A DNA stretch of 64,000 nt, taken from NCBI RefSeq assembly GCF_000701365.1, contig NZ_KL370778.1, forward strand, positions 263,561 through 327,560. Reading direction: 5' to 3'. The DNA is from Blastococcus sp. URHD0036 (GTDB lineage Bacteria; Actinomycetota; Actinomycetes; Mycobacteriales; Geodermatophilaceae). Below the pieces are notes generated by a model. It saw only the letters and a list, made by a program, of their open reading frames with translations, was not told the origin of the DNA and did no database searches. Positions 1 through 64,000 of this stretch are shown in pieces. Made by a program: the position numbers and the translations under genes. Every line of letters starts with the position of its first letter. Position 1 is the stretch's first letter.

Positions 1-989
1 GCGCCCGCGGCGACGGTCTGCACGCTCCGGCTGACCTCCTCCGCTGCGCCGGCCACGACACCCGACTGCGCCGAGGTCTCGTTGGCCGAGGCCGAGATCT
101 GCGCCGACGACGCCGACAGCTCCTCCGACGACGCCGCCACCGCGTCTGCAGCACCCACGACCGAGGACATCACGCTGCGCAGGTTCTGCTGGGCGGCGTC
201 GAGCGCCGCGGCCATGCGGCCGACCTCGTCGTCCCCGTCGACGGAGGCCGACACGGTCAGGTCACCGGCCGCGAGGGCCTCGGCCGAGCGCTGCACGGTC
301 TGCAGGTTCCGGACCATGCGACGGACGACGACGACGGTCAGGCCGACCGCGAGGACGACGGCGGTCAGGGACGTGACCAGCAGCAGGGTGACGGCGCTGT
401 TCGCCTCGTCCTCGCTGGCGGTGTTGCGGGCGACGGCCTGGGCGGACTGGGCGAGGCCCTCCTCCTCCAGCCCGTCGGCGATGTCGGTCAGCAGCGGGCT
501 GGAGACGTCCCGGTAGACCTGCGCGTACAGCGCCAGGTCACCCGTGTCAGCAGCCGGGAAGAGCTGGGTGGTGGTCGTGCTCAGGAACTGCTGCCGGGCG
601 GTCTCGTACTTGTCGATGGCCGCCTGGTCGACGACGAAGGGCTCGTACTCCGCGAGGGCCGCGTCGACGTCGGCCTGCTTCTCGCCCATCTCGCCGAGCA
701 GCTCGACCCGGCGCGCGGGGTCGGAGACCGCGTACTCCAGGACACGGGCACGGTGGGCTGCGGTGGCGCGCTGCACGGCCGACAGGGCGTTGAGCGGCTG
801 CAGGTTCTCGCTGTAGATGCGCTCCTGCCCGTCGCGCATCTCACCGATGCGCGAGACCGCGAGGAGGTTCGTGGCGATGACGACGACGGCGAGCAGGCCG
901 ACGACCAGGCCGATCTTCATCCCGATGGGGCGGTCGGCGAACCAGCCACCCCGTCGGCGGGGGCCGGACGAGGTCAGACGGACGGACAT
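1..989 (-). CDS. Methyl-accepting chemotaxis protein, 3' end cut by window edge
   Basis: Transmembrane chemoreceptor that would signal to CheA/CheW. The visible part starts MSVRLTSSGPRR, has a first membrane helix near residues 24-45 (GLVVGLLAVVVIATNLLAV), an extracytoplasmic helical sensor of about 150 residues, a second membrane helix (LLLVTSLTAVVLAVGLTVVVV), a HAMP region and the start of the methylated helical bundle ([24 protein letters not shown]). The window edge removes the signalling tip and C-terminus. The ATG is preceded by AGGAG seven bases upstream. It is the last of five tandem receptor genes. The ligand is unknown. The family call is secure. Confidence 0.95.
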   Translation of the reverse strand, partial: MSVRLTSSGPRRRGGWFADRPIGMKIGLVVGLLAVVVIATNLLAVSRIGEMRDGQERIYSENLQPLNALSAVQRATAAHRARVLEYAVSDPARRVELLGEMGEKQADVDAALAEYEPFVVDQAAIDKYETARQQFLSTTTTQLFPAADTGDLALYAQVYRDVSSPLLTDIADGLEEEGLAQSAQAVARNTASEDEANSAVTLLLVTSLTAVVLAVGLTVVVVRRMVRNLQTVQRSAEALAAGDLTVSASVDGDDEVGRMAAALDAAQQNLRSVMSSVVGAADAVAASSEELSASSAQISASANETSAQSGVVAGAAEEVSRSVQTVAAG

Positions 990-1122
990 GCTCACTCCTG
1001 TGCGCGCGAAGAAATGGCGGACTGCGGCCCGCATGTGGTGCGTTCCTGCCGGGTACGGGATGACCTTCCGACATTTCGGACGGCTCAGTACGGCAATGGC
1101 GGGCGTGTCGCCGACAAAGGTC

Positions 1123-1160
1123 GATGACCATTCCTGAGGTGTCGACATGACACCATTTCT
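1123..1160 (-). promoter_or_regulatory. Shared upstream element of chemoreceptor genes, copy 1
   Basis: On the + strand this reads GATGACCATT, then seven bases later the palindrome TGTCGACA (1140-1147), followed by TGACACCATTTCT. It lies about 150 bp upstream of the receptor start at 989 and just past the terminator hairpin of the next receptor, so it is at the promoter end of this unit. Equivalent copies precede the other receptors in the window. I infer a regulator site or promoter part; the binding factor is unknown. Confidence 0.6.
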
Positions 1161-1187
1161 GGAGCGGTGAGCAGCCCCGGGAACGGC

Positions 1188-1223
1188 GAGAGCGCGGAAC
1201 CGGTGACCCGGTCCCGCGCTCTC
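1188..1223 (-). terminator. Hairpin terminator after the second chemoreceptor gene
   Basis: Arms GAGAGCGCGGAACCGG and CCGGTCCCGCGCTCTC form a 16-bp stem with one mismatch around a TGAC loop, 30 bp past the stop of the 1253-2890 gene. There is no long T tract, as is usual in high-GC actinobacteria. Confidence 0.7.
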
Positions 1224-1252
1224 TTCCCTCGCGCCCCCCGGCGCGTCCTGCG

Positions 1253-2890
1253 TCAGTAGCTGAAGCGGCTCACCGTCGTCCGCAGGTCGGCGGCCATGCG
1301 GGACAGCTCGTCGACCGCGGTGCGGGTCTGGGTCAGCGCCTGCGTGGTGGACTCGGCTGCGGTCGAGACCCCGGTGATGTTCTGCGCGATCTCCCCCGTG
1401 CCGCCGGCCGCCTCCTGCACCGAGCGGGCCATCTCGTTCGTCGTGGCGGTCTGCTCCTCCACAGCCGAGGCGATGGTCGTCTGCCGGTCGGCGATCTGGG
1501 CGACGATCGAGGAGATCTCCCCGATCGCGGCGACGGCAGCGGTGGTGTCGCCCTGGATGGCCTCCACGCGGCGCGCGATGTCCTCCGTGGCCTTGGCGGT
1601 CTCCTGCGCCAGCTCCTTGACCTCGTTGGCGACCACCGCGAAGCCCTTGCCGGCCTCGCCGGCGCGGGCGGCCTCGATCGTCGCGTTGAGCGCGAGCAGG
1701 TTGGTCTGCTCCGCGATGGAGGTGATGACCTTGACGACGTTGCCGATCTCGGCCGAGGACTCGCCCAGCTTCGCCACGGTGGCGGTGGTGGTCTCCGCCG
1801 CCGACACCGCACGCGACGCCACATCCGACGCCTCGGCCGCGTTCGACGCGATCTCCCGGATCGAGGCACCCATCTGCTCCGCACCCGCGGCCACGGTCTG
1901 CACGCTCCGGCTGACCTCCTCGGCCGCCGAGCTGACCACGCCGGACTGCGCGCTGGTCTCCTCCGCCGACGCGGAGATCTGCGCCGACGAGGCGCTCAGC
2001 TCCTCCGACGACGCCGCCACCGCGTCCGCGGCACCGACCACGGTCGCCATCACACCGCGCAGCTCCACCACCGCGGCGTCCAGCGCCTGGCCCATCTGGC
2101 CCAGCTCGTCCTTGCTGGCCAGGCCACTCGCGCCGGTCAGGTCACCCTGCGACAGCTGCGTCGCGAGCTCCTTGACCTGGCGGGCCGAGCGGGCGATCCC
2201 GCGCGCGACGGCCCAGCCGACCGCCAGCGCCACGGCGATGCCGCCGATCAGGAGCGCGAGCGCCGTCGTCCGCTGGGTCTCGTACTGGTCCTGCGCGTCG
2301 GCCGCCGCCTGCTCGGCCGCCGCGCGCTCACCGTCCCCCAGCTCACCCAGCGCGTCCTCGACCTGCTGGGCGAGGGGCGCGGACTGCGTGGTCATCGCCG
2401 TGTAGAAGCCCACCTGGTCGTTGGCGAGGCCGAGCGGTGCGACCTGCGTCTCCGCGACCTGGATGTACTGGTCGAAGGTGTCGCTGATCTGGGCGAGCGT
2501 CTCCTGCTGGGCGGCGGTCTGCCCGACGGCCAGGTAGGTGTCCAGCTGGTCGTGGAAGGTCACCGCCAGGTCGTCCATGCCGGCCAGCTGCTGCTGGGCC
2601 ACGGCCGGGTCCGGCGTCACGAAGACGTCGCGCAGCTGCTTGCGGGTCTGCCCGATGGTGACCGCCATCGCGTCGAGCGCGGAGACGCCCTGCACGTTCT
2701 CGTCGTACATCTGCTGGGTCGCGTCGGCCGAGGACCCGAGGGCGAGGATGCCGGTCACGCCCACCGTGGTGGCGACGACGCCCGCGGCGCCCACGGCGGT
2801 GAGGATCTTCGTGCTGACGCCGCGGTCGGCCCACCACCTGGCGGAGGGCCGGCTCGCGCCGGACGCGGCGGGGGAGGTCGGGGTGCTCAT
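1253..2890 (-). CDS. Methyl-accepting chemotaxis protein
   Basis: Chemoreceptor of 545 residues starting [11 protein letters not shown] longer upstream reading frame exists, but this ATG places the first membrane helix at about residues 29-51 as expected. The extracytoplasmic four-helix-type sensor spans about 52-207, the second membrane helix about 208-230, then HAMP (about 230-282) and the coiled signalling domain. The hairpin tip reads [20 protein letters not shown], typical of the CheA-binding tip. There is no NWETF-type CheR-docking tail; the protein ends TVSRFSY. The cytoplasmic half is almost identical in DNA sequence to the 3176-4795 gene, while the sensor half differs. Ligand unknown. 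Confidence 0.96.
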
Positions 2891-3040
2891 GGTGCTGCTC
2901 CTGGAACTGGACGGGATCGAGGTGTCGGCGTCGCGTCGTCCCAGGGGTCCGGCGCGCGGCGTGAGGCGAAGATAGGGCCGAATCGGACGTTTACGGGCCG
3001 TTAACAGGGCGTGTCGGGAGCTCCCGGGAAATGACCCCGG

Positions 3041-3074
3041 TGACCGTTTTCCCGGTGTCGACATGACCATTTCT
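3041..3074 (-). promoter_or_regulatory. Shared upstream element of chemoreceptor genes, copy 2
   Basis: TGACCGTT, seven bases, then TGTCGACA (3056-3063) followed by TGACCATTTCT on the + strand. It is about 170 bp upstream of the ATG at 2890 and directly beyond the terminator of the preceding receptor. It matches copy 1 in order and spacing. Confidence 0.6.
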
Positions 3075-3116
3075 GTGCGACGGCGACTCGACAGCCGAAT
3101 GGCACGGGAATGCAGC

Positions 3117-3146
3117 AGGGGCGCACGGCGGTCGCCGCGCGCCCCT
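3117..3146 (-). terminator. Hairpin terminator after the third chemoreceptor gene
   Basis: AGGGGCGC and GCGCCCCT enclose an inner GGCG-GT-CGCC stem, 30 bp past the stop of the 3176-4795 gene on the minus strand. Confidence 0.65.
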
Positions 3147-3175
3147 GGTGCGGGACGGCCCCCTCAGGCCGGCAC

Positions 3176-4795
3176 TCAGTAGCTGAAGCGGCCCACCGTC
3201 GTCCGCAGGTCCGCGGCCATGCGGGACAGCTCGTCCACCGCGGTGCGGGTCTGGGTCAGCGCCTGCGTGGTGGAGTCCGCCGCCGACGAGACGCCGGTGA
3301 TGTTCTGCGCGATCTCCCCGGTGCCGCCGGCTGCTTCCTGCACCGACCGGGCCATCTCGCTGGTCGTGGCGGTCTGCTCCTCGACCGCGCTGGCGATCGT
3401 GGTCTGCCGGTCGGAGATCTGGGCGACGATCGAGCTGATCTCGCCGATCGCGGCCACGGCGGCGTCGGTGTCGCCCTGGATCGCGTGCACCCGACGCGCG
3501 ATGTCCTCGGTCGCCTTGGCGGTCTCCTGCGCCAGCTCCTTCACCTCGTTGGCGACCACCGCGAAGCCCTTGCCCGCCTCACCGGCACGAGCCGCCTCGA
3601 TGGTCGCGTTCAGCGCCAGCAGGTTCGTCTGCTCCGCGATGCTCGTGATCACCTTCACCACGTTGCCGATCTCCGCCGAGGACTCGCCCAGCTTCGCCAC
3701 CGTCGCGGTCGTGGTCTCCGCCGCGGTCACCGCCCGCGAGGCGACCTCGCTGGCCTCGGCGGCATTCGACGCGATCTCCCGGATCGAGGCACCCATCTGC
3801 TCCGCACCCGCAGCCACGGTCTGCACGCTCCGGCTGACCTCCTCGGCCGCCGAGCTGACCACCCCGGACTGCGCCGAGGTCTCCTCCGCCGACGCGGAGA
3901 TCTGCGCCGAGGACGCCGACAGCTCCTCCGACGACGCCGCCACCGCGTCCGCGGCACCGACCACGGTCGCCATCACGGTGCGCAGCTCCACCACCGCGGC
4001 ATCGAGCGCCTGCCCCATCCGGCCGAGTTCGTCGCTCGTGTCCAGGCCGCTCCGGATGGTCAGGTCGCCCCGCGACAGCGCCGCCGTCACGTCGCCGACC
4101 CCCGCCGCCTGGCGCGCGATGCCCCGGGCGATCCAGAAGCCGAGGCCGCCGGCGAGGACGATGCCCACCGCCATCAGCACGAGGGCGAGAATGCGCTGCG
4201 ACTCGTAGTCCGACCGGATGGAGGCGGCCGCCTGCTCGGCCTCCGCCGACTCGGCATCCCGCAGTTCCCGGATGCCCGCCTGGACGGCCTTGCCCAGCGA
4301 CGAGCCCTGGTCCGCGTTCTGCGCCATCCAGTTCGTGAAGTCCTGCGCCTGGGCCAGCGGCACGAGCACGTCCTGCTGGAAGCTGACGTACGCGTCTGCG
4401 TCGGTGAGGATCTGGTCGAGCGCCGCGGCCTTGCCGGCGTCGCCCATCGTCGTGGCGCGGTAGGTCTCCGCGGAATCCTGGAAGTCCGTGGCCAGGGTGG
4501 CGACCGCGGCCATGTTCGCGGCCGGCTCGGCGCCCAGGATCGTGTCCCGGATGTTCACCCGCATGTCGGTGACCAGTGCGTACATGTCCCCGATGGCGGC
4601 GACGCCCCGGAGGTTGCTCTCGTACAGGTTCTCCGCGGCGTCGGCCGAGGCGCTCAGCGCCTGCAGGCCCATGAAGCCGACCGCGCCGGTGACGACGGCG
4701 GAGAGCCCGACCGTGGCGAGCACCTTCGTCTTGACGCTGCGGTCGCCCCACAGGCGGGTCGCCCGCGGCACGGGGGTCGTCGTCGGGTCGGTCAT
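3176..4795 (-). CDS. Methyl-accepting chemotaxis protein
   Basis: Chemoreceptor of 539 residues starting MTDPTTTPVPRATR, with GGGAGA eleven bases before the ATG. A first membrane helix near residues 25-47 is followed by a helical sensor of about 155 residues, a second membrane helix (ILALVLMAVGIVLAGGLGFWI), HAMP and a signalling bundle with the [18 protein letters not shown] tip. It ends TVGRFSY. The signalling half is nearly identical to the 1253-2890 gene over roughly 200-bp blocks, which points to tandem duplication and gene conversion. The sensors are clearly different, so the two probably detect different signals. Confidence 0.96.
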   Translation of the reverse strand: MTDPTTTPVPRATRLWGDRSVKTKVLATVGLSAVVTGAVGFMGLQALSASADAAENLYESNLRGVAAIGDMYALVTDMRVNIRDTILGAEPAANMAAVATLATDFQDSAETYRATTMGDAGKAAALDQILTDADAYVSFQQDVLVPLAQAQDFTNWMAQNADQGSSLGKAVQAGIRELRDAESAEAEQAAASIRSDYESQRILALVLMAVGIVLAGGLGFWIARGIARQAAGVGDVTAALSRGDLTIRSGLDTSDELGRMGQALDAAVVELRTVMATVVGAADAVAASSEELSASSAQISASAEETSAQSGVVSSAAEEVSRSVQTVAAGAEQMGASIREIASNAAEASEVASRAVTAAETTTATVAKLGESSAEIGNVVKVITSIAEQTNLLALNATIEAARAGEAGKGFAVVANEVKELAQETAKATEDIARRVHAIQGDTDAAVAAIGEISSIVAQISDRQTTIASAVEEQTATTSEMARSVQEAAGGTGEIAQNITGVSSAADSTTQALTQTRTAVDELSRMAADLRTTVGRFSY

Positions 4796-4932
4796 CGCGT
4801 TCTCCCGGAATCTCAGAAATGGGGAAGGAAGTCGCGCCGGAGGGCCGCGCTCTGTTCCCAGGATGACTGATCCGAAACATCTCTGGTCATATATCTGCAA
4901 GCGTGTCGGAATCGAATCGGATGAAACGGGTC

Positions 4933-4959
4933 GACCATTCTGATCGCCATGTCGACATG
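4933..4959 (-). promoter_or_regulatory. Shared upstream element of chemoreceptor genes, copy 3
   Basis: GACCATT, ten bases, then TGTCGACA (4950-4957) and TG on the + strand, about 155 bp upstream of the ATG at 4795. An AT-rich stretch (GATATATGAC on the minus strand) lies between it and the gene and may hold the -10 region. Confidence 0.55.
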
Positions 4960-5000
4960 TGCGCAGAATGGACACGACGACCGATCACCGGAGAAAGCGA

Positions 5001-5032
5001 AGGAGCGCCCGGTCGGATGACCGGGCGCTCCT
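5001..5032 (-). terminator. Hairpin terminator after the fourth chemoreceptor gene
   Basis: A perfect 14-bp stem, AGGAGCGCCCGGTC and its complement, around a GGAT loop, 60 bp beyond the stop of the 5092-6699 gene. Confidence 0.75.
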
Positions 5033-5091
5033 CCGTGCCCCTGCACGGTGCGATCAGTGGCCCCCTCGCGCGGGCCGGACGGGGTGGCGGG

Positions 5092-6699
5092 TCAGTAGCT
5101 GAACCGGCCCACGGCCGCGCGGAGGCCCGACGCCATCTGGGACAGCTCGTCGACCGCGGTGCGGGTCTGCGCGAGCGCCTGGGTGGTGGAGTCGGCCGCC
5201 GTCGAGACGCCGGTGATGTTGTCGGCGATCTGGCCCGAGCCCTGCGCGGCCTCCTGGACCGAGCGCGACATCTCGTTGGTGGTCGCGGTCTGCTCCTCCA
5301 CCGCCGAGGCGATGGTGGTCTGCCGGTCGGAGATCTGGGCGACGATCTGCGAGATCTCGCCGATCGCGGCGACGGCAGCGGTGGTGTCGCCCTGGATGGC
5401 CTGCACCCGGCGGGCGATGTCCTCGGTCGCCTTGGCGGTCTCCTGCGCGAGCTCCTTGACCTCGTTGGCGACCACCGCGAAGCCCTTGCCGGCCTCGCCG
5501 GCGCGGGCGGCCTCGATGGTCGCGTTCAGCGCGAGCAGGTTGGTCTGCTCCGCGATCGAGGTGATGACCTTGACGACGTTGCCGATCTCGGCCGACGACT
5601 CGCCGAGCTTGGCGACCGTCGCGGTCGTGGTCTCGGCGGCGGTCACGGCGCGAGCGGCGACCTCGGAGGCCTCGGCGGCGTTGGTGGCGATCTCGCGGAT
5701 GGAGGCACCCATCTGCTCGGCGCCCGCGGCGACGGTCTGCACGTTGCGGCTGACCTCCTCGGCGGCGCTGGCGACGACGCCGGACTGGGCCGAGGTCTCG
5801 TTGGCCGAGGCCGAGATCTGCGACGACGAGGCCGAGAGCTCCTCGGACGAGGCGGCCACGGCGTCGGCGGAGGCGACGACGGAGGCCATGACGGTGCGCA
5901 GCTCGACCTGGGCGGCGTCCAGCGCGGCGGCGGTGCGGCCGAGCTCGTCCTTCTGGACGATCCCGGTGCTGCGGGTCAGGTCACCGGCGGCGATGCCCTC
6001 GGCGACGTGCTGCACGGCCTGCAGGGTGCGGCGGATGCCGCGGGCGACCGTCCAGCCCAGGCCGAAGGCCAGGAGGGCGCCGACGACGACGACGGCGATG
6101 AGGGCGGTGCGTGCGGAGCTCGCGGTGTCGGCGACGGAGTCGGCGAGCGCGGCGGCCTCGGTGGTCTCCGACTTCAGGAGGGCGTCGATGCCCTCACCGA
6201 TCTGGGGGAGCAGCTGCTGCGACTGGGCGTACAGGGCGCCGGCCGAGGCGGGGTCGACGGCGGCGGCCGCGGTCACCTGGGCGTTGAGGTCGGCCCACGC
6301 CGTGTAGGTCTCCTGCAGGCTGGCGGCGAGCTCGCGCTGCTCGGCGTTGGGAGCAGTGACGCCGTACCGCTCGGCGGCATCGGCGACGGCGACACCGGCG
6401 GCGGCGGAGGCCTCGGAGTACTTCGCGGCGTCGGCCGAGCCACTCGTCTGCTGGATGTAGGACATCGCCTGGTTCAGCTGGAGCTCGAGGAACTGGGCCC
6501 GCATCTCCTCGACCTCGAGGAGGCCGCGGGTGCTCTGCTCGTAGCTCTTCGCCGCGCTGTCCGCGGCGTCGTTCAGGGAGACGACGCCGACCGCACCGAC
6601 GGTGACGCCGGTGAGGACGGCCACGGAGACCGACGCGAGGATCTTGCGCGAGACCGACATGTCCGCGAGGACACGTCGACCACCACCGTTCTTTGCCAC
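5092..6699 (-). CDS. Methyl-accepting chemotaxis protein
   Basis: Chemoreceptor of 535 residues. I chose the GTG at 6699 (VAKNGGGRR) because GGAAG lies seven bases upstream; an ATG 13 codons in (MSVSRKIL) is the alternative. The first membrane helix is at about 17-40, the sensor is helical (about 41-185), and a second membrane helix ([22 protein letters not shown]) leads into HAMP and the methylated bundle with the usual [18 protein letters not shown] tip. It ends AVGRFSY. The DNA of the signalling part is less similar to its neighbours than the first pair is, suggesting an older duplication. Confidence 0.95.
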
Positions 6700-6892
6700 G
6701 ACAACACTTCCGATCGCACTGGGGGTGAGGGGCCGACCCGTTTCCTGCCCGGGCCGAGAAGTGCCGGAGGGAGCCGGCGACAGGTCAGAAGTTAGGGGCA
6801 GGACCGCCGTACCGAATGGCATTCGAGGCGTGTCGCAGCTTCCTGTTCACAACGGTTTCACAACGGAGTCGACACTTCTCGGAACCGTTTTT

Positions 6893-6923
6893 GATGACCA
6901 TTCTCTGCGATGTCGACATGACG
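6893..6923 (-). promoter_or_regulatory. Shared upstream element of chemoreceptor genes, copy 4
   Basis: GATGACCATT, eight bases, then TGTCGACATGACG on the + strand, about 212 bp upstream of the GTG at 6699 and 55 bp beyond the neighbouring terminator. The GATGACCATT and TGTCGACATGAC blocks are the same as in copy 1. Confidence 0.6.
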
Positions 6924-6978
6924 TCAGGGGAATGGCGGTGACTGTTTCGCGCCGGCCGGGGGAGTGCTCCAGACGACG

Positions 6979-7013
6979 GGAGCGCGGGACCGGTGTTCCC
7001 GGTCCCGCGCTCC
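6979..7013 (-). terminator. Hairpin terminator after the fifth chemoreceptor gene
   Basis: A perfect 15-bp stem, GGAGCGCGGGACCGG and its complement, around a 5-base loop, about 30 bp past the stop of the 7046-8653 gene. Confidence 0.75.
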
Positions 7014-7045
7014 GGCGGTGCTCGTCGTCAGGCGGTGCGCCTGCC

Positions 7046-8653
7046 TCAGTAGGTGAAGCGGTCCACCGTCCCTCGCAGGTCGACGGCCATCCGGGACAGC
7101 TCGTCCACGGCGACCCGCGTCTGGGACAGCGCCTGGGTGGTCGTCTCCGCGGCCGTGGACACGCTGCCGATGTTCTCGGCGATCTGCCCCGAGCCGCCGG
7201 CGGCCTCTGCCACGGAGCGCGACATCTCACTGGTCGTGGCGGTCTGCTCCTCGACTGCGCTGGCGATCGTGGTCTGCCGGTCGGAGATCTGGGCGACGAT
7301 CGAGCTGATCTCCTCGATCGCGGCCACCGCCGCCGTCGTGTCGCCCTGGATCGCCTGCACCCGGCGCGCGATGTCCTCGGTCGCCTTCGCCGTCTCCTGC
7401 GCCAGCTCCTTCACCTCGTTCGCGACGACCGCGAAGCCCTTGCCCGCCTCACCGGCGCGAGCGGCCTCGATCGTGGCGTTCAGCGCCAGCAGGTTCGTCT
7501 GCTCCGCGATGCTCGTGATCACCTTCACCACGTTGCCGATCTCGATCGACGACTCGCCCAGCTTGTTCACCGTGGCCGTCGTCGTCTCGGCCGCACTGAC
7601 GGCGCGCATCGCGACCTCGGAGGCCTCCGCGGCGTTCTGCGAGATCTCCCGGATCGAGGCACCCATCTGCTCGGCCCCCGCGGCCACCGTCGCGACGCTG
7701 CGCGACACCTCCTCGGCCGCCGTCGAGACCACGTTGGACTGCACCGAGGTCTCCTCGGCCGAGGCCGAGATCTGCGCCGAGGACGCCGACAGCTCCTCCG
7801 ACGACGCGGCGACCGCGGTGGCCGAGGCCGCGACACCGGCCATCACCTCGCGCAGGTTGGCCTGGGCCACGTCGAGCGCGCCGGCCATCTGGCCGATCTC
7901 GTCCCGGGAGGTGACGCCGGCGGACACGGTCAGGTCACCGGTGGCCAGCGCGTCGAGGGCGGCCTTGACCCGCTGCACCGGGCGGGTGATCGACCGGATG
8001 ATCAGCCAGCTGAGCGCGAGGACGACGACGACCGCGCCGAGGGCGACCGTGATGCTGAGGGTCTCCGCCCGTGCGATGGCGTCCGTCAAGGTCACCTCCG
8101 CGGCGCTGCGGGCGGCGGACAGCTCGTCCTTGGCGGCACCCACGGCACTGTCGGTGAGGTCGTTGGCCGTCTGGATGTCCTCCCACCGCACCCGGCTGCC
8201 GACCTGGTCGGCCACGGCGCCGTTCACGAACGCCTCGATGGCGGCGGTGTAGTCGCCGAAGCCGGCCTGCAGGGCGGCCACGGACTCGGCGGCCGAGCCC
8301 TCGAGCTCGATGGCGGCGAGCTCGGCGAGGATGCCCTCGGGGGTGGCGATGTCGTCGGCCAGCTCGGGCAGCTGCTCGGCGGGGACGTCGCGGACGAGCG
8401 CCTTGAAGCCGTCGACCTTGAGCTCGCTGGCCCGGGTGTCGAGCTGGAGGACGAGGGTCTCGGCGTCGGCGAGGTCCTGCAGCCGGGCGGTGGCGTCGCG
8501 GACGGTGCCGTTCCCGGCGATCACGACGGAGAGCAACCCGGCGAAGGCCAGGACGACGACCCCGACGAGCACGCCGAACTTCACCGCCAGGGGGCGGTCG
8601 GCGAACCAGCCGGCCGAGCGCGTGGCCGGCGGGGCGAGTGCGGTGGTGGTCAC
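7046..8653 (-). CDS. Methyl-accepting chemotaxis protein
   Basis: Chemoreceptor of 535 residues starting at a GTG with GGAG five bases upstream ([13 protein letters not shown]). The first membrane helix is at about 24-46 ([20 protein letters not shown]), then a helical sensor to about 190, a second membrane helix ([21 protein letters not shown]), HAMP ([11 protein letters not shown]) and the signalling bundle with the conserved tip. It ends TVDRFTY. It is the first of the five tandem receptor genes in transcription order. Ligand unknown. Confidence 0.95.
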
Positions 8654-8783
8654 GGGAACTCCATGGAGACAGGGACGACGAGGTGTGCGGCGCCAGCGTG
8701 GGGTCGCTCCAGCAACCGCCGACGTTCCCGCGCCCGTCAGTGACGAAATCGTGGTGTTTACGCCGGGTCGCGGTTCCCGGCGG

Positions 8784-8791
8784 TGTCGACC
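8784..8791 (-). promoter_or_regulatory. Degenerate copy of the chemoreceptor upstream element
   Basis: TGTCGACC, about 131 bp upstream of the receptor start at 8653, keeps seven of eight bases of the palindromic core; the GACCATT block is not recognisable. It is included because its position matches the other copies. Confidence 0.35.
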
Positions 8792-8884
8792 TGTCGATCC
8801 GCCGGTCCGGGTCCCCGCACGCGGCCCGCGGGGCCAGCGCCACCATCGACGCAGGTCATCCCCCGGATCGCCCGGGCGGTCGAC

Positions 8885-9628
8885 TCAGCCGGAGGCGGCG
8901 GCCAGTGCCTCGTCGAGCGCCACCAGGAGTGCGACCGTCTCGGCCGGGTCCGCGACCCGTGCCGTCGCCCGCGTCTCGCCGGGTCCCACCTTCACCCCGA
9001 GGTCGTCCGGGCCCAGGACACCGAAGGCGTCCTCGTCGGTCACGTCGTCCCCCAGGTAGACGACCGCCTCGGCGCCGAGCTCCCGGCGCAGCCGCTGGAC
9101 GGCGCTGCCCTTGTCGGCGTCGGTGACGGCGACCTCGAGGACGTCCTTGCCCGGCTTCAGGGTGAGCGCCGGGTCCACCAGCTCGCGGGCGCGCTCCAGC
9201 AGCGCGGCGGCCGCGGCCCGGTCGGTCACCTGACGCACGTGCACCGCCACGCTGGCCGGCTTGACCTCCAGGCGGGCACCCGGCGTCCCCGCGACGACGG
9301 GTGCGAGCAGCTCGGCGAGGGTGTCGCGCCGGCCGGCCAGCTCACCGCTCAGCGGCCCGTCGAACTCGGCCCCGTGACTGCCGACGAACCGGTACGGGCC
9401 GCTCAGCCCGCTGGTCTGCTGCAGGTCGGCGACGCCGCGGCCGCTGACCAGCGCGACGGTGACGCCGTCTCGGGCGGCGAGCCGGGCGAGCACCTCGGCC
9501 GCGCCGGGCTGGGGGACGGCGGCGGAGGGGTCGTCGTGCAGAGGAGCCAGGACGCCGTCGTAGTCACTGGCGACGAGGAGCGGCCTGCGGGCGGCCAGCC
9601 GGGGGAGCGCGGCGCCGGGTTCCGTCAC
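8885..9628 (-). CDS. otsB: Trehalose-6-phosphate phosphatase
   Basis: Removes phosphate from trehalose 6-phosphate to give trehalose, an osmotic and desiccation protectant. 247 residues, normal for actinobacterial OtsB. HAD-family motifs are visible: SDYDGVLAP near the N-terminus (nucleophile Asp), VSGRG, and GDDVTDEDAFG near the C-terminus for the Mg-binding acids. The start is GTG with AAGGAG five bases upstream. It lies 60 bp downstream of otsA, so the two are likely one operon. The ribosome site sits in what looks like a duplicated copy of the last codons of otsA. Confidence 0.95.
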   Translation of the reverse strand: MTEPGAALPRLAARRPLLVASDYDGVLAPLHDDPSAAVPQPGAAEVLARLAARDGVTVALVSGRGVADLQQTSGLSGPYRFVGSHGAEFDGPLSGELAGRRDTLAELLAPVVAGTPGARLEVKPASVAVHVRQVTDRAAAAALLERARELVDPALTLKPGKDVLEVAVTDADKGSAVQRLRRELGAEAVVYLGDDVTDEDAFGVLGPDDLGVKVGPGETRATARVADPAETVALLVALDEALAAASG

Positions 9629-9688
9629 GCGTGCTCCTTGAGGGCGTCAGCGCGGCGCGCGCGCACGACGGTGGGCGAGGTCGGCATG

Positions 9689-11104
9689 TCAGGCGTGTTC
9701 CTTGAGGGCCTCGAAGAAGGATCCAGCCCAGTGCTCGAGGTCGTTCCGGAACAGGTAGCGGCGCATGGCGCGCATGCGCTTGGCGCCCTCCCCGGGCTCC
9801 ACCCGCAGCGCCCGGACGATCTGGTTCTTGACGCCGGTGATGTCGTGCGGGTTGACCAGGAACGCCTGCTTGAGCTCCGCGGCGGCACCGGCGAACTCCG
9901 ACAGCACCAGCGCCCCGCCCAGGTCCCCACGAGCGGCGACGTACTCCTTGGCCACGAGGTTCATGCCGTCGCGGTAGGGCGTCACGAGCATCACGTCGGC
10001 GGCGCGGTAGAGCGCCGCGAGCTCCTCGCGGGGCACCGACTGGTTGATGTAGTGCACCGCCGGCCCGCCGAGCGTGCCGAAGATGCCGTTGATGTGGCCG
10101 ACCTGCTGCTCGATGGTCTCGCGCATGTGCACGTAGTGCTCGACCCGCTCGCGGCTGGGCGTGGCGACCTGCACGAAGACGGTCGACGGGGCCTCGACGA
10201 CGCCGTCCTCCAGCAGCTCCTGGAAGGCGGCGAACCGGATGCCGATGCCCTTGGTGTAGTCGAGCCGGTCCACCCCGAGGATGATCTTGTCGGGGTCGCC
10301 GAGCTCCTTCCGGAGCTCCGTCGCCCGGCTGAGCACCTCGGGCGACCGGGCCAGCTCGTCGAACGACTCGACGTCGATCGAGATCGGGAAGGCCCGCGCC
10401 GCGACGGTCCGCCCGTCGTACTCGATCTCCCCGCGTCTGGTGGGCAGGTCGTGCAGGCGACGGGCGAGCTGGACGAAGTTGCTGGCCGCGCTGGGCAGCT
10501 GGAAGCCGACGAGGTCGGCGCCGAGCAGCCCCTCCACGATCGCCGAGCGCCACGGGAGCTGGGTGAAGAGCTCGTAGGGCGGGAACGGGATGTGCAGGAA
10601 GAACCCGATGGTGAGGTCCGGCCGGCGCTGGCGGAGCATCGCCGGCACCAGTTGCAGCTGGTAGTCGTGCACCCAGACGATCGCGCCCTCGCCGGCCACC
10701 TCGGCCGCCCGGTCGGCGAACCGCTTGTTGACCTGCACGTAGGAGTCCCACCAGGTCCGGTGGTACTCGGGCTTCTCGACCACGTCGTGGTACAGCGGCC
10801 ACAGCGAGGCGTTCGACATGCCCTCGTAGTAGCGGTCGATCTCGTCTTCGCTGAGCTCCACCGGGATCAGCGACATGCCGCCGGACTCGAACGGCTCCGG
10901 GGCCGGCCCCGCCGAGCCGGACCAGCCCACCCACGCGCCGCCGCGGCCGGCCACGAAGGGCTCGAGGGCGGTCACGAGACCCCCGGGGCTGCGCTGCCAG
11001 CGGGTGCTGCCGTCGGGGTCGGTCACCTGGTCCACCGGGAGCCGGTTGGCCACGACGACCACCGGGCTCTCCGCCCGCGTCTGGTTCTCCGGGTTGTCGG
11101 CCAT
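9689..11104 (-). CDS. otsA: Trehalose-6-phosphate synthase
   Basis: Glycosyltransferase family 20 enzyme joining a nucleotide-activated glucose to glucose 6-phosphate. 471 residues. Recognisable are [10 protein letters not shown] at the N-terminus with RSPGGLV behind it, [42 protein letters not shown] and [19 protein letters not shown], all typical OtsA signatures. The start is ATG ([12 protein letters not shown]). It pairs with downstream otsB and lies between two other stress systems (fluoride channels and the NAGGN genes). Confidence 0.97.
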
Positions 11105-11135
11105 ACCGCCCGCGACCCTACCGACCCGGGCCCGG

Positions 11136-11495
11136 TCAGAAATCGGCGGCCAGCACGTAGCCGGCCGCGGCCGCCCCCAGTCCGAGCACCAGCGTGGCGG
11201 CCAGGTAGGCCAGGGCCCGCCCCACGGCGCGCGCCTCGACCAGCCGGACGACGTCGGCGCCGAAGGCCGAGAACGTCGTCAGGGTGCCGCAGAACCCGGT
11301 GCCCACGAGCGCGACCAGCCACCCGGGCGCGGAGTTCGCGCCGAGCAGAAGGCCGAGGACCAGGGCGCCGGCCACGTTGACCACGAGGGTGCCGAGCACG
11401 CTGCCCCGACCCCGCCGGCGCGTGGCGACGCGTTCGGCGACCAGCCGCAGCGGGGCGCCGGCCGCCGCACCGAGCACGATCAGCAGCGCGGTCAC
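11136..11495 (-). CDS. crcB: CrcB/Fluc fluoride channel subunit, second copy
   Basis: Small membrane protein of 119 residues with four membrane helices, exporting fluoride as half of a dual-topology channel. NVAGALVLG and [19 protein letters not shown] correspond to the Fluc pore motifs. The GTG start overlaps the stop of the upstream crcB (GTGA), indicating translational coupling. Such tandem copies usually form a heterodimer with fixed opposite orientation. The arm GTLTTFSAF is more diverged than in its partner. Confidence 0.93.
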
Positions 11496-11902
11496 GCGAC
11501 CTCCTCCTCGACGGAGACGATGGCCTCGGTGGTCGTGCTGCCCCGCCCCAGCGACACGCCGGCGGCCGCGGCGAGGATCCCCCCGGCCACGGAGGCGACC
11601 GCGTATCCCACGGCCAGGCCCGCCGCTCCGTCGTCCACCAGCCGTACGACGTCCACGGCGAAGGTGGAGTAGGTCGTGTATCCGCCGAGCACCCCGGTGC
11701 CCAGAAGCGGCCGCAGCCACGGATGCGCGGGGAACCGGGCGAAGACGGCACCGAGGAGCACACCGAGCAGCAGGCAGCCGGTGAGGTTGACCAGCAGCGT
11801 CGCCGTCGGCCAGCTCCCGGGGGAGGTGGGCAGGGCGGCGGCGACCCCCCACCGGGCGAGCGCGCCGAGCGCCCCGCCCACGGCGGCCAGCAGGTATGGC
11901 AC
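11492..11902 (-). CDS. crcB: CrcB/Fluc fluoride channel subunit, first copy
   Basis: 136-residue four-helix membrane protein. NLTGCLLLG and GTGVLGGYTTYSTFAVDVV are the family motifs, with the polar TYSTF track of the fluoride pore. The start is GTG with GGGAGGG three bases away. Its end overlaps the next crcB by the GTGA arrangement. No fluoride riboswitch was recognised upstream; instead a long palindrome (11911-11975) lies there. The acidic C-terminal tail (SVEEEVA) is outside the channel core. Confidence 0.93.
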   Translation of the reverse strand: MPYLLAAVGGALGALARWGVAAALPTSPGSWPTATLLVNLTGCLLLGVLLGAVFARFPAHPWLRPLLGTGVLGGYTTYSTFAVDVVRLVDDGAAGLAVGYAVASVAGGILAAAAGVSLGRGSTTTEAIVSVEEEVA

Positions 11903-11910
11903 GCGCCCTC

Positions 11911-11975
11911 CCAGGCATAGGAAGCAACACCCACGTCCCGGCCGTGAGGACGTGGGGAGAGCTTCCTATGCCTGG
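11911..11975. repeat. Structured palindrome, copy A (bipartite hairpin)
   Basis: Perfect 15-bp outer arms CCAGGCATAGGAAGC (11911-11925) and GCTTCCTATGCCTGG (11961-11975), a 4 by 4 internal loop, perfect 9-bp inner arms CCCACGTCC (11930-11938) and GGACGTGGG (11948-11956), and a 9-base loop. It lies between the stop of ngg and the start of crcB, so it may end ngg transcription. A second copy with the same layout is at 29126-29184, so it is a repeated element and not a gene-specific riboswitch. Confidence 0.75.
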
Positions 11976-12002
11976 CCGGTGCCGGGCGTCAGGCGGGTGG
12001 CC

Positions 12003-13757
12003 TCAGCGGCGGCGGGTCTCGGGGAAGAGCAGGTCGACGAAGCGCTCGGCGGTGGGCTGGGGCTCGTGGTTGGCCAGTCCGGGGCGCTCGTTGGCCTCGA
12101 TGAACACGTACTCGGGGCCGTCGACGGCGGGCACGAGGAAGTCGATGCCGGTGACCGGGATGCCCAGGGCGTCGGCGGCGCGCACCGCGGCCTCGGCGAT
12201 CGTCGGGTGCAGCCGGTCGGTGACGTCCTCGATGGTGCCGCCGGTGTGCAGGTTCGCCGTGCGCCGGACCTGCACCCGCTCACCGTGCGGCGGGACGTCG
12301 TCCATGGCGTAGCCGGCCTCGGCGACGACCTCGGCCGTGGTGTCGTCCAGCGGGATGCTGGACTCGCCGCCGGTCGCCCGCTCGCGCCGCCGGCTGGTGC
12401 TGCGCACGAGGTCGGCCACCGGGTGCCGGCCGTCGCCGATGACCTCGGCGGGACGCCGGACGGCGGCCGCGACGACCGTCCCGTCGATGACGACGACGCG
12501 CAGGTCCTCGCCGGAGACCAGCTCCTCGACCAGCACGTCCGGGCAGAACTGCAGCGCCAGCCGCACGGCCCGGGTCAGCTGCTCCTCGTCGGCGACCCCG
12601 ACGGTGATGCCGCGGCCCTGCTCGCCCCGCGCCGGCTTCACCACGACCGCACCGACGTCGGTCATCAGGGCACGCGCCTCGGCCAGGTCGTCCTCCCGGG
12701 CCAGCGCGCCCTGGGCGACCCGGACGCCGGCCCGCCGCATGATCCGGCGGGTGACCCGCTTGTCGTCGCACCGGCTCATGGCCACGGCGCTGGTGAACTC
12801 CGACAGCGACTCGCGGGTGAGCACCGTCCGGCCGCCGAGGGTCAGCCGCATCTCGCCCCACTCGGCGTCGGTGACCTCGACGCGGATGCCGCGGCGCAGC
12901 GCCTCCTCGGCGATGATCGTCGCGTAGGGGTTGAGGTTCTCCAGGCCCGGCGGGCGGGAGGCGAACAGTGGGGTGTTGATCGGGTTCTTCCGCTTGACGC
13001 AGACCGCCGGGACCCGGGTGAAGCCGAGCTTCCGGTAGAGCGTGATCGCGGGTGTGTTGTCGTGCATCACCGACAGGTCCAGGTAGGCCCGGCCGCGGCC
13101 CACGTACCGCTCGGCCAGCACCCGCACCAGAGCCTCGCCGGTCCCGGGCGGGGCGTCCTGCTTGTCGGCGACCAGGCACCACAGGCTGGTGCCGCCCTCC
13201 GGGTCGCCGAAGGCGAGCGCGTGGTCGACGCCGGTGACGGTGCCGACGATCCGGCGGGTGCGGGTGTCCTCGGCGACGAGGTAGCTGAAGGTCCGGGTGC
13301 GGTGGTTGGCCCACATGACCGCCGGGTCGGCGCCCACCATGCCGTTGCGGGCGTAGAGGTCGTTGATGACCGCCATCTCGGCCTCGGAGGTCACCGTCCG
13401 GACGAACACCCCGCGGATGACGTCGGGCCGCGACCGGTAGCGGTGCAGGTCCAGCCGGTAGGTCAGGGACGGGTCGATGAACAGCTCGTCGGGCGCCATG
13501 CCGACGAGCACCTGCGGGTCACGCGGATACACGCAGATGTCCCGGCGCCCGGTGATCTCGTCACGCAGGGCGTGCACGACCCCGTCGAGCTCGCGGAACG
13601 TCTGGCCGAAGACCAGCCGGCCCCAGCCCAGGTCGAGGACGACGTCATGCGCCATGCCCTCGAGCTCGTGCGCCGACGGCTCGTGCCAGGAGCGGCTGGT
13701 CAGGGCAGGGGTGGACGGGACGGTACGACGCCGCGATCCGGCGACCCGGGCGGACAC
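12003..13757 (-). CDS. ngg: N-acetylglutaminylglutamine synthetase (GNAT plus ATP-grasp)
   Basis: Makes the N-acetylglutaminylglutamine backbone used as the osmolyte NAGGN. An N-terminal acetyltransferase-like half (VAEDTRTRRIVGTVTGV, GGTSLWCLVADKQ, LYRKLGFTRV) is followed by an ATP-grasp half (VVVKPARGEQGRGITVGV, LVEELVSGEDLRVVVID, FIEANERPGLANHEPQP). DLGWGRLVFGQTF near the N-terminus is a strong signature of this family. I prefer the GTG at 13757 (GAGG nine bases upstream, 11 bp after asnO); a GTG at 13793 would overlap asnO. It is cotranscribed with asnO. Confidence 0.88.
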   Translation of the reverse strand: MSARVAGSRRRTVPSTPALTSRSWHEPSAHELEGMAHDVVLDLGWGRLVFGQTFRELDGVVHALRDEITGRRDICVYPRDPQVLVGMAPDELFIDPSLTYRLDLHRYRSRPDVIRGVFVRTVTSEAEMAVINDLYARNGMVGADPAVMWANHRTRTFSYLVAEDTRTRRIVGTVTGVDHALAFGDPEGGTSLWCLVADKQDAPPGTGEALVRVLAERYVGRGRAYLDLSVMHDNTPAITLYRKLGFTRVPAVCVKRKNPINTPLFASRPPGLENLNPYATIIAEEALRRGIRVEVTDAEWGEMRLTLGGRTVLTRESLSEFTSAVAMSRCDDKRVTRRIMRRAGVRVAQGALAREDDLAEARALMTDVGAVVVKPARGEQGRGITVGVADEEQLTRAVRLALQFCPDVLVEELVSGEDLRVVVIDGTVVAAAVRRPAEVIGDGRHPVADLVRSTSRRRERATGGESSIPLDDTTAEVVAEAGYAMDDVPPHGERVQVRRTANLHTGGTIEDVTDRLHPTIAEAAVRAADALGIPVTGIDFLVPAVDGPEYVFIEANERPGLANHEPQPTAERFVDLLFPETRRR

Positions 13758-13768
13758 GGCGGCCCGCC

Positions 13769-15550
13769 TCAGACCCCGTGGTCCTGCAGCCACAGCTCCA
13801 GCAGCCCCAGCTGCCAGAGCTTGTTGCCGCGCAACGGCGTGAGCTCGCCGTTCGGGTCGGCCAGCAGGCCGGAGACGTACTCGGGGCGGAACAGCGCGCG
13901 CTCACGGGCGGCGTCGCTGGAGAGCGCGTCGCGGACCAGGTCGAGCACCTTGCCCTCGAGGTGGGTGATCGCCGGTACCGGGAAGTAGCCCTTCGGCCGG
14001 TCGATGACCTCCGCCGGGATGATCCGCCGGCCGATGGCCTTGAGCACACCCTTGCCGCCGTCGGCCAGCTTCAGCTCCGGCGGGCAGGCCGCCGCCAGCT
14101 CGACGAGGTCGTGGTCGAGGAACGGGACGCGGGCCTCCAGGCCCCACGCCATGCTCATGTTGTCCACCCGCTTGACCGGGTCGTCGACGAGCATCACCTC
14201 GCTGTCCAGGCGCAGCGCGGCGTCGACCGCCGTCTCGGCGCCCGGCGCCTCCATGTGCGCGGCGACGAACGCCCGGCTGACGTCCTCGTCGAGCCCGTAG
14301 CGGTCGGAGACGACCCGGAGCAGGTCGGCGTGCGTGCGGTCGAAGAAGGCAGTGGCGTAGCGGTCCACCGCCTCGCCGCGGGGGACGCCGGCCAGCGGCG
14401 GGTACCAGTGGTAGCCGGCGAACACCTCGTCGGCGCCCTGGCCGGACTGCACGACGCGGATGGACTCGCTGACCCGCTCCGACAGCAGGTCGAAGGCGAC
14501 GACGTCGTGGCTGACCATCGGCTCGGCCATGGCGCCGATCGCGTGGCCGAGGGCGCCGGCGAGCTCGTCGGAGCCGACCCGGATGCGGTGGTGGTTCGTC
14601 GAGAAGCGCTCGGCGATGACGTCGGAGTAGGCGAACTCGTCGCCCTCCCGGCCGCCGACCGACTCGAACCCGATGCTGTACGTCGCGAGGTCCTGCTGAC
14701 CCTCCTGGGCGAGCAGGCCCACGATCAGGCTGGAGTCCAGGCCGCCGGAGAGCAGCACGCCGACCGGGATGTCGGCGACGAGCCGGCGGCGGACGGCGAC
14801 CCGCAGCGCCTCCTCGATCGCGTCCTCCCAGTCGCGGGGCGACCAGTTCGCGTGCTCGGCGCGCCGCTCGTAGACCGGCTGCCAGTAGCGGTGCTCCCGG
14901 CTGGTCCCGTCGGCATCGATGACGCGCACGGTCGCCGGGGGGAGCTTGCGGACGCCGTTGAGCAGGGTCCGCGGCGCCGGGACGACGGCGTGCCACGTCA
15001 GGTAGTGGTGGAGGGCCACCGGGTCGATGGAGGTGTCGACGTCGCCCGCCTCCAGCAGCGCGGGGAGCGTCGAGGCGAAGCGCAGCCGGCCCGGCGTCTC
15101 GGCCAGGTACAGCGGCTTGATGCCCAGCCGGTCGCGGGCGAGCACCACCCGGCCGGTGTCCCGCTCGTGGATCGCGAACACGAACATGCCGTGCAGGTGG
15201 TCGACGACGTCGGCGCCCCAGTGGTGGTAGCCCTTGAGGATCACCTCGGTGTCGGAGGTGGAGAAGAAGCGGTAGCCGTGGCCCTCGAGCTCGGCGCGCA
15301 GCTGCTGGTAGTCGTAGATGCAGCCGTTGAATACCGCGGTCAGGCCGAGCTCGTTGTCGACCATCGGCTGGCCGCCGGCCGCCGACAGGTCGATGACCGA
15401 CAGCCGGCGGTGCCCGAAGGCCACCCGGCCGGCGCTCCACATGCCCTGGCCGTCGGGACCGCGGGGCACCAGCTGGTCCACCATCCGGCCGACCGCGGTG
15501 GTGTCGGCGAGGGTGCCGTCGAATCTGATCTCGCCGGAGAGCCCGCACAT
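13769..15550 (-). CDS. asnO: N-acetylglutaminylglutamine amidotransferase (asparagine-synthase type)
   Basis: Amidates the dipeptide made by the next gene, giving N-acetylglutaminylglutamine amide, a compatible solute known from rhizobia and pseudomonads. 593 residues. The N-terminal class II glutaminase starts MCGLSGE, with Cys2 as nucleophile, followed by RGPDG and FNGCIYDY. The synthetase domain has the PP-loop SGGLDSS and VQSGQGADEVFAGY. The direct neighbour ngg distinguishes it from ordinary AsnB. The ATG has no clear ribosome site. Together with otsAB nearby it makes an osmoprotection block. Confidence 0.92.
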   Translation of the reverse strand: MCGLSGEIRFDGTLADTTAVGRMVDQLVPRGPDGQGMWSAGRVAFGHRRLSVIDLSAAGGQPMVDNELGLTAVFNGCIYDYQQLRAELEGHGYRFFSTSDTEVILKGYHHWGADVVDHLHGMFVFAIHERDTGRVVLARDRLGIKPLYLAETPGRLRFASTLPALLEAGDVDTSIDPVALHHYLTWHAVVPAPRTLLNGVRKLPPATVRVIDADGTSREHRYWQPVYERRAEHANWSPRDWEDAIEEALRVAVRRRLVADIPVGVLLSGGLDSSLIVGLLAQEGQQDLATYSIGFESVGGREGDEFAYSDVIAERFSTNHHRIRVGSDELAGALGHAIGAMAEPMVSHDVVAFDLLSERVSESIRVVQSGQGADEVFAGYHWYPPLAGVPRGEAVDRYATAFFDRTHADLLRVVSDRYGLDEDVSRAFVAAHMEAPGAETAVDAALRLDSEVMLVDDPVKRVDNMSMAWGLEARVPFLDHDLVELAAACPPELKLADGGKGVLKAIGRRIIPAEVIDRPKGYFPVPAITHLEGKVLDLVRDALSSDAARERALFRPEYVSGLLADPNGELTPLRGNKLWQLGLLELWLQDHGV

Positions 15551-15620
15551 GGCAGTCGATTCAACCCGCGGGGGAGAGGTCCCGCGACGCGAGCCCAGCG
15601 CGTCGTGAGCGGCGTCACGG

Positions 15621-15634
15621 GTTCCACGTGGAAC
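15621..15634. other. parS-like site A
   Basis: GTTCCACGTGGAAC, a perfect 14-bp palindrome differing from the usual bacterial parS core (GTTTCACGTGAAAC) only by a symmetric pair of changes. It is intergenic between asnO and the subtilisin gene. It is one of four such sites in this origin-proximal window. Confidence 0.7.
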
Positions 15635-15679
15635 GACCCGGACCCACCGGAACGGCTCCCTCGGTGGGTCCGGGTCGGC

Positions 15680-17155
15680 TCAGCGGAGGGCGGCCACCGC
15701 GGCCACGACGTCGACCAGGCCGGCCCCCTTGTCGTAGGACGTCGTCCGCCCGCCCACGGTCGTGTACGCCGCGCCGTCGGCGAACCGGTGCGCCGTGCCG
15801 GTCAGCGCCGCCTCGATCTCGGCCGGGGTCGCGGTCGGATCGGCCTGGAAGAGCTGGGCGACGATGCCGGCGACGTGCGGTGCGGCCATCGACGTCCCGC
15901 TGATGGTGTTGAAGGTGCCGACGTCCAGCAGCCCGGGGCCGTTGCGCGGGTCGAGCCCGGTGGCGCAGATCGGCAGGTACAGCCGGCAGGACGACGTGAT
16001 CGTGTCGCCGGGCGCGGAGAGGTCGGGCCAGGTCGAGGGGTCGGCCGCCGCGCCGCGCGAGGAGAACTCGCTGACCACGCCGTCCCGGGTTCCGGTCTCC
16101 TGGTCCGAGTACGAGGCCACCGAGATGATCCCGCCGGTCGGGTCCTGGCCGGGCGGGTTGGTGAGCGAAGCCGAGCCGTCGCCGCCGTCGTTGCCCGCCG
16201 CCCACACGGTGACCACGCCGTCGGCGGCCAGCGCCCGCTGCAGCTTGACCGTCGCCGAGTCCGGGTCGAACGCGCCGCCGCCGGTCGGGCCGTAGGAGTT
16301 GTTGGTGACCCGGATCGGCGGGCAGACATCGGCGGGGACGCCGGCACCGCACGGGTGCTCGTGGTTCTCCAGCACCCAGTTGAGCGCGGAGTCCGCACCG
16401 ACGATGAGCAGGGCCGCGCCGGTGGAGATGGACACGAGGCCGGCCCCCGGGGCGGCGCCCTGCAGCCGGGTGCCGTCCGACAGGGTCGTCGGCCGGCCGG
16501 CCACGATCCCGTTGACGTGCGTGCCGTGCCCGCCCAGCGACAGCGTGTCGGTGTCGACCACGGTCGGCACCGGGACGACGCAGTCGGGGCTCGTCGACGT
16601 CTCGAGCAGGCAGACGCTCTTCAGGCTCGCCACCACGGCGCTGCCGCCGTCGGCGTCACGGAGGAAAGGGTGGGTCGGGTCGACACCGGAGTCGATGACG
16701 GCCACGGAGACGCCCCGGCCGTCCAGCGGCTGCCCGTCGGCGCCGGTGAGGGTCGCGGCCGCCTCGGCGCCGCGGGTGGCGGTGTTCGAGGTCTCGTCGA
16801 GGAAGGCTACGGGGGCGTTGCCCTCGAGGTAGGTGATGCCGGGCTCGGCGCGGGCGGCCTCGACCTGCGCGGCGGTACCGCGGGCGACCACGACGCCGAT
16901 CCGCTCGAACTCGGTGACCGGCCGCATGCCGGTCCCGGCGACGGCCGCCCGGGCGGCCGCGGCGTCGGTGCCGTGGACCAGGACCGTGGCCGGCGCCGCG
17001 GTGGCCAGGCCCTCGAGCTGGTCGGCCAGGAACTCCTGGACGGGCGCGAGTGCGCCGGCGGGCGCGGCCTGGGCGGGGGAGGCGGTGACGAGGACGCCGG
17101 CGACCAGCGCGGCCAGGCTCCCCACCCCTCCGAGACGGCGGGCGGACCGGGTCAT
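15680..17155 (-). CDS. Secreted subtilisin-like serine protease (S8 family)
   Basis: 491 residues from an ATG preceded by GAGGAG. The N-terminus has two arginines, a hydrophobic core (SLAALVAGVLVTA) and SPAQAAPA, a Sec signal peptide cut after AQA. A propeptide follows (about 35-150), then the catalytic domain with VAVIDSGVDPTHPF (Asp), GGHGTHVNGIVAG (His), VTNNSYG and GTSMAAPHVAG (Ser). There is no clear C-terminal anchor, so it is probably released. It stands alone, divergent from the aldo-keto reductase. Substrate unknown. Confidence 0.93.
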   Translation of the reverse strand: MTRSARRLGGVGSLAALVAGVLVTASPAQAAPAGALAPVQEFLADQLEGLATAAPATVLVHGTDAAAARAAVAGTGMRPVTEFERIGVVVARGTAAQVEAARAEPGITYLEGNAPVAFLDETSNTATRGAEAAATLTGADGQPLDGRGVSVAVIDSGVDPTHPFLRDADGGSAVVASLKSVCLLETSTSPDCVVPVPTVVDTDTLSLGGHGTHVNGIVAGRPTTLSDGTRLQGAAPGAGLVSISTGAALLIVGADSALNWVLENHEHPCGAGVPADVCPPIRVTNNSYGPTGGGAFDPDSATVKLQRALAADGVVTVWAAGNDGGDGSASLTNPPGQDPTGGIISVASYSDQETGTRDGVVSEFSSRGAAADPSTWPDLSAPGDTITSSCRLYLPICATGLDPRNGPGLLDVGTFNTISGTSMAAPHVAGIVAQLFQADPTATPAEIEAALTGTAHRFADGAAYTTVGGRTTSYDKGAGLVDVVAAVAALR

Positions 17156-17245
17156 GGGCTCTCCTCGACGGTGGGGCGAGCGGAACGGGTGCGCCCTGTC
17201 CGAACGAGCGGGCGTGCCGGGGGTCACGCCCGGCGTCCGCCCCGC

Positions 17246-17302
17246 CGTCCTCCCTCACCGCAGCGCGTCCTCCCTCACGGCCGACCGCGGGGAGGACGCG
17301 CC
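17246..17302. repeat. Direct and inverted repeats between divergent genes
   Basis: CGTCCTCCCTCAC occurs at 17246 and again at 17266, 20 bp apart. An inverted copy of its core, GGGGAGGACGCG, ends at 17302. The repeats lie between the subtilisin gene and the aldo-keto reductase promoter and could be an operator array. No regulator is encoded next to them. Confidence 0.4.
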
Positions 17303-17376
17303 ACGATCAGGTCACCTGATCCCGGACCACCGTCCGGACCGGGTTGCGCTGCGGTGCCCGGGGGCAGGATCGGGGC

Positions 17377-18369
17377 ATGCAGAAGCGCGAACTGGGAGCC
17401 CTCCGTGTGCCGGCCATGGGGCTGGGCTGCATGGGGATGAGCGAGTTCTACGGGACGGCGGACCAAGCGGAGGCCGAGCGGACCATCACCCGCGCCCTCG
17501 ACCTGGGCGTGACGTTCCTCGACACCGCCGACATGTACGGGCCCTTCACCAACGAGCGGCTGGTCGGGCGGGCGATCGCCGGCCGCCGCGACGAGGTCGT
17601 GCTGGCCACGAAGTTCGGCAACGAGCGCGGGGAGGACGGCTCGCGGATCGGCATCAACGGCCGGCCGGAGTACGTACACCGGGCCTGCGACGCCTCGCTG
17701 CAGCGGCTGGGCGTCGACGTCATCGACCTCTACTACCAGCACCGGGTCGACACCACGGTCCCCGTCGAGGAGACCTGGGGCGCCCTGCGCGAGCTCGTGG
17801 ACGCCGGGAAGGTGCGGTTCACCGGGATCTCGGAGGCCGCCCCGGAGACCATCCGGCGCGCGCACGCGGTGCAGCCGGTCACGGCGGTGCAGACCGAGTA
17901 CTCGCTGTGGACCCGCGACCCGGAGGAGGACGGCGTGCTGTCGACCTGCGCCGAGCTGGGCATCGGGTTCGTGGCCTACTCGCCGATCGGCCGGGGCTTC
18001 CTCTCCGGCCAGATCCGTAGCGTCGACGACCTGGCGCCGGACGACTTCCGCCGGCACAACCCGCGCTTCCAGGGGGAGAACTTCGCCCGCAACCTCGAGC
18101 TGGTCGACCGGGTGCGGGAGATCGCCGAGGAGAAGGGCGTCACCGCCTCCCAGCTGGCTCTGGCCTGGGTGATCGGGCAGAGCGGCCGGGACGGGAACCC
18201 GACGGTCGTGCCCATCCCCGGCACGAAGCGGGTCTCCTACCTGGAGGAGAACGCAGCGGCGGCCGACGTCGAGCTGACCGACGACGACCTGCGCCGGCTG
18301 GACGAGGCCGCGCCGCGCGGGGCGACCATGGGGGACCGCTACCCGGACATGTCCAGCATCCACCGCTGA
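17377..18369 (+). CDS. Aldo/keto reductase
   Basis: NADPH-dependent reductase of 330 residues with the (beta/alpha)8 fold. Motifs are [27 protein letters not shown] (catalytic Asp and Tyr), VLATKFG (Lys), YYQHRVD (His) and the cofactor segment [15 protein letters not shown]. It resembles the YajO/YhdN-like group. The ATG has no ribosome site but follows CAGGAT by exactly six bases, suggesting a leaderless transcript; TTGCGC 15 bases before that could be the -35. The natural substrate cannot be told. Confidence 0.93.
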
Positions 18370-18436
18370 GGAGCCCCTGCGGCGGGGCCGTTCCCGGTGA
18401 GCGGGAGGATGGCGCCGTGTGCAGGGAGGCGGGCCG

Positions 18437-18802
18437 GTGACGACCGCGCTGGTCGTCGCCGTCACCGTCGTCGCCGCGGCGCTGGCGCTGGCCGGCATCG
18501 CCTCGACCGTGGCACGCCGCCGGATCGGCCTGCTGCACCTGGTGCTCGCCGGCCTCCTGGAGGCGCTGCTCCTCGTGCAGGCGGTCCTCGCAGCGGTGCG
18601 GCTGGCCGGGGGGTGGGAACTGCCGGAGACGGCGACCTTCCTCGGCTACCTGGCCGGCGCGCTGCTGCTCCCGGTCGCCGGGGTCCTCTTCTCGCGCACG
18701 GAGACCACCCGCTGGGCGGGCACCGTGCTCGCCGTCCCCGCCGCCACGGTCTCGGTCATGATCTGGCGGCTGCTGCAGCTCTGGGAGGCCGGGAGTGGCT
18801 GA
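18437..18802 (+). CDS. Small integral membrane protein, unknown function
   Basis: 121 residues from a GTG with GGGAGG seven bases upstream. Four hydrophobic helices are visible (TALVVAVTVVAAALALAGIA, LLHLVLAGLLEALLLVQAVLA, FLGYLAGALLLPVAGVLF, TVLAVPAATVSVMIW). Its last 8 bp overlap the next gene, so the two are coupled. I do not recognise the family. Confidence 0.75.
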   Translation: MTTALVVAVTVVAAALALAGIASTVARRRIGLLHLVLAGLLEALLLVQAVLAAVRLAGGWELPETATFLGYLAGALLLPVAGVLFSRTETTRWAGTVLAVPAATVSVMIWRLLQLWEAGSG

Positions 18803-19295
18803 GCCGACGGAGGTCCCCGCCGCCGACGCCCCGCGCCCGGCCGAGGGTCTCGGGCGGGTGCTCGTCGCCGTGTACGCGGTCTTCGCGCTGGCCGCCGGGG
18901 CCCGCGCCGCGGTGCAGCTGGCCACCCGCTTCTCCGAGGCACCGATGGCCTACCTGCTCTCGGCCCTCGCGGCGGTCGTCTACGTGCTCGCCACCATCGG
19001 CCTGGCCCGCGGCGGGCGGAGCGGACGGCGGACGGCGTTCGTCGCCTGCACGGTCGAGCTGACCGGCGTGCTCGTGGTCGGGGTGCTCTCGCTGGCCGAC
19101 CCGGACGCCTTCCCCGACGAGACGGTGTGGTCGGGCTTCGGGCAGGGCTACGGCTACGTGCCGCTGGTGCTGCCCGTGCTCGGCCTGCTGTACCTGCGCG
19201 CCCAGGGGCGGGCCGGACGGGCGGAGGGTCAGAAGTCCCCGCCGCCGAAGTCCCCGCCGAAGTCGCCTCCCCCGAAGTCCCCGCCGCCGTCGTAG
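18795..19295 (+). CDS. Membrane protein with a proline-rich tail, unknown function
   Basis: 166 residues, GTG start overlapping the previous stop. Four hydrophobic stretches (VLVAVYAVFALAAGARAAV, MAYLLSALAAVVYVLATIG, TAFVACTVELTGVLVVGVL, VPLVLPVLGLLYL) precede a tail of repeated KSPPP units. That tail is encoded antisense to the Gly-Asp-Phe repeats of the next, convergent gene, so the two coding regions overlap by 67 bp. Function unknown; the operon partner is another small membrane protein. Confidence 0.7.
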   Translation: MAEPTEVPAADAPRPAEGLGRVLVAVYAVFALAAGARAAVQLATRFSEAPMAYLLSALAAVVYVLATIGLARGGRSGRRTAFVACTVELTGVLVVGVLSLADPDAFPDETVWSGFGQGYGYVPLVLPVLGLLYLRAQGRAGRAEGQKSPPPKSPPKSPPPKSPPPS

Positions 19296-20008
19296 CCGCC
19301 ACCGAAGTCGCCGCCGCCCCCGTAGTCCCCGCCGTCGGCCGCGTAGTCGCCCCCGTCGCTGCCGGCGCCGTCCTGGTAGCCCTCGGCGTAGGCCTCCTCG
19401 TCCCCACCGCCGAACAGGCCGCCGTCCCCGAGGCCGGTGTCGAACAGGGCGTCGGCGACCGCGCTGCCGACCACGAGACCGCCGATGGTCCCGAGCATGC
19501 TGGCGCCGAAGCCCCCCATGCCGAACCCGCCGCCGCCGAAGCCACCGCCGTAGCCGCCGCCGTAGCCCTGGCCCCCGTATCCCTGGCCGCCGTAGCCCGG
19601 CCCGTAGCCGCCGCCGTACCCGCCGGGTCCCGGACCGAAGACCCGTTCCAGGGTGCCCGGCTGGCGCACCTCGGCCCGCGTGGCCGCCCGCGCGAGGGAC
19701 CGCGCGTCGTCCGACCGGGGCCGCTCCCCCTTGGGCACCGCCGCCGCCAGCTGGACCAGCACCTGCTGGCGCTGCTCTGCGGTGAGCTGGGCGAAGGCCT
19801 CGGCGTGCGCCTCCTCGATCTGGTCCGGCGGCGCCGTGCGGAGCAGGTATCGATACCGCTCGAGCGCCTGCTGGTCGCTCAGCCGGCCGCCCGCCGCCGG
19901 GCCGCCCCCGCCGTACCCGCTGTCGTAGCCGCGGTCGTAGCGGTCCGTGTAGCGGTCGTCGTACCGCTGACGCCGTCCCCGTCCGAAGAGCCGGTCGAGA
20001 AGTCCCAT
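19229..20008 (-). CDS. Glycine-rich protein with GGGDF repeats, unknown function
   Basis: 259 residues starting MGLLDRLFGRGRR. A charged N-terminus rich in Asp-Arg-Tyr is followed by a helical segment (about 45-110, SDQQALERYRYLLRTAPPDQIEEAHAE), a GYGG-rich stretch, a hydrophobic segment (SMLGTIGGLVVGSAVADAL) and C-terminal repeats of GGGDF. The helical part occurs in other actinobacterial proteins as a cation-transport or surface-associated segment, but I cannot assign a function. Its last 67 bp overlap the convergent upstream membrane gene. Confidence 0.75.
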   Translation of the reverse strand: MGLLDRLFGRGRRQRYDDRYTDRYDRGYDSGYGGGGPAAGGRLSDQQALERYRYLLRTAPPDQIEEAHAEAFAQLTAEQRQQVLVQLAAAVPKGERPRSDDARSLARAATRAEVRQPGTLERVFGPGPGGYGGGYGPGYGGQGYGGQGYGGGYGGGFGGGGFGMGGFGASMLGTIGGLVVGSAVADALFDTGLGDGGLFGGGDEEAYAEGYQDGAGSDGGDYAADGGDYGGGGDFGGGYDGGGDFGGGDFGGDFGGGDF

Positions 20009-20102
20009 GCCCCGTTCGTTCCCGCTACCGGGCCGCCCACACGTCGTCCCCCGAACGTGCTGCTCAACCCGGGCGTGATGGAGAGCCGCCCGCTCCCCCT
20101 CG

Positions 20103-20108
20103 TAGACT
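20103..20108 (+). promoter_or_regulatory. Likely -10 box of the LOV phosphatase gene (leaderless)
   Basis: TAGACT followed by exactly six bases and the GTG start at 20115, with no ribosome site. This is the usual geometry of leaderless actinobacterial promoters. Confidence 0.6.
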
Positions 20109-20114
20109 CGACCG

Positions 20115-22415
20115 GTGCCGCGCGCCGACGACGACCTCGCCATGTCGCGGGTCGTGGCCCAGTCAGGCGCCGGGTCGCAGGCCGGTCTGGTGGCCAGCGC
20201 CAGCGCGGTGATGTCCGGCCGGGGGGGCGGGGGGCGCCCCACCGCGTCCCTGCCGGGGGTCCTGGCCGAGGCCCCGGTGGCGGTCCTCCTCATCGACCGT
20301 TCGGCGGGCGAGGTGACGTTCGCCAACACGGCCGCCGTGGAGCTGGCCGGCAACGTCCACCTCCCGGTGCCGGTCGACGCCTGGGGCGCCGCGGCCGGCC
20401 TGACCGACCTGGGCGGGGCCCCGCTGGCCTCCACCACCGGTCCGCTGTCCCTCGTCGCCCAGGGGCAGCCGGTGACCGGGGAGGCGGTGCGGCTGGCGCC
20501 CGGTCGCAGCACCGAGGCGGAGCGGGCGCGGGCCGACGACGGCAGCCAGGACCGGCTGCTCTGGGTGACCGGCTTCCCGCTGTCGCACGGGGACGACGAG
20601 GGCGCGCCGCTGTCGCTCGTGGTCTTCCTCGACGTCGCCACCCCGACCGAGGCCGACGACCCGGAGACCGCGCTGCAGTCCCTCCGCGACCGCGCGGTGA
20701 TCGCCACCGACATCACCTTCACGATCAGCGACCCGCGCCGGCCCGACGACCCGCTGATCTGGGTCAACCCGTCGTTCACCCGGATCACCGGCTACTCCTA
20801 CGACGAGGCCGTGGGGCGCAACTGCCGCTTCCTCCAGGGACCGGCCACCGACCCCGCCGCCGTCGACGAGATCCGCGCGGCGCTGGCCGAGCGGCGCACC
20901 CTCACCACGACCCTGCTCAACTACCGCAAGGACGGCACGGCCTTCTGGAACCAGCTGTCGATCAGCCCCGTGTTCGACGGGGAGGGCGAGCTGGTGAGCT
21001 TCGTCGGGGTGCAGACCGACGTGACCGAGCGGGTGCGGGTCGAGCACGAGCGCGAGCGCGCCTTCGCCGCCGAGCAGACGGCCCGGCACGAGGCCGAGCT
21101 GGCCCGGGCCACCGCGGAACAGGCCCGGTCCGACGCGGAGGGCGCGCGGCTCCAGGTCGAGCAGGCCACCGAGCGGCTGGCGCTGATGGCCGAGGCGACC
21201 AGCACGCTGATCGCCACGCTGGACATGTCCGACCTGCTCGACCGGCTGGCCGGCCTCTGCGTCCCGCTGCTGGCCGACTGGGTGTTCCTGACCCTGGTCG
21301 ACGAGCACGGCGAGGTGGTCGAGACCGCGTACCGGCACCGCGACGGCCGCGAGGAACAGCTGCGCTCCTTCAGCACCGTTCACGCCCTGCACCTGCCGCC
21401 GGGGTCGCCGAGCCTGCAGAGCATGCGCAGCAGCCGGCCCACCCTCATCGACCGCGACCGCGACCGGATCGAGGCCGCCTTCGCCGTCGACGCGGCACGG
21501 GAGGCGTTCGACTCGCTCGGCGGGCACTCCGTCCTGACCGTGCCGATGGTCGCCCGCCGCCGGACCCGCGGCGCGATGGCGCTGGTGCTGTCGTCGCAGG
21601 AGCGCACCTTCACGCAGAAGGACGTCGACCTGGCCGAGGACCTCTCCCGCCGGGCCGCCCTCGCCATGGACAACGTGCGGCTCTACCAGCAGGAGCACGC
21701 CGTGGCCGACACCCTCCAGCGGTCGCTGCTCCCCGAGCTGCCGGAGATCCCCGGCACCACCGCGGCGGCGCACTACGTCAGCGCCTCGACCGCGGCCGAC
21801 GTCGGCGGGGACTTCTACGACCTGCTGCAGCTGCCCGACGGCTCGGTCGGCCTGGTCATCGGGGACGTGGTCGGCCACGACATCGCCGCCGCGGCGGCCA
21901 TGGGCCACCTGCGCGGGCTCATCCGCGCCTGCGTCTGGGACGCGCCCGACCCCGACCCGGGTGTCGTGCTCGGCCGGGTCGACCGGCTGGTGCAGGGGCT
22001 GCGGATCGCCTCGATGGCGACGATGGCCTACGCCCGCGCGACGCCGCCCACGGAGCCGGGGGAGCCCTGGCGGGTGCACCTGGCCGACGCCGGGCACCCG
22101 CCGCTGCTGCTCCGCGAGCCCGGCGGAGCGGTGCGGGTGCTGGACCAGGTCAGCGGCCTGCTGGTCGGCGTCGACGCGGGTGCCCAACGGCCCGCCGTCG
22201 TCCTCGACGTCCCGGCGGGGTCGACGCTCCTGGCCTACACCGACGGCCTGATCGAGCGGCCCGGCCTGGACCTCGACCTGGGGATCGCCGAGCTGGTGGA
22301 GCGGATCGCCGCCACGCCCGCCGACGCGTCCCCGCGGGCGCTGTGCGACGCCGCGGTCGCCGGGACCCTCGACGGCCGCGACGACGTCGCCGTCATCGCC
22401 GTCCGGCTGGGCTGA
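20115..22415 (+). CDS. LOV-type photoreceptor PP2C phosphatase (PAS-LOV-GAF-SpoIIE)
   Basis: 766 residues. PAS (about 45-170), then a LOV domain (about 190-305) with the flavin signature GRNCRFLQ around Cys237, NYRKDG and GVQTDVTER, the residues expected to hold FMN. A coiled linker (305-355) leads to a GAF domain (about 360-525) and a SpoIIE/RsbU-type phosphatase (about 540-766) with GGDFYD, GDVVGHD, DAGHPP, YTDGLIE and DDVAVI metal-binding motifs. It likely dephosphorylates an anti-anti-sigma factor in a partner-switching stress pathway in response to blue light. No sigma-factor partner genes are adjacent. No transmembrane helix. Confidence 0.92.
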   Translation: MPRADDDLAMSRVVAQSGAGSQAGLVASASAVMSGRGGGGRPTASLPGVLAEAPVAVLLIDRSAGEVTFANTAAVELAGNVHLPVPVDAWGAAAGLTDLGGAPLASTTGPLSLVAQGQPVTGEAVRLAPGRSTEAERARADDGSQDRLLWVTGFPLSHGDDEGAPLSLVVFLDVATPTEADDPETALQSLRDRAVIATDITFTISDPRRPDDPLIWVNPSFTRITGYSYDEAVGRNCRFLQGPATDPAAVDEIRAALAERRTLTTTLLNYRKDGTAFWNQLSISPVFDGEGELVSFVGVQTDVTERVRVEHERERAFAAEQTARHEAELARATAEQARSDAEGARLQVEQATERLALMAEATSTLIATLDMSDLLDRLAGLCVPLLADWVFLTLVDEHGEVVETAYRHRDGREEQLRSFSTVHALHLPPGSPSLQSMRSSRPTLIDRDRDRIEAAFAVDAAREAFDSLGGHSVLTVPMVARRRTRGAMALVLSSQERTFTQKDVDLAEDLSRRAALAMDNVRLYQQEHAVADTLQRSLLPELPEIPGTTAAAHYVSASTAADVGGDFYDLLQLPDGSVGLVIGDVVGHDIAAAAAMGHLRGLIRACVWDAPDPDPGVVLGRVDRLVQGLRIASMATMAYARATPPTEPGEPWRVHLADAGHPPLLLREPGGAVRVLDQVSGLLVGVDAGAQRPAVVLDVPAGSTLLAYTDGLIERPGLDLDLGIAELVERIAATPADASPRALCDAAVAGTLDGRDDVAVIAVRLG

Positions 22416-22420
22416 CCCGC

Positions 22421-22951
22421 TCAGTCCGCCGGGCGCGGACCGCCGTCGAGCAGGCCGTACCCGCCGCGGTGGTAGAGCAGGGGACGCCGTCCCGGATCCG
22501 CGCCGAGGTCGAGCACCCGGCCGGCCACCAGCGTGTGGTCGCCGCCGTCGTACTCGGCCCACAGCGCGCAGTCGATCCACGCCACGACGCCGTCGAGCAC
22601 CGGCTGTCCCTGCCGGCTGAGGTGCCACTGCACCCCTGCGAACCGGTCCGCCGCGGGGCCGGCGAAGGCCGCGGAGATCCCGTCCTGGTCCTCGGCCAGC
22701 ACGTTCACGCAGAACCGGCCCAGGTCGCGCAGCCGCGGCCAGGTCCGGGAGCTCCGGGCGGGGGCGAGCACCACCAGCGGCGGGTCCAGCGACAGCGAGC
22801 TGAAGGACTGGCAGGTGAAGCCGAGCGGCCCGTCGGCGGTCGCCGCGGTGACCACCGTGACGCCGGAGGCGAAGGTGCCCATCACCTCGCGCATCACGCG
22901 GGGGTCGACGACCTCGACCGGTCCGTCGGGGGAGGGCGGGGCGGAACTCAC
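22421..22951 (-). CDS. Flavin reductase-like FMN-binding protein
   Basis: 176 residues with the split-barrel fold of the HpaC/ActVB group: FASGVTVVTAATADGPLGFTC near the N-terminus, SSLSLDPPLVV, FCVNVLAEDQ and a C-terminal RRPLLYHRGGY. It supplies reduced flavin to an oxygenase or binds FMN directly; no oxygenase is nearby. The GTG start is 13 bp after the lyase gene, so they are probably one operon. It converges with the LOV gene, with only five bases between stops. Confidence 0.85.
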   Translation of the reverse strand: MSSAPPSPDGPVEVVDPRVMREVMGTFASGVTVVTAATADGPLGFTCQSFSSLSLDPPLVVLAPARSSRTWPRLRDLGRFCVNVLAEDQDGISAAFAGPAADRFAGVQWHLSRQGQPVLDGVVAWIDCALWAEYDGGDHTLVAGRVLDLGADPGRRPLLYHRGGYGLLDGGPRPAD

Positions 22952-22964
22952 GCCTCCGAGTCCA

Positions 22965-23924
22965 TCACGCCCCGGCCGGGGTCTGCTCCGTGAGCCTGGG
23001 CACGGACCGCCCGCCGGCCCGGTACAGCGAGCTCGGCAGCTCGTGCCCGACGGCGCGCTCGGTCACCCGCGCGGCGGCGAGGACGGCGTCCAGGTCGATG
23101 CCGGTGTGCACCCCGGACTCCTCCAGCATGTAGACGAGTTCCTCGGTGGCGATGTTGCCGCTCGCGCCGGGAGCGAAGGGGCAGCCGCCCAGCCCGCCCA
23201 CCGACGAGTCCAGCTGTGTCACCCCCGCCTGGATCGCGGCCAGCGCGTTCGCCTGCCCGGTGCCGCGGGTGTCGTGGAAGTGGACGCCGACCGGGGTCCC
23301 CGGACAGACCCGGCGGACGGCGTCGAGCACGCGGACCACCCGCATCGGCGTGGTGGTCCCGATGGTGTCGCCGAGGACGATCCGGTCGGCGCCGGCGGTC
23401 ACCGAGGCCCGGGCGACGTCGACCGTCCGGACGATCGGGGTGCGGCCGTCGAAGGGGCAGTCCCAGGCCGTGGCGATGACGACCTCGAGGGTGCCGCCGG
23501 CCCGGTGCGCCAGGCCGGCGATCTCGCCGACGGCGCCGACCGCCTCGGCGGTGGTCCGCCCCGCGTTTGCCCGGCTGTGCCCGTCCGTGGCGGACACGAC
23601 GTACTCCAGGTCGGGGACGCCGGCGTCGACCGCCCGCACCGCCCCGCGGGCGTTCGCCACCAGCGCGGAGAAGGCGACCCCGGTCCAGCGCCCGAGCTCG
23701 GCGGCCACCTGGTCGGCGTCGGCCAGCGCGGGCACCGCACGGGGCGAGACGAAGGAGGTGGCCTCGATCCGCCGTACGCCGGTGCCGACCAGCGCCTCGA
23801 GCATCGCGAGCTTGTCGGCGAGGGGGAGGGGGGCCTCCAGCTGCAGCCCGTCCCGCATCCCCACCTCGCGGATGTCGACCGCCGGGGGGAGCACCAGGTC
23901 GAAGGGGTCCCGGTCGGGGTGCAC
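22965..23924 (-). CDS. Hydroxymethylglutaryl-CoA lyase
   Basis: 319 residues. Splits 3-hydroxy-3-methylglutaryl-CoA to acetyl-CoA and acetoacetate in leucine breakdown, or a related acyl-CoA. The TIM-barrel signatures are REVGMRDGLQLE (catalytic Arg, metal Asp), ATSFVSPRAVPALAD, GVHFHDTRGTGQANA (metal His pair) and GLGGCPFAPGASGN with the active-site Cys. The GTG start has GAGGAG upstream. A flavin reductase follows in the same direction. Other leucine-degradation genes are absent here, so the exact acyl substrate is uncertain. Confidence 0.9.
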   Translation of the reverse strand: MHPDRDPFDLVLPPAVDIREVGMRDGLQLEAPLPLADKLAMLEALVGTGVRRIEATSFVSPRAVPALADADQVAAELGRWTGVAFSALVANARGAVRAVDAGVPDLEYVVSATDGHSRANAGRTTAEAVGAVGEIAGLAHRAGGTLEVVIATAWDCPFDGRTPIVRTVDVARASVTAGADRIVLGDTIGTTTPMRVVRVLDAVRRVCPGTPVGVHFHDTRGTGQANALAAIQAGVTQLDSSVGGLGGCPFAPGASGNIATEELVYMLEESGVHTGIDLDAVLAAARVTERAVGHELPSSLYRAGGRSVPRLTEQTPAGA

Positions 23925-24009
23925 GTGCCGCTCCTCTGCTCGCCGTCCGCGACGCCGTCCGGCGCCCGTCCTGCCGGACCCATCCTCGCGCAGCCAAGTG
24001 CGAGATCAC

Positions 24010-24023
24010 GTTCCACGTGGAAC
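24010..24023. other. parS-like site B
   Basis: GTTCCACGTGGAAC, identical to site A, between the divergent lyase gene and the PAS-GGDEF gene. Confidence 0.7.
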
Positions 24024-24101
24024 TGGTCCGGGCACTACCGGGGGTGCGATACGACTTGGACTGTCACGGGGGGCGTCCAGGATGACCCCCGGAGGTGGGA
24101 C

Positions 24102-25001
24102 GTGGGCGAGCGGAACGGCACCGCGGCCATGACCGAGGAACGTGCGCCGGTCGGCCATGACGCGTTCCTCCACGCACCCGTGGGCATGGCGATCAGCCGC
24201 GTCGACGGCGTGCTGATCGAGGTCAACCCGGCGCTGGAGCGGCTGCTCGGCCGGCCGGCCCGGGAGCTCTCGGGGTCCTCCCTGTACGAGCTGACCGACG
24301 CCGACGAGCTGCCCGGGATCCGCGACGCGTGCACCGCCGTGCACGCCGTCCCGGGCCGGGTGTCCCGCGTGGAGGGCCATCTGCTGCACGGCGACGGGAC
24401 CCGGGTCCCCGTGCAGGTGACCGTCACCCGGGTGCCCGAGCAGCCGGGTCTGCCCACGCACCTGGTCCTCGTGATCGAGGACATCACCGACCGGAAGGCC
24501 CTCGAGGCCCAGCTCGTCCACCGCTCGCTGCACGACGCGCTCACGGGGCTGCCGAACCGGACCCTCTTCGCCGACCGGCTGCGCCACGCGCTGGAGCGCG
24601 GGCACCGGGAGGGGACGCCCACCTGCGTGCTCGTGGTCGACCTCGACGGCTTCAAGGGCATCAACGACCGCTACGGCCACCCGATGGGCGACGCCGTGCT
24701 GGTCACCTTCGCCGAGCGGCTGACGTCGGTGCTGCGGGCCAGCGACACCGCCGCCCGGCTCGGTGGCGACGAGTTCAGCATCGTCTGCGAGAACACCGAG
24801 CCGGCCGACGCCGAGGTGCTCGCCGGCCGGCTGCGCACGGTGGTGCTGGAGCCGCTGGACATCGACGGGACCCCGATCGCCCTCGGCATGAGCGTCGGCA
24901 TCGGCACGGCCGAACCCGGTGCCGATCCCGACACCGCGTGCGAGGCGGTCGTGCGCGCGGCCGACGACGCGATGTACGCCGACAAGAAGCGGGCGCGCTG
25001 A
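24102..25001 (+). CDS. PAS-GGDEF diguanylate cyclase
   Basis: 299 residues from a GTG with GGAGG six bases upstream (an internal ATG at 24129 lacks one). A PAS domain (about 15-135, ending IEDITDRKALE) precedes a GGDEF domain (about 140-299). The active-site GGDEF at about 221-225 is intact and the inhibitory RxxD site (RASD) lies five residues before it, so it should make cyclic-di-GMP with product inhibition. It is soluble and stands as a single gene, converging with the next. Confidence 0.93.
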   Translation: MGERNGTAAMTEERAPVGHDAFLHAPVGMAISRVDGVLIEVNPALERLLGRPARELSGSSLYELTDADELPGIRDACTAVHAVPGRVSRVEGHLLHGDGTRVPVQVTVTRVPEQPGLPTHLVLVIEDITDRKALEAQLVHRSLHDALTGLPNRTLFADRLRHALERGHREGTPTCVLVVDLDGFKGINDRYGHPMGDAVLVTFAERLTSVLRASDTAARLGGDEFSIVCENTEPADAEVLAGRLRTVVLEPLDIDGTPIALGMSVGIGTAEPGADPDTACEAVVRAADDAMYADKKRAR

Positions 25002-25011
25002 GCGGTCCGGC

Positions 25012-25650
25012 TCAGGCCGGCGGGCCGCTCCGGGTCCAGCCCAGCGTCGCGGGCAGCCGCGCGAACACAGCCGTGATCACCGGGAGAACCCCGGCGAACA
25101 GGGCGACGACGGCGACGCCCACGATGTCGTCGTCGTCGTCATAGGTGGCCGCACCCACGACGGCGGCGAGCAGCAGGACCCCGACCGCGGCCAGGGACGA
25201 GGCGAACAGCGGCGTCGGTGACCGGCGGGCCATCACCTGCGCCGCGCCGTAGATCATCCCGGCGGCGCACGGCAGGCCGAGCGCGAGCACCCAGGTCGCG
25301 GCGTCGCCGCCGGTGGAGAGCGAGCCGACGAGGAACAGCAGCGACCCGGCGACCGTCAGCCCGCCGGTGACGTAGCCCAGCACCCCGGCGGCGGTCGTGA
25401 CGCCGGGCCGGCCGGGGCCCTGCGGCCACGGCGCCGGCGCGCCCCACGGCGTGGTGCCCCAGCCGGGGACCTGCCCGTACCCGGACACCTGCCCGTTCGC
25501 CGGGGGCTGGCCGTAGCCCGGCGACTGTGGGTACCCCGGCTGCGCGCCGTACCCGTACGGCTGGCCGGAGCCCGGCTGCGCGCCGTAGCCGGGCTGCTGC
25601 CCGTACTGCTGGCCGGGGCCGGGCTGGTGGGGGACGCCGTGCTCGCTCAT
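25012..25650 (-). CDS. Membrane protein with a Gly/Pro/Tyr/Gln-rich N-terminus
   Basis: 212 residues. The first 85 residues are repeats of QPGYG-like units and disordered; then come four hydrophobic segments (GVLGYVTGGLTVAGSLLFLVG, WVLALGLPCAAGMIYGAAQV, ASSLAAVGVLLLAAVVGAA, IVGVAVVALFAGVLPVITAV). Proteins of this layout are common in actinobacteria but have no assigned function. It lies 80 bp downstream of pgm in the same direction. Confidence 0.75.
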   Translation of the reverse strand: MSEHGVPHQPGPGQQYGQQPGYGAQPGSGQPYGYGAQPGYPQSPGYGQPPANGQVSGYGQVPGWGTTPWGAPAPWPQGPGRPGVTTAAGVLGYVTGGLTVAGSLLFLVGSLSTGGDAATWVLALGLPCAAGMIYGAAQVMARRSPTPLFASSLAAVGVLLLAAVVGAATYDDDDDIVGVAVVALFAGVLPVITAVFARLPATLGWTRSGPPA

Positions 25651-25730
25651 GGGGACAGCGTCTCAGCCGCAGAGCCGCCGGACGCCGCACCCGCGGCCGC
25701 GACTCACCACGACGGAGGACCCTGGAGGGC

Positions 25731-27365
25731 TCAACCGCCGAGGGCGGCGGTGACGACCTCCCGGGCCTCCTGCTGCACCTGCGCCAGGTGGTCGGGGCCG
25801 CGGAAGGACTCCGCGTAGACCTTGTAGACGTCCTCGGTGCCCGACGGCCGCGCGGCGAACCAGGCGTTCTCCGTGGTCACCTTGAGCCCGCCGATCGGGG
25901 CGTCGTTGCCGGGCGCGCGGGTCAGCTTGGCGGTGATCGGCTCGCCGGCCAGCTCGGTCGCGGTGACGGCCTCGGGCGACAACCTGCCCAGCGCCGCCTT
26001 CTGCTCGCGGCTCGCCGGGGCGTCCACCCGGGCGTACGCCGACTCGCCGTACCGGGCGGTGAGCTCGCCGTGCAGCTGCGAGGGGGACCGACCCGTCACG
26101 GCCTGGATCTCACTGGCCAGCAGCGCGAGCAGGATGCCGTCCTTGTCCGTCGTCCACACCCCGCCGTCCCGGCGCAGGAACGACGCACCCGCCGACTCCT
26201 CGCCGCCGAACCCGACCGAGCCGTCGAGCAGCCCGGGCACGAACCACTTGAAGCCGACCGGGACCTCGACCAGCCGGCGACCGAGGCCGGCGACCACGCG
26301 GTCGATCAGCGACGACGACACCAGCGTCTTGCCGACGGCGACGTCGGCACCCCAACCCTCGCCGTGGGCGAAGAGGTAGGAGATCGCCACGGCGAGGAAG
26401 TGGTTGGGGTTCATCAACCCGCCGTCGGGGGTGACGATGCCGTGCCGGTCGGCGTCGGCGTCGTTGCCCGTGGCGATCGCGAAGTCGGCGCGCTTGCCGA
26501 TGAGCGAGGCCATGGCCGAGGGCGACGAGCAGTCCATCCGGATCTTGCCGTCCCAGTCCAGCGTCATGAACCGCCACGTGGGGTCGACCAGCGGGTTCAC
26601 CACCGTGAGGTCGAGCCGGTGCCGCTCGGCGATCGCCCCCCAGTAGTCGACGCTGGCGCCACCCAGCGGGTCCGCGCCGATCCGGACCCCGGCGTCGCGG
26701 ACGGCGTCCAGGTCCACCACCGACGGCAGGTCGTCGACGTAGTCGCCGAGGAAGTCGTGCGGCCGGGCGGCGGCCCGGGCGCGGGAGAACGGGATCCGCC
26801 GGACGCCGTCCAGACCGGCGCGCAGCAGCGCGTTGGCCCGGTCGGCGATGGCCTTCGTGGCATCGGTGTCGGCCGGGCCGCCGTGCGGGGGGTTGTACTT
26901 GAACCCGCCGTCGCGGGGCGGGTTGTGCGAGGGCGTGACGACGATGCCGTCGGCGAGCCCGCTGGTCCGGCCCCGGTTGGCGCGCAGGATCGCGTGGCTG
27001 ACCGCCGGCGTCGGCGTGTACCGGTCGGCGGCGTCCACGAGCACGGTCACGTCGTTGGCGGCGAGCACCTCCAGCGCGCTGGCCCACGCCGGCTCGGACA
27101 GGGCGTGGGTGTCCCGGCCGAGGAACAGCGGCCCGTCGATCCCCTGGCCCGCGCGGTACTCGCAGATGGCCTGGGTGGTGGCGAGGATGTGCGCCTCGTT
27201 GAAGGCGACGTCGAACGCCGAGCCGCGGTGGCCCGACGTCCCGAATGCCACCTGCTGCGCCGGCTCGGCGGGGTCCGGCACGAGGGTGTAGTAGGCGGTG
27301 ACCAGCGCCGCGACGTCGACCAGGTCGCTGGGCTGGGCGGGCTGACCGGCACGGACGTCGCTCAT
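25731..27365 (-). CDS. pgm: Phosphoglucomutase (alpha-D-glucose-specific)
   Basis: Interconverts glucose 1-phosphate and glucose 6-phosphate, feeding glycogen, trehalose and cell-wall sugar nucleotides. 544 residues, usual for the Pgm family. Visible are FGTSGHRG at the N-terminus, the phosphoserine loop TPSHNPP, the metal loop DADADRHG, a substrate loop [12 protein letters not shown] and the phosphate-binding [11 protein letters not shown]. The ATG is six bases after GAGGAT, which could be a leaderless -10 or a ribosome site. It is divergent from the next cyclase gene. Confidence 0.96.
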
Positions 27366-27497
27366 GGGCCGATCCTCGCCTCTCGCCGGGTCCCGCGGCG
27401 ACCCGGCCGCGATGCCGGTACTCGCGTCGTCACCCGGGAGGGGGAGTTCCGAGGCTCCGCAGTTCAGTGGCACCGCTCTCCGCGCCGTAGAGACGGT

Positions 27498-29132
27498 GTG
27501 ACCACCCATGGGGCTCCCGCCAGGCACGACGACGTCCTGGACAGCTTGCTGCGGCTCCCGCACGCGGCCTTCGCCGCGCTGGCCTCCGACGGCGTCCTCG
27601 TGCCGATGCCCGACTCCGTCGGGGTGTCCGCCGAGCGGGTGCTGTCCGTGCCCCGCGACCGGTCGACCGCCATCGACGTCGTCGTCCCGGCCGATGCGAT
27701 GGCCGTGGTCGACGCCTGGGAGCGGGCCCTGGCCACCGGGCTGTCCTTCACGAACGTGCACACCCGCCTGGCTCCCGAGCAGCCGGTGATGCTGACCTTC
27801 CTCGACGCCCGCCCCGCGCACGGCGTCCTGCTGGCCACCTTCGAGGTCGTCGGCGCGGACCCCGACGAGGCGACCGCCGCCGCTGCGCAGGGCGAGTGGG
27901 TGGCGGTGTCCCGGACGCCGCGGACCGCCGTCGTCCGCAAGAACGCCTTCGCCGTCGTCACCGACATCGACGAGCGCACCACCCGCATGCTCGGGTGGGG
28001 CCCCGAGCAGATGGTCGGCCGGCGGTCGTCGGAGTTCATCCACCCCGACGACCAGGAGCGGGCCGTCGCGAACTGGCTCGAGCTCCTCTCCACGCAGGAG
28101 TCCCAGCGGGTGCGGCTGCGTCACCGGCGGGCCGACGGCAGCTGGGCGTGGCTGGAGCTGGAGAACCAGTACCAGGCGGCCGACGACCCGGCCGACGCCG
28201 TCGTCGTCACGGCCATGAACGACATCTCCGACGAGATGGCGGCGCACGAGGCACTGCGGCAGCAGGAACGGCTGCTCCGGCGGGTGGCCGAGTCCCTGCC
28301 GCTGGGCATCGTGCAGCTGGCCGCCGACCGCTCCGTCGTGTTCGCCAACCCGCGCTTCGACGCCCTGGTCGGCGGTCCGGACGTCGACCGGCTGGCCGGG
28401 CTGGACGCGGCGCTGGACCCCGGCGACCGCCCGGCGGTCGCCGCCGCGCTCACCGCCGCCCTGGACGAGGGCCGCGACGGCGAGCTCGAGGTGACCGTGC
28501 GCCTGCGCGGCGGCGAGACGCGGACCTGCGCGATCGGCGTCATCTCCCTCGGGGAGAGCGAGGGCGCCCCGGGCGCGCTGCTGTCGGTGTCGGACGTCTC
28601 GGCCCACGCCCGGCTGCGCGAGGAGCTCACGGTCCGTGCGACCACCGACCCGCTGACCGGGGTGGCCAACCGCGAGGCGGTGTCGAGCGCCCTCGACGAG
28701 GCACTGCGCCACACCGGCGACGCCCTCACCGCGGTGGTGTTCGTCGACCTGGACGGGTTCAAGCCCATCAACGACACCTACGGCCACGACGTCGGCGACG
28801 AGCTGCTGCGGCTCACCGCCACCCGGCTGTGCGCGGCGGTCCGGCCGGACGACGTGGTCGGCCGGATCGGTGGCGACGAGTTCCTGGTCGTGAGCCGCGG
28901 CCACACCGAGCCCGGGACGGCGCTGGCCCTCGGCCGGCGGATCCAGGCCGCGCTCGGCGAGCCGGCGGTGCTGGCCTCCGGCCCGGTGGCCCTGCAGGCG
29001 AGCCTCGGCGTGGCCTGCGGCGGCGCGGGGACCCAGCCCATCTCCCTCATGCGGGAGGCCGACCAGGCCATGTACCGCTCCAAGCAGGAGGGCGCGGGCG
29101 CGCCCGTCCTCGCCGGGACCCCCCGGGCATAG
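27498..29132 (+). CDS. PAS-GGDEF diguanylate cyclase, larger
   Basis: 544 residues from GTG ([12 protein letters not shown]). The N-terminal part (about 10-135) is PAS-like but diverged; a PAS (about 140-250, [25 protein letters not shown]) and another PAS-like segment (about 255-370) follow, then a GGDEF domain (about 375-544) with an intact GGDEF and an RxxD site (RPDD) five residues before it. No membrane helix. The TAG stop is inside the left arm of a large palindrome. No clear ribosome site was seen. Confidence 0.9.
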
Positions 29133-29184
29133 GAGGCATTCCGCACGTCCCACGCCCGCGGACGTGCGTATCGCTTCCTATGCC
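29126..29184. repeat. Structured palindrome, copy B (shared terminator)
   Basis: Outer arms GGCATAGGAGGC (29126-29137) and GCTTCCTATGCC (29173-29184) pair over 12 bp with one G-T; then a 5 by 5 internal loop, inner arms GCACGTCC (29143-29150) and GGACGTGC (29160-29167), and a 9-base loop. The layout and most arm bases match copy A at 11911-11975. The left arm holds the TAG stop of the cyclase gene and the right arm holds the TAG stop of the convergent MmcQ gene, so it may terminate both. Confidence 0.75.
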
Positions 29185-29516
29185 TCGGTCGTCGGCGGCG
29201 TTCCGCGCTCGCGGACCAGGCGGGCGGGCGCACACCGTGACCACGCGTCCTCGAGCAGCTCGGTCACCAGCCCGGGTGTCGCCGCGGCCAGGTCGACCCG
29301 CACGCCGGACAGCCGCTTCCCCCACCAGAGGAGGGCGCACGGACCGCCCTCCGCGGCGCGCGCCTCCGACTCATCGAGCATCACGTTGAGCTGGGCGTCG
29401 GTCCACTGCGTGGCCAGGATGCGGGTGCCCAGCCGGAAGGCCCGCTTGCCGTGGTGGTCCCCCTCGGTGACCTCGGGCAGGGCGAGCGCGACCGCGCGCA
29501 CGTCGTCCGGGGTCAC
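29178..29516 (-). CDS. MmcQ/YjbR family protein
   Basis: 112 residues of the small CyaY-like fold family. TPDDVRAVALALPEVTEGDHHGKRAF and the later WWGKRLSGVRVDL are typical. Function of the family is not settled; some members bind DNA. The GTG start overlaps the stop of the VOC gene (GTGA), so the two are coupled. Its TAG stop lies in the right arm of the structured palindrome. Confidence 0.85.
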   Translation of the reverse strand: MTPDDVRAVALALPEVTEGDHHGKRAFRLGTRILATQWTDAQLNVMLDESEARAAEGGPCALLWWGKRLSGVRVDLAAATPGLVTELLEDAWSRCAPARLVRERGTPPTTEA

Positions 29517-29911
29517 GAGGGCGCCGCGCCGGGGTAGCTGCCGACGCTCCAGCTGTTGCCCTCCGGGTCGCGCACGGAGAACTCCTGCCCGCCGTACTCG
29601 GGGGAGGCCAGCGGGCGCAGCACGTCCGCGCCGGCGGCCTGGACGCGCGCCCAGACGGCCTCGACGTCGTCGGTGACGAGGTAGGCGCCGCTGGCACCGG
29701 GCTGCACGTCCCACCCGCCGTCGTCCCGGGCGGAGCCGAGCATCACGCCGCCGCCGGGCGGCCAGGCGAGCTCGGCGTGGACGACGAGGCCGTCGTCCCC
29801 GGGGACGACGAGGGTCTCGGTGAAACCGAGGACGTCGACCAGCCAGCGGATCAGGGCGGGGGCGTCGGCGGCGCGGAAGGCGGGCCAGACGGTGGGCGGG
29901 GGAGTCGTCAT
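29513..29911 (-). CDS. VOC family (glyoxalase/bleomycin-resistance type) protein
   Basis: 132 residues made of two beta-alpha-beta-beta-beta units: FRAADAPALIRWLVDVLGFTET and the C-terminal YGGQEFSVRDPEGNSWSVGSY. The YXXxDPEGNxW ending is the classical VOC metal/substrate arm. It may detoxify or bind a small molecule; the substrate cannot be told. It starts at an ATG overlapping the stop of the AraC-type regulator (ATGA), the middle of a three-gene operon. Confidence 0.88.
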   Translation of the reverse strand: MTTPPPTVWPAFRAADAPALIRWLVDVLGFTETLVVPGDDGLVVHAELAWPPGGGVMLGSARDDGGWDVQPGASGAYLVTDDVEAVWARVQAAGADVLRPLASPEYGGQEFSVRDPEGNSWSVGSYPGAAPS

Positions 29912-30762
29912 GCCACCGATCCTGCGGGGTCGGCGCGCCAGCGGTCTTGGACGAATCCGAACTCCGCCTCCAGCCAGCGCAGCGGTGCGAGGCCGGCGAA
30001 GGCCCGCCAGTCGCGGGTCAGGTGCGACTGGTCGGCGAAGCCCGCCGCCGCGGCGAGGCCGGCAAGGTCCGGCGCGGCACCGCTGGCGACCCGCTGCGAC
30101 AGCGCCCGGCGGGCCCGGTCGAAACGGACGACGCGCGCGGCCTCCTTGGGGCCCAGGCCCGTCTCCGCGCGGAAGCGGGCGGTGAGGTGCCGCTCGGACC
30201 AGCCGAGCCCGCGCGCCAGCTCGGCCACCCGCAACCGCCCGCCCGAGGCCAGGGTGAGCCGCCAGGCCTCGGCGACCTCGGCGGCCGGCGCAGGTCCGGG
30301 GCGCGCGGCCCGGGTCAGCACGTCCTCGAGCGCCGCGAAGCGGTCCGGCCAGGTGGCCGCGGCGCGCACCCGGTCGACGAGCTCCCGCGCGACCGGGCCG
30401 AGGACGTCGTCCAGCGGGCAGTCCAGCGACGCCAGCTCGCCGGCGGGGACGCCGAGCAGCCGGCGGGCGCCCAGCGGGGTGAGGCCGAGCTGGAGGCCGG
30501 CCTGCCGGCCCGGGTGGGCGATCAACGCGGGGGAGGTGTGCAGGCCGCCGACCATCGCCTCGTAGCGGCCGGGCAGCTGCGCCGGATCGGCGTGCGCGGC
30601 GATCTCCAGCGGGTCGTCCAGGGTGACGATGAAGGTCAGGGTGGGGGAGGGCAGCCCACGGTGGACGCCGGGCTCCAGGCCGCTCTGGCGGTATCCGACG
30701 GCGTCGGCGACCAGCCCGCGCAGCGGCCCCGTCGGCCGGTGCACGACGAACTCGCTGGTCAC
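29908..30762 (-). CDS. AraC-family transcriptional regulator
   Basis: 284 residues from a GTG. The N-terminal part (about 1-160) is a sensor of the type seen in DUF6597-like AraC proteins; the C-terminal 100 residues hold two helix-turn-helix units (LRVAELARGLGWSERHLTARFRAE and LAGLAAAAGFADQSHLTRDWRAF). It is the first gene of a tight operon with the VOC and MmcQ genes (4-bp overlaps), which it probably controls. It is divergent from the GGDEF-EAL gene. Confidence 0.88.
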   Translation of the reverse strand: MTSEFVVHRPTGPLRGLVADAVGYRQSGLEPGVHRGLPSPTLTFIVTLDDPLEIAAHADPAQLPGRYEAMVGGLHTSPALIAHPGRQAGLQLGLTPLGARRLLGVPAGELASLDCPLDDVLGPVARELVDRVRAAATWPDRFAALEDVLTRAARPGPAPAAEVAEAWRLTLASGGRLRVAELARGLGWSERHLTARFRAETGLGPKEAARVVRFDRARRALSQRVASGAAPDLAGLAAAAGFADQSHLTRDWRAFAGLAPLRWLEAEFGFVQDRWRADPAGSVA

Positions 30763-30876
30763 CGGCTCAGGATGGCACCGGCGGCCGGGACCGTCGACCG
30801 GCTCGATCCCCCCACGGGGGCGGGTGGGGGCCGAGCGCCCCTCAAGGACGGCGACGGTGGATCCGATCTCTCCGGC

Positions 30877-32907
30877 ATGGCCCTCCTCCGCCGGCTCGCG
30901 CCCGGCTCGCTGCTGACACGGTTCGCCGTCATCAGCGCCGTGCTGACGGTCGGGCTCGGTCTGGTGCTCTTCCACGTGCACAGCGACGCGATCGCCGAGC
31001 GGGCCCGGCAGCAGGCCGAGCGGGCCGTCGTGGTGACGGTGCGCCTGGGCCTGCAGCCGCAGATCACCGCGGACGACCTGGAGAACGGGCTGGACCCCGA
31101 GCGGCTGGCGCACGTCACGGCCGCGGTGCGGACCTCCGCCGGCGACACCGTCCGCGACGAGCTCACCGCCCTCGACCCGGTCGAGATCAAGATCTACAAC
31201 CGCGAGGGCGTGATCGTCTACGCCGACGAGACCGAGCTGATCGGCCGCCGGTCGACCTCCGACGACCTGGCCGAGGCCCTCGCCGGCGAGGTGGAGTCGG
31301 AGTTCACCTCGGACACCGCGGACGCCACCGGCAGCGGGGGCGGCGACCGGCGGATGCTCGAGGTCTACGTGCCCGTGCAGTTCGACGGCTCGCCGACCCC
31401 GGACGGCGTCATGGAGGTCTACCTCCCCTACGCGCCGGTCGCGACCGCGATCAGCGAGGACCTGCGCACGCTGAGCGTCACGCTGGCGATCAGCCTCGCC
31501 GTCTTCTACGCCGCCCTCTTCCGCCTGGTCGCCGGCGCCAGCAAGCGGCTGCGCCGGCAGACCGCGGCCCTGCACGCCTCGGCCGAGCGGGACCGGCACC
31601 AGGCCACGCACGACGCACTCACCGGACTGCCCAACCGCGTGCTGCTGCGCGACCGGCTGGACCAGGCCCTGGCCGCCGCCGGGCGCTCGCGGTCCGAGGT
31701 CGCCGTCCTGCTGGTCGACCTGGACCGCTTCAAGGAGGTCAACGACACCCTCGGGCACTCGTGGGGCGACCGGCTCCTGCTGGAGATCGGTCCCCGGGTG
31801 CAGTCGGTGCTGCGCGCCGGCGACACCGTCGCCCGCCTGGGCGGCGACGAGTTCGCCGTCCTGCTGCCCGTCGTCGACGGGATCGCCGAGGCCGAGGCGG
31901 TCGCCGGCCGCATCCGGGACGCGCTGCACCGGCGGTTCGACGTCGACGGCGTCGGCCTGGACATCGAGGCCAGCATCGGGATCGCGGTGTCGCCGGAGCA
32001 CGGGACGACCAGCGAGGACCTCCAGCGCAACGCCGACATCGCCATGCACGTGGCCAAGGAGTTCAAGGCCGGGGCGGTCGTGTTCCAGCCCGCCGAGCAC
32101 GTCGTCCCCTCGTCGCAGCTGACGGTGCTGGGCGACCTGCGCCGGGCGCTCGGCCGGGACGACGAGCTGGCCGTGCACTACCAGCCCCTGGTCTCCCTGA
32201 CCGACGGGTGCCTGGTGGGCGCCGAGGCGCTGGTCCGCTGGCAGCACCCGGAGCGCGGGATGGTCCCGCCGGCCGACTTCATCCCGGTCGCCGAGGGCAC
32301 CGGCCTGATCCTCGCGCTCACCGAGCGCGTCCTCGACATCTCCCTGGCGCAGGTCGCCCGCTGGGCCGGCTCCGGGCACCGGCTGCCCGTGGCGGTCAAC
32401 CTCTCCACCCGGTGCCTGCTCGACGCCTCCCTGCCCGACCTCGTGGCGCGACTGCTCGCCGAGCACGGGGTGCCTGCCGCCCTGCTGCGCCTGGAGGTCA
32501 CCGAGAGCGCGGTCATGGCCGACGCCGAGCGCTGCCTCGCCGTCCTGCAGCGGCTGCGCGGCCTGGGCGTGCACCTGTCCATCGACGACTTCGGCACCGG
32601 CTACAGCTCGATGGCGCAGCTGCGCCGGCTGCCGGTCGACGAGCTGAAGATCGACCAGTCCTTCGTGCTCGGCATGACCGTCAGCGAGCAGGACGCCGTC
32701 CTGGTCCGGACGGCGGTCGACCTCGCGCACAACCTCGGTCTCACCGTCGTGGCCGAGGGAGTGGAGCGGGAGGAGCACGTCACCGCGCTGCGCGAGCTGG
32801 GCTGCGACGTCGCCCAGGGGTACTTCTTCGCCCGACCCATGCCGGCCGGTGACCTCACCGCGCTCCTCGCCGCCCGGCACCTGACCGGTGACCGCCTGTA
32901 CGCCTGA
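30877..32907 (+). CDS. Membrane GGDEF-EAL cyclic-di-GMP enzyme
   Basis: 676 residues. Two membrane helices (about 15-35 and 190-212) flank a periplasmic sensor; then GGDEF (about 240-400) with intact RLGGDEF and RAGD inhibitory site, and EAL (about 415-670) with GAEALVRW, NLSTRCL, DDFGTGYSS and VVAEGVE. Both active sites look intact, so it could make or degrade cyclic-di-GMP. The ATG (MALLRRLAPGS) has no obvious ribosome site. It converges with the hydrolase gene, ten bases apart. Confidence 0.93.
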   Translation: MALLRRLAPGSLLTRFAVISAVLTVGLGLVLFHVHSDAIAERARQQAERAVVVTVRLGLQPQITADDLENGLDPERLAHVTAAVRTSAGDTVRDELTALDPVEIKIYNREGVIVYADETELIGRRSTSDDLAEALAGEVESEFTSDTADATGSGGGDRRMLEVYVPVQFDGSPTPDGVMEVYLPYAPVATAISEDLRTLSVTLAISLAVFYAALFRLVAGASKRLRRQTAALHASAERDRHQATHDALTGLPNRVLLRDRLDQALAAAGRSRSEVAVLLVDLDRFKEVNDTLGHSWGDRLLLEIGPRVQSVLRAGDTVARLGGDEFAVLLPVVDGIAEAEAVAGRIRDALHRRFDVDGVGLDIEASIGIAVSPEHGTTSEDLQRNADIAMHVAKEFKAGAVVFQPAEHVVPSSQLTVLGDLRRALGRDDELAVHYQPLVSLTDGCLVGAEALVRWQHPERGMVPPADFIPVAEGTGLILALTERVLDISLAQVARWAGSGHRLPVAVNLSTRCLLDASLPDLVARLLAEHGVPAALLRLEVTESAVMADAERCLAVLQRLRGLGVHLSIDDFGTGYSSMAQLRRLPVDELKIDQSFVLGMTVSEQDAVLVRTAVDLAHNLGLTVVAEGVEREEHVTALRELGCDVAQGYFFARPMPAGDLTALLAARHLTGDRLYA

Positions 32908-32917
32908 CCGTCGCCGG

Positions 32918-33763
32918 TCAGCCCTCCACGGACTCCAGGAACCGGCGCAGCGTCTCCAGGAACACCTCGGGCTGCTCGGAGTGCACCCAGTGCCCGGCGC
33001 CCTTGATCTTCACCAGCCGGGTGTGCGGGAAGAGCTCGTCCATCCGCGCCCGGTCCTGCGGGAGCACGTAGTGGCTGTTCGCGCCGGCCACCCAGAGCAC
33101 CGGCCCGTCGAACGTCGCGCCCGGCGGCGGGTCGGGGAACCCGCGCAGCGCCTCGAGGTCGCGGCCGAGCAGCTCGAGGTTGAGCCGCCAGCGCCAGCCG
33201 CCGTCCGCGCCGACGCCGTCGCGGACCAGCGACTGCAGCAGGAACGAGCGCACCATCCGGCTGGGCACGGCCTCGCGCAGCGCCGCGTCGGCGTCGTCGC
33301 GCGTCTTCAGCTCGTCGAGGTCGACCGCCTGCATCGCGGCGATGAACGCGGCGAACGGCGAGGCCTCCTCGTCGGGGTCGTCGGTGCGCCCCCCGGACAC
33401 CGGGTACTCGACCGGGGCCATGTCGACGACGACGAGCGCGCGCAGCAGCTCCGGCCGGCGCAGCGCCAGCTGCATGCCCACCTTGCCGCCCATGGAGTGC
33501 CCGACCAGCGTCGCCGGCTCGCCGAACGACTCCAGCTCCGCGGCCACGAGCCCGGCCATGTCGAGGTAGTCGACCCGCTCGGTCCACGGCGAGTGCCCGT
33601 GGTTGGGCAGGTCCAGCAGCGTGACCCGGTGCCGGCCGGACAGCCCCTTGGCGATCGTCGTCCAGTTCTTCCCCTGACCGAACAGGCCGTGCACGAACAC
33701 CACCCGCGGACCGGCCTCGCCCACCGTGCGGGCGTGCAGCCGTTCCTCGGGGTCCGTGGTCAC
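32918..33763 (-). CDS. Alpha/beta-fold hydrolase
   Basis: 281 residues from GTG. FVHGLFGQGKNW is the oxyanion region, VGHSMGGK the nucleophile elbow (Ser), and the C-terminal GAGHWVHSEQPE carries the His. The sequence resembles the YbfF/ABHD11 esterase type (DLPNHGHSPW, VVVDMAPVEY). Substrate unknown. It is divergent from the helicase gene. Confidence 0.9.
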   Translation of the reverse strand: MTTDPEERLHARTVGEAGPRVVFVHGLFGQGKNWTTIAKGLSGRHRVTLLDLPNHGHSPWTERVDYLDMAGLVAAELESFGEPATLVGHSMGGKVGMQLALRRPELLRALVVVDMAPVEYPVSGGRTDDPDEEASPFAAFIAAMQAVDLDELKTRDDADAALREAVPSRMVRSFLLQSLVRDGVGADGGWRWRLNLELLGRDLEALRGFPDPPPGATFDGPVLWVAGANSHYVLPQDRARMDELFPHTRLVKIKGAGHWVHSEQPEVFLETLRRFLESVEG

Positions 33764-33872
33764 CCGGCGATTCCACCAGAGTCGCCGCGCGCGGCGGGAC
33801 GCGGCGCGGTTCCCCGGGACCGTCGGTGCCGCCGCCTACCGTCGTCGGCCGGACCACAGGGGGAGCAGCACC

Positions 33873-35615
33873 ATGCCCGGACGGCGCCGCCGGACCAGCA
33901 CCACCCGCGCGAGCGGGACGACGACCCGCACCGCCACCACGCGGCGCGCGCCCGCCCGCCGGGCCGCGAAGCCCGCTCCGGACCTGCCCACCGCGGGCCC
34001 CGGCGAGCGGATCTGGGTGCTCGCCGTCCCCTTCCGCGCCCCCGCTCCCGGCGCGAGCTGGCACGCGGGCCTGCAGGCGACCGTGTACGTGGGCCGGTCG
34101 CTCCCGCCGGAGCTCGCCCCCTACGACCCGGGGCCGTACACGCTGGAGCGCTTCCTCGAGGACGAGCTCAACGACGAGCCCCGGCCGCTGCCGCCTGCGA
34201 AGTCGCTCGAGCCGCGCGAGGAGCAGTGCACCGGCGCCGACGCCGTCATCGCGTCGGCCGCCGCCGGGCACCGGGTGTTCCTGCTCGGCGACGACCCCGG
34301 CGTCGGCAAGACCGGGACGGCGATCATGGCCGCCCGCGAGGTGTGCGAGATGCGCGGCGGCGACCGGGTGCTCGTCGTCGCCGACCGGCCCGCCGCGATC
34401 ACGATCCCGCACTGGACCCGGTCGATCGCCGGCTTCGGCGACGGCGGCCTGCGCTGGTGCGTCACGACGTGGGACCGGCTGGCCAAGGTGGCGGCGCTGC
34501 TGAAGACCGCGCCGCAGTTCGACGTCGTCATCGGCGACGAGGCGCACATGGTCCGGCACACCACCACGCAGCGCTGGAAGCACTGGAAGTCGGTGTCCGG
34601 CGCGGCCCGGGTCAAGGACGCGCCCTTCGTCATCGCGGCCACCGCCACCCCGGCGCACTCCCCGCTGGAGCTGCCCTACCTCGCGCCGCAGTTCGCCGCC
34701 CGGGCCGGGGAGCCGCTGCGGTCCTGGGCCGACCTCCCGGCGAAGCTGACCGAGCACGGGTTCCACGTGGAACGCGGCCGCTACGGCTGGGCATGGACCG
34801 AGGACGCCGGCGAGCGCCGCGCCGACCTCGCGCGGCTGCAGGATTGGCTGACCGGCGGGGAGCCTCCGGCGGCGCTGCACCGGTCGGCGCCGTGGGGGCC
34901 GGTCTCGGTGAGCGGCACCGCCGTGGCGCTGAGCCCCGCCGAGCGGGCGAGCTACGAGGCGGAGTGGGGGGAGTTCCGCGCCGAGATGCAGCTGGCCCGC
35001 AAGGGGCGACAGACCGCCCGCGGCCGGGCCGCCCTGCTGCGGTTCCGGCAGAAGGCCGGGCTGATCCGCGTCCCGGCGACCGTCGACTGGGTGAAGGCGC
35101 AGGTCGAGGCGGAGCGGCAGGTGGCGGTGTCGGTGGAGTTCGTCGAGACCGCGGCCGACCCGATCCGCGAGGCGCTGCTGGACGCCGGGATCGCCGTCGC
35201 CGGCATCTACGGCCGTGACCGGTTCGACCCCGAGGCGGAGCGGCTGCGGTTCCAGACCGGCGCGGCGCCGGTCTGCGTCTTCACCGTGACGGCGTCGATC
35301 AGCCTGCACGCCGGCGAGCTGCTGCCCGGGGGCGCGACGGCGAGCGACCTGCCGCGGGTGGGCCTGTTCCACCAGCCGCGCTTCTCCGGCATCCAGGCCC
35401 GCCAGGTCACCGGCCGCACCCACCGCGACGGGCAGACCTCGCCGTGGCGGGTGGCGTTCGCCGAGGACACCGTGGAGGAGCAGGTGGCCCGCGTGATGGT
35501 GGAGCGGCTGGCGGTCAGCGGCTCCACCGCCGGCGCCGACACCGCGTCGCTGCAGGAGATCGCGGAGCTGCTCGACGCCGACTGGCTGCCCGGCACGGCC
35601 CTCACCGAGGCCTGA
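33873..35615 (+). CDS. SNF2-like DEAD/DEAH-box helicase
   Basis: 580 residues, ATG with GGGGAG eight bases upstream. A basic Arg/Thr-rich N-terminus (about 1-35) is followed by an unfamiliar domain (WVLAVPFRAPAPGASWHAGLQATVYVG, about 45-100) and a two-lobe motor: GDDPGVGKTG (Walker A), GDEAHMV (motif II), AATATP (motif III) and QVTGRTHRDGQ (motif VI). It is short for SNF2 remodelers and resembles helicases common in phages and mobile DNA. No partner nuclease or methylase gene is adjacent. A parS-like site lies inside. Confidence 0.82.
   Translation: MPGRRRRTSTTRASGTTTRTATTRRAPARRAAKPAPDLPTAGPGERIWVLAVPFRAPAPGASWHAGLQATVYVGRSLPPELAPYDPGPYTLERFLEDELNDEPRPLPPAKSLEPREEQCTGADAVIASAAAGHRVFLLGDDPGVGKTGTAIMAAREVCEMRGGDRVLVVADRPAAITIPHWTRSIAGFGDGGLRWCVTTWDRLAKVAALLKTAPQFDVVIGDEAHMVRHTTTQRWKHWKSVSGAARVKDAPFVIAATATPAHSPLELPYLAPQFAARAGEPLRSWADLPAKLTEHGFHVERGRYGWAWTEDAGERRADLARLQDWLTGGEPPAALHRSAPWGPVSVSGTAVALSPAERASYEAEWGEFRAEMQLARKGRQTARGRAALLRFRQKAGLIRVPATVDWVKAQVEAERQVAVSVEFVETAADPIREALLDAGIAVAGIYGRDRFDPEAERLRFQTGAAPVCVFTVTASISLHAGELLPGGATASDLPRVGLFHQPRFSGIQARQVTGRTHRDGQTSPWRVAFAEDTVEEQVARVMVERLAVSGSTAGADTASLQEIAELLDADWLPGTALTEA
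34760..34773. other. parS-like site C (inside a gene)
   Basis: GTTCCACGTGGAAC inside the helicase gene, read there as part of Gly-Phe-His-Val-Glu-Arg. It is identical to sites A and B. Confidence 0.65.
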
Positions 35616-35649
35616 GCGCCGTCCCGCCGCGGCAGTGCCGCGCCGTCGT

Positions 35650-35681
35650 CGCCGGTGCCGCCCCACAGCGCGGCACCGGCG
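35650..35681. terminator. Hairpin between convergent helicase and flotillin genes
   Basis: A perfect 12-bp stem, CGCCGGTGCCGC and its complement, around an 8-base loop, between the two stops. It may serve both directions. Confidence 0.65.
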
Positions 35682-35702
35682 ACCACAGGCCGGCAGTGGG
35701 CG

Positions 35703-37235
35703 TCAGTGCGGGGCGGCGCCGTTCCCGTCGGCCGGAGAGCCGTCGACGGGGATGTGGGTGACACCGTCCGCGATGTCCTGCTTGGTGAAGCGGCGCAGCA
35801 GCGCGCCGACGTCCAGGCCGGTGAGGTCACCGGACAGCTGCAGCCCCTGGGCGACGTTGCTCGCCACCGACCGGCCCAGCGACCCCGCGCCGTCGGTGGA
35901 GATGACCGTCATCTTGTCCACGCTCGACAGCGGCGCCGCCGCGGCGGCGACCACCTCGGGCAGCACCTTGACCAGCATCTCCAGGATCGCGGCCTCGCCG
36001 TACTTGGCGAACGCGTCCGAGCGCGCGTCCAGTGCCTCGGCCTCGGCCTGACCGCGGGCCAGGATCGCCGCGGCCTCCGCCGCGCCCTCCCGCTCCACGG
36101 CGTCGGCGATCGCCTGACGGCGCAGCTTCTCGGCCTCACCGCGCTTGGCGCCCTCGACCGCCTCGGCCTCGGCCAGCGCGGAGCGGCGGGCCCGCTCGCC
36201 CTCACCGGAGAGCTTCGCCTGCTCGGCGGCCGCCTGGGCGGCGGCGATGGTGGCCTGCCGCTGCGCCTCCGCGGTGAGGATCGCGGAGTTCTTGCGGCCC
36301 TCGGCCTCCTGCTCCACGCGGTACCGCTCGGCGTCGGCGGGCCGGCGGACCTTGGTGTCCAGCTGCCGCTCGGTCAGCGACGCCGTCCGGACGGCGACCT
36401 TCTCCTGCTCGGCGAGGATCGCCTGGTCCTGCGCGGCCTGGGCCAGCGGTCCGGCGGCTGCGGCCCGGGCCTTGGCGGCGTCGGTCTCGGCGGCGATCTC
36501 GGCCTGCTTGAGCGCCAGCTGGCGCTGGGAGATCGCGATCGCCTCGTCGGCCAGCAGCTGCTCCTGCTGCGCGGCCTGGCGGGCCCGCGCCTCGGCGATG
36601 CTGGCCTCCTTGAGCACCCGCGCGGCCTCGGGACGACCCAGGTCGGCGAGGTAGGTGCCCTCCGCCTGGATGTCCTGCAACTGGAAGGTGTCGAGCACCA
36701 GGCCCTGGCCGGTCAGGGAGGACTCCGCCTCCTCGGCGACGGCGGAGGCGAACGCCGCCCGGTCGCGGATGATCTCCTCGATCGTCAGCCGGCCCACGAT
36801 CGAGCGCAGCGCACCGGCCAGCACCTCCGAGGTGAAGGTGTCGATGCCCTGCTGCTGGTTGAGGAAGCGCTGCGCGGCCGCGCGGATCGAGTGCTCGGTG
36901 CCGCCGACCTTGACGATGGCCACACCCTCCAGGTCGCACTTGACGCCCTGCTTGGACACCGCCCCGCGGATGCCCACCGGGATGCGCCGGCTGGAGAGGT
37001 CCATCGTGTGCAGCTTCTGGACGACGGGGAGCACGAACACGCTCGCGCCCATGACCACCTTCTGGCCGGAGCTGTCCCGCGACACCCCGCCCTCCGCGTC
37101 GGTGACCTGCCGGCCCTGACGGCCGGTGACCAGGAACGCCTGGTTCGGCCCGGCGACCTTGATCCGGCTGAGCACGAACAGCACGAGCAGGACCGCGAGG
37201 ACGACGATGCCGCCGACGGCGATGAGCAGGGTCAC
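35703..37235 (-). CDS. Flotillin-like SPFH membrane protein
   Basis: 510 residues. An N-terminal membrane anchor (LLIAVGGIVVLAVLLVLFVLS) is followed by an SPFH domain (about 30-200) and a long Ala/Glu-rich coiled coil (about 210-430) with many AEA and AAA repeats, ending in a glycine-containing tail. Flotillins scaffold ordered membrane zones. The GTG start overlaps the end of the upstream nfeD-like gene, the classical nfeD-flotillin operon. Confidence 0.94.
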   Translation of the reverse strand: MTLLIAVGGIVVLAVLLVLFVLSRIKVAGPNQAFLVTGRQGRQVTDAEGGVSRDSSGQKVVMGASVFVLPVVQKLHTMDLSSRRIPVGIRGAVSKQGVKCDLEGVAIVKVGGTEHSIRAAAQRFLNQQQGIDTFTSEVLAGALRSIVGRLTIEEIIRDRAAFASAVAEEAESSLTGQGLVLDTFQLQDIQAEGTYLADLGRPEAARVLKEASIAEARARQAAQQEQLLADEAIAISQRQLALKQAEIAAETDAAKARAAAAGPLAQAAQDQAILAEQEKVAVRTASLTERQLDTKVRRPADAERYRVEQEAEGRKNSAILTAEAQRQATIAAAQAAAEQAKLSGEGERARRSALAEAEAVEGAKRGEAEKLRRQAIADAVEREGAAEAAAILARGQAEAEALDARSDAFAKYGEAAILEMLVKVLPEVVAAAAAPLSSVDKMTVISTDGAGSLGRSVASNVAQGLQLSGDLTGLDVGALLRRFTKQDIADGVTHIPVDGSPADGNGAAPH

Positions 37236-37786
37236 GGGAGCTCTCCGACTTCTGGGAGGGGGTCTGGGGCGGTCGACACGACGTGGACGGCGGTCTCGCT
37301 GAGCGCCTCGACCACGTAGACGGGGGTGCCGGCCGGCAGCGGGACGTCGCTGCGGGCCGCGTACTTCAGGCGCTGGCCGGCCAGGCTCAGCCGCACCTCG
37401 CCGTAGCCGGTCGCGGGCACCGCGGAGACGACGACGCCCTGCGTGCCGGCCAGGTGGTGGCGGGTCAGCGTCTCGGTCGTCGGCATGTCGCGCAGCGCGC
37501 GGGAGAGCCGGACCGCGCCCCAGGCCAGGGGGACGGCGAGCGCCAGCCCGACCAGGAGCGCGATGAGCACGGTCGCCGTCCCGCCGAGGGACTCCGGCAG
37601 CAGAGCGGTCGCCGCGGCACCGCCGAAGCCGACGCCGCCGAGCAGCGCGGCCACCGCCTCGAGCGAGAACGGGCCGCCGTCGGCGTCGAAGGCCAGGTGG
37701 CCGATCTCGCCGACCAGCAGGGAGACCAGCAGCAGGACCACGCCGATGGTGCCGACGACGAGGAAGGCGGTCGCTGCGGCGTCCAC
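37232..37786 (-). CDS. NfeD-like membrane protein
   Basis: 184 residues from a GTG close to GAGGGG. Three hydrophobic segments (AFLVVGTIGVVLLLVSLLVG, VAALLGGVGFGGAAATALL, VLIALLVGLALAVPLAWGA) precede a soluble OB-fold part (LAGTQGVVVSAVPATGYGEVRL, SDVPLPAGTPVYVVEAL), as in truncated NfeD proteins that pair with flotillins. Its stop overlaps the flotillin start. Confidence 0.87.
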   Translation of the reverse strand: MDAAATAFLVVGTIGVVLLLVSLLVGEIGHLAFDADGGPFSLEAVAALLGGVGFGGAAATALLPESLGGTATVLIALLVGLALAVPLAWGAVRLSRALRDMPTTETLTRHHLAGTQGVVVSAVPATGYGEVRLSLAGQRLKYAARSDVPLPAGTPVYVVEALSETAVHVVSTAPDPLPEVGELP

Positions 37787-37914
37787 GGTCCCCCTCGCTG
37801 CTGGTGGTCTCCCGTCCGCAGACTCCCAGCCCGGCAGGCGGCGATCAACCGGTTCTGGGACGCATCCGTGCCGGTTCACCCAGGCGTGTCGGCAGAGCGC
37901 GGGAGAATGGCCGG

Positions 37915-39249
37915 GTGCGACGAGAGGCCAGCGTGCTCCACCTGGACCTCGACGCCTTCTTCGCCGCCGTCGAGCAGCGGGACAAGCCCTCGCTGCGCGG
38001 CCGCCCCGTCGTCGTCGGCGGGGTGGGCGGCCGCGGCGTCGTCGCGACCGCCTCCTACGAGGCGCGGGCGTTCGGCGCCCGGTCGGCGATGTCCACCGCG
38101 GAGGCCCGGCGCCGCTGCCCCGCGGGGACGGCGTTCCTGGGCGGCCGGTTCGCGGCCTACCGGGCCACGTCGGAGGTCGTGATGGGGCTGCTGCGCGAGC
38201 TGTCCCCGCTGGTGGAGCCGGTGTCGATCGACGAGGCGTACGTGGACCTCGCGGCCGGCCCGGCCGCCGACCTGTCGGTCGAGGGTGTGACGGAACTGGC
38301 CCGGGACCTCAAGGAGCGGATCGCGGCGGCGACCGGCGGGGTGACCGGGTCGGTGGGCATCGGCAGCTCGAAGCTGATGGCCAAGCTCGGGTCGGAGATG
38401 GACAAGCCCGACGGCCTGGTCGTCGTGCCGCCGGGCACGGAACTCGAGCTGCTCCACCCGCTGCCCGTGACGTCCCTCGGCGGGGTCGGGCCGGCGACCG
38501 CCGAGCGGCTGCACGCGGTCGGGATCCGGACCGTCGGCGATCTCGCCGCCCGCTCACTGCCCGACCTCGTCGCGCTGGCCGGCCGGGCGCACGGCACGGG
38601 GCTCTACCAGCTGGCCCGCGCCGAGGACGACCGCGCCGTCGTCGCCGACCGGGAGACCAAGTCGGTCTCGGCCGAGGAGACCTTCGAGCGGGACCTGACC
38701 GACCGGACCCTGCTGGGCCGCGAGATCGACGCGATGGCCGCCCGCGTCGGGGGGCGGCTGCGGGCGGCCGCCTACTCCGGTCGCACGGTGACCCTCAAGC
38801 TCCGCCGCTACGACTTCACGACGCTGACCCGCTCGCAGACGCTGCCGCAGCCCACCGACGACTCCCGGCTGATCGCCGGCATCGCGCAGCGGCTGCTCGA
38901 CGAGGCAGGCACCGCCGGTGGCCTGCGGCTGCTCGGCGTCGGCGTCTCCGGGCTCTCCCTCTACGCGCAGGGCGACCTGTTCGCCGAGGAGCCCACCGAC
39001 GCGGCTCCTCCGGCGGAGGGTGCCGCGCCGGCCGTCGCCGAGCCCGAGCCGGAGCTGCCCGCGGAGCGCCGGTGGTGGCCGGGGCAGGACGTGCGGCACG
39101 ACGAGCTCGGTCCGGGCTGGGTGTGGGGTCGCGGCATCGGGCGGGTCACCGTGCGGTTCGAGGGGCCCCTGACCCCGCCCGGGCCGGTGCGCACCTTCCC
39201 CGCCGACGACCCTGAGCTGCACCCCGCCGACCCGCCGGACTGGCGGTGA
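37915..39249 (+). CDS. dinB: DNA polymerase IV (Y family)
   Basis: Translesion polymerase, 444 residues from a GTG. HLDLDAFFAAVEQ and SIDEAYVDL carry the three catalytic acids; GIGSSKLMAKLGSEMDKP is the typical Y-family fingers/thumb boundary. A C-terminal extension (about 355-444) with the PGQDVRHDELGPGWVWG segment occurs in actinobacterial DinB. The GTG follows GAGAAT by exactly six bases, pointing to a leaderless transcript, though GGGAG could also act. No SOS box was seen. Confidence 0.94.
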   Translation: MRREASVLHLDLDAFFAAVEQRDKPSLRGRPVVVGGVGGRGVVATASYEARAFGARSAMSTAEARRRCPAGTAFLGGRFAAYRATSEVVMGLLRELSPLVEPVSIDEAYVDLAAGPAADLSVEGVTELARDLKERIAAATGGVTGSVGIGSSKLMAKLGSEMDKPDGLVVVPPGTELELLHPLPVTSLGGVGPATAERLHAVGIRTVGDLAARSLPDLVALAGRAHGTGLYQLARAEDDRAVVADRETKSVSAEETFERDLTDRTLLGREIDAMAARVGGRLRAAAYSGRTVTLKLRRYDFTTLTRSQTLPQPTDDSRLIAGIAQRLLDEAGTAGGLRLLGVGVSGLSLYAQGDLFAEEPTDAAPPAEGAAPAVAEPEPELPAERRWWPGQDVRHDELGPGWVWGRGIGRVTVRFEGPLTPPGPVRTFPADDPELHPADPPDWR

Positions 39250-39273
39250 CCCGCACCGACCCGGTGAGGGGGC

Positions 39274-39768
39274 TCAGCGGTTGTCGCGGGCGGCCTGGCG
39301 GCGCGACCCCTGGGCCCGGCTGGAGGCGTCCCGTTTCACCCCGCCCGTCGTCTTCTCGTGGGCCGGCACCCTCGACTGCCCGCCCGGGAGGGCGGCCTCA
39401 CGGCCGTCGGCGCCCGGGCCGGCGGGGGTCGCGCGGGCGGCGGCCAGCCGCTCCTCCCTGAGCTCCGCGGCCGCGCGACGGGCCAAGACGTCGACCCGTG
39501 TGCTCACCCGGGCCAGGGCGTCCTCGAAGACCTCGGCCTTGTCGGCGTTGCGCCGGTTCTTCGGACGCGCGAAGCCCCGGCCGCCGAGGTCCTCCACCCG
39601 GGCGCTGGCCTGGCGCCGGTAGAGCTTCACGTACTTGGTCCGGGCCCGCCGGATCCGCGTGTGCAGCTCGAGCGTCTCGTCCTCGTCCAGCTCGGCCATG
39701 CGCTCAGGCTCGGTCTCGCGGAGCAGGTCCAGCTCGTCGTCGCGCAGCGTGCTCAGTACAGCGGTCAT
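39274..39768 (-). CDS. Conserved basic helical protein, unknown function
   Basis: 164 residues, ATG with GGAGG five bases upstream. The first 110 residues are mostly helical and charged (RDDELDLLRETEPERMAELDEDE, RIRRARTKYVKLYRRQASARV); the tail is basic and disordered (HEKTTGGVKRDASSRAQGSRRQAARDNR). It may bind nucleic acid, but I do not recognise it. It converges with dinB. Confidence 0.7.
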   Translation of the reverse strand: MTAVLSTLRDDELDLLRETEPERMAELDEDETLELHTRIRRARTKYVKLYRRQASARVEDLGGRGFARPKNRRNADKAEVFEDALARVSTRVDVLARRAAAELREERLAAARATPAGPGADGREAALPGGQSRVPAHEKTTGGVKRDASSRAQGSRRQAARDNR

Positions 39769-39872
39769 CCCGGCCTCCGGACGAGGGGTTCCGATCGGGC
39801 GACGCTAGCCCCGAGGGCGTCCGCGGGGACTCGCCTGATGAGGGTGAGCGGCGTCCGGGAGACGATGGGGGT

Positions 39873-40460
39873 GTGACGGAGCCGAGCGCCTGGGTGCGCA
39901 TCACCGAGGACGACCCCGGCCACTCGGCCCGGTACGTGCAGCGCTTCCGCACGCTCGCCGAGCAGGGCAACGACATCGTCGGCGAGGCGCGGCTGGTCGA
40001 CGCGATGCTGCCGCGCGGCTCCCGCGTGCTCGACGCCGGCTGCGGGCCCGGCCGGATCGGCGGCCACCTGGCCCGCGCCGGTCACCACGTCGTCGGGGTG
40101 GACGTCGACCCGGTGCTGATCGCCGCCGCCGAGGAGGACCACCCCGGTCCGCGCTGGCTGGTGGGCGACCTCGCCGAGCTGGACCTCCCCGACCGGTTCG
40201 ACGCGATCGTCTGCGCCGGCAACGTCGTCACGTTCCTGGCCCCGAGCACCCGCGGGGAGGTGCTGCGCCGGTTCCGTGCCCACCTCGCGCCCGGCGGCCG
40301 GGCCGTCGTCGGCTTCGGTGCCGGCCGCGAGTACGCCTTCGACGACTTCCTGGCCGACGCCGCCGCGGCCGGTCTGACGCCGTCACTGCTGCTCTCCACC
40401 TGGCACCTGCACCCGTTCACCACGGAGTCGGACTTCCTGGTCGCCGTCCTCACCGCCTGA
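39873..40460 (+). CDS. Class I SAM-dependent methyltransferase
   Basis: 195 residues. VLDAGCGPGRIGGHLA is motif I for SAM binding, GVDVDPVLIAAA motif II, and CAGNVVTFL the post-motif. The C-terminus (STWHLHPFTTESDFLVAVL) is typical of the SAM-methyltransferase family conserved in actinobacteria. The GTG follows GACGAT by six bases (leaderless-type). Substrate unknown. Confidence 0.9.
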   Translation: MTEPSAWVRITEDDPGHSARYVQRFRTLAEQGNDIVGEARLVDAMLPRGSRVLDAGCGPGRIGGHLARAGHHVVGVDVDPVLIAAAEEDHPGPRWLVGDLAELDLPDRFDAIVCAGNVVTFLAPSTRGEVLRRFRAHLAPGGRAVVGFGAGREYAFDDFLADAAAAGLTPSLLLSTWHLHPFTTESDFLVAVLTA

Positions 40461-40474
40461 CCTTCCCCTCCCAG

Positions 40475-40517
40475 GCAGAATGGCGGTTCTGCACCGCGCG
40501 GAATGGCGGTTCTGCAC
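40475..40517. repeat. Two direct repeats forming small hairpins between convergent genes
   Basis: GAATGGCGGTTCTGCAC occurs at 40478-40494 and again at 40501-40517. The first unit forms a 6-bp hairpin GCAGAA-TGGCGG-TTCTGC. They lie between the stops of the methyltransferase and the PucR-type regulator and may be a tandem terminator. Confidence 0.55.
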
Positions 40518-40520
40518 GGT

Positions 40521-41699
40521 TCAGGCCGGGAGCGCCAGGGCCAGGGTCAGCTCCAGCACGGTGCGCGGGTCCTCGAGCCGGGTCCCGAACAGGTCCCGGA
40601 GCTGTCCCATCCGGTAGCGCACGGTCTGCGGGTGCACGAAGAGCTCGGCGGCCACCTGGTCGCGCCGGCCCTGGTGCAGCAGCCACGAGCGCAGCGTCTC
40701 GGTGAGCTTCTCCCGCGCCGTGTCCCCGACCCCGTCCAGCGGCGCCAGGACACGCCTCCGGAGGTCGGCCAGCGCGGTGGAGTCCGCGCGCAGCACCAGC
40801 TCGGCCAGCCGCTCCTCGGTGTCCAGCGGTGCGCTGCCCTCGGCGCGCAGGCCGAGCAGGACGGCCCGCTGGACGCGCGCGTGGGAGGTCTGCACCTCCG
40901 CCCACGGCCGCGGCGGGCCGACCACCGCCTCCCGTCCCTCCAGCGCCGTCAGCAGCGCGGCGCGTGCGCGGCCCTCGGCATCGGGGACGAGCAGCACCAC
41001 CCGCTCCGGTCCGGTGGCGCCCTCGGCCGGGTCCTCGGAGCTGACGAGGGTCCGCACGTCGAGCGCCGAGAGCGCGGCCCGGGTGTGCGCCTCCGGCAGC
41101 AGCACGGCGGTCAGGGTGCGCGGCGGCAGCCACTCCGCCTGCTCGGCTGCTGCGGTCAGGTCGCGCAGCGGACGGCCGGCGAGGAGCACGGCCCCGAGGC
41201 GTTCCAGGTTCCGGCGGCGGGCGCGACCGGTGGAGGCGAGCTCGTCGGCGTGGCCGGCGACGCTGGAGGCCGACAGCTGGTCGATGTAGGCGAACACGAG
41301 CTCGGCGAAGCGGGCCAGGCCCGCCGGGGACATCCCGGCGGCCACGGCGGCTCCGCTCATCTGCCGCCAGGAGACCCGGGCCCCGACCCGGTAGGCGGCC
41401 AGCAGCGCATCCATCGACCGGCCGCTGCGGGCCTCGCCGCGGCCCAGCGCGTAGGCGCCGTCCAGAGCAGGCCCCACCGGCCGGCTGGGGTCGGCACCAC
41501 CGGTGGCCAGGCTGAGGAACCCGCCCAGGGCCAGCTGGACGGCCCGGTCGATGGTGCGGCCCATGTCGCCGCTGAAGGCGTCGGCGTAGCTGGGGACCTC
41601 CACGACGATGGTGCGGATCGTCGACTCGGCGACGGCCGGCAGCTGTTCGGTGAGCGCCGCCACGACGTCGGGCGGGAACGGGTACTCGTCCTCGGGCAC
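40521..41699 (-). CDS. PucR/CdaR-type transcriptional regulator
   Basis: 392 residues from a GTG after AGGGGG. A central helical sensor region precedes a C-terminal helix-turn-helix (TLRSWLLHQGRRDQVAAELFVHPQTVRYRMGQLRDLFG), the hallmark of PucR/CdaR proteins. It is divergent from the ferredoxin reductase and DesA3-type desaturase genes, which it may control; similar neighbours occur in other actinobacteria. Effector unknown. Confidence 0.88.
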   Translation of the reverse strand: MPEDEYPFPPDVVAALTEQLPAVAESTIRTIVVEVPSYADAFSGDMGRTIDRAVQLALGGFLSLATGGADPSRPVGPALDGAYALGRGEARSGRSMDALLAAYRVGARVSWRQMSGAAVAAGMSPAGLARFAELVFAYIDQLSASSVAGHADELASTGRARRRNLERLGAVLLAGRPLRDLTAAAEQAEWLPPRTLTAVLLPEAHTRAALSALDVRTLVSSEDPAEGATGPERVVLLVPDAEGRARAALLTALEGREAVVGPPRPWAEVQTSHARVQRAVLLGLRAEGSAPLDTEERLAELVLRADSTALADLRRRVLAPLDGVGDTAREKLTETLRSWLLHQGRRDQVAAELFVHPQTVRYRMGQLRDLFGTRLEDPRTVLELTLALALPA

Positions 41700-41803
41700 G
41701 CAACCCCCTGCTCGGCGTCGGTTGTCTCCTGCGAACAAAGGATGCCAGCCGATTCACGTCGAGGGCACAGGTAGTTGTGCCGCAAACGGGGAAACCTCGA
41801 GAC

Positions 41804-42913
41804 ATGACCGTTACGCAGCCGAGTCCTTCCTCGACCCGGCCCCGACTGGCGGGGCTGCGCGACCGCGTCTTCCGGCTCGCCGAGCTGGCGACCACCCCGC
41901 TCCTGCCGTCGGACTACCTCGACCTGGTCGACCCGCTGCGCTCCGGCGCGGCGCTGCGCGGCCGCATCGAGGCGGTCCACCGGGAGACCCGCGACGCCGC
42001 GACCGTCGTGATCCGGCCGGGCCGCGACTGGCGCCCGCACGTCCCCGGCCAGTACGTCCGCATCGGCATCGACGTCGACGGCGTCCGCCAGTGGCGCGCC
42101 TACTCGATCACCTCGGTGCTCGGCCGGGCCGACGGCTGCTTCACCGTCACGGTGAAGGCCATCCCGGACGGGAAGGTCAGCAACCACCTGGTGCACCGCA
42201 CCGAGCCGGGCACGATCGTCCAGCTCGACCAGGCCACCGGCGAGTTCGTGCTGCCGCAGCAGACGCCCGACAAGGCGCTGTTCGTCACCGCGGGCTCCGG
42301 CATCACGCCCGTGATGGGGATCCTGCGCAACCTGGCCGACGACGTGGCGACCGACGTCGTCCTGATCCACTCCGCGCCCACCGCGGACGACGTCATCTTC
42401 GGCGCCGAGCTGCGCGAGCTGGCCGCCGCCGGGCGCATCCGGCTCGTCGAGCAGCACACCGACACCGACGGGATGCTCGACGCGGCCTCCATCGCCGCTC
42501 TGGTCCCCGACCTGGCCGAGCGCTCCACGTGGGCCTGCGGGCCGCTGCCGATGCTCGAGGCGCTGGAGCAGTACTGGGACGACGCCGGCGTGGCCGACCA
42601 GCTGTACACCGAGCGTTTCCGCCCGGCGATCGTGGCCGGCGACGGCGAGGGCGGCACCGTCACCTTCACCGCCACCGGGACGACGCTCGAGGCCGACGGC
42701 TCCACGCCGATCCTCGACGCCGCCGAGGACGCCGGCGTCCTGATGCCGAGCGGCTGCCGGATGGGCATCTGCTTCGGCTGCGTCCTGCCGCTGCGCGAGG
42801 GCGCCGTGCGCGACCTGCGCACCGGCGAGGTCACCACCGCCGCGCCCGGTGACGGCGTCCTCGTCCAGACCTGCGTCAGCGCCGCTGCCGGCGCCTGCGC
42901 CATCGACCACTGA
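41804..42913 (+). CDS. Ferredoxin reductase-type electron donor for the desaturase
   Basis: 369 residues starting MTVTQPSPSSTR. An FAD-binding part (VPGQYVRIGI, RAYSITS), an NAD-binding part (FVTAGSGITPVMGILR) and a C-terminal plant-type 2Fe-2S domain with cysteines in PSGCRMGICFGCVLP and QTCVSAAAG. It resembles mycobacterial Rv3230c, the reductase that feeds the membrane desaturase DesA3, whose homologue is directly downstream (33 bp). The pair forms a fatty-acyl desaturation operon. Confidence 0.93.
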   Translation: MTVTQPSPSSTRPRLAGLRDRVFRLAELATTPLLPSDYLDLVDPLRSGAALRGRIEAVHRETRDAATVVIRPGRDWRPHVPGQYVRIGIDVDGVRQWRAYSITSVLGRADGCFTVTVKAIPDGKVSNHLVHRTEPGTIVQLDQATGEFVLPQQTPDKALFVTAGSGITPVMGILRNLADDVATDVVLIHSAPTADDVIFGAELRELAAAGRIRLVEQHTDTDGMLDAASIAALVPDLAERSTWACGPLPMLEALEQYWDDAGVADQLYTERFRPAIVAGDGEGGTVTFTATGTTLEADGSTPILDAAEDAGVLMPSGCRMGICFGCVLPLREGAVRDLRTGEVTTAAPGDGVLVQTCVSAAAGACAIDH

Positions 42914-42946
42914 TCGCACCCCGACCCTGAGCTGAGGAGCGACCCC

Positions 42947-44143
42947 ATGACCGTCATCCAGAAGAAGTCCGACAACCCGATCGCGCACCTCACCGCCGAG
43001 GACATCGAGCTGCTGGGCAAGCAGCTCGACGCCATCCGGCAGAGCGTTCTCGACACCCGCGGCGCGGACGACGCCCGCTACATCCGCACCGTCATCGACG
43101 TGCACCGCAAGCTGGAGCTGGGCAGCCGCGCCGTCCTGCTGGCCTCGGGTTTCCCGCCGGCCTGGATCCTCGGCACGATCGGCCTCTCGGTGGCCAAGAT
43201 CCTCGAGAACATGGAGATCGGGCACAACATCCTGCACGGCCAGTGGGACTGGATGCGGGACCCGAAGATCCACTCCACGACGTGGGAGTGGGACATGGCC
43301 AGCCCCGCCGAGCAGTGGAAGCACTCGCACAACCAGCTCCACCACACGTACACGAACGTGATCGGCAAGGACAACGACCTCGGCTACGGGATCATGCGCG
43401 TCGACGAGGACCAGAAGTGGGTGCCGGCCTACCTGGCCCAGCCGCTGTGGAGCTTCATCAACGCCTGCTTCTTCGAGTACGGCATCGCGGCCTACGACCT
43501 GGAGCTCGGCAAGGTCATCGCCAAGGGCGAGACCAAGGACCCGGAGTTCCGTCGCCGCGCCAAGGCGGTGCTGGGCAAGATCGGCCGCCAGGTGCGCAAG
43601 GACTACGTGATCCACCCGCTGCTGTCCGGCCCGAACTTCGTGCCCACCCTCGCGGCGAACTTCGTCGCCAACGTCGTCCGCAACCTGTGGTCGAACTCGG
43701 TCATCCTGTGCGGGCACTTCCCCGAGGGCGTCGAGACGTTCGAGAAGCGCTCGATCGACGGCGAGACCAAGGGCGAGTGGTACGTGCGGCAGATGCTCGG
43801 CTCCGCGAACATCTCCGGCTCCAAGGCCATGCACCTCATGACCGGGAACCTGTCGCACCAGATCGAGCACCACCTGTTCCCGGACCTGCCGAGCAACCGG
43901 TACGCCGAGATCGCGCCGCAGGTGAAGGCGCTGTTCGACGAGTACGGCCTGAACTACCACGCGGCGCCGCTGCCGAAGCAGGTCTACTCGGCCTGGCACA
44001 AGATCTTCCGGCTCTCGCTGCCCAACGGCTGGCTGGACAACACGACGCCGAAGAACCTGCCGTCGCAGCTGGGAAAGCTGTGGAGGATGTCGACCGGCCC
44101 CAAGGCGCGCCGCCGCCTGCTGCTGCAGGCCGAGGCCGCGTAG
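42947..44143 (+). CDS. DesA3-like membrane acyl-CoA delta-9 desaturase
   Basis: 398 residues. Three histidine boxes bind the di-iron centre: GHNILHGQ, HSHNQLHH and HQIEHH. Hydrophobic segments (VLLASGFPPAWILGTIG and later ones) anchor it in the membrane. It introduces a double bond into stearoyl-CoA, adjusting membrane fluidity, with electrons from the preceding reductase. ATG with GAGGAG upstream. A strong terminator follows. Confidence 0.94.
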   Translation: MTVIQKKSDNPIAHLTAEDIELLGKQLDAIRQSVLDTRGADDARYIRTVIDVHRKLELGSRAVLLASGFPPAWILGTIGLSVAKILENMEIGHNILHGQWDWMRDPKIHSTTWEWDMASPAEQWKHSHNQLHHTYTNVIGKDNDLGYGIMRVDEDQKWVPAYLAQPLWSFINACFFEYGIAAYDLELGKVIAKGETKDPEFRRRAKAVLGKIGRQVRKDYVIHPLLSGPNFVPTLAANFVANVVRNLWSNSVILCGHFPEGVETFEKRSIDGETKGEWYVRQMLGSANISGSKAMHLMTGNLSHQIEHHLFPDLPSNRYAEIAPQVKALFDEYGLNYHAAPLPKQVYSAWHKIFRLSLPNGWLDNTTPKNLPSQLGKLWRMSTGPKARRRLLLQAEAA

Positions 44144-44157
44144 GCCCGCACCGTCGT

Positions 44158-44200
44158 ACGCCCGTGGCCCGGAACGCTCGTCGTTCCGGGCCACGGGCGT
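44158..44200. terminator. Strong 19-bp hairpin between convergent genes
   Basis: Perfect 19-bp arms from 44158 to 44176 and 44182 to 44200, with core CCCGTGGCCCGGAACG, around the loop CTCGT. Its right arm abuts the stop of the NAD-kinase-like gene, so it can end both the desaturase operon and the opposite operon. Confidence 0.85.
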
Positions 44201-45079
44201 TCAGATGAGCTGGAGCTGCCGCGCGGACCGGCGGACGGTGACCCGCTGACCCCAGGAGAGGGTCAGCCGGTCGGCCTCGAGCCCGTCGCCGAAGACCACC
44301 AGGCCGTCGGACTCCACCGACAGCTCCAGAGCCCCCTCAGCGGCGAGCAGACCCTCGGTGCACGTCGTCCCCGTGGCCGGTGACGGCCAGGCCTCCCGCA
44401 CGAACCAGGCCAGTGCCGGGTCGGTCGGCGCCGGCAGCGGCAGCGCGCTGTGCCGCTCCAGCCAGGCCGACCGGCACCAGCCCGTCGCACCGGTGCCGGT
44501 GGAGACCAGCACGCCGGACGACGCCTGGCGCTCCGGCTCCCCGCCCGGTGCCGTCAGGCGGTAGCGGGCCGTCTGGTGGCTCGGCGAGCCGAGGTACACC
44601 TCGTTGAGCGCCCGCAGCACCTGCCCGTCGTCGCTGACCGCCTCCACCATCGTCAGCGGCGTCGGCCGCGGCCGACGCCGCAGCAGGGCCGCGACGTCGT
44701 CGGGCCGGTGCCGGACCAGGACGCCCGGGTTGCGGCCGGGCTCGGGATCGACCCCGATCACCGGCTGACCGTCCAGGTACTTGGCGACGTTGGCGACCAG
44801 TCCGTCCTGCCCCACGACCAGGACGACGTCGTCCGGGGCGAACAGGAAGCGGGACAGGTCGGCCCGCTCCACGCTGCCCCTCCGCCAGTCCACCGGGATG
44901 GCCGCGGTGGCCGTGGCCAGTGCCCGGGCCTGGACGGCGTCGCGTTCGGTGACCTCGGCGATGTCGCGGCCCCGCGTGTGCAGGAAGAACGCCGCCTGGG
45001 CCGCCGTGCCGTGCCGGGCGACGAGCTCCCGCAGCTCGGTGCTGCGGGAGACCACCACCACCCGGGGCGCCAGGCTCAC
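44201..45079 (-). CDS. NAD-kinase-fold protein with altered GGDG motif
   Basis: 292 residues. The N-terminal half has [14 protein letters not shown] and [20 protein letters not shown], the place where NAD kinases have GGDG; here it reads [19 protein letters not shown] and STGTGATGW match the NE and TPTGSTAY motifs, and the end ([20 protein letters not shown]) fits the C-terminal fold. The fold call is strong, but the enzyme activity is uncertain. Its GTG overlaps the SPFH stop (GTGA), so the two are coupled; their divergent partner is an NrtR-type regulator, which supports a link to NAD(P). Confidence 0.8.
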
Positions 45080-46074
45080 CGGGCACCGCCGAGCTTGGCC
45101 AGTACCGGGGCCAGCAGGTCGGGGGTGAGCACGAGGCTCTCGATCTGCGGCAGGTTCTTCGCCAGGTCGGCTGCGGCCAGGGCGAGGAGCACGTCCGGGG
45201 CCACATCGGCGTGCGCGGCCAGGTAGGCCGCCGTGGCGTCGGCACGCGCGGCGCCGGCCAGCCGCTCGGCGTCCGCCCGGACCTGGGCCTCCCGCTGTTC
45301 CCGGTGGGCCCGGGCCTCGCTGGCCACCTCCGCGGCGGCCGCCGCCTGCTCGGCCTCCCGGCGGGCGTTGACGCCTCGTTGCCCGACCAGCTCCTCCTCG
45401 CGGCGGGCCAGCTCGATCTGGTTCGCCAGTTCGTTCTCGCTGATCGCCCGCTCGCGCTCCACGGCCAGGGCACGGCGCTCGTAGGTGGCCCGGTCGGCCT
45501 CCTGCTGGACCCGCTCGCGGGTGGGGGTCTGCAGCGCCCGCTCGACGTCGGCCTCGGGCCGGACGGCGACCACGCGCACCCCGATGACCGCGATGCCGGT
45601 CTCCGCCAGCCGGACGTCAGCGACCAGCCCCCGCTCCACGGCCTGCCGGACGGGAGCCACCCCGCCGGTGAGCGCGGTGGCGAGGTCCACGGTGGTCAGC
45701 AGGTCGAGCGCGTGCTGCTGGGCCGACTCGGTGAGCAGGCCGGCGACCTGCTCCAGGGGGGTGCCCCGCCAGCGGCCGGTGCCCGGGTCGATCGAGAAGT
45801 CCACCCGGGCGGCGGCGAGGCCGGGGTCGACGACGCGGAAGGTCAGCGTCATCTGCACGGTGGCGTCCTGGAAGTCCGCCGTCCGGGCGTGGAACAGCAG
45901 CGGCAGTTCGCGGTCGTCGACCGGGATCTCCGAGAGGACCGCCGAGAGGGGCCGGAACCAGAAGCTCGCTCCGGTCGCCGCCTGCACGACGCGGCCGTTG
46001 CGGACGCTGAGCACGTGCGCCGTCGCGCTGCTGCGCAGGTGGCGGACGAAGGGGTAGCGGGTGATGTCGGCCAT
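45076..46074 (-). CDS. Soluble SPFH-domain protein
   Basis: 332 residues, ATG with GGGAGG upstream. An SPFH/band-7 domain (about 15-190, [24 protein letters not shown]) is followed by a helical Ala/Arg/Glu-rich segment (about 190-290) and an Ala-rich end ([24 protein letters not shown]). There is no membrane anchor, unlike the flotillin at 35703-37235. It is coupled by overlap to the NAD-kinase-fold gene and divergent from the Nudix regulator. Confidence 0.82.
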
Positions 46075-46094
46075 CGGGGCCTCCCTCGGAGTTG

Positions 46095-46115
46095 TTGTCG
46101 TCGGACTGACGATAA
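46095..46115. promoter_or_regulatory. Operator-like inverted repeat 1 (likely NrtR)
   Basis: TTGTCGTC-N5-GACGATAA. With repeat 2 it is the paired site between the divergent SPFH operon and the NrtR-type gene. The arms TCGTC and GACGA match repeat 2 exactly. The centres are 34 bp apart, about three helical turns. Confidence 0.65.
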
Positions 46116-46128
46116 GCGGCTGCCACGC

Positions 46129-46149
46129 TTGTCGTCAAGCTGACGATTT
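46129..46149. promoter_or_regulatory. Operator-like inverted repeat 2 (likely NrtR)
   Basis: TTGTCGTC-N5-GACGATTT, six bases before the TAGGCT -10 box of the Nudix regulator, so it covers the -35 region and could give autorepression. Confidence 0.65.
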
Positions 46150-46154
46150 CTCGA

Positions 46155-46160
46155 TAGGCT
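46155..46160 (+). promoter_or_regulatory. Likely -10 box of the NrtR-type gene (leaderless)
   Basis: TAGGCT followed by six bases and the GTG at 46167; no ribosome site is visible. Confidence 0.6.
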
Positions 46161-46166
46161 CGTGTC

Positions 46167-46865
46167 GTGGCTGTCTACGACCCCGGCGCCTTCCCCCCGG
46201 TGGCGGTGACGGTGGACCTCGTCGTCCTCACCGTCCGGGAGGGCCGGCTGTGCGTGCTCGTCGTCCGCCGGGGCGAGGAGCCGTTCGCCGGGCAGGAGGC
46301 ACTCCCCGGGGGGTTCGTGCACCCGGACGAGGACCTGCTGGCCGCTGCCCAGCGCGAGCTGGCCGAGGAGACCGGGCTGACGCCGGGGGCCGCGCACCTG
46401 GAGCAGCTGGCCTCGTACGGAGCGCCGAACCGCGATCCGCGGATGCGGGTGATCACGGTCGCCCACCTGGCGCTGGTCGCGGACCTGCCCGAGCCGCGGG
46501 CCGGCAGCGACGCGACCGCGGCGCGGTGGGCGCCCGTGGACGAGGTGTCGCCCGGCCTCGCGTTCGACCACGACCGGGTGCTCGCCGACGGGGTGATCCG
46601 GGCGCGGGCGAAGCTCGAGTACACCGCGCTGGCGTCGTCGTTCTGCGGGCCGGCGTTCACGGTCGCCGAGCTGCGAAGGGTCTACGAGGCGGTGTGGGGC
46701 CGGCCGCTGGACCCGCGGAACTTCCACCGGAAGGTCACCGGTGCCGCCGGCTTCCTGGAGCCGACGGGGGAGCTGACGACCCGGGACGGCGGCCGGCCGG
46801 CCCAGCTCTACCGCCAGGGCACCGCCGCGGCCCTGTACCCGCCGCTGCTGCGCTCCGAGAACTGA
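46167..46865 (+). CDS. NrtR-family Nudix transcriptional regulator
   Basis: 232 residues from GTG. The N-terminal Nudix domain has a complete box GGFVHPDE-x7-RELAEETGL, so it could still hydrolyse ADP-ribose-like compounds. The C-terminal winged helix ([27 protein letters not shown]) is typical of NrtR proteins, which sense ADP-ribose and control NAD synthesis in other bacteria. Two inverted repeats precede it. The divergent SPFH and NAD-kinase-fold operon is its likely target; classical nad genes are not nearby. Confidence 0.9.
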
Positions 46866-46894
46866 CCACCGGCCCGGCCAGCGACTCCCCCGTG

Positions 46895-46908
46895 CTCCAC
46901 GTGGAACG
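46895..46908. other. parS-like site D (one mismatch)
   Basis: GCTCCACGTGGAAC, 13 of 14 bases of sites A-C, between the convergent NrtR-type gene and the sixth chemoreceptor gene. Confidence 0.5.
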
Positions 46909-46923
46909 TCCCCCGGAGCGGCC

Positions 46924-48873
46924 TCACCAGGTGAAGCGACCCACGGTGGTGCGCAGGTCCGCCGCCATCCGGGACAGCTCGTCGACCGCGGTGCGCGTCT
47001 GGGTCAGCGCCTGCGTGGTCGACTCCGCGGCCGTGGAGACGCCCGTGATGGTGTCCGCGATCTGACCCGACCCGTGCGCGGCCTCGGCGACCGAGCGGGC
47101 CATCTCGTTGGTCGTGGCGGTCTGCTCCTCCACCGCGCTGGCGATGGTGGTCTGGCGGTCGGAGATCTGGGCCACGATCTGCGAGATCTCGCCGATCGCG
47201 GCGACGGCGGCGTCGGTGTCGCCCTGGATGGCCTCCACGCGCCGCGCGATGTCCTCGGTCGCCCTGGCGGTCTCCTGCGCCAGCTCCTTGACCTCGTTGG
47301 CCACGACGGCGAAGCCCTTGCCCGCCTCACCGGCCCGGGCGGCCTCGATCGTCGCGTTCAGCGCCAGCAGGTTCGTCTGCTCGGCGATGCTCGTGATCAC
47401 CTTCACCACGTTGCCGATCTCGGTCGAGGACTCGCCCAGCTTCGCCACCGTCGCGGTGGTGGTCTCCGCGGCGGTCACGGCGCGCATCGCGACCTCGGAG
47501 GCCTCCGCCGCGTTCGACGCGATCTCCCGGATCGACGCACCCATCTGCTCGGCACCGGCAGCCACGGTCTGCACGCTCCGCGAGACCTCCTCCGCAGCGC
47601 CGGCCACGACACCGGACTGGGCCGAGGTCTCCTCCGACGAGGCCGAGATCTGCGCCGACGAGGCGCTCAGCTCCTCCGACGACGCCGCCACGGCACCGGC
47701 CGAGGCGACGACCGAGCCGATGACCGTCTGCAGGCCGGCCAGCGCCTCGTCGAGGGACGCCGCCGCCTGCCCGATCTCGTCCCGCTGGGCGATGCCCGTG
47801 CGGGTGGTGAGGTCGCCGTCGGTCAGCGCACGGATGGTGTCCCGCATCCGGCGGATGGGCGACACGGTGGCGGCGAGGAAGCCGGCGATCAGGTACGCGG
47901 CGACGAGCACCCCGGCCCCCGCCACCACGAGCGCCTGCACCTCGTCCGACCGGAGGCCGTCGATGCGGGTGTCGAGCAGCGCGTCGAGGTCGGGGAGCAG
48001 GTCGTTCCACAGCGCACCCACGGAGGCCGTCGCGGCGACGGCGCCGTCGGCCGCTCCGCCGTCCAGGCTGATCGCGCCACCGGTCAAGGCGGTGGTGAGG
48101 GTCTGGACGACGGTCGCCACCTCGCCGAGCGTCTGCTCGACGTCCGCCTGCCGGCCCAGCAACTCGGCGTCGGCGGTCACGCCGAAGGACTTGGCCAGCC
48201 CGTCGCGGATCGCGGTCAGCCCGGTGTCCACGGACCCGAGGTCCCGGGCCGCCTGCAGGCGCGCGGCCTCGATCCGCACCGGGTCACCGCTCGCGGCCGC
48301 GAGCAGCAGCCCGTCGAGCGCCGAGGTCAGGTCCGCGATGAGCTGCGGCAGCCGCACCGTGACGGAGTCCATCACGTAGTAGGAGTCCAGGTCGGGGTCG
48401 AGGGTCAGGTTCGAGCCGTCGGCTGCCGCGCTGATGAGCGCCCGCACGGACACCCCGGCCGTCGCCCACGCGAGCTCGACGTCCCGGACCGGCCCGGTCG
48501 CCGTCTGGGCGGCGGCGATGTCCTGCTGGGCCGCGTCCCACGCCTCCGCGGTGCCGAGTTCGGCGCCGAACTCCTCCTGGGCAGCGGCGACGTCGGCCAG
48601 GGCGGAGCTGAGGTCGCCGGAGGCCGGGTCGCCGGTGACCGCGGCGACGCGTGCCGCGACGACGTCCTGGAGCAGCACGGCCATGGGCTCCACCACCGCG
48701 ACGCCGTGGCGCTCCAGGTCGCTGAAGGCGATCTGCTTCTCCTGGCCCTGCACGTACAGGGCCATCGCCCAGGTCAGGGGGAGGCCCATCGCGAGGACCA
48801 GGGCCGTGATCTTCCACGGGTACGCCAGGCGGCTCATGGCCGCCCGGGACGGGTGGAGAAGGACATCGAGCAT
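46924..48873 (-). CDS. Methyl-accepting chemotaxis protein with a long sensor
   Basis: 649 residues. I chose the ATG at 48873 ([13 protein letters not shown]) because AGGAG is eight bases upstream. The first membrane helix is at about 20-42; the extracytoplasmic helical sensor is about 290 residues, nearly twice that of the five tandem receptors; a second membrane helix ([21 protein letters not shown]) leads to HAMP and a signalling bundle close in sequence to the others, ending TVGRFTW. It lies 38 kb from the cluster but has the same type of upstream core at 49021. Ligand unknown. Confidence 0.94.
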
Positions 48874-49020
48874 GGCCGGGCTCCTCGCGGACGGGCCGAC
48901 GGCGAAGCCTGCCGGCGCCGCGCAGCATGCCGCCCGGGACGGGGCCCCGGCGCGCAGGCGGCGCCGTTCTCCGCGAGACCGTGACGCGACCGGCGGGTCG
49001 CCGTTCCGAAGGAGCGGACA

Positions 49021-49028
49021 TGTCGACG
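49021..49028 (-). promoter_or_regulatory. Core of the chemoreceptor upstream element, distant copy
   Basis: TGTCGACG (in ACATGTCGAC from 49018), about 148 bp upstream of the receptor start at 48873, at the same distance as in the tandem cluster. GCCGTT upstream is a weak match to the GACCATT block. Confidence 0.4.
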
Positions 49029-49043
49029 CCACATCCCGCCGAG

Positions 49044-49080
49044 CTGACGGCCGCGTTGTCCTGCCCGGCCCGGCCGTCAG
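49044..49080 (-). terminator. Hairpin terminator after dnaB
   Basis: CTGACGGCCG (49044-49053) and CGGCCGTCAG (49071-49080) form a perfect 10-bp stem, 14 bp past the dnaB stop. Confidence 0.7.
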
Positions 49081-49093
49081 TGGGTCGGACCGG

Positions 49094-51742
49094 TCAGTTG
49101 GCCATGTCCACGAAGCGGCTGTAGTGGCCCTGGAAGGCGACCGTGACGTTGGCGGTGGGGCCGTTGCGGTGCTTCACCAGCATGATGTCGGCCTCTCCAG
49201 CGCGGGGAGATTCCTTCTCGTACATGTCCTCGCGGTGGATCATCATCACCATGTCGGCGTCCTGCTCGATCGAATTATGAAGAGCAAAACCATTGGCGAC
49301 GAAGTTGTGGCCGCCCAGCACCGTCGCGTCGTAGACCTCTTCTACGCCATCCCATTCGATGCCGACGATGCGATCCCATTCCAGGTCATTAACAGCTTGG
49401 ATCTCGAGGTCGGCGTCGTCGAGGACCGCAGCCACCCGGCCCAGGCGTTCGCGGCTGGGGGCGTGCTTCCACAGCTTGCTCTCGCGGAACGTCACGCCCA
49501 TTGCCGCGGCAAACGCTCGGTGACTCATCCCGCGCTCCTCCAAGACGTCCCGGACCCGGTCCCAGACCTGCACGGGAATGGTGTCGCCCTTCGGATGCGC
49601 AGTGATCTCGCGGACAATCGCCAGCAGACGCTCGGCCGACTCGCCCCGGGCTCCGTGCACGCCGATCTCGCCGAGAAAACGCCGCTGGTCGTCACAGCCG
49701 CCGATGTCCAGCGTCCAGCCGTCCCGATAGCCGGCCTTCGTCGTCCGCCGGACCCGGCAGGAGATGCCGAAGCGCAGCAGCAGGCGAGCTACGTCGTCGA
49801 TCAACTGCCGGCTCGTGGAGGCGTAGTACACGCGCCCGCCGCGACCGTTCTTGTTCACCGTGACGGAACCATCGGTCGCCCACAGGTGCCTGAGGAACAT
49901 CGCGATCTGCTTCTTGGGCAGCGAGAACACCGGCTGCGGCACGAACTTCTCGTGGCTGCGGAGCCCGAAGAGCCCGAGCTCGTCGAGCCAGGCGGCGATG
50001 GGGTTCCGCTTACCGCGGGCCAGCCGGAACGGCGCCGGCAGTCGCAGTGTGGTGCACCGAGCTGCCGCGTACTCGTCGCGGATCGCGGTGACGCCGAAGT
50101 GGAGCGCCGCCGTGGTGACCGCGCGCAGGTTCGCCTCGTCGATGGAGGCGTACCGCAGCGGCTGCCGCTTGACGAAGCTGCCGTCGCCGATGAGGTGCGC
50201 CAGCATGACGACCTTCTCGTCCTCCCAGACCGTCATGCGGTCGGGCGCGGGAACGTGCCGCGGAACGGCGATGCGCTCCCCAGGTGCCAGTTCGCCGATG
50301 GGCCGGAACCCCTCGTAGGTGAGGAACGGGTGGTTGGCGGTGGCCCGCACCGTCTTGCCCGAGGCCGTCCGCACCTGCAGCACCGGCTTCTGCCCCGTGG
50401 AGAAGACGTGCGTCAGGTGCCGCCGGACGTACCGGAGGTTGTCGTCCAGCGACCAGACCGGGACGTCACGCGCACCGGACGCGAACAGCTCGCCCATCGT
50501 GGTCTCGGCGCCGGTGTCGGCACGCAGGATCCGCGTCTCCGCCGGTAGACACCCGGACTCGCGGAGGTCCGAGAGCATCGGCTTCTTGTCCTGACGCTGC
50601 TCGGATCCACGGTTCAGCTGCGACATCGCGATGACCGGACACTCGATCTCCTTGGCCAGGAGCTTCAGCGCACGGGAGAACTCCGAGACCTCCTGCTGGC
50701 GGCTCTCGACGCGCTTTCCCGACGTCATGAGCTGCAGGTAGTCGATGACCACGAGCTTGAGGTCGTTCCGCTGCTTGAGCCGCCGGGCCTTCGCCCGGAT
50801 CTCCATCATGGTCATGTTCGGCGAGTCGTCGATGTAGAGCGGCGCGTCGGCCACCTCGCCCATCCGGCGGGCCAGCTTCGACCAGTCCTCGTCGGACAGC
50901 GTGCCGGCACGCATGTGGTGCAGCGGCACCTTCGCCTCGGCCGACAGCAGACGCATGGTGATCTCGTGCTTGCTCATTTCCAAAGAGAAAATGACCGTTG
51001 CCTGATGATTCTTAATTGCGGCCGATCGCGCAATGTCTAGACCCAGCGTCGATTTCCCAACTCCAGGACGGGCCGCAATGACGATCATCTGTCCGGATTG
51101 CAATCCATTGGTCAGTTCATCGAGATCGCGGATTCCGGTCGGGACGCCGCGGCTGACCCCGCCGCGGCTGGCGATGGCGTCGAGCTCGTCCATCGTCGGC
51201 TGGAGGATGTCCTCGAGGCGCGAGTAGTCCTCGCTCATCCGCTTCTCGGTGACGTCGTAGATCTCCTGCTGCGCGCGGTCGACGATGTCGTCGACGTCGC
51301 CCTTGCCACCGGCCGCGCCGTAGCCGAGCTGGACCACGCGGGTGCCGGCCTCGACCAGCCGCCGCAGCACCGCCTGCTCGGCCACGATCGCGGCGTAGTA
51401 GCCGGCGTTGGCGGCCGTGGGCGTCGAGGCGATCAGCGTGTGCAGGTAGACCGCGCCGCCCATCTTCGACAGCTGGTCGGTGCGGTTGAGCTCCGCGGCG
51501 ACGGTGATCGCGTCGGCCGGCTCACCACGGCCGTAGAGGTCGAGGATGCAGTCGAAGACGATCTGGTGCGCCGGCCGGTAGAAGTCGTTGCCGTGCAACT
51601 GCTCGACGACGTCGGCGATCGCGTCCTTGCTCAGCAGCATCCCGCCGAGCACCGACTGCTCCGCCTGGACGTCCTGCGGCGGCTGCCGGTCGTACTCCGG
51701 CGCCGTCGGCTGCGGCCGGCTGAAGTCGTCGGCCAACGCCAC
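49094..51742 (-). CDS. dnaB: Replicative DNA helicase DnaB with an intein
   Basis: Ring helicase of the replication fork. The 882-residue precursor contains about 456 residues of helicase and a 426-residue intein (residues 398-823). The GTG start has GGAGG six bases upstream; [13 protein letters not shown] is the start of the N-terminal domain. ARPGVGKST (about 224-232) is the P-loop and VVIDYLQLM the Walker B region. The intein splits RESG from [16 protein letters not shown], a known DnaB insertion point. The P-loop region has unusually AT-rich codons. dnaB follows the rpsF-rplI cluster as in mycobacteria. Confidence 0.96.
49274..50551 (-). mobile_element. DnaB intein with LAGLIDADG endonuclease
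   Basis: Self-splicing insert of 426 residues. It starts with Cys (CLPAETRIL), has block B around TANHPF, endonuclease blocks [10 protein letters not shown] and [11 protein letters not shown], and ends with [14 protein letters not shown] before Ser of the C-extein. Both LAGLIDADG helices keep their acidic residues, so the homing endonuclease may be active. Codons toward its end are AT-richer than in the host gene, fitting transfer. Confidence 0.93.
50976..51140 (-). other. Low-GC codon-usage islet over the DnaB P-loop
   Basis: About 55 codons encoding [12 protein letters not shown] through FSLEMSK use roughly half A or T at third positions (GGA, AAT, TTG, CAA, ATT, AAA, CTA, TCT), while flanking codons are almost all G/C-ending. 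The protein sequence is a normal DnaB P-loop region. It is probably DNA acquired by gene conversion. Confidence 0.7.
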
Positions 51743-52336
51743 GTCGGTCCTCCATCCACTCTCCGGCGCACCCGTCGCAGGCCCTGGCCAGGAGCCAGGG
51801 CCCGGTGGGGGAGCACCAGGACGTCGTCCACCTGATCTCGAACGTGCGTTCGAGGGATTCCTACCGCGGGGCACCGACAGTTCGGGCTCGGCGGACAGGC
51901 GGGGACGACGTTAGGAACGGCGGACCGGTCCGTCCAACACCGATGGGGACCTCGCTCTGCACAACTTGTGGACAAGTCGGTGGACACAGGCGTGGTGACA
52001 TGTGGAGACACCGGGGGACGGCGCGACAGCTGTCCCGCTGCCGAGCACCTGACCTGCACCGGAGCAATCGGACGGGTGTGGACCGAAGAATTCCTGGAGA
52101 AGTCGACGTGTCGTCTCCCGGCGTGTCGCCCGTCCGCCGCACGTGTCCCACCGGTCCCAGCGCCCGTCGTCGTCCACAGGAACCGGCTGGGACCGCCACC
52201 GTTCGGGACCACGAGCGCTGTGCGCCCAGAACCCGCCCGGACCCGCGAACGGGCCGTCAGCGCACGGTGCCCGGGCCCGGCCACCCGGGAGGGCCCAGCC
52301 GGCCCCCGACGGCGGCAGCGGGCCCCTGAGACGCCG
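51743..52336. other. Gene-free region upstream of dnaB with DnaA-box-like repeats
   Basis: About 600 bp without a convincing gene. TGTGGACAA at 51967-51975 is a perfect reverse DnaA box (TTGTCCACA). GGTGGACAC at 51979 and TGTGGAGAC at 52001 are near-matches, in the same orientation. ACTTGT-GG-ACAAGT (51964-51977) is also a palindrome. These probably concern dnaB control by DnaA; a full origin is not seen. Confidence 0.5.
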
Positions 52337-52370
52337 CGAGGGGCGCCGGACCGGAGTCCGACGCCCCTCG
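52337..52370 (-). terminator. Hairpin terminator after rplI
   Basis: CGAGGGGCG (52337-52345) and CGCCCCTCG (52362-52370) with an inner GGAC/GTCC stem, 17 bp past the rplI stop. Confidence 0.75.
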
Positions 52371-52387
52371 TGGGCAGTGCAGGTGTG

Positions 52388-52843
52388 TCAGGAGGCGACG
52401 ACGTCGATCGTCACCTGGCTGGCGACCTCGGGGTGGATCCGCACCGTGACCTGGTGCTGACCGGTCGTCTTGATGCTGCTGGGCAGCTCGATCCGGCGGC
52501 GGTCCAGCTCGGGACCACCGGCGGCGGTCACGGCAGCAGCCACGTCGGCGGTGGTGACCCGGCCGAACAGGCGGCCACCGTCACCGGCGCGGGCCGGCAC
52601 GCGGATGGTCAGCCCGGTGAGGCGACCGGCCACGGCCTGCGCCTCCTCGAGGCTGCGCACGTCGCGGGTGGCACGGGCCCGGCGGAGGGACTCCACCTGC
52701 TTCTCGGCACCGCGCGTGGCCACGATGGCCAGCCCGCGGGGCAGGAGGTAGTTGCGGCCGTAGCCGCCCTTGACCTCGACGGTGTCGCCGGAGGACCCGA
52801 GACCGGAGACCTCCTGCGTCAGGATCAGCTTCAGGGTGCTCAT
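52388..52843 (-). CDS. rplI: 50S ribosomal protein L9
   Basis: 151 residues. [36 protein letters not shown] is the N-terminal rRNA-binding domain signature; the C-terminal domain follows a long helix. It is the last gene of rpsF-ssb-rpsR-rplI. Confidence 0.98.
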
Positions 52844-52845
52844 GG

Positions 52846-53082
52846 TCAGCGCGCCGTGGAGGTGTAGGGCAGCAGCGCCATCTCACGGCTGTTCTTCACG
52901 GCCGTGGCGACGTCACGCTGGTGCTGGCTGCAGTTGCCGCTGACGCGGCGGGCACGGATCTTGCCGCGGTCGGAGATGAACTTCCGCAGCAGGGTCGTGT
53001 CCTTGTAGTCGACGTAGGTCGCCTTGTCCTTGCAGAACTGGCAGACCTTCTTCTTGGGCTTGCGCACAGGGGGCTTGGGCAC
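52846..53082 (-). CDS. rpsR: 30S ribosomal protein S18
   Basis: 78 residues. VCQFCKDK and the later CSQHQ give a zinc-binding (C+) form; [27 protein letters not shown] is the family core. It is spaced 2 bp from rplI, in the ribosomal operon. Confidence 0.98.
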
Positions 53083-53115
53083 TGGGGTTCTCCAGGTACG
53101 TCAGGAAAGAGGGGA

Positions 53116-53616
53116 TCAGAAGGGGGGCTCGTCCGAGGGGCCGGCCGGCGTCGACCACGGGTCGCTGGACCCGCCGCCACCGCCACCGGAACCGCCGCCA
53201 CCGAAGCCGCCACCGCCGCCGCCACCACCGAAGCCGCCGCCACCCTCACCGCGGGAGGCCTTGGTGACCTTCGCGGTGGCGTAGCGCAGCGAGGGGCCGA
53301 TCTCGTCGACCTCCATCTCGATGACGGTGCGCTTCTCGCCCTCCTTGGTGTCGAACGAGCGCTGCTTGAGCCGCCCGCTGACGATGACCCGCGAACCGCG
53401 GGTGAGGGACTCGGCGACGTTCTCGGCCACCTGACGCCACACGTTGCACCGGAGGAACAGCGCCTCGCCGTCCTTCCACTCCTGCGACTGACGGTCGAAG
53501 GTGCGGGGGGTCGAGGCCACGGTGAAGTTGGCGACCGCGGCACCGGACGGCGTGAACCGCAGCTCCGGGTCCGACGTCAGGTTGCCGATGACGGTGATGA
53601 CGGTCTCGCCGGCCAT
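53116..53616 (-). CDS. ssb: Single-stranded DNA-binding protein
   Basis: 166 residues, start ATG ([16 protein letters not shown]). The OB fold covers about 1-115 ([24 protein letters not shown]); a glycine-rich linker follows, ending in the acidic tip DEPPF that recruits replication and repair partners. It lies between rpsF and rpsR. Confidence 0.97.
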
Positions 53617-53618
53617 GG

Positions 53619-53909
53619 TCAGTGGACCTCGGGCCGCATCAGCTTGGTGCGCAGGACCGACTCGTTGAGGTTCAGCTGGCGGTCCAGCTCCGCGACGGCG
53701 GCCGGCTCGGCGTTGATGTCGATGACGGCGTAGATGCCCTCGAGCTGCTTCTTGATCTCGTAGGCCAGGCGACGCCGGCCCCAGATGTCGACCTTGCCGA
53801 CCGTGCCACCGGACTTGGTGACGACGGTCAGGAACCGGTCGAGGGAGGGCGCGATCGTGCGCTCCTCGAGCTCGGGGTCGAGGATGACCATCAGTTCGTA
53901 ATTGCGCAT
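53619..53909 (-). CDS. rpsF: 30S ribosomal protein S6
   Basis: 96 residues from the ATG at 53909 ([14 protein letters not shown]), with [24 protein letters not shown] as the family core. First gene of the operon; the ssb start is two bases beyond its stop. Confidence 0.97.
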
Positions 53910-54126
53910 GGAGTAACCCCACCTCCTCTGGTCTCGGCGGCTGCAGTGGATCTGCAGCAGGAGGGTCGTACATGCGTTGCGCGCCCCGACCTCCGCACAG
54001 CGGCGGCGGGAACGCGCTCCCACAGGCTACCAGCGCGCGCGGGGTGCTCCGCCCCGTCGTCCACAGCCCCGACGCGCGACGGCCGCCGGCCCCCGGGAGG
54101 GACGGCGGCCGTCGACGGCGGAGCGG

Positions 54127-55191
54127 TCAGCGCGAGTGGCGCCCGCCGGTCCGGCCGGCCGTGCGCGTGCGGACCAGCGCCGCGGTTGACGCCGCGAGCG
54201 CGACGACCGCGAGCAGTGCCACGACGGGCAGCCGGTCGGCCTGCCCCGGCTGGTCGGTGGTGGCGCTCTCCTCGTCCAGGGCCGGGGCGTCGAGGCCCGA
54301 GAGCTGACCGAACACCGGCACCGTCGCGCCGGAGTAGCCGCCGCTGCCCGAGCCGTCCGCCGGGGCGCTCCCGGCGGCTAGGGCGGAACCGCCGGAGGGC
54401 GACGTGAAGCGCGCCAGGTCCAGCGGAGCCGACCCCGCGGGGGACATGTCCGCGGCGCCCAGCCCGGTGTCGTAGGCGTAGGGCAGCCCGTCCACGCCGG
54501 ACGGCGCCGGCGGCGCCGGCACCGGCGCCGGGGCGGGCGCGACCGGGGGCTGGCTCTGCGGGAGCTCCGGCAGGACGGCGCCGGGCAGGAGCGTGGGCAC
54601 GTCGACCACCGGGATCCGGGGCAGGTTGATCGACGGCAGGTTCGGCAGCGGGATGAGCGTGTTCACGATGAACGGCGTCGGGACGCCGATCGCCACCGTG
54701 GTCTGCGCGCCGTTGTAGGTGACCACCTGGTTCTGCGGCAGCTGCGCGAGCGCCCGGCTGGTGACCGTGTTCAGCACCGATCCGACGATCGACCCGTCGG
54801 GCACGCTCACGCGGTAGGTGTAGGTGATCCAGCAGGGCCCGATGCACGGGTCCGGGAAGCGCTCCTCCCAGGCCTGGCCGCGCTGCAGCGGGTGGTCGCC
54901 GGTGGGCAGCCGCAGGGTCACGTCGGTGTGCACGGTGACCGTGACCAGCGTCGGCAGCAGCCCGCCGCCGCCGACCTGGAGGGTCTTGTCCTCGATGAGG
55001 TTGGTGAAGCGGACGGTGTCGCCCGGGTCGATGCTCACCAGCGGAGGCGTCAGGTCGCGGATGTCCACCGGGACGGTCTCGGCGGCGGTCGCGCTCGGCG
55101 CCGCCAGCACGGCACCGAGGACCGCCAGCCACAGCAGGAGTGCACCGGCGACACCCCGCCGGGCGCTGCGTCGGATCCGTCCGCTCGCCAT
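54127..55191 (-). CDS. Secreted, membrane-anchored protein, unknown function
   Basis: 354 residues from an ATG with AGAGG five bases upstream. A signal peptide (GALLLWLAVLGAVLAAPSATAAE) is followed by a beta-rich domain (about 40-160, SIDPGDTVRFTNLIEDKTLQ) of cupredoxin-like appearance but without visible copper ligands. A Pro-rich linker and a C-terminal membrane helix (LPVVALLAVVALAASTAALV) with RTAGRTGGRHSR behind it anchor it. It precedes the rpsF operon in the same direction. Role unknown. Confidence 0.75.
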   Translation of the reverse strand: MASGRIRRSARRGVAGALLLWLAVLGAVLAAPSATAAETVPVDIRDLTPPLVSIDPGDTVRFTNLIEDKTLQVGGGGLLPTLVTVTVHTDVTLRLPTGDHPLQRGQAWEERFPDPCIGPCWITYTYRVSVPDGSIVGSVLNTVTSRALAQLPQNQVVTYNGAQTTVAIGVPTPFIVNTLIPLPNLPSINLPRIPVVDVPTLLPGAVLPELPQSQPPVAPAPAPVPAPPAPSGVDGLPYAYDTGLGAADMSPAGSAPLDLARFTSPSGGSALAAGSAPADGSGSGGYSGATVPVFGQLSGLDAPALDEESATTDQPGQADRLPVVALLAVVALAASTAALVRTRTAGRTGGRHSR

Positions 55192-55299
55192 GTCCACCTC
55201 TCGTCGCTACCGGCGGGTAACCGCCGTCACGCTGCAGAACGATGATGTGTGTCCGCGGTTACGGACAAACCTGTCGGCGGGCCGAACTACTGTCCGGTC

Positions 55300-56115
55300 G
55301 TGGCTGCTCACCCGATCGGCGTACACGTCGGCCCCGGACTGACCGAGGACAACGAGCTGCTGGACGGCGGCCCGCTGGTCCGCGCCGCGGAGATGGACGC
55401 CGACGGCGTGCAGGTCTTCCTCGGCGATCCGCAGGGCTGGAAGGCACCGAAGCCGCGACCGGATGCCGACGCCCTGCGCGCGGGCGACGTGACCGTCGTC
55501 GTCCACGCGCCCTACGTGCTCAACGTGGCCACGACGAACAACCGGATCCGCATCCCCAGCCGCAAGCTGCTCGGCCAGCACGCCCAGGCCGCGGCAGCTG
55601 TCGGTGCGGTGGGCCTCGTGGTCCACGGTGGCCACGTCCTGGCCGCGGACGACCCGGCGGCCGGCGTGGACAACTGGCGCAAGACCTTCGCGCGGCAGGC
55701 CGAGGCCGGCGGGTTCCCCGTGCCGCTGTTGGTCGAGAACACCGCCGGCGGCGGCAACGCCATGGCCCGTGACCTCGACGCCCTCGCCCGGCTGTGGGAG
55801 GCCGTCGGCGAGTTCGGCGCGGGCTTCGTCCTCGACACCTGCCACGCCTGGGCGGCCGGCTGGGACCTGGCGACGGCGGTCGACGACGTCCGCGCCATCA
55901 CCGGCCGCATCGACCTCGTGCACCTGAACAACAGCCGCGACCCGGCCGGTTCCAGCCGCGACCGGCACGCCCCCCTGGTGGGCGGCGAGATCCCGACCGA
56001 GCTGCTGCTCGACGTCGCCCGGGCCGCGGACGCCCCGATCGTCCTGGAGACCCCCGGCGACGCCGCCGCCCACGCCCAGGAGATCGCCCTCCTCAGGTCG
56101 GCGACGTCGGGCTGA
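55300..56115 (+). CDS. nfo: Endonuclease IV-type AP endonuclease
   Basis: 271 residues. Cuts DNA at abasic sites in base-excision repair. TIM-barrel metal ligands are visible in VVVHAPYVLN, VVHGGHV, LLVENTAGGG, LDTCHAWAAGWD, LVHLNNSRD-x8-DRHAPLVGGEI and VLETPGD. The GTG follows TACTGT by exactly six bases, without a ribosome site, so the message is probably leaderless. Confidence 0.9.
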   Translation: MAAHPIGVHVGPGLTEDNELLDGGPLVRAAEMDADGVQVFLGDPQGWKAPKPRPDADALRAGDVTVVVHAPYVLNVATTNNRIRIPSRKLLGQHAQAAAAVGAVGLVVHGGHVLAADDPAAGVDNWRKTFARQAEAGGFPVPLLVENTAGGGNAMARDLDALARLWEAVGEFGAGFVLDTCHAWAAGWDLATAVDDVRAITGRIDLVHLNNSRDPAGSSRDRHAPLVGGEIPTELLLDVARAADAPIVLETPGDAAAHAQEIALLRSATSG

Positions 56116-56158
56116 CGAGTGGGCCCCGGAGGGGTCCGCGAGGAGGGCCGGGTGGGGC

Positions 56159-57685
56159 TCAGCGGCCGTCGGGTACGGCACGGGGCCGCGCTGCGGCCCG
56201 GTAGGGCCGCGACGTGGAGAGCGTGAGGACGTCGGGGGCGTGGTCGAGGACGCCGCCCGCCGGGTCGTCGATGCCGGGCCAGCTGGTGCGGACGACGTCG
56301 GAGTCCGGCCGCCAGACCTCATGCACCACCAGGGCGACCAGCACGAGCACCGCCGCGTCGCGGCCGAGGACGGCGAGCCAGAACCACTCCTCGTCGATGC
56401 CGCGGTTGTCGGTGCCGAGATACCAGAGCATGGTGCCCACCCACACCAGCGCCTCGCTGGCCTGCCAGAGCAGCAGCGACCGCCACCGGGGGCGGGCGAG
56501 CACGGCCAGCGGGAGCAGCCACAGCGAGAACTGCGGGCTCCAGACCTTGTTGACGATCAGGAAGCCGGCGAGCAGCAGGAAGGCGACCTGCGCCACCCGC
56601 GGTCGTACGGGCGCCGCCAGCGTCAGCCAGGCGACGCCCAGGCCGTAGAGGAGCAGCACCGCGGCGATGACGGCGTTGAGCACCGAGGGGGTCTGCCCCT
56701 CCGCCAGCGGGCCGTCGAAGGCCCGGCCGTCGGTGAGCGTGAGGACCAGGTTCCACAGCGTCTCGGGGTTGGCCGGCCGGCTCCGGCTGAACGTGAAGAA
56801 CGTCGCCCAGTCGTCGAACGCGAGCACCGCGATCGGCAGGTTCACCACGAGCCACGCGACCACGGCCGCTGCCGCCGTCCGCGCCCAGACCCGCCAGAGG
56901 CCGGCGCGCAGGCACAGCAGGAGCAGCGCCCCCAGCACGAGCAGCGGGTAGAACTTCGCGGCCACGGCCAGTCCGAGCAGCACTCCGGCCAGCACCGGCC
57001 GCTGCCGCGCCCACGCCCACATGCCCAGGCCGGTGAACGCGACCGCGAGCAGGTCCCAGTTGGTGAAGGCGTGCACCAGCAGCAGCGGCGACAGCGCGAA
57101 CAGCGCCGTGTCCCAGGGCCGCCGGCCGGACAGGGCCAGCACCGTGCGCGTCGCGACCAGGGCGAGCAGCGCCAGCAGGAGACAGGTGACGACGTAGTAG
57201 ACCTGCACCTCCGGCACGGTGGGCAGCAGGCCCGACGGCCCGGAGATGCCGCTGTAGGCGCGGGCGAGGGCGGCGGCCAGGGCCATGAACCCACCGGTCA
57301 GCACCGGGTACTCGACGGCGGAGTCCAGGTAGGGGACGGCGCCCTCGTCGAGCCGGTGCACGCCGAACAGCGGGATCGCGTCGTTGTAGCAGAAGTGCGT
57401 GTACTGGACGTGCCCGCTCCAGTCCCCGGACGAGCAGGGGACCTGCTTCACCCAGGCCACGGCGAGCACCACCGACGTGAAGAAGAGGCAGACCCGCAGC
57501 GGGGTCCAGAACACCGCCCGGCCGGTGACCGCGTGCCGGCCCCACGGCCCTCCGACGGCCTCGCTGGCCTGGCGGACCACCGGGTCGGTCCACGTCGGCA
57601 CCACGCGGTCGGGCTCCCCGAACGGCACGGACCCCCCGGCAGCGGAGCTGTCCGAGGGGTCCGTGGTGTGCTGCGGAGCGGTCAC
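56159..57685 (-). CDS. GT87-like polytopic mannosyltransferase family protein
   Basis: 508 residues with about eleven membrane segments. SAVEYPVLTGGFMALAAALA, FTNWDLLAVAFTGLGMWAW and AKFYPLLVLGALLLL (AKFYP) are typical of the GT87/DUF2029 C-type transferases that use polyprenyl-phosphate sugars, as in mycobacterial Rv0051. It follows ponA by 20 bp, also as in mycobacteria. The substrate is not known. Its GTG is six bases after CAGACT, so it may have its own leaderless promoter. Confidence 0.85.
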   Translation of the reverse strand: MTAPQHTTDPSDSSAAGGSVPFGEPDRVVPTWTDPVVRQASEAVGGPWGRHAVTGRAVFWTPLRVCLFFTSVVLAVAWVKQVPCSSGDWSGHVQYTHFCYNDAIPLFGVHRLDEGAVPYLDSAVEYPVLTGGFMALAAALARAYSGISGPSGLLPTVPEVQVYYVVTCLLLALLALVATRTVLALSGRRPWDTALFALSPLLLVHAFTNWDLLAVAFTGLGMWAWARQRPVLAGVLLGLAVAAKFYPLLVLGALLLLCLRAGLWRVWARTAAAAVVAWLVVNLPIAVLAFDDWATFFTFSRSRPANPETLWNLVLTLTDGRAFDGPLAEGQTPSVLNAVIAAVLLLYGLGVAWLTLAAPVRPRVAQVAFLLLAGFLIVNKVWSPQFSLWLLPLAVLARPRWRSLLLWQASEALVWVGTMLWYLGTDNRGIDEEWFWLAVLGRDAAVLVLVALVVHEVWRPDSDVVRTSWPGIDDPAGGVLDHAPDVLTLSTSRPYRAAARPRAVPDGR

Positions 57686-57705
57686 GCCGTCAGTCTGCCG
57701 CGTGG

Positions 57706-60138
57706 TCAGCCGCCGCCGGCCGCCGCCGGTTGGCCGCCGGCGGCACCACCGCCCGGTCCACCACCGCCACCGCCCCCACCGGCGCCGCCGCCTCCCGGTA
57801 GGACAGGTCCGGGCAGCGTCGTGCCGGCCGGCGGGGTCACCGGCGGGGTCGTGGTCGGCGGGGTCGTGGCGGGCGGGGTGCTCGTCACCGGCACCTCGGA
57901 CGTCGGCGCCGGCGCCGGCGCCTCGGACGTGACCGGGGGCGCCGACGTGGTGGCCGGCGCCTCGCTGGTCGGCGGGGTCGACTGCGTGGCCGGCGGGCCG
58001 TTGCGGTCGGCGTCGATCAGCGGTTCCTCGGGCAGCGGCTCCTCCGGCGTACCGGCGAGCACGGCGTCCATGTACTGCTGCCAGATCGCCCCGGGCAGCC
58101 CGGAGCCGTAGACGATCGCGCCCGAGGCGTTCCGGATGGGATCCCGGACCTCGGTGCCCATCCACACCGCGGTCGACAGCGACGGCGTGTACCCGACCAT
58201 CCAGGCGTCGGAGTTGTCCTCGGCGTTCAGCCCCTGGGTGCCGGTCTTGCTGGCGACCGGCCGGTCGTCGTCGAGCGGGCGGCGCGAGTAGTCGGCCACG
58301 CCCTCGAGCGCGTAGGTGGTGTCGCTGGCGACGTCGGCCGGGATGACCTGCTCGCCGGCGTCCCCGCCGTACTCGAGCAGCACCGCCCCGGTGCTGTCGG
58401 TGACCCGGGAGACGAAGTACGGCGTCCGCTCCACGCCGCCCGCGGCCAGGGTGGCGAAACCGTGCGCCTGGTCGATCGGGCGCATCTCGTACTCGCCGAT
58501 ACCGATGGAGGCGCCGGTGCCGCCGTCGGCGTTGGCCAGCGTCTTCGCGCCGTCGTCCCAGGCCTCCGGCATGCCGGCGGCCGCCAGCGCCGTCGTCCGC
58601 ACGTTGTCCGGGCCGACCTCGAGGGCCAGCCCGTAGTACGTCGTGTTCAGCGACCGGGTCATCGCCTCGACGAGCGTGCAGTTGCCGCAGGAGGCGCCGC
58701 CGGAGTTGCGCACCGGGGCGTCGCGGTCGGAGAAGGTCTGCGGCGAGGAGCCGTCGCGCCGGGACTCGACACCGATGCCCTGCTGCAGGGCGGTGGCGAG
58801 CACGTAGGGCTTCATCGACGAACCGGGCTGCCGCAACGCCTGCGCGTAGTCGAACTCGTTGCCGTTGGGGCCGCCGTAGTAGGCCCGCACGGCGCCCGTG
58901 CGCGGGTCGATCGACACCAGCGCCTCGCGCAGGTTCTCCGGCTGGACGGGGTCGGTCATGACGTCGTTGACCGCGGCCAGAGCGGCGTCCTGCGCGGGCT
59001 TGTCGATCGTCGTGGTGATCCGCAGGCCGCCGGCCTGGATCTGCTGGTCGGTGTAGCCCTTGGCCCGCAGCTCGTCGAGCGCCTGGCGGACGATCAGGCC
59101 CTCCGGGCCGGCCGGGATGCCGAGGTTGGACCCGGCGCGCGGCAGGACCGGCGGGTACACGGCGGCGGCGCGCTGGTCGGCGGTGAGCCAGTCCTCCTCC
59201 TGCATCGCGTCGAGCACCCGCTCCCACCGGCTCGTCGCGCCCTCGGGGTTGACCTCCGGGTCGTTGCCGCTGGGGTTGCGGATGAGGACGGCGAGCACGG
59301 CGCCCTGCTCGGCGGTCAGGTTCGCGGCCGGGACGCCGAAGAACGTGTTCGCCGCGGCCTCGATGCCGTACGCGCCGCGGCCGAAGTAGATGGTGTTGAG
59401 GTAGTTCTCGAAGATCTCGTCCTTCGAGTACTCGTTGTCCAGCTTGATGGCCAGGAAGAGCTCCTGGAACTTGCGGCTGAACGTCTGCTCCGAGGTCAGG
59501 AACGCGTTCTTGACGTACTGCTGGGTGATCGTCGACCCGCCCTGCGTCGACCCGCCGCTGACGTTGTTCCACGCGGCGCGGACGATGCCGGTCAGGGAGA
59601 TGCCCGGGTCGGAGTAGAAGTCCCGGTTCTCCGCGGCGAGGATCGCGTTGCGCGCCGGCTCCGACACCTGGTCGAGCGTCACGTTGGTGCGGTTCTCGTC
59701 GCCCAGGCGACCCATCTCGGTGGTGCCGTCGGAGTAGTACACGACCGTCGTCTGCGCGTTCTGCACGCTGTTCGGGTCGGGCACCTCCGTCGTCGCGTAG
59801 ACGACGCCCACGAAGACGGCGAGCAGCACGAACATGCCGGCGACGACGCCGGCGAGGATCTTCAGCCGGCGACGACGACGCTGCTTCTTCGTGCGGGCCG
59901 GCTTGCCCTTGCGTCCGCCGTTCCCCCCGCGCCCGCCGGCACCGCCGCCCCGACCGCCGGAACCCGGCGGGCGGCCACCGCCGCCCGATCCCGGCGGGCG
60001 GTTGCCGCCCGACCCCGACCCGCCGGCGCGCGCTGCGGTCGTCCGGGCCCGGCCGGCGCCGCCGGAGCGGGCGGGCGGGGGACGGCGGACCGGGCCGGCG
60101 CCCGAGCCGACCGGCGACGTCTCGTCGTGGGAGGGCAC
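57706..60138 (-). CDS. ponA: Class A penicillin-binding protein (transglycosylase/transpeptidase)
   Basis: 810 residues, GTG with AGGAAGGGG upstream. A basic Gly/Arg-rich cytoplasmic part (1-90), a membrane helix (AGVVAGMFVLLAVFVGVVYA), a GT51 domain (about 125-320; AAENRDFYSDPGIS, GGSTITQQYVKN) and a transpeptidase (about 400-690) with PGSSMKP (active Ser), SLNTTYY and KTGT. A Ser/Pro/Thr-rich tail ends in a long glycine stretch. It builds peptidoglycan and sits in the mycobacterial ponA1 context. Confidence 0.95.
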   Translation of the reverse strand: MPSHDETSPVGSGAGPVRRPPPARSGGAGRARTTAARAGGSGSGGNRPPGSGGGGRPPGSGGRGGGAGGRGGNGGRKGKPARTKKQRRRRRLKILAGVVAGMFVLLAVFVGVVYATTEVPDPNSVQNAQTTVVYYSDGTTEMGRLGDENRTNVTLDQVSEPARNAILAAENRDFYSDPGISLTGIVRAAWNNVSGGSTQGGSTITQQYVKNAFLTSEQTFSRKFQELFLAIKLDNEYSKDEIFENYLNTIYFGRGAYGIEAAANTFFGVPAANLTAEQGAVLAVLIRNPSGNDPEVNPEGATSRWERVLDAMQEEDWLTADQRAAAVYPPVLPRAGSNLGIPAGPEGLIVRQALDELRAKGYTDQQIQAGGLRITTTIDKPAQDAALAAVNDVMTDPVQPENLREALVSIDPRTGAVRAYYGGPNGNEFDYAQALRQPGSSMKPYVLATALQQGIGVESRRDGSSPQTFSDRDAPVRNSGGASCGNCTLVEAMTRSLNTTYYGLALEVGPDNVRTTALAAAGMPEAWDDGAKTLANADGGTGASIGIGEYEMRPIDQAHGFATLAAGGVERTPYFVSRVTDSTGAVLLEYGGDAGEQVIPADVASDTTYALEGVADYSRRPLDDDRPVASKTGTQGLNAEDNSDAWMVGYTPSLSTAVWMGTEVRDPIRNASGAIVYGSGLPGAIWQQYMDAVLAGTPEEPLPEEPLIDADRNGPPATQSTPPTSEAPATTSAPPVTSEAPAPAPTSEVPVTSTPPATTPPTTTPPVTPPAGTTLPGPVLPGGGGAGGGGGGGGPGGGAAGGQPAAAGGG

Positions 60139-60308
60139 GAGCGAGCCCCTTCCTGACAGGTGAGTGGGACGGGACGGTTACGTCCCGGTGTCCAGGGTGG
60201 CGTGTGCAGCTGTGAGTTCGGTGGAGACCCGCCCGTCCTGCGACGAGCGTCACCCCCGGTCGCGCCGGGACCGACGACGCGAGCGGCGGGGAGATTCTGC
60301 CCGCAGGA

Positions 60309-60701
60309 CTACTCCGCCGCCGTCCGGCGGCGGGTCCGTCGCGGCTGCCGGCCCGGTTCGGGTTCGTTACCCAGGACGTACGAGCAGTCCAGGTGGTTCC
60401 AGCCGCAGGCGCGGCACACCTCGACCTCGTAGACGGAGAACTCCTCCTGCATGGCGTCCATCCGCGCCAGTTCGGCGTGCGTCTTCGCCTGCCCCGACAC
60501 GTGCCCGAGGGCGTCGCCGTAGACGTAGCTCACCGTCGTCAGCCGCGAACTCCGGCACACCGGGCACGGGTCCTCGGTCCGGTCACCGTGGTACCGGGCC
60601 GCACGGGTCAGGTACGGGGTGGCGTCGCACACCTCGTACAGGCTCGTCCGCCCGGCGTGCACGCCGGCCAGGACGGCTCGCCGCTGCAGCGAGTAGTCCA
60701 C
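60309..60701 (-). CDS. DUF5318 zinc-ribbon protein
   Basis: 130 residues from GTG. CPVCRSS and CRACGW give two CxxC knuckles of a zinc ribbon; VSYVYGDALGHVSGQAKTHAEL is a family block. Homologues (such as mycobacterial Rv0049) lie between padR and ponA1, the same place as here. Function unknown. Confidence 0.85.
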   Translation of the reverse strand: MDYSLQRRAVLAGVHAGRTSLYEVCDATPYLTRAARYHGDRTEDPCPVCRSSRLTTVSYVYGDALGHVSGQAKTHAELARMDAMQEEFSVYEVEVCRACGWNHLDCSYVLGNEPEPGRQPRRTRRRTAAE

Positions 60702-60839
60702 GACAGATCGTCGTCCGGGCACCGCGCCAGGGTACGCACCGAGCGGCCCCCGGGGGCGGCTCCGCGGGTGGCTCCAGGAGAGCGCTCCGGGGCCGGTCCG
60801 CCACTCCCGGGTGACCCGGAGGTCGCCTGTCGTCCACCT

Positions 60840-60866
60840 GTCGATGTATCGTCGCGATACATCGAC
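60840..60866. promoter_or_regulatory. Operator palindrome of the PadR-type regulator
   Basis: GTCGATGTATCG-TCG-CGATACATCGAC, 12-bp perfect arms with a 3-base centre and the ATGT/ACAT pair typical of PadR sites. It lies 24 bp before the padR start, between divergent DUF5318 and padR genes, and may overlap both promoters. Confidence 0.75.
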
Positions 60867-60890
60867 CGGCAGAGGGGCTGGGGGGGCGGA

Positions 60891-61499
60891 GTGCTCGAGT
60901 TCGCCATCCTGGGCTTGCTGCAACAGTCGCCGATGCACGGGTACGAGCTGCGCAAGCAGCTCGCCTCGGTGCTCGGCGGCCTGCGCAGCATCTCCTACGG
61001 CTCGCTGTATCCCGCGTTGAAGCGACTCCACGCGGCCGGGCTCGTCGCCATCGCCGAACCCGGTCCGGGAGAGCTGCTGCCGGCGGACGCACCGCCGCTC
61101 ACCGGCCGCCGCGGGAAGGTGGTCTACACGATCACCGCGGAGGGCAAGGAGCGTTTCCAGGAACTGGTCAGCCAGGCCGGCCCGGAGGCGTACGACGACG
61201 GAGGCCACTTCGGCGTCCACCTCGCCTTCTTCCGGCACACCGCCGCGGACGTGCGGCTGCGGATCCTCGAGGGCCGCAGGCGCACCGTCGAGCGGCAGCG
61301 CGAGGGTCTGCGGACCTCACTGGCGCGGACGCGCGAGCGGGTCGACCGCTACACGCTCGAGCTGCAGCGTCACGGGCTCGAGTCGGTGGACCGGGAGGTC
61401 CGCTGGCTGTCGGAGCTGATCGACAGGGAGCTCACCGACAGCGCCCCCACAGACAGAGAACGCCGGGACGCCGCCGCCGGAGACGACGGCACGCGCTGA
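60891..61499 (+). CDS. PadR-family transcriptional regulator
   Basis: 202 residues from [24 protein letters not shown] and [18 protein letters not shown] form the winged helix; a C-terminal helical domain (about 100-195) dimerises. It probably represses itself and ino1 downstream (71 bp) through the palindrome at 60840-60866. The arrangement matches mycobacterial Rv0047c-Rv0046c. Confidence 0.92.
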
Positions 61500-61570
61500 C
61501 CGGCACTCGGGGGTGGCCCCGCCACCCCCACCACACGACGGACCTGAGGGTCCACGGAGAGAGGAAGCCC

Positions 61571-62650
61571 ATGGGAGCCGTCAAGGTCGCCATCGTCGGC
61601 GTCGGCAACTGCGCCGCGTCGCTCGTGCAGGGTGTGCACTACTACCGGGACGCCGACGAGACCGTGTCGGTCCCCGGGCTGATGCACGTCCGTTTCGGCG
61701 AGTACCACGTCTCGGACGTGGAGTTCGTCGCCGCGTTCGACGTGGACGCCAAGAAGGTCGGGCGTGACCTCTCCGAGGCGATCGTCGCCAGCGAGAACAA
61801 CACCATCAAGATCACCGACGTGCCGCCGCTGGGCGTCCCGGTGCAGCGCGGCACCACCCTCGACGGTCTCGGCAAGTACTACCGGGAGACGATCGAGGAG
61901 TCCGACGAGCAGCCGGTCGACGTGGTCGCCGCGCTCCGCGAGTCCGGTGCCGACGTCCTGGTCTGCTACCTCCCCGTGGGGTCGCAGCAGGCGGCGGAGT
62001 TCTACGCGCAGGCCGCGATCGACGCCGGTGTGGCGTTCGTCAACGCGCTCCCGGTGTTCATCGCCGGCACCAAGGAGTGGGCCGACAAGTTCACCGCCGC
62101 GGGCGTCCCGATCGTCGGTGACGACATCAAGAGCCAGGTCGGCGCGACCATCACCCACCGGGTGCTGGCCAAGCTGTTCGAGGACCGCGGTGTCCAGCTC
62201 GACCGCACCATGCAGCTGAACGTCGGCGGCAACATGGACTTCAAGAACATGCTCGAGCGCGAGCGCCTGGAGTCCAAGAAGATCTCGAAGACCCAGGCCG
62301 TCACCAGCCAGGTCGACCGGGACATGGGCAAGGACAACGTCCACATCGGCCCGTCGGACCACGTGCCGTGGCTCTCGGACCGCAAGTGGGCCTACGTCCG
62401 CCTCGAGGGCCGCGCGTTCGGCGACGTCCCGCTGAGCCTCGAGTACAAGCTCGAGGTCTGGGACTCCCCGAACTCGGCCGGCATCATCATCGACGCCGTC
62501 CGTGCCGCGAAGATCGCCAAGGACCGCGGCATCGGCGGCCCGATCCTGTCGGCGTCCTCGTACTTCATGAAGTCGCCGCCGGTGCAGTACGACGACAGCC
62601 AGGCGCGTGACGCCGTCGAGGCGTTCATCCGCGGCGACATCGAGCGCTGA
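61571..62650 (+). CDS. ino1: Inositol-3-phosphate synthase
   Basis: 359 residues. NAD-dependent conversion of glucose 6-phosphate to myo-inositol 3-phosphate, for phosphatidylinositol and mycothiol. [16 protein letters not shown] is the NAD-binding start; [16 protein letters not shown] and LNVGGNMDF are family motifs. ATG with GAGAGAGGAAG upstream. Downstream of padR. Confidence 0.97.
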
Positions 62651-62657
62651 GGAAGGA

Positions 62658-62711
62658 CCCTGCTTCAGGGGCCCACCGCGCGCACGCTCGCGGCGGGCCC
62701 CTGAAGCAGGG
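62658..62711 (+). terminator. Hairpin terminator after ino1
   Basis: Perfect 17-bp outer arms CCCTGCTTCAGGGGCCC (62658-62674) and their complement (62695-62711), then one mismatch and an inner CCGCG/CGCGG stem. It begins 7 bp after the ino1 stop. Confidence 0.85.
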
Positions 62712-62728
62712 CCGTCCCAGCACGTGAC

Positions 62729-62764
62729 CAGGGCCCGTCCTCCGTTTCGGGGGGACGGGCCCTG
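62729..62764 (+). terminator. Second hairpin after ino1
   Basis: CAGGGCCCGTCC and GGACGGGCCCTG form a perfect 12-bp stem, 18 bp beyond the first; possibly a backup terminator. Confidence 0.6.
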
Positions 62765-62818
62765 TCGCGTCTGCGCGTGGCGCCCCTCGGCCGGGACCGT
62801 GCTGCCTACGCTGACCGC

Positions 62819-63592
62819 ATGCCGCCGCGCCGCCGTCCCCCGCTGGCCGCGGGCGTGCTGCTGGCCGTGTTCCCCGTGCTCGCCGGCTGTTCGGACGACG
62901 GGGCGCAGCGGAGCCCCGGGGACGCGGTCACCGCCGAGGAGGCCGAGGTCCTCGCCGGCCTGCTGGCCCGCAACGGCGACGAGGGTGGCGCGGACTTCGT
63001 CGTGACCGCGCCGTTCGGCGACGACGCGCTGCTCACGCTGACCGGCGAGGTGGACTACGCCGACGCCGTCGGGCGGGCCCAGGCGGTGATCACCCGTGGC
63101 GACGGGTCACCCGACGTCCGCACGGTCTTCTTCACCGCCGACGAGCTGTGGTTCGGCGACGTGCCGGGGCTGGGCGAGGCGCTGACCGCCGCCGGTCTGC
63201 CGCCGGCCGGCTACGTCCGGCGCCCGGTCGCCGCCGTCGAGGGCGGCGCGAGCCCGCCGCTGACCGACGTCCTCGTCGCGCTGGTGCTGAACCTCTCCGC
63301 GGAGGACGAGGACGACCCGGGCGCCTTCCGCACGGGGGACTACACGTGGGAGGGGCAGCGGTCCATCGACGGCAACCTGAGCACCGCCTTCGAGTCCCCG
63401 GCCGGCTGGACGGTGGCCGTGGACAGCTCCACGGACCTGCTGCTCCAGTACGTCACGGAGCTCCCGGGCCAGGAGTCGCCGGTGACCGTGTCGCTGACCG
63501 CCCACGGGCCGCGGGAGATCGCGCCGCCGATGGCGGAGGAGACGGTGGACGGCGCGGCGCACTCGGAGCTGCTGGCTGCCGTCGGCCTCTAG
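62819..63592 (+). CDS. Putative lipoprotein, unknown function
   Basis: 257 residues. A short signal peptide ending VLAGC (lipobox, Cys at about 23) is followed by a domain of about 220 residues (DDALLTLTGEVDYADAVGRAQAV, VFFTADELWFGDVP) of the LppX/LprG-like appearance common in actinobacteria. The ATG follows TACGCT by exactly six bases with no ribosome site, so it is probably leaderless. Confidence 0.8.
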   Translation: MPPRRRPPLAAGVLLAVFPVLAGCSDDGAQRSPGDAVTAEEAEVLAGLLARNGDEGGADFVVTAPFGDDALLTLTGEVDYADAVGRAQAVITRGDGSPDVRTVFFTADELWFGDVPGLGEALTAAGLPPAGYVRRPVAAVEGGASPPLTDVLVALVLNLSAEDEDDPGAFRTGDYTWEGQRSIDGNLSTAFESPAGWTVAVDSSTDLLLQYVTELPGQESPVTVSLTAHGPREIAPPMAEETVDGAAHSELLAAVGL

Positions 63593-63627
63593 GGCCGGGT
63601 CCGGACCCGTTCCGGGCCCGGACGTGC

Positions 63628-63664
63628 GGGAAGGGGCGGCCTCTTCCCCAGACCGCCCCTTCCC
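63628..63664. terminator. Hairpin between convergent lipoprotein and YqgE genes
   Basis: GGGAAGGGGCGG (63628-63639) and CCGCCCCTTCCC (63653-63664), a perfect 12-bp stem that can serve both directions. Confidence 0.75.
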
Positions 63665-63703
63665 GGGCTCATTCCTACCAGAAACTGCCCGCGAGCGCTG
63701 CCC

Positions 63704-64000
63704 TCAGTTGGCGGACGGATCGGCCGGCGCGGTCGACAGGACGGCCAGCCGTCCGGTCTGGCGGCCCATCACGCGCCGCCACAGCTCTGGACCTGCCAGC
63801 TCGCTCAGCACGTCGGTGGAGGCGCCCGGCACGCAGGCCCAGGCGCCCTCGGCGACCTCGCCGGCCAGCTGACCGGGCGACCAGCCGGCGTACCCGGCGA
63901 ACACCCGGAGGCCGCTCACCTGGCCCTCGAGGACCGCGGGGTCCACGTCCAGGTCGACCAGGCAGACCTCCCCGGCGACCCGGCGCAGCCCCGACTCCTC
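63704..64000 (-). CDS. YqgE/AlgH family protein, start cut by window edge
   Basis: The last 98 residues are visible: VCLVDLDVDPAVLEGQVSGLRVFAGYAGWSPGQLAGE is the characteristic UPF0301 segment (DLD and RVFAGYAGWSPGQL). Function of the family is not well settled. The N-terminus lies beyond the window edge. The sequence is convergent with the lipoprotein gene. Confidence 0.93.
   Translation of the reverse strand, partial: EESGLRRVAGEVCLVDLDVDPAVLEGQVSGLRVFAGYAGWSPGQLAGEVAEGAWACVPGASTDVLSELAGPELWRRVMGRQTGRLAVLSTAPADPSAN

Follow-up and report, generated by a model that had tools for sequence, protein, structure and literature searches.

The TGTCGAC-centred sequence recurring upstream of the chemoreceptor genes in this DNA is, as judged by sequence comparison, the distal end of a larger conserved multi-part promoter of receptor genes in the Geodermatophilaceae, a family of soil and rock bacteria. 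Read towards the gene, the composite comprises block A, TGTCGACA (sometimes CTTGTCGACAAG), block B, GGTCACCGACC with an A/T-rich TTCT tail, block C, CGACACGC, and a -10-like box, TAnnnT or CAnnnT, located 41-43 nt after block C, the position of a -35 not being conserved. The element probably serves as the upstream activating region of this composite, which would drive receptor genes and, in part of the family, cheA as well.

Receptor genes and the paired motif in the 64-kb window

The window, i.e. the whole 64-kb stretch of DNA analysed, holds five receptor genes in tandem and a distant sixth:

1..989 (-): receptor g1, N-terminal part; open frame that runs past the window edge
1253..2890 (-): receptor g2 (MCP); matches to NCBIfam MCP families below their cut-offs
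3176..4795 (-): receptor g3 (MCP); Pfam MCPsignal and 4HB_MCP_1 over cut-off
5092..6660 (-): receptor g4 (MCP); 61% identity to g2; alternative start GTG 39 nt upstream
7046..8653 (-): receptor g5 (MCP); 59% identity to g2
46924..48873 (-): receptor g6 (MCP), distant; Pfam MCPsignal and HAMP

The C-terminal receptor match of g1 lies at C18:262958-263461, outside the window. Since the six genes all lie on the minus strand, the element read gene-ward is TGTCGACA...AATGGTC, in which AATGGTC (recorded as GACCATT in the earlier note) is nearer to the promoter than TGTCGACA.

By itself, TGTCGAC is weak evidence, since its 24 occurrences in the window (both strands; 15.9 expected) were reached in 2 of 100 shuffles. 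Its pairing with GACCRTT, which the earlier note had placed at four of the five tandem receptors, was recovered where described: GACCRTT-N5-12-TGTCGAC occurs four times in the window (1126, 3042, 4933 and 6896) against 0.01 expected, and the genome-wide search proposed at that time returned five sites in 5.18 Mb, four being those of g1-g4. The combination TGTCGACA-N25-85-CGACACGC likewise occurs four times in the window, always at the g1-g4 places, with a mean of 0.015 and a maximum of 1 in 200 order-1 resamplings. Genome-wide, TGTCGACA has 33 places and its reversed control 20, so that the majority of the other copies may be unrelated.

The observation that g5 (8784) and g6 (49021) keep only the core also held, both carrying GTCGACA rather than the full TGTCGACA. 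The reported location, 130-212 bp upstream of the start, agrees closely with the distances found: 158 bp for g1, 173 bp for g2, 162 bp for g3, 258 bp for g4 (219 bp if the alternative GTG is used) and about 131-154 bp for g5 and g6.

Composite architecture across the Geodermatophilaceae

Among 205 receptor upstream regions, 89 contain TGTCGACA against 1.3 expected (15 dinucleotide shuffles), these counts not being independent because the genomes are related and the loci overlap. Such conservation of block A before many receptor genes of the family supports, at sequence level, the proposal that the element may be the target of a chemotaxis or motility regulator. Chance repetition of GTCGAC was rejected on the three comparisons above (4 vs 0.01, 4 vs 0.015 and 89/205 vs 1.3).

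The geometry is restricted. Pairs of GTCGAC and GGTN(A/G)(C/T)CG within 6-69 nt number 89, against 3.45 in resamplings, with spacing peaks at 17 nt (30 pairs) and 24-25 nt (28 pairs), and block A takes two main positions 8 nt apart. Distances from A to C mostly cluster at 37-39, 46-49, 53-56 and 80-83 nt, while CGACAC(G/A) precedes TAnnnT by 41-43 nt in 30 of the 40 pairs found within 11-89 nt; both geometries were measured prior to any profile training. The type of box tracks the position of A, its first base being T in 27/40 short-spacing promoters vs 1/30 long-spacing ones. Spacer columns between the blocks are mostly of low information while the blocks persist, and in both spacing classes each of columns 1-5 of block C agrees with GACAC in 92-100% of promoters, CGACAC having helped to anchor the regions aligned.

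A profile trained on these same regions scores 88 of the 205 above 14 bits, compared with 10.0 for the best resampled region. A family model was built on alignment A2, made of 39 rows picked by hand from 49, leaving out the mixed-spacing alignment A1, in which block A was misaligned. Of 57 genomes, 29 gave a match to it at E<=1e-3, rising to 46 at E<=0.05, and the best matches of the 29 best-scoring relatives lay at an MCP or cheA gene at 29/29 loci. Block A was absent from the Klenkia receptor regions (0/15), and all model matches in the genus labelled g3 (nine genomes; unrelated to the receptor numbering) had an E of 0.012 or more, flagellin being present in all four of its genomes examined. 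Spread beyond the family was rejected: in a class-wide search of 148 genomes including this one, with stricter filters that lose weak matches, eight of the 147 others had one weak match each (E<=0.003), and MCP, cheA and cheW were absent from all eight loci.

The sites assigned in the window are as follows:

1140..1147 (-): block A TGTCGACA of g1, exact match
1119..1129 (-): block B-like GGTCATCGACC of g1, beginning 19 nt before block C vs 29 in the family consensus
1103..1110 (-): block C CGACACGC of g1, sequence match
3056..3063 (-): block A TGTCGACA of g2, short-spacing class, 47 nt to block C
3035..3045 (-): block B GGTCACCGGGG of g2, GGTCACCG
3009..3016 (-): block C CGACACGC of g2, sequence match
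2969..2974 (-): -10-like box TATCTT of g2, 42 nt after block C
4950..4957 (-): block A TGTCGACA of g3, sequence match
4929..4936 (-): block B-like GGTCGACC of g3, degenerate
4901..4908 (-): block C CGACACGC of g3, sequence match
6911..6918 (-): distal block A TGTCGACA of g4, 83 nt before block C
6893..6899 (-): GGTCATC of g4, block B-like, beside the distal A copy
6867..6874 (-): second block A copy TGTCGACT of g4, 39 nt before block C
6828..6835 (-): block C CGACACGC of g4, sequence match
6789..6794 (-): -10-like box TAACTT of g4, 41 nt after block C; promoter score 33.2
8784..8790 (-): GTCGACA of g5, diverged promoter type
49021..49027 (-): GTCGACA of g6, core only

Whole-promoter scores in this genome are good only for g2, g4 and cheA. 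That of g2 is 34.1 (best resampled region, 10.0), and g2 is also the genome's best match to the model (30.2 bits, E 2.7e-6), being itself one of the 39 model-building sequences. Second A copies at 37-40 nt recur in several other promoters of the g4 type. The remaining tandem promoters are weaker: g1 scores 2.7 against the same resampled maximum of 10.0, and the 6.6 of g3 is background, five other places in the window reaching 6.8-8.5. In the model search of this genome, two unrelated places (20.5 and 17.3 bits) outscored g1 (16.1 bits). Block A alone is retained at g5 and g6; CGACACG was not found at the g5 promoter, GTCGACA is similarly placed in many g5-like genes, and GTCGACATGTCC lies upstream of both g6 and its same-genus relative (L047). 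TGTCGACA is absent from five other receptor-like loci of the genome.

At one of these five loci (L015), TGTCGAC occurs at -111, within the apparent end of the preceding gene.

Flagellin promoters, the sigma-28 class, and the element at non-receptor genes

Receptor and che genes of the best-studied bacteria fall into the late sigma-28 class. The family differs from those bacteria in having a sigma-28-type motif on flagellin and another promoter on the element-bearing receptors. The motif (C/G)TCAA-N15-16-GCCG(A/T) is found in 24 of 30 flagellin regions and in 0/88 element-bearing receptor regions, and the composite, TGTCGAC and GTCGACA in 0/30 flagellin regions. A wider form of it taken from flagellin promoters of the family, (C/G)TCAA-N13-17-GCCG(A/T)(A/G/T), is present in 24/30 flagellin regions, in none of the 88 element-bearing receptor regions and in 3 of the 117 others; this bears out the earlier remark that the element does not match sigma-28, and its reading as a sigma-28 (FliA) promoter was rejected on this absence. 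Sigma-28 (FliA/WhiG-type) promoters likewise lie before receptor or che genes, but the composite has 41-43 nt from block C to the box and lacks the family's sigma-28-type motif. In this genome, a FliA/WhiG-like sigma gene adjoins flagellin, its TIGR02479 match of 154 bits being below the cut-off of 189.6. According to a 2013 review, what WhiG does for motility and chemotaxis in simple motile actinobacteria had not yet been analysed (PMC4255298).

A different sigma factor might instead read the blocks directly as -35 and -10, the two spacing classes corresponding to two sigma factors. The pairing of two box types with two spacings fits this reading, yet the 41-43 nt from C to the box far exceed the usual 16-18 between -35 and -10, no -35 is conserved in between, and the family's sigma-28-type motif is missing from the element-bearing regions; we consider it quite improbable.

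Comparison with flagellar and che promoters, as the earlier note had suggested, placed the composite before cheA in some genomes and at none of the 30 flagellin regions. With 750 nt searched per gene in 15 genomes, it precedes cheA in three (this genome, L129 and the same-genus L176) and is absent in 12, while a sigma-28-like motif precedes cheA in 14/15. A general flagellar regulon was rejected on the flagellin result and on the lack of any composite match above 6 on C11:1-40k; on C12:440-481k the single match above 6 scored 9.7, inside the resampled range. In relatives, A+B variants occur before cheB, which in the family also has sigma-28-like motifs, and A+B occurs before an M23 peptidase gene and one unnamed gene, so the regulon is not purely one of chemotaxis. 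These last two targets suggest a developmental cell-type regulator rather than a pure chemotaxis one.

The element was also considered as a terminator feature, which was rejected because the block lies outside the hairpin and the element precedes cheA and other genes as well. That the likeness is a functionless leftover of receptor-gene duplication is extremely improbable: copying of the five tandem genes would bring the promoter along, but the blocks are kept amid spacers of mostly low information, spacing is limited to a few discrete values, and the composite precedes cheA in three genomes, with A+B before cheB and two unrelated genes.

Candidate activation and known developmental regulators

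The composite shows the pattern of activator-dependent promoters, namely conserved upstream sites at a fixed distance to a -10 box without a -35. One or more DNA-binding proteins would occupy A, B and C, the last some 50 bp ahead of the predicted start, and would bring to this -35-less promoter an RNA polymerase whose sigma factor is not sigma-28. Receptors could then be switched on apart from the sigma-28 flagellin class. Blocks A and B might alternatively be bound by a repressor, or by a protein that organises the chromosome, and have no activating role; both are dyad-like, and sequence alone is silent on the direction of regulation. Their single orientation relative to the gene and their location well upstream of the predicted start (about -50 to -105), at a fixed distance to a -10-like box lacking a -35, would be more typical of activation, making this alternative improbable.

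Extending the activator reading, we tentatively propose, as quite possible, a lineage-specific chemotaxis regulon of the Geodermatophilaceae, in which a putative activator would act at TGTCGACA and GGTCACCGACC of receptor (and some cheA/cheB) promoters lacking a -35, outside the sigma-28 class and in two geometries, each with its own -10 type. Sites in common with cell-wall and development genes would then imply that a motile-cell programme, rather than flagellar assembly, sets the receptor make-up. In the search for a regulator gene in the neighbourhood of the che and flagellar genes, ten proteins were scanned in Pfam (two were receptors and two had no family), and the only DNA-binding one was the FliA-like sigma. 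Among the literature matches listed, none described the motif or motility regulation in the Geodermatophilaceae. The consensus provides a defined bait for a regulator search, and the paired spacings and -10 types offer a ready test of an upstream activator working at two registers.

Known developmental regulators might account for the blocks and place the receptors in an established developmental network, with no new regulator involved, C (GACAC) being a WhiA site, B (GTCACC) an MtrA half-site and the A/T patches perhaps bound by BldC, a reading we regard as rather unlikely. Block C contains GACAC, the short asymmetric motif given for WhiA (PMC3781837), but GACAC alone is short and common. The same paper describes Streptomyces WhiA sites as inconsistent in orientation and without an accompanying motif, whereas the GACAC of the composite stands at a fixed distance to a -10-like box within a larger arrangement. 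For MtrA of Streptomyces, PMC13189361 gives the site GtnAcC-n5-GTnAcn, with TGTCGAA for one bldM site; GTCACC fits the first half, but the second half is absent from the composite, with G at the position 11 nt past the GTCACC start in 2% of short-class promoters.

Other regulators were also compared with the composite. The TcrA box of Actinoplanes missouriensis, bound by an activator of development in a motile actinomycete, is described in PMC12691653 as the 21-bp direct repeat nnGCA(A/C)CCG-n4-GCA(A/C)CCGn; GCA(A/C)CCG repeated with a 4-nt spacer is absent from the composite consensus. The 16-bp sites of the response regulator BldM (groups I and II), as given in PMC4125116, recall the TCACCG in block B, but their palindrome TCACcCgnncGgGTGA and sequence TGnnCCGnnCGGGTGA are missing from the consensus. 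PMC5859096 places BldC protomers on 9-bp repeats, AATTxxxx(C), at sites of varying length. By eye, the A/T patches of the composite do not keep a strict 9-bp period, but AATGCGGTC resembles one BldC repeat and block A shifts by 8-9 nt. The M23 peptidase gene among the A+B targets would suit a developmental network.

Composite promoter of the chemoreceptor genes

An earlier note had proposed a shared TGTCGAC-centred element upstream of six chemoreceptor (MCP) genes, five in tandem (g1-g5) and one distant (g6). The positions it gave for four GACCRTT...TGTCGACA sites (1123-1160, 3041-3074, 4933-4959 and 6893-6923) were confirmed, and the combined GACCRTT/TGTCGAC pattern proved non-random, with four occurrences in the window vs 0.01 expected and five in the whole genome, four of these in the window's receptor cluster. 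The heptamer TGTCGAC by itself was weakly enriched (24 in the window vs 15.9 expected). Since all six genes lie on the minus strand, the element reads towards the gene as TGTCGACA, then AATGGTC; g1-g4 also share CGACACGC, located 37, 47, 49 and 83 nt beyond TGTCGACA. Directly upstream of g6 is the following gene:

Window 49094-51874, minus strand: intein-containing gene for the replicative helicase DnaB (NCBIfam)

Receptor upstream regions were collected from this genome, from two same-genus genomes and, among the matches listed, from 75 loci in named genomes, chiefly of Blastococcus, Modestobacter, Geodermatophilus, Klenkia and Nocardioides, yielding 205 distinct windows of up to 450 nt. Among the matches listed, TGTCGACA was present in 89 of the 205 (1.3 expected), counts that are not independent events because the set holds related, partly overlapping loci. 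It occurred in none of the 23 windows of Nocardioides, Aeromicrobium and Cellulomonas loci, in none of the 15 Klenkia windows, and in 89 of the 167 windows outside these four. GAATGG (66 vs 11.7 expected) and CCATTC (80 vs 20.4 expected), noted in the receptor intergenic regions at window 990-8860, were also enriched in the collected receptor upstream windows; in part they form arms, variably spaced, on either side of blocks A and B.

Centring the receptor windows on TGTCGACA or CGACAC revealed a composite promoter comprising, in order towards the gene, block A (TGTCGACA), block B (GGTCACCGACC, then (A/T)TTCT, starting 29 nt ahead of block C), block C (CGACACGC) and a -10-like box starting 41-43 nt beyond block C. 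Before profile training, this 41-43 nt distance was counted in 30 of 40 CGACAC(G/A)-to-TAnnnT pairs lying within 11-89 nt, and A-to-C distances mostly clustered at 37-39, 46-49, 53-56 and 80-83 nt. The trained profile scored 88 of the 205 windows above 14 bits, the top order-1 resampled window reaching 10.0. With repeats merged, profile-positive windows fell into a short (40) and a long (30) class, defined by the two main block A positions 8 nt apart, and 15 others. A T-first box (TAnnnT) was found in 27/40 short-class and 1/30 long-class promoters, CAnnnT prevailing in the latter. Aligned element-bearing receptor promoters had no conserved -35, and most of their spacer columns carried little information.

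Specificity for chemotaxis genes

Searching the collected loci with an HMM of the element yielded 161 matches at E ≤ 1, training rows counted. Of these, 129 lie upstream of a receptor gene and share its strand; the remaining 32 include window-cluster sites from loci outside the receptor list, additional sites at receptors, a single site at cheA and some weak matches. A covariance model, built from sequence only, produced 39 matches in this genome at E ≤ 10. Three of the 30 loci retrieved were the promoters of g2 (30.2 bits, a training row), cheA (24.1) and g1 (16.1), while no MCP or cheA gene was present in the other 27. Two of these 27 scored above g1, at C11:468003 (20.5 bits) and at the site below, which is probably a chance match; the other 25 scored lower.

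Window 37862-37914, minus strand (C18:301422): weak covariance-model match (17.3 bits, E 0.03) with CCATTCT and CGACACG, no MCP or cheA nearby

Across the family, 29/57 genomes matched at E ≤ 1e-3 and 46/57 at E ≤ 0.05. Top matches of the best 29 relatives had MCP or cheA in every locus (29/29); many of the weaker matches, located elsewhere, look like noise. Class-wide, a single weak match at E ≤ 0.003 appeared in each of 8 genomes out of 147 besides this one, and MCP, cheA and cheW were absent from all eight loci.

The cheA promoter of this genome carries TGTCGAC then G (7/8 of block A), blocks B and C and CCCTACGTTTCC in short geometry. Within 750 nt upstream of cheA, the composite exceeded 14 bits in 3 of the 15 genomes examined (this genome, 22.2; a same-genus relative, 27.2; L129, 43.5, with block A reduced to TCGACA) and scored ≤5.3 in the other 12; a sigma-28-like motif lies near -75 to -95 in 14/15. 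Upstream of cheB, CTCAA-N13-18-GCCGA occurs near -80 in 17 of 18 regions, and this genome has a near match missed by the pattern. GTCGACA or TGTCGAC was found at -230 to -300 in 10/18, extended in nine by a conserved stretch that has GTAACG at its end; six of the eight regions without it look like coding sequence at that place.

That the element differs from the sigma-28 consensus, as the earlier note held, was borne out by 30 flagellin loci from 22 genomes. Their sigma-28-type consensus, (C/G)TCAA-N15-16-GCCG(A/T), was upstream in 24/30, and the composite, TGTCGAC and GTCGACA were each absent from all 30 regions. Conversely, the flagellin motif occurred in 0/88 element-bearing and 3/117 other receptor regions (0.2 expected in all 205). 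Flagellar clusters of this genome contained no convincing composite match. A receptor-like gene outside the cluster (G000:C4) has an upstream region lacking TGTCGACA and carrying CCTCAAG...GCCGACC, which looks sigma-28-like.

Proposed mechanism and candidate regulators

Sequence comparison establishes the conserved blocks, their orientation, spacing and gene context. Transcription would start about 7 nt past the -10-like box, an activator may bind at blocks A, B and C, and the sigma factor would be one other than sigma-28. In excerpts of the respective sources, the GACAC of Streptomyces WhiA fits block C (PMC3781837), whereas the MtrA direct repeat (PMC13189361), the TcrA box (PMC12691653) and the BldM palindrome (PMC4125116) do not fit the consensus; for BldC (PMC5859096), block A shifts by 8-9 nt, close to the length of its 9-bp repeats, and by eye the A/T patches keep no strict 9-bp period. 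Among the open-licence papers listed, neither the element nor a chemotaxis regulator of Geodermatophilaceae was described. As excerpted, MCP and flagellar genes rise jointly during Actinoplanes sporangium formation (PMC11960193), and all Geodermatophilaceae studied have flagellar and chemotaxis genes (PMC9686282; further background, in part, in PMC10746217 and PMC4255298).

Blocks A and B before other genes

The pattern TGTCGACA-N8-38-GGTCRCCGA occurred at 49 places in 29/54 family genomes (reversed control, 4 places); six were identical TGTCGACA...GGTCACCGA copies in one genome (G045), probably a repeated mobile element. The 30 loci retrieved comprised 12 chemotaxis loci (7 MCP, 4 cheB, 1 cheA), four of an unnamed gene X encoding repeated LWGAGP-type stretches, three of an M23 peptidase and 11 others. 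With matches before gene X and M23 peptidase genes, the A+B pair is not exclusive to chemotaxis.

G000:C6:97883-97919 (L287), L274, L277 and L279 (all before gene X), also L273 and L275: gene X-type promoter, TTGTCGACAAG or similar with GGGTC(A/G)CCGA
L263, L265 and L289, about 1500: TGTCGACA-N18-GGTCACCGA upstream of a secreted coiled-coil M23 peptidase gene, three genomes

The sole match in this genome is at a gene X locus rather than at a receptor. The gene X-type layout, shared by two of the 11 other loci, has a constant length (37 nt in 6/6) and is followed by a CCTACCTTTC-like box. The M23 peptidase assignment comes from Pfam in one locus and similarity in two, and GTGAC repeats lie near TGTCGACA-N18-GGTCACCGA at these loci.
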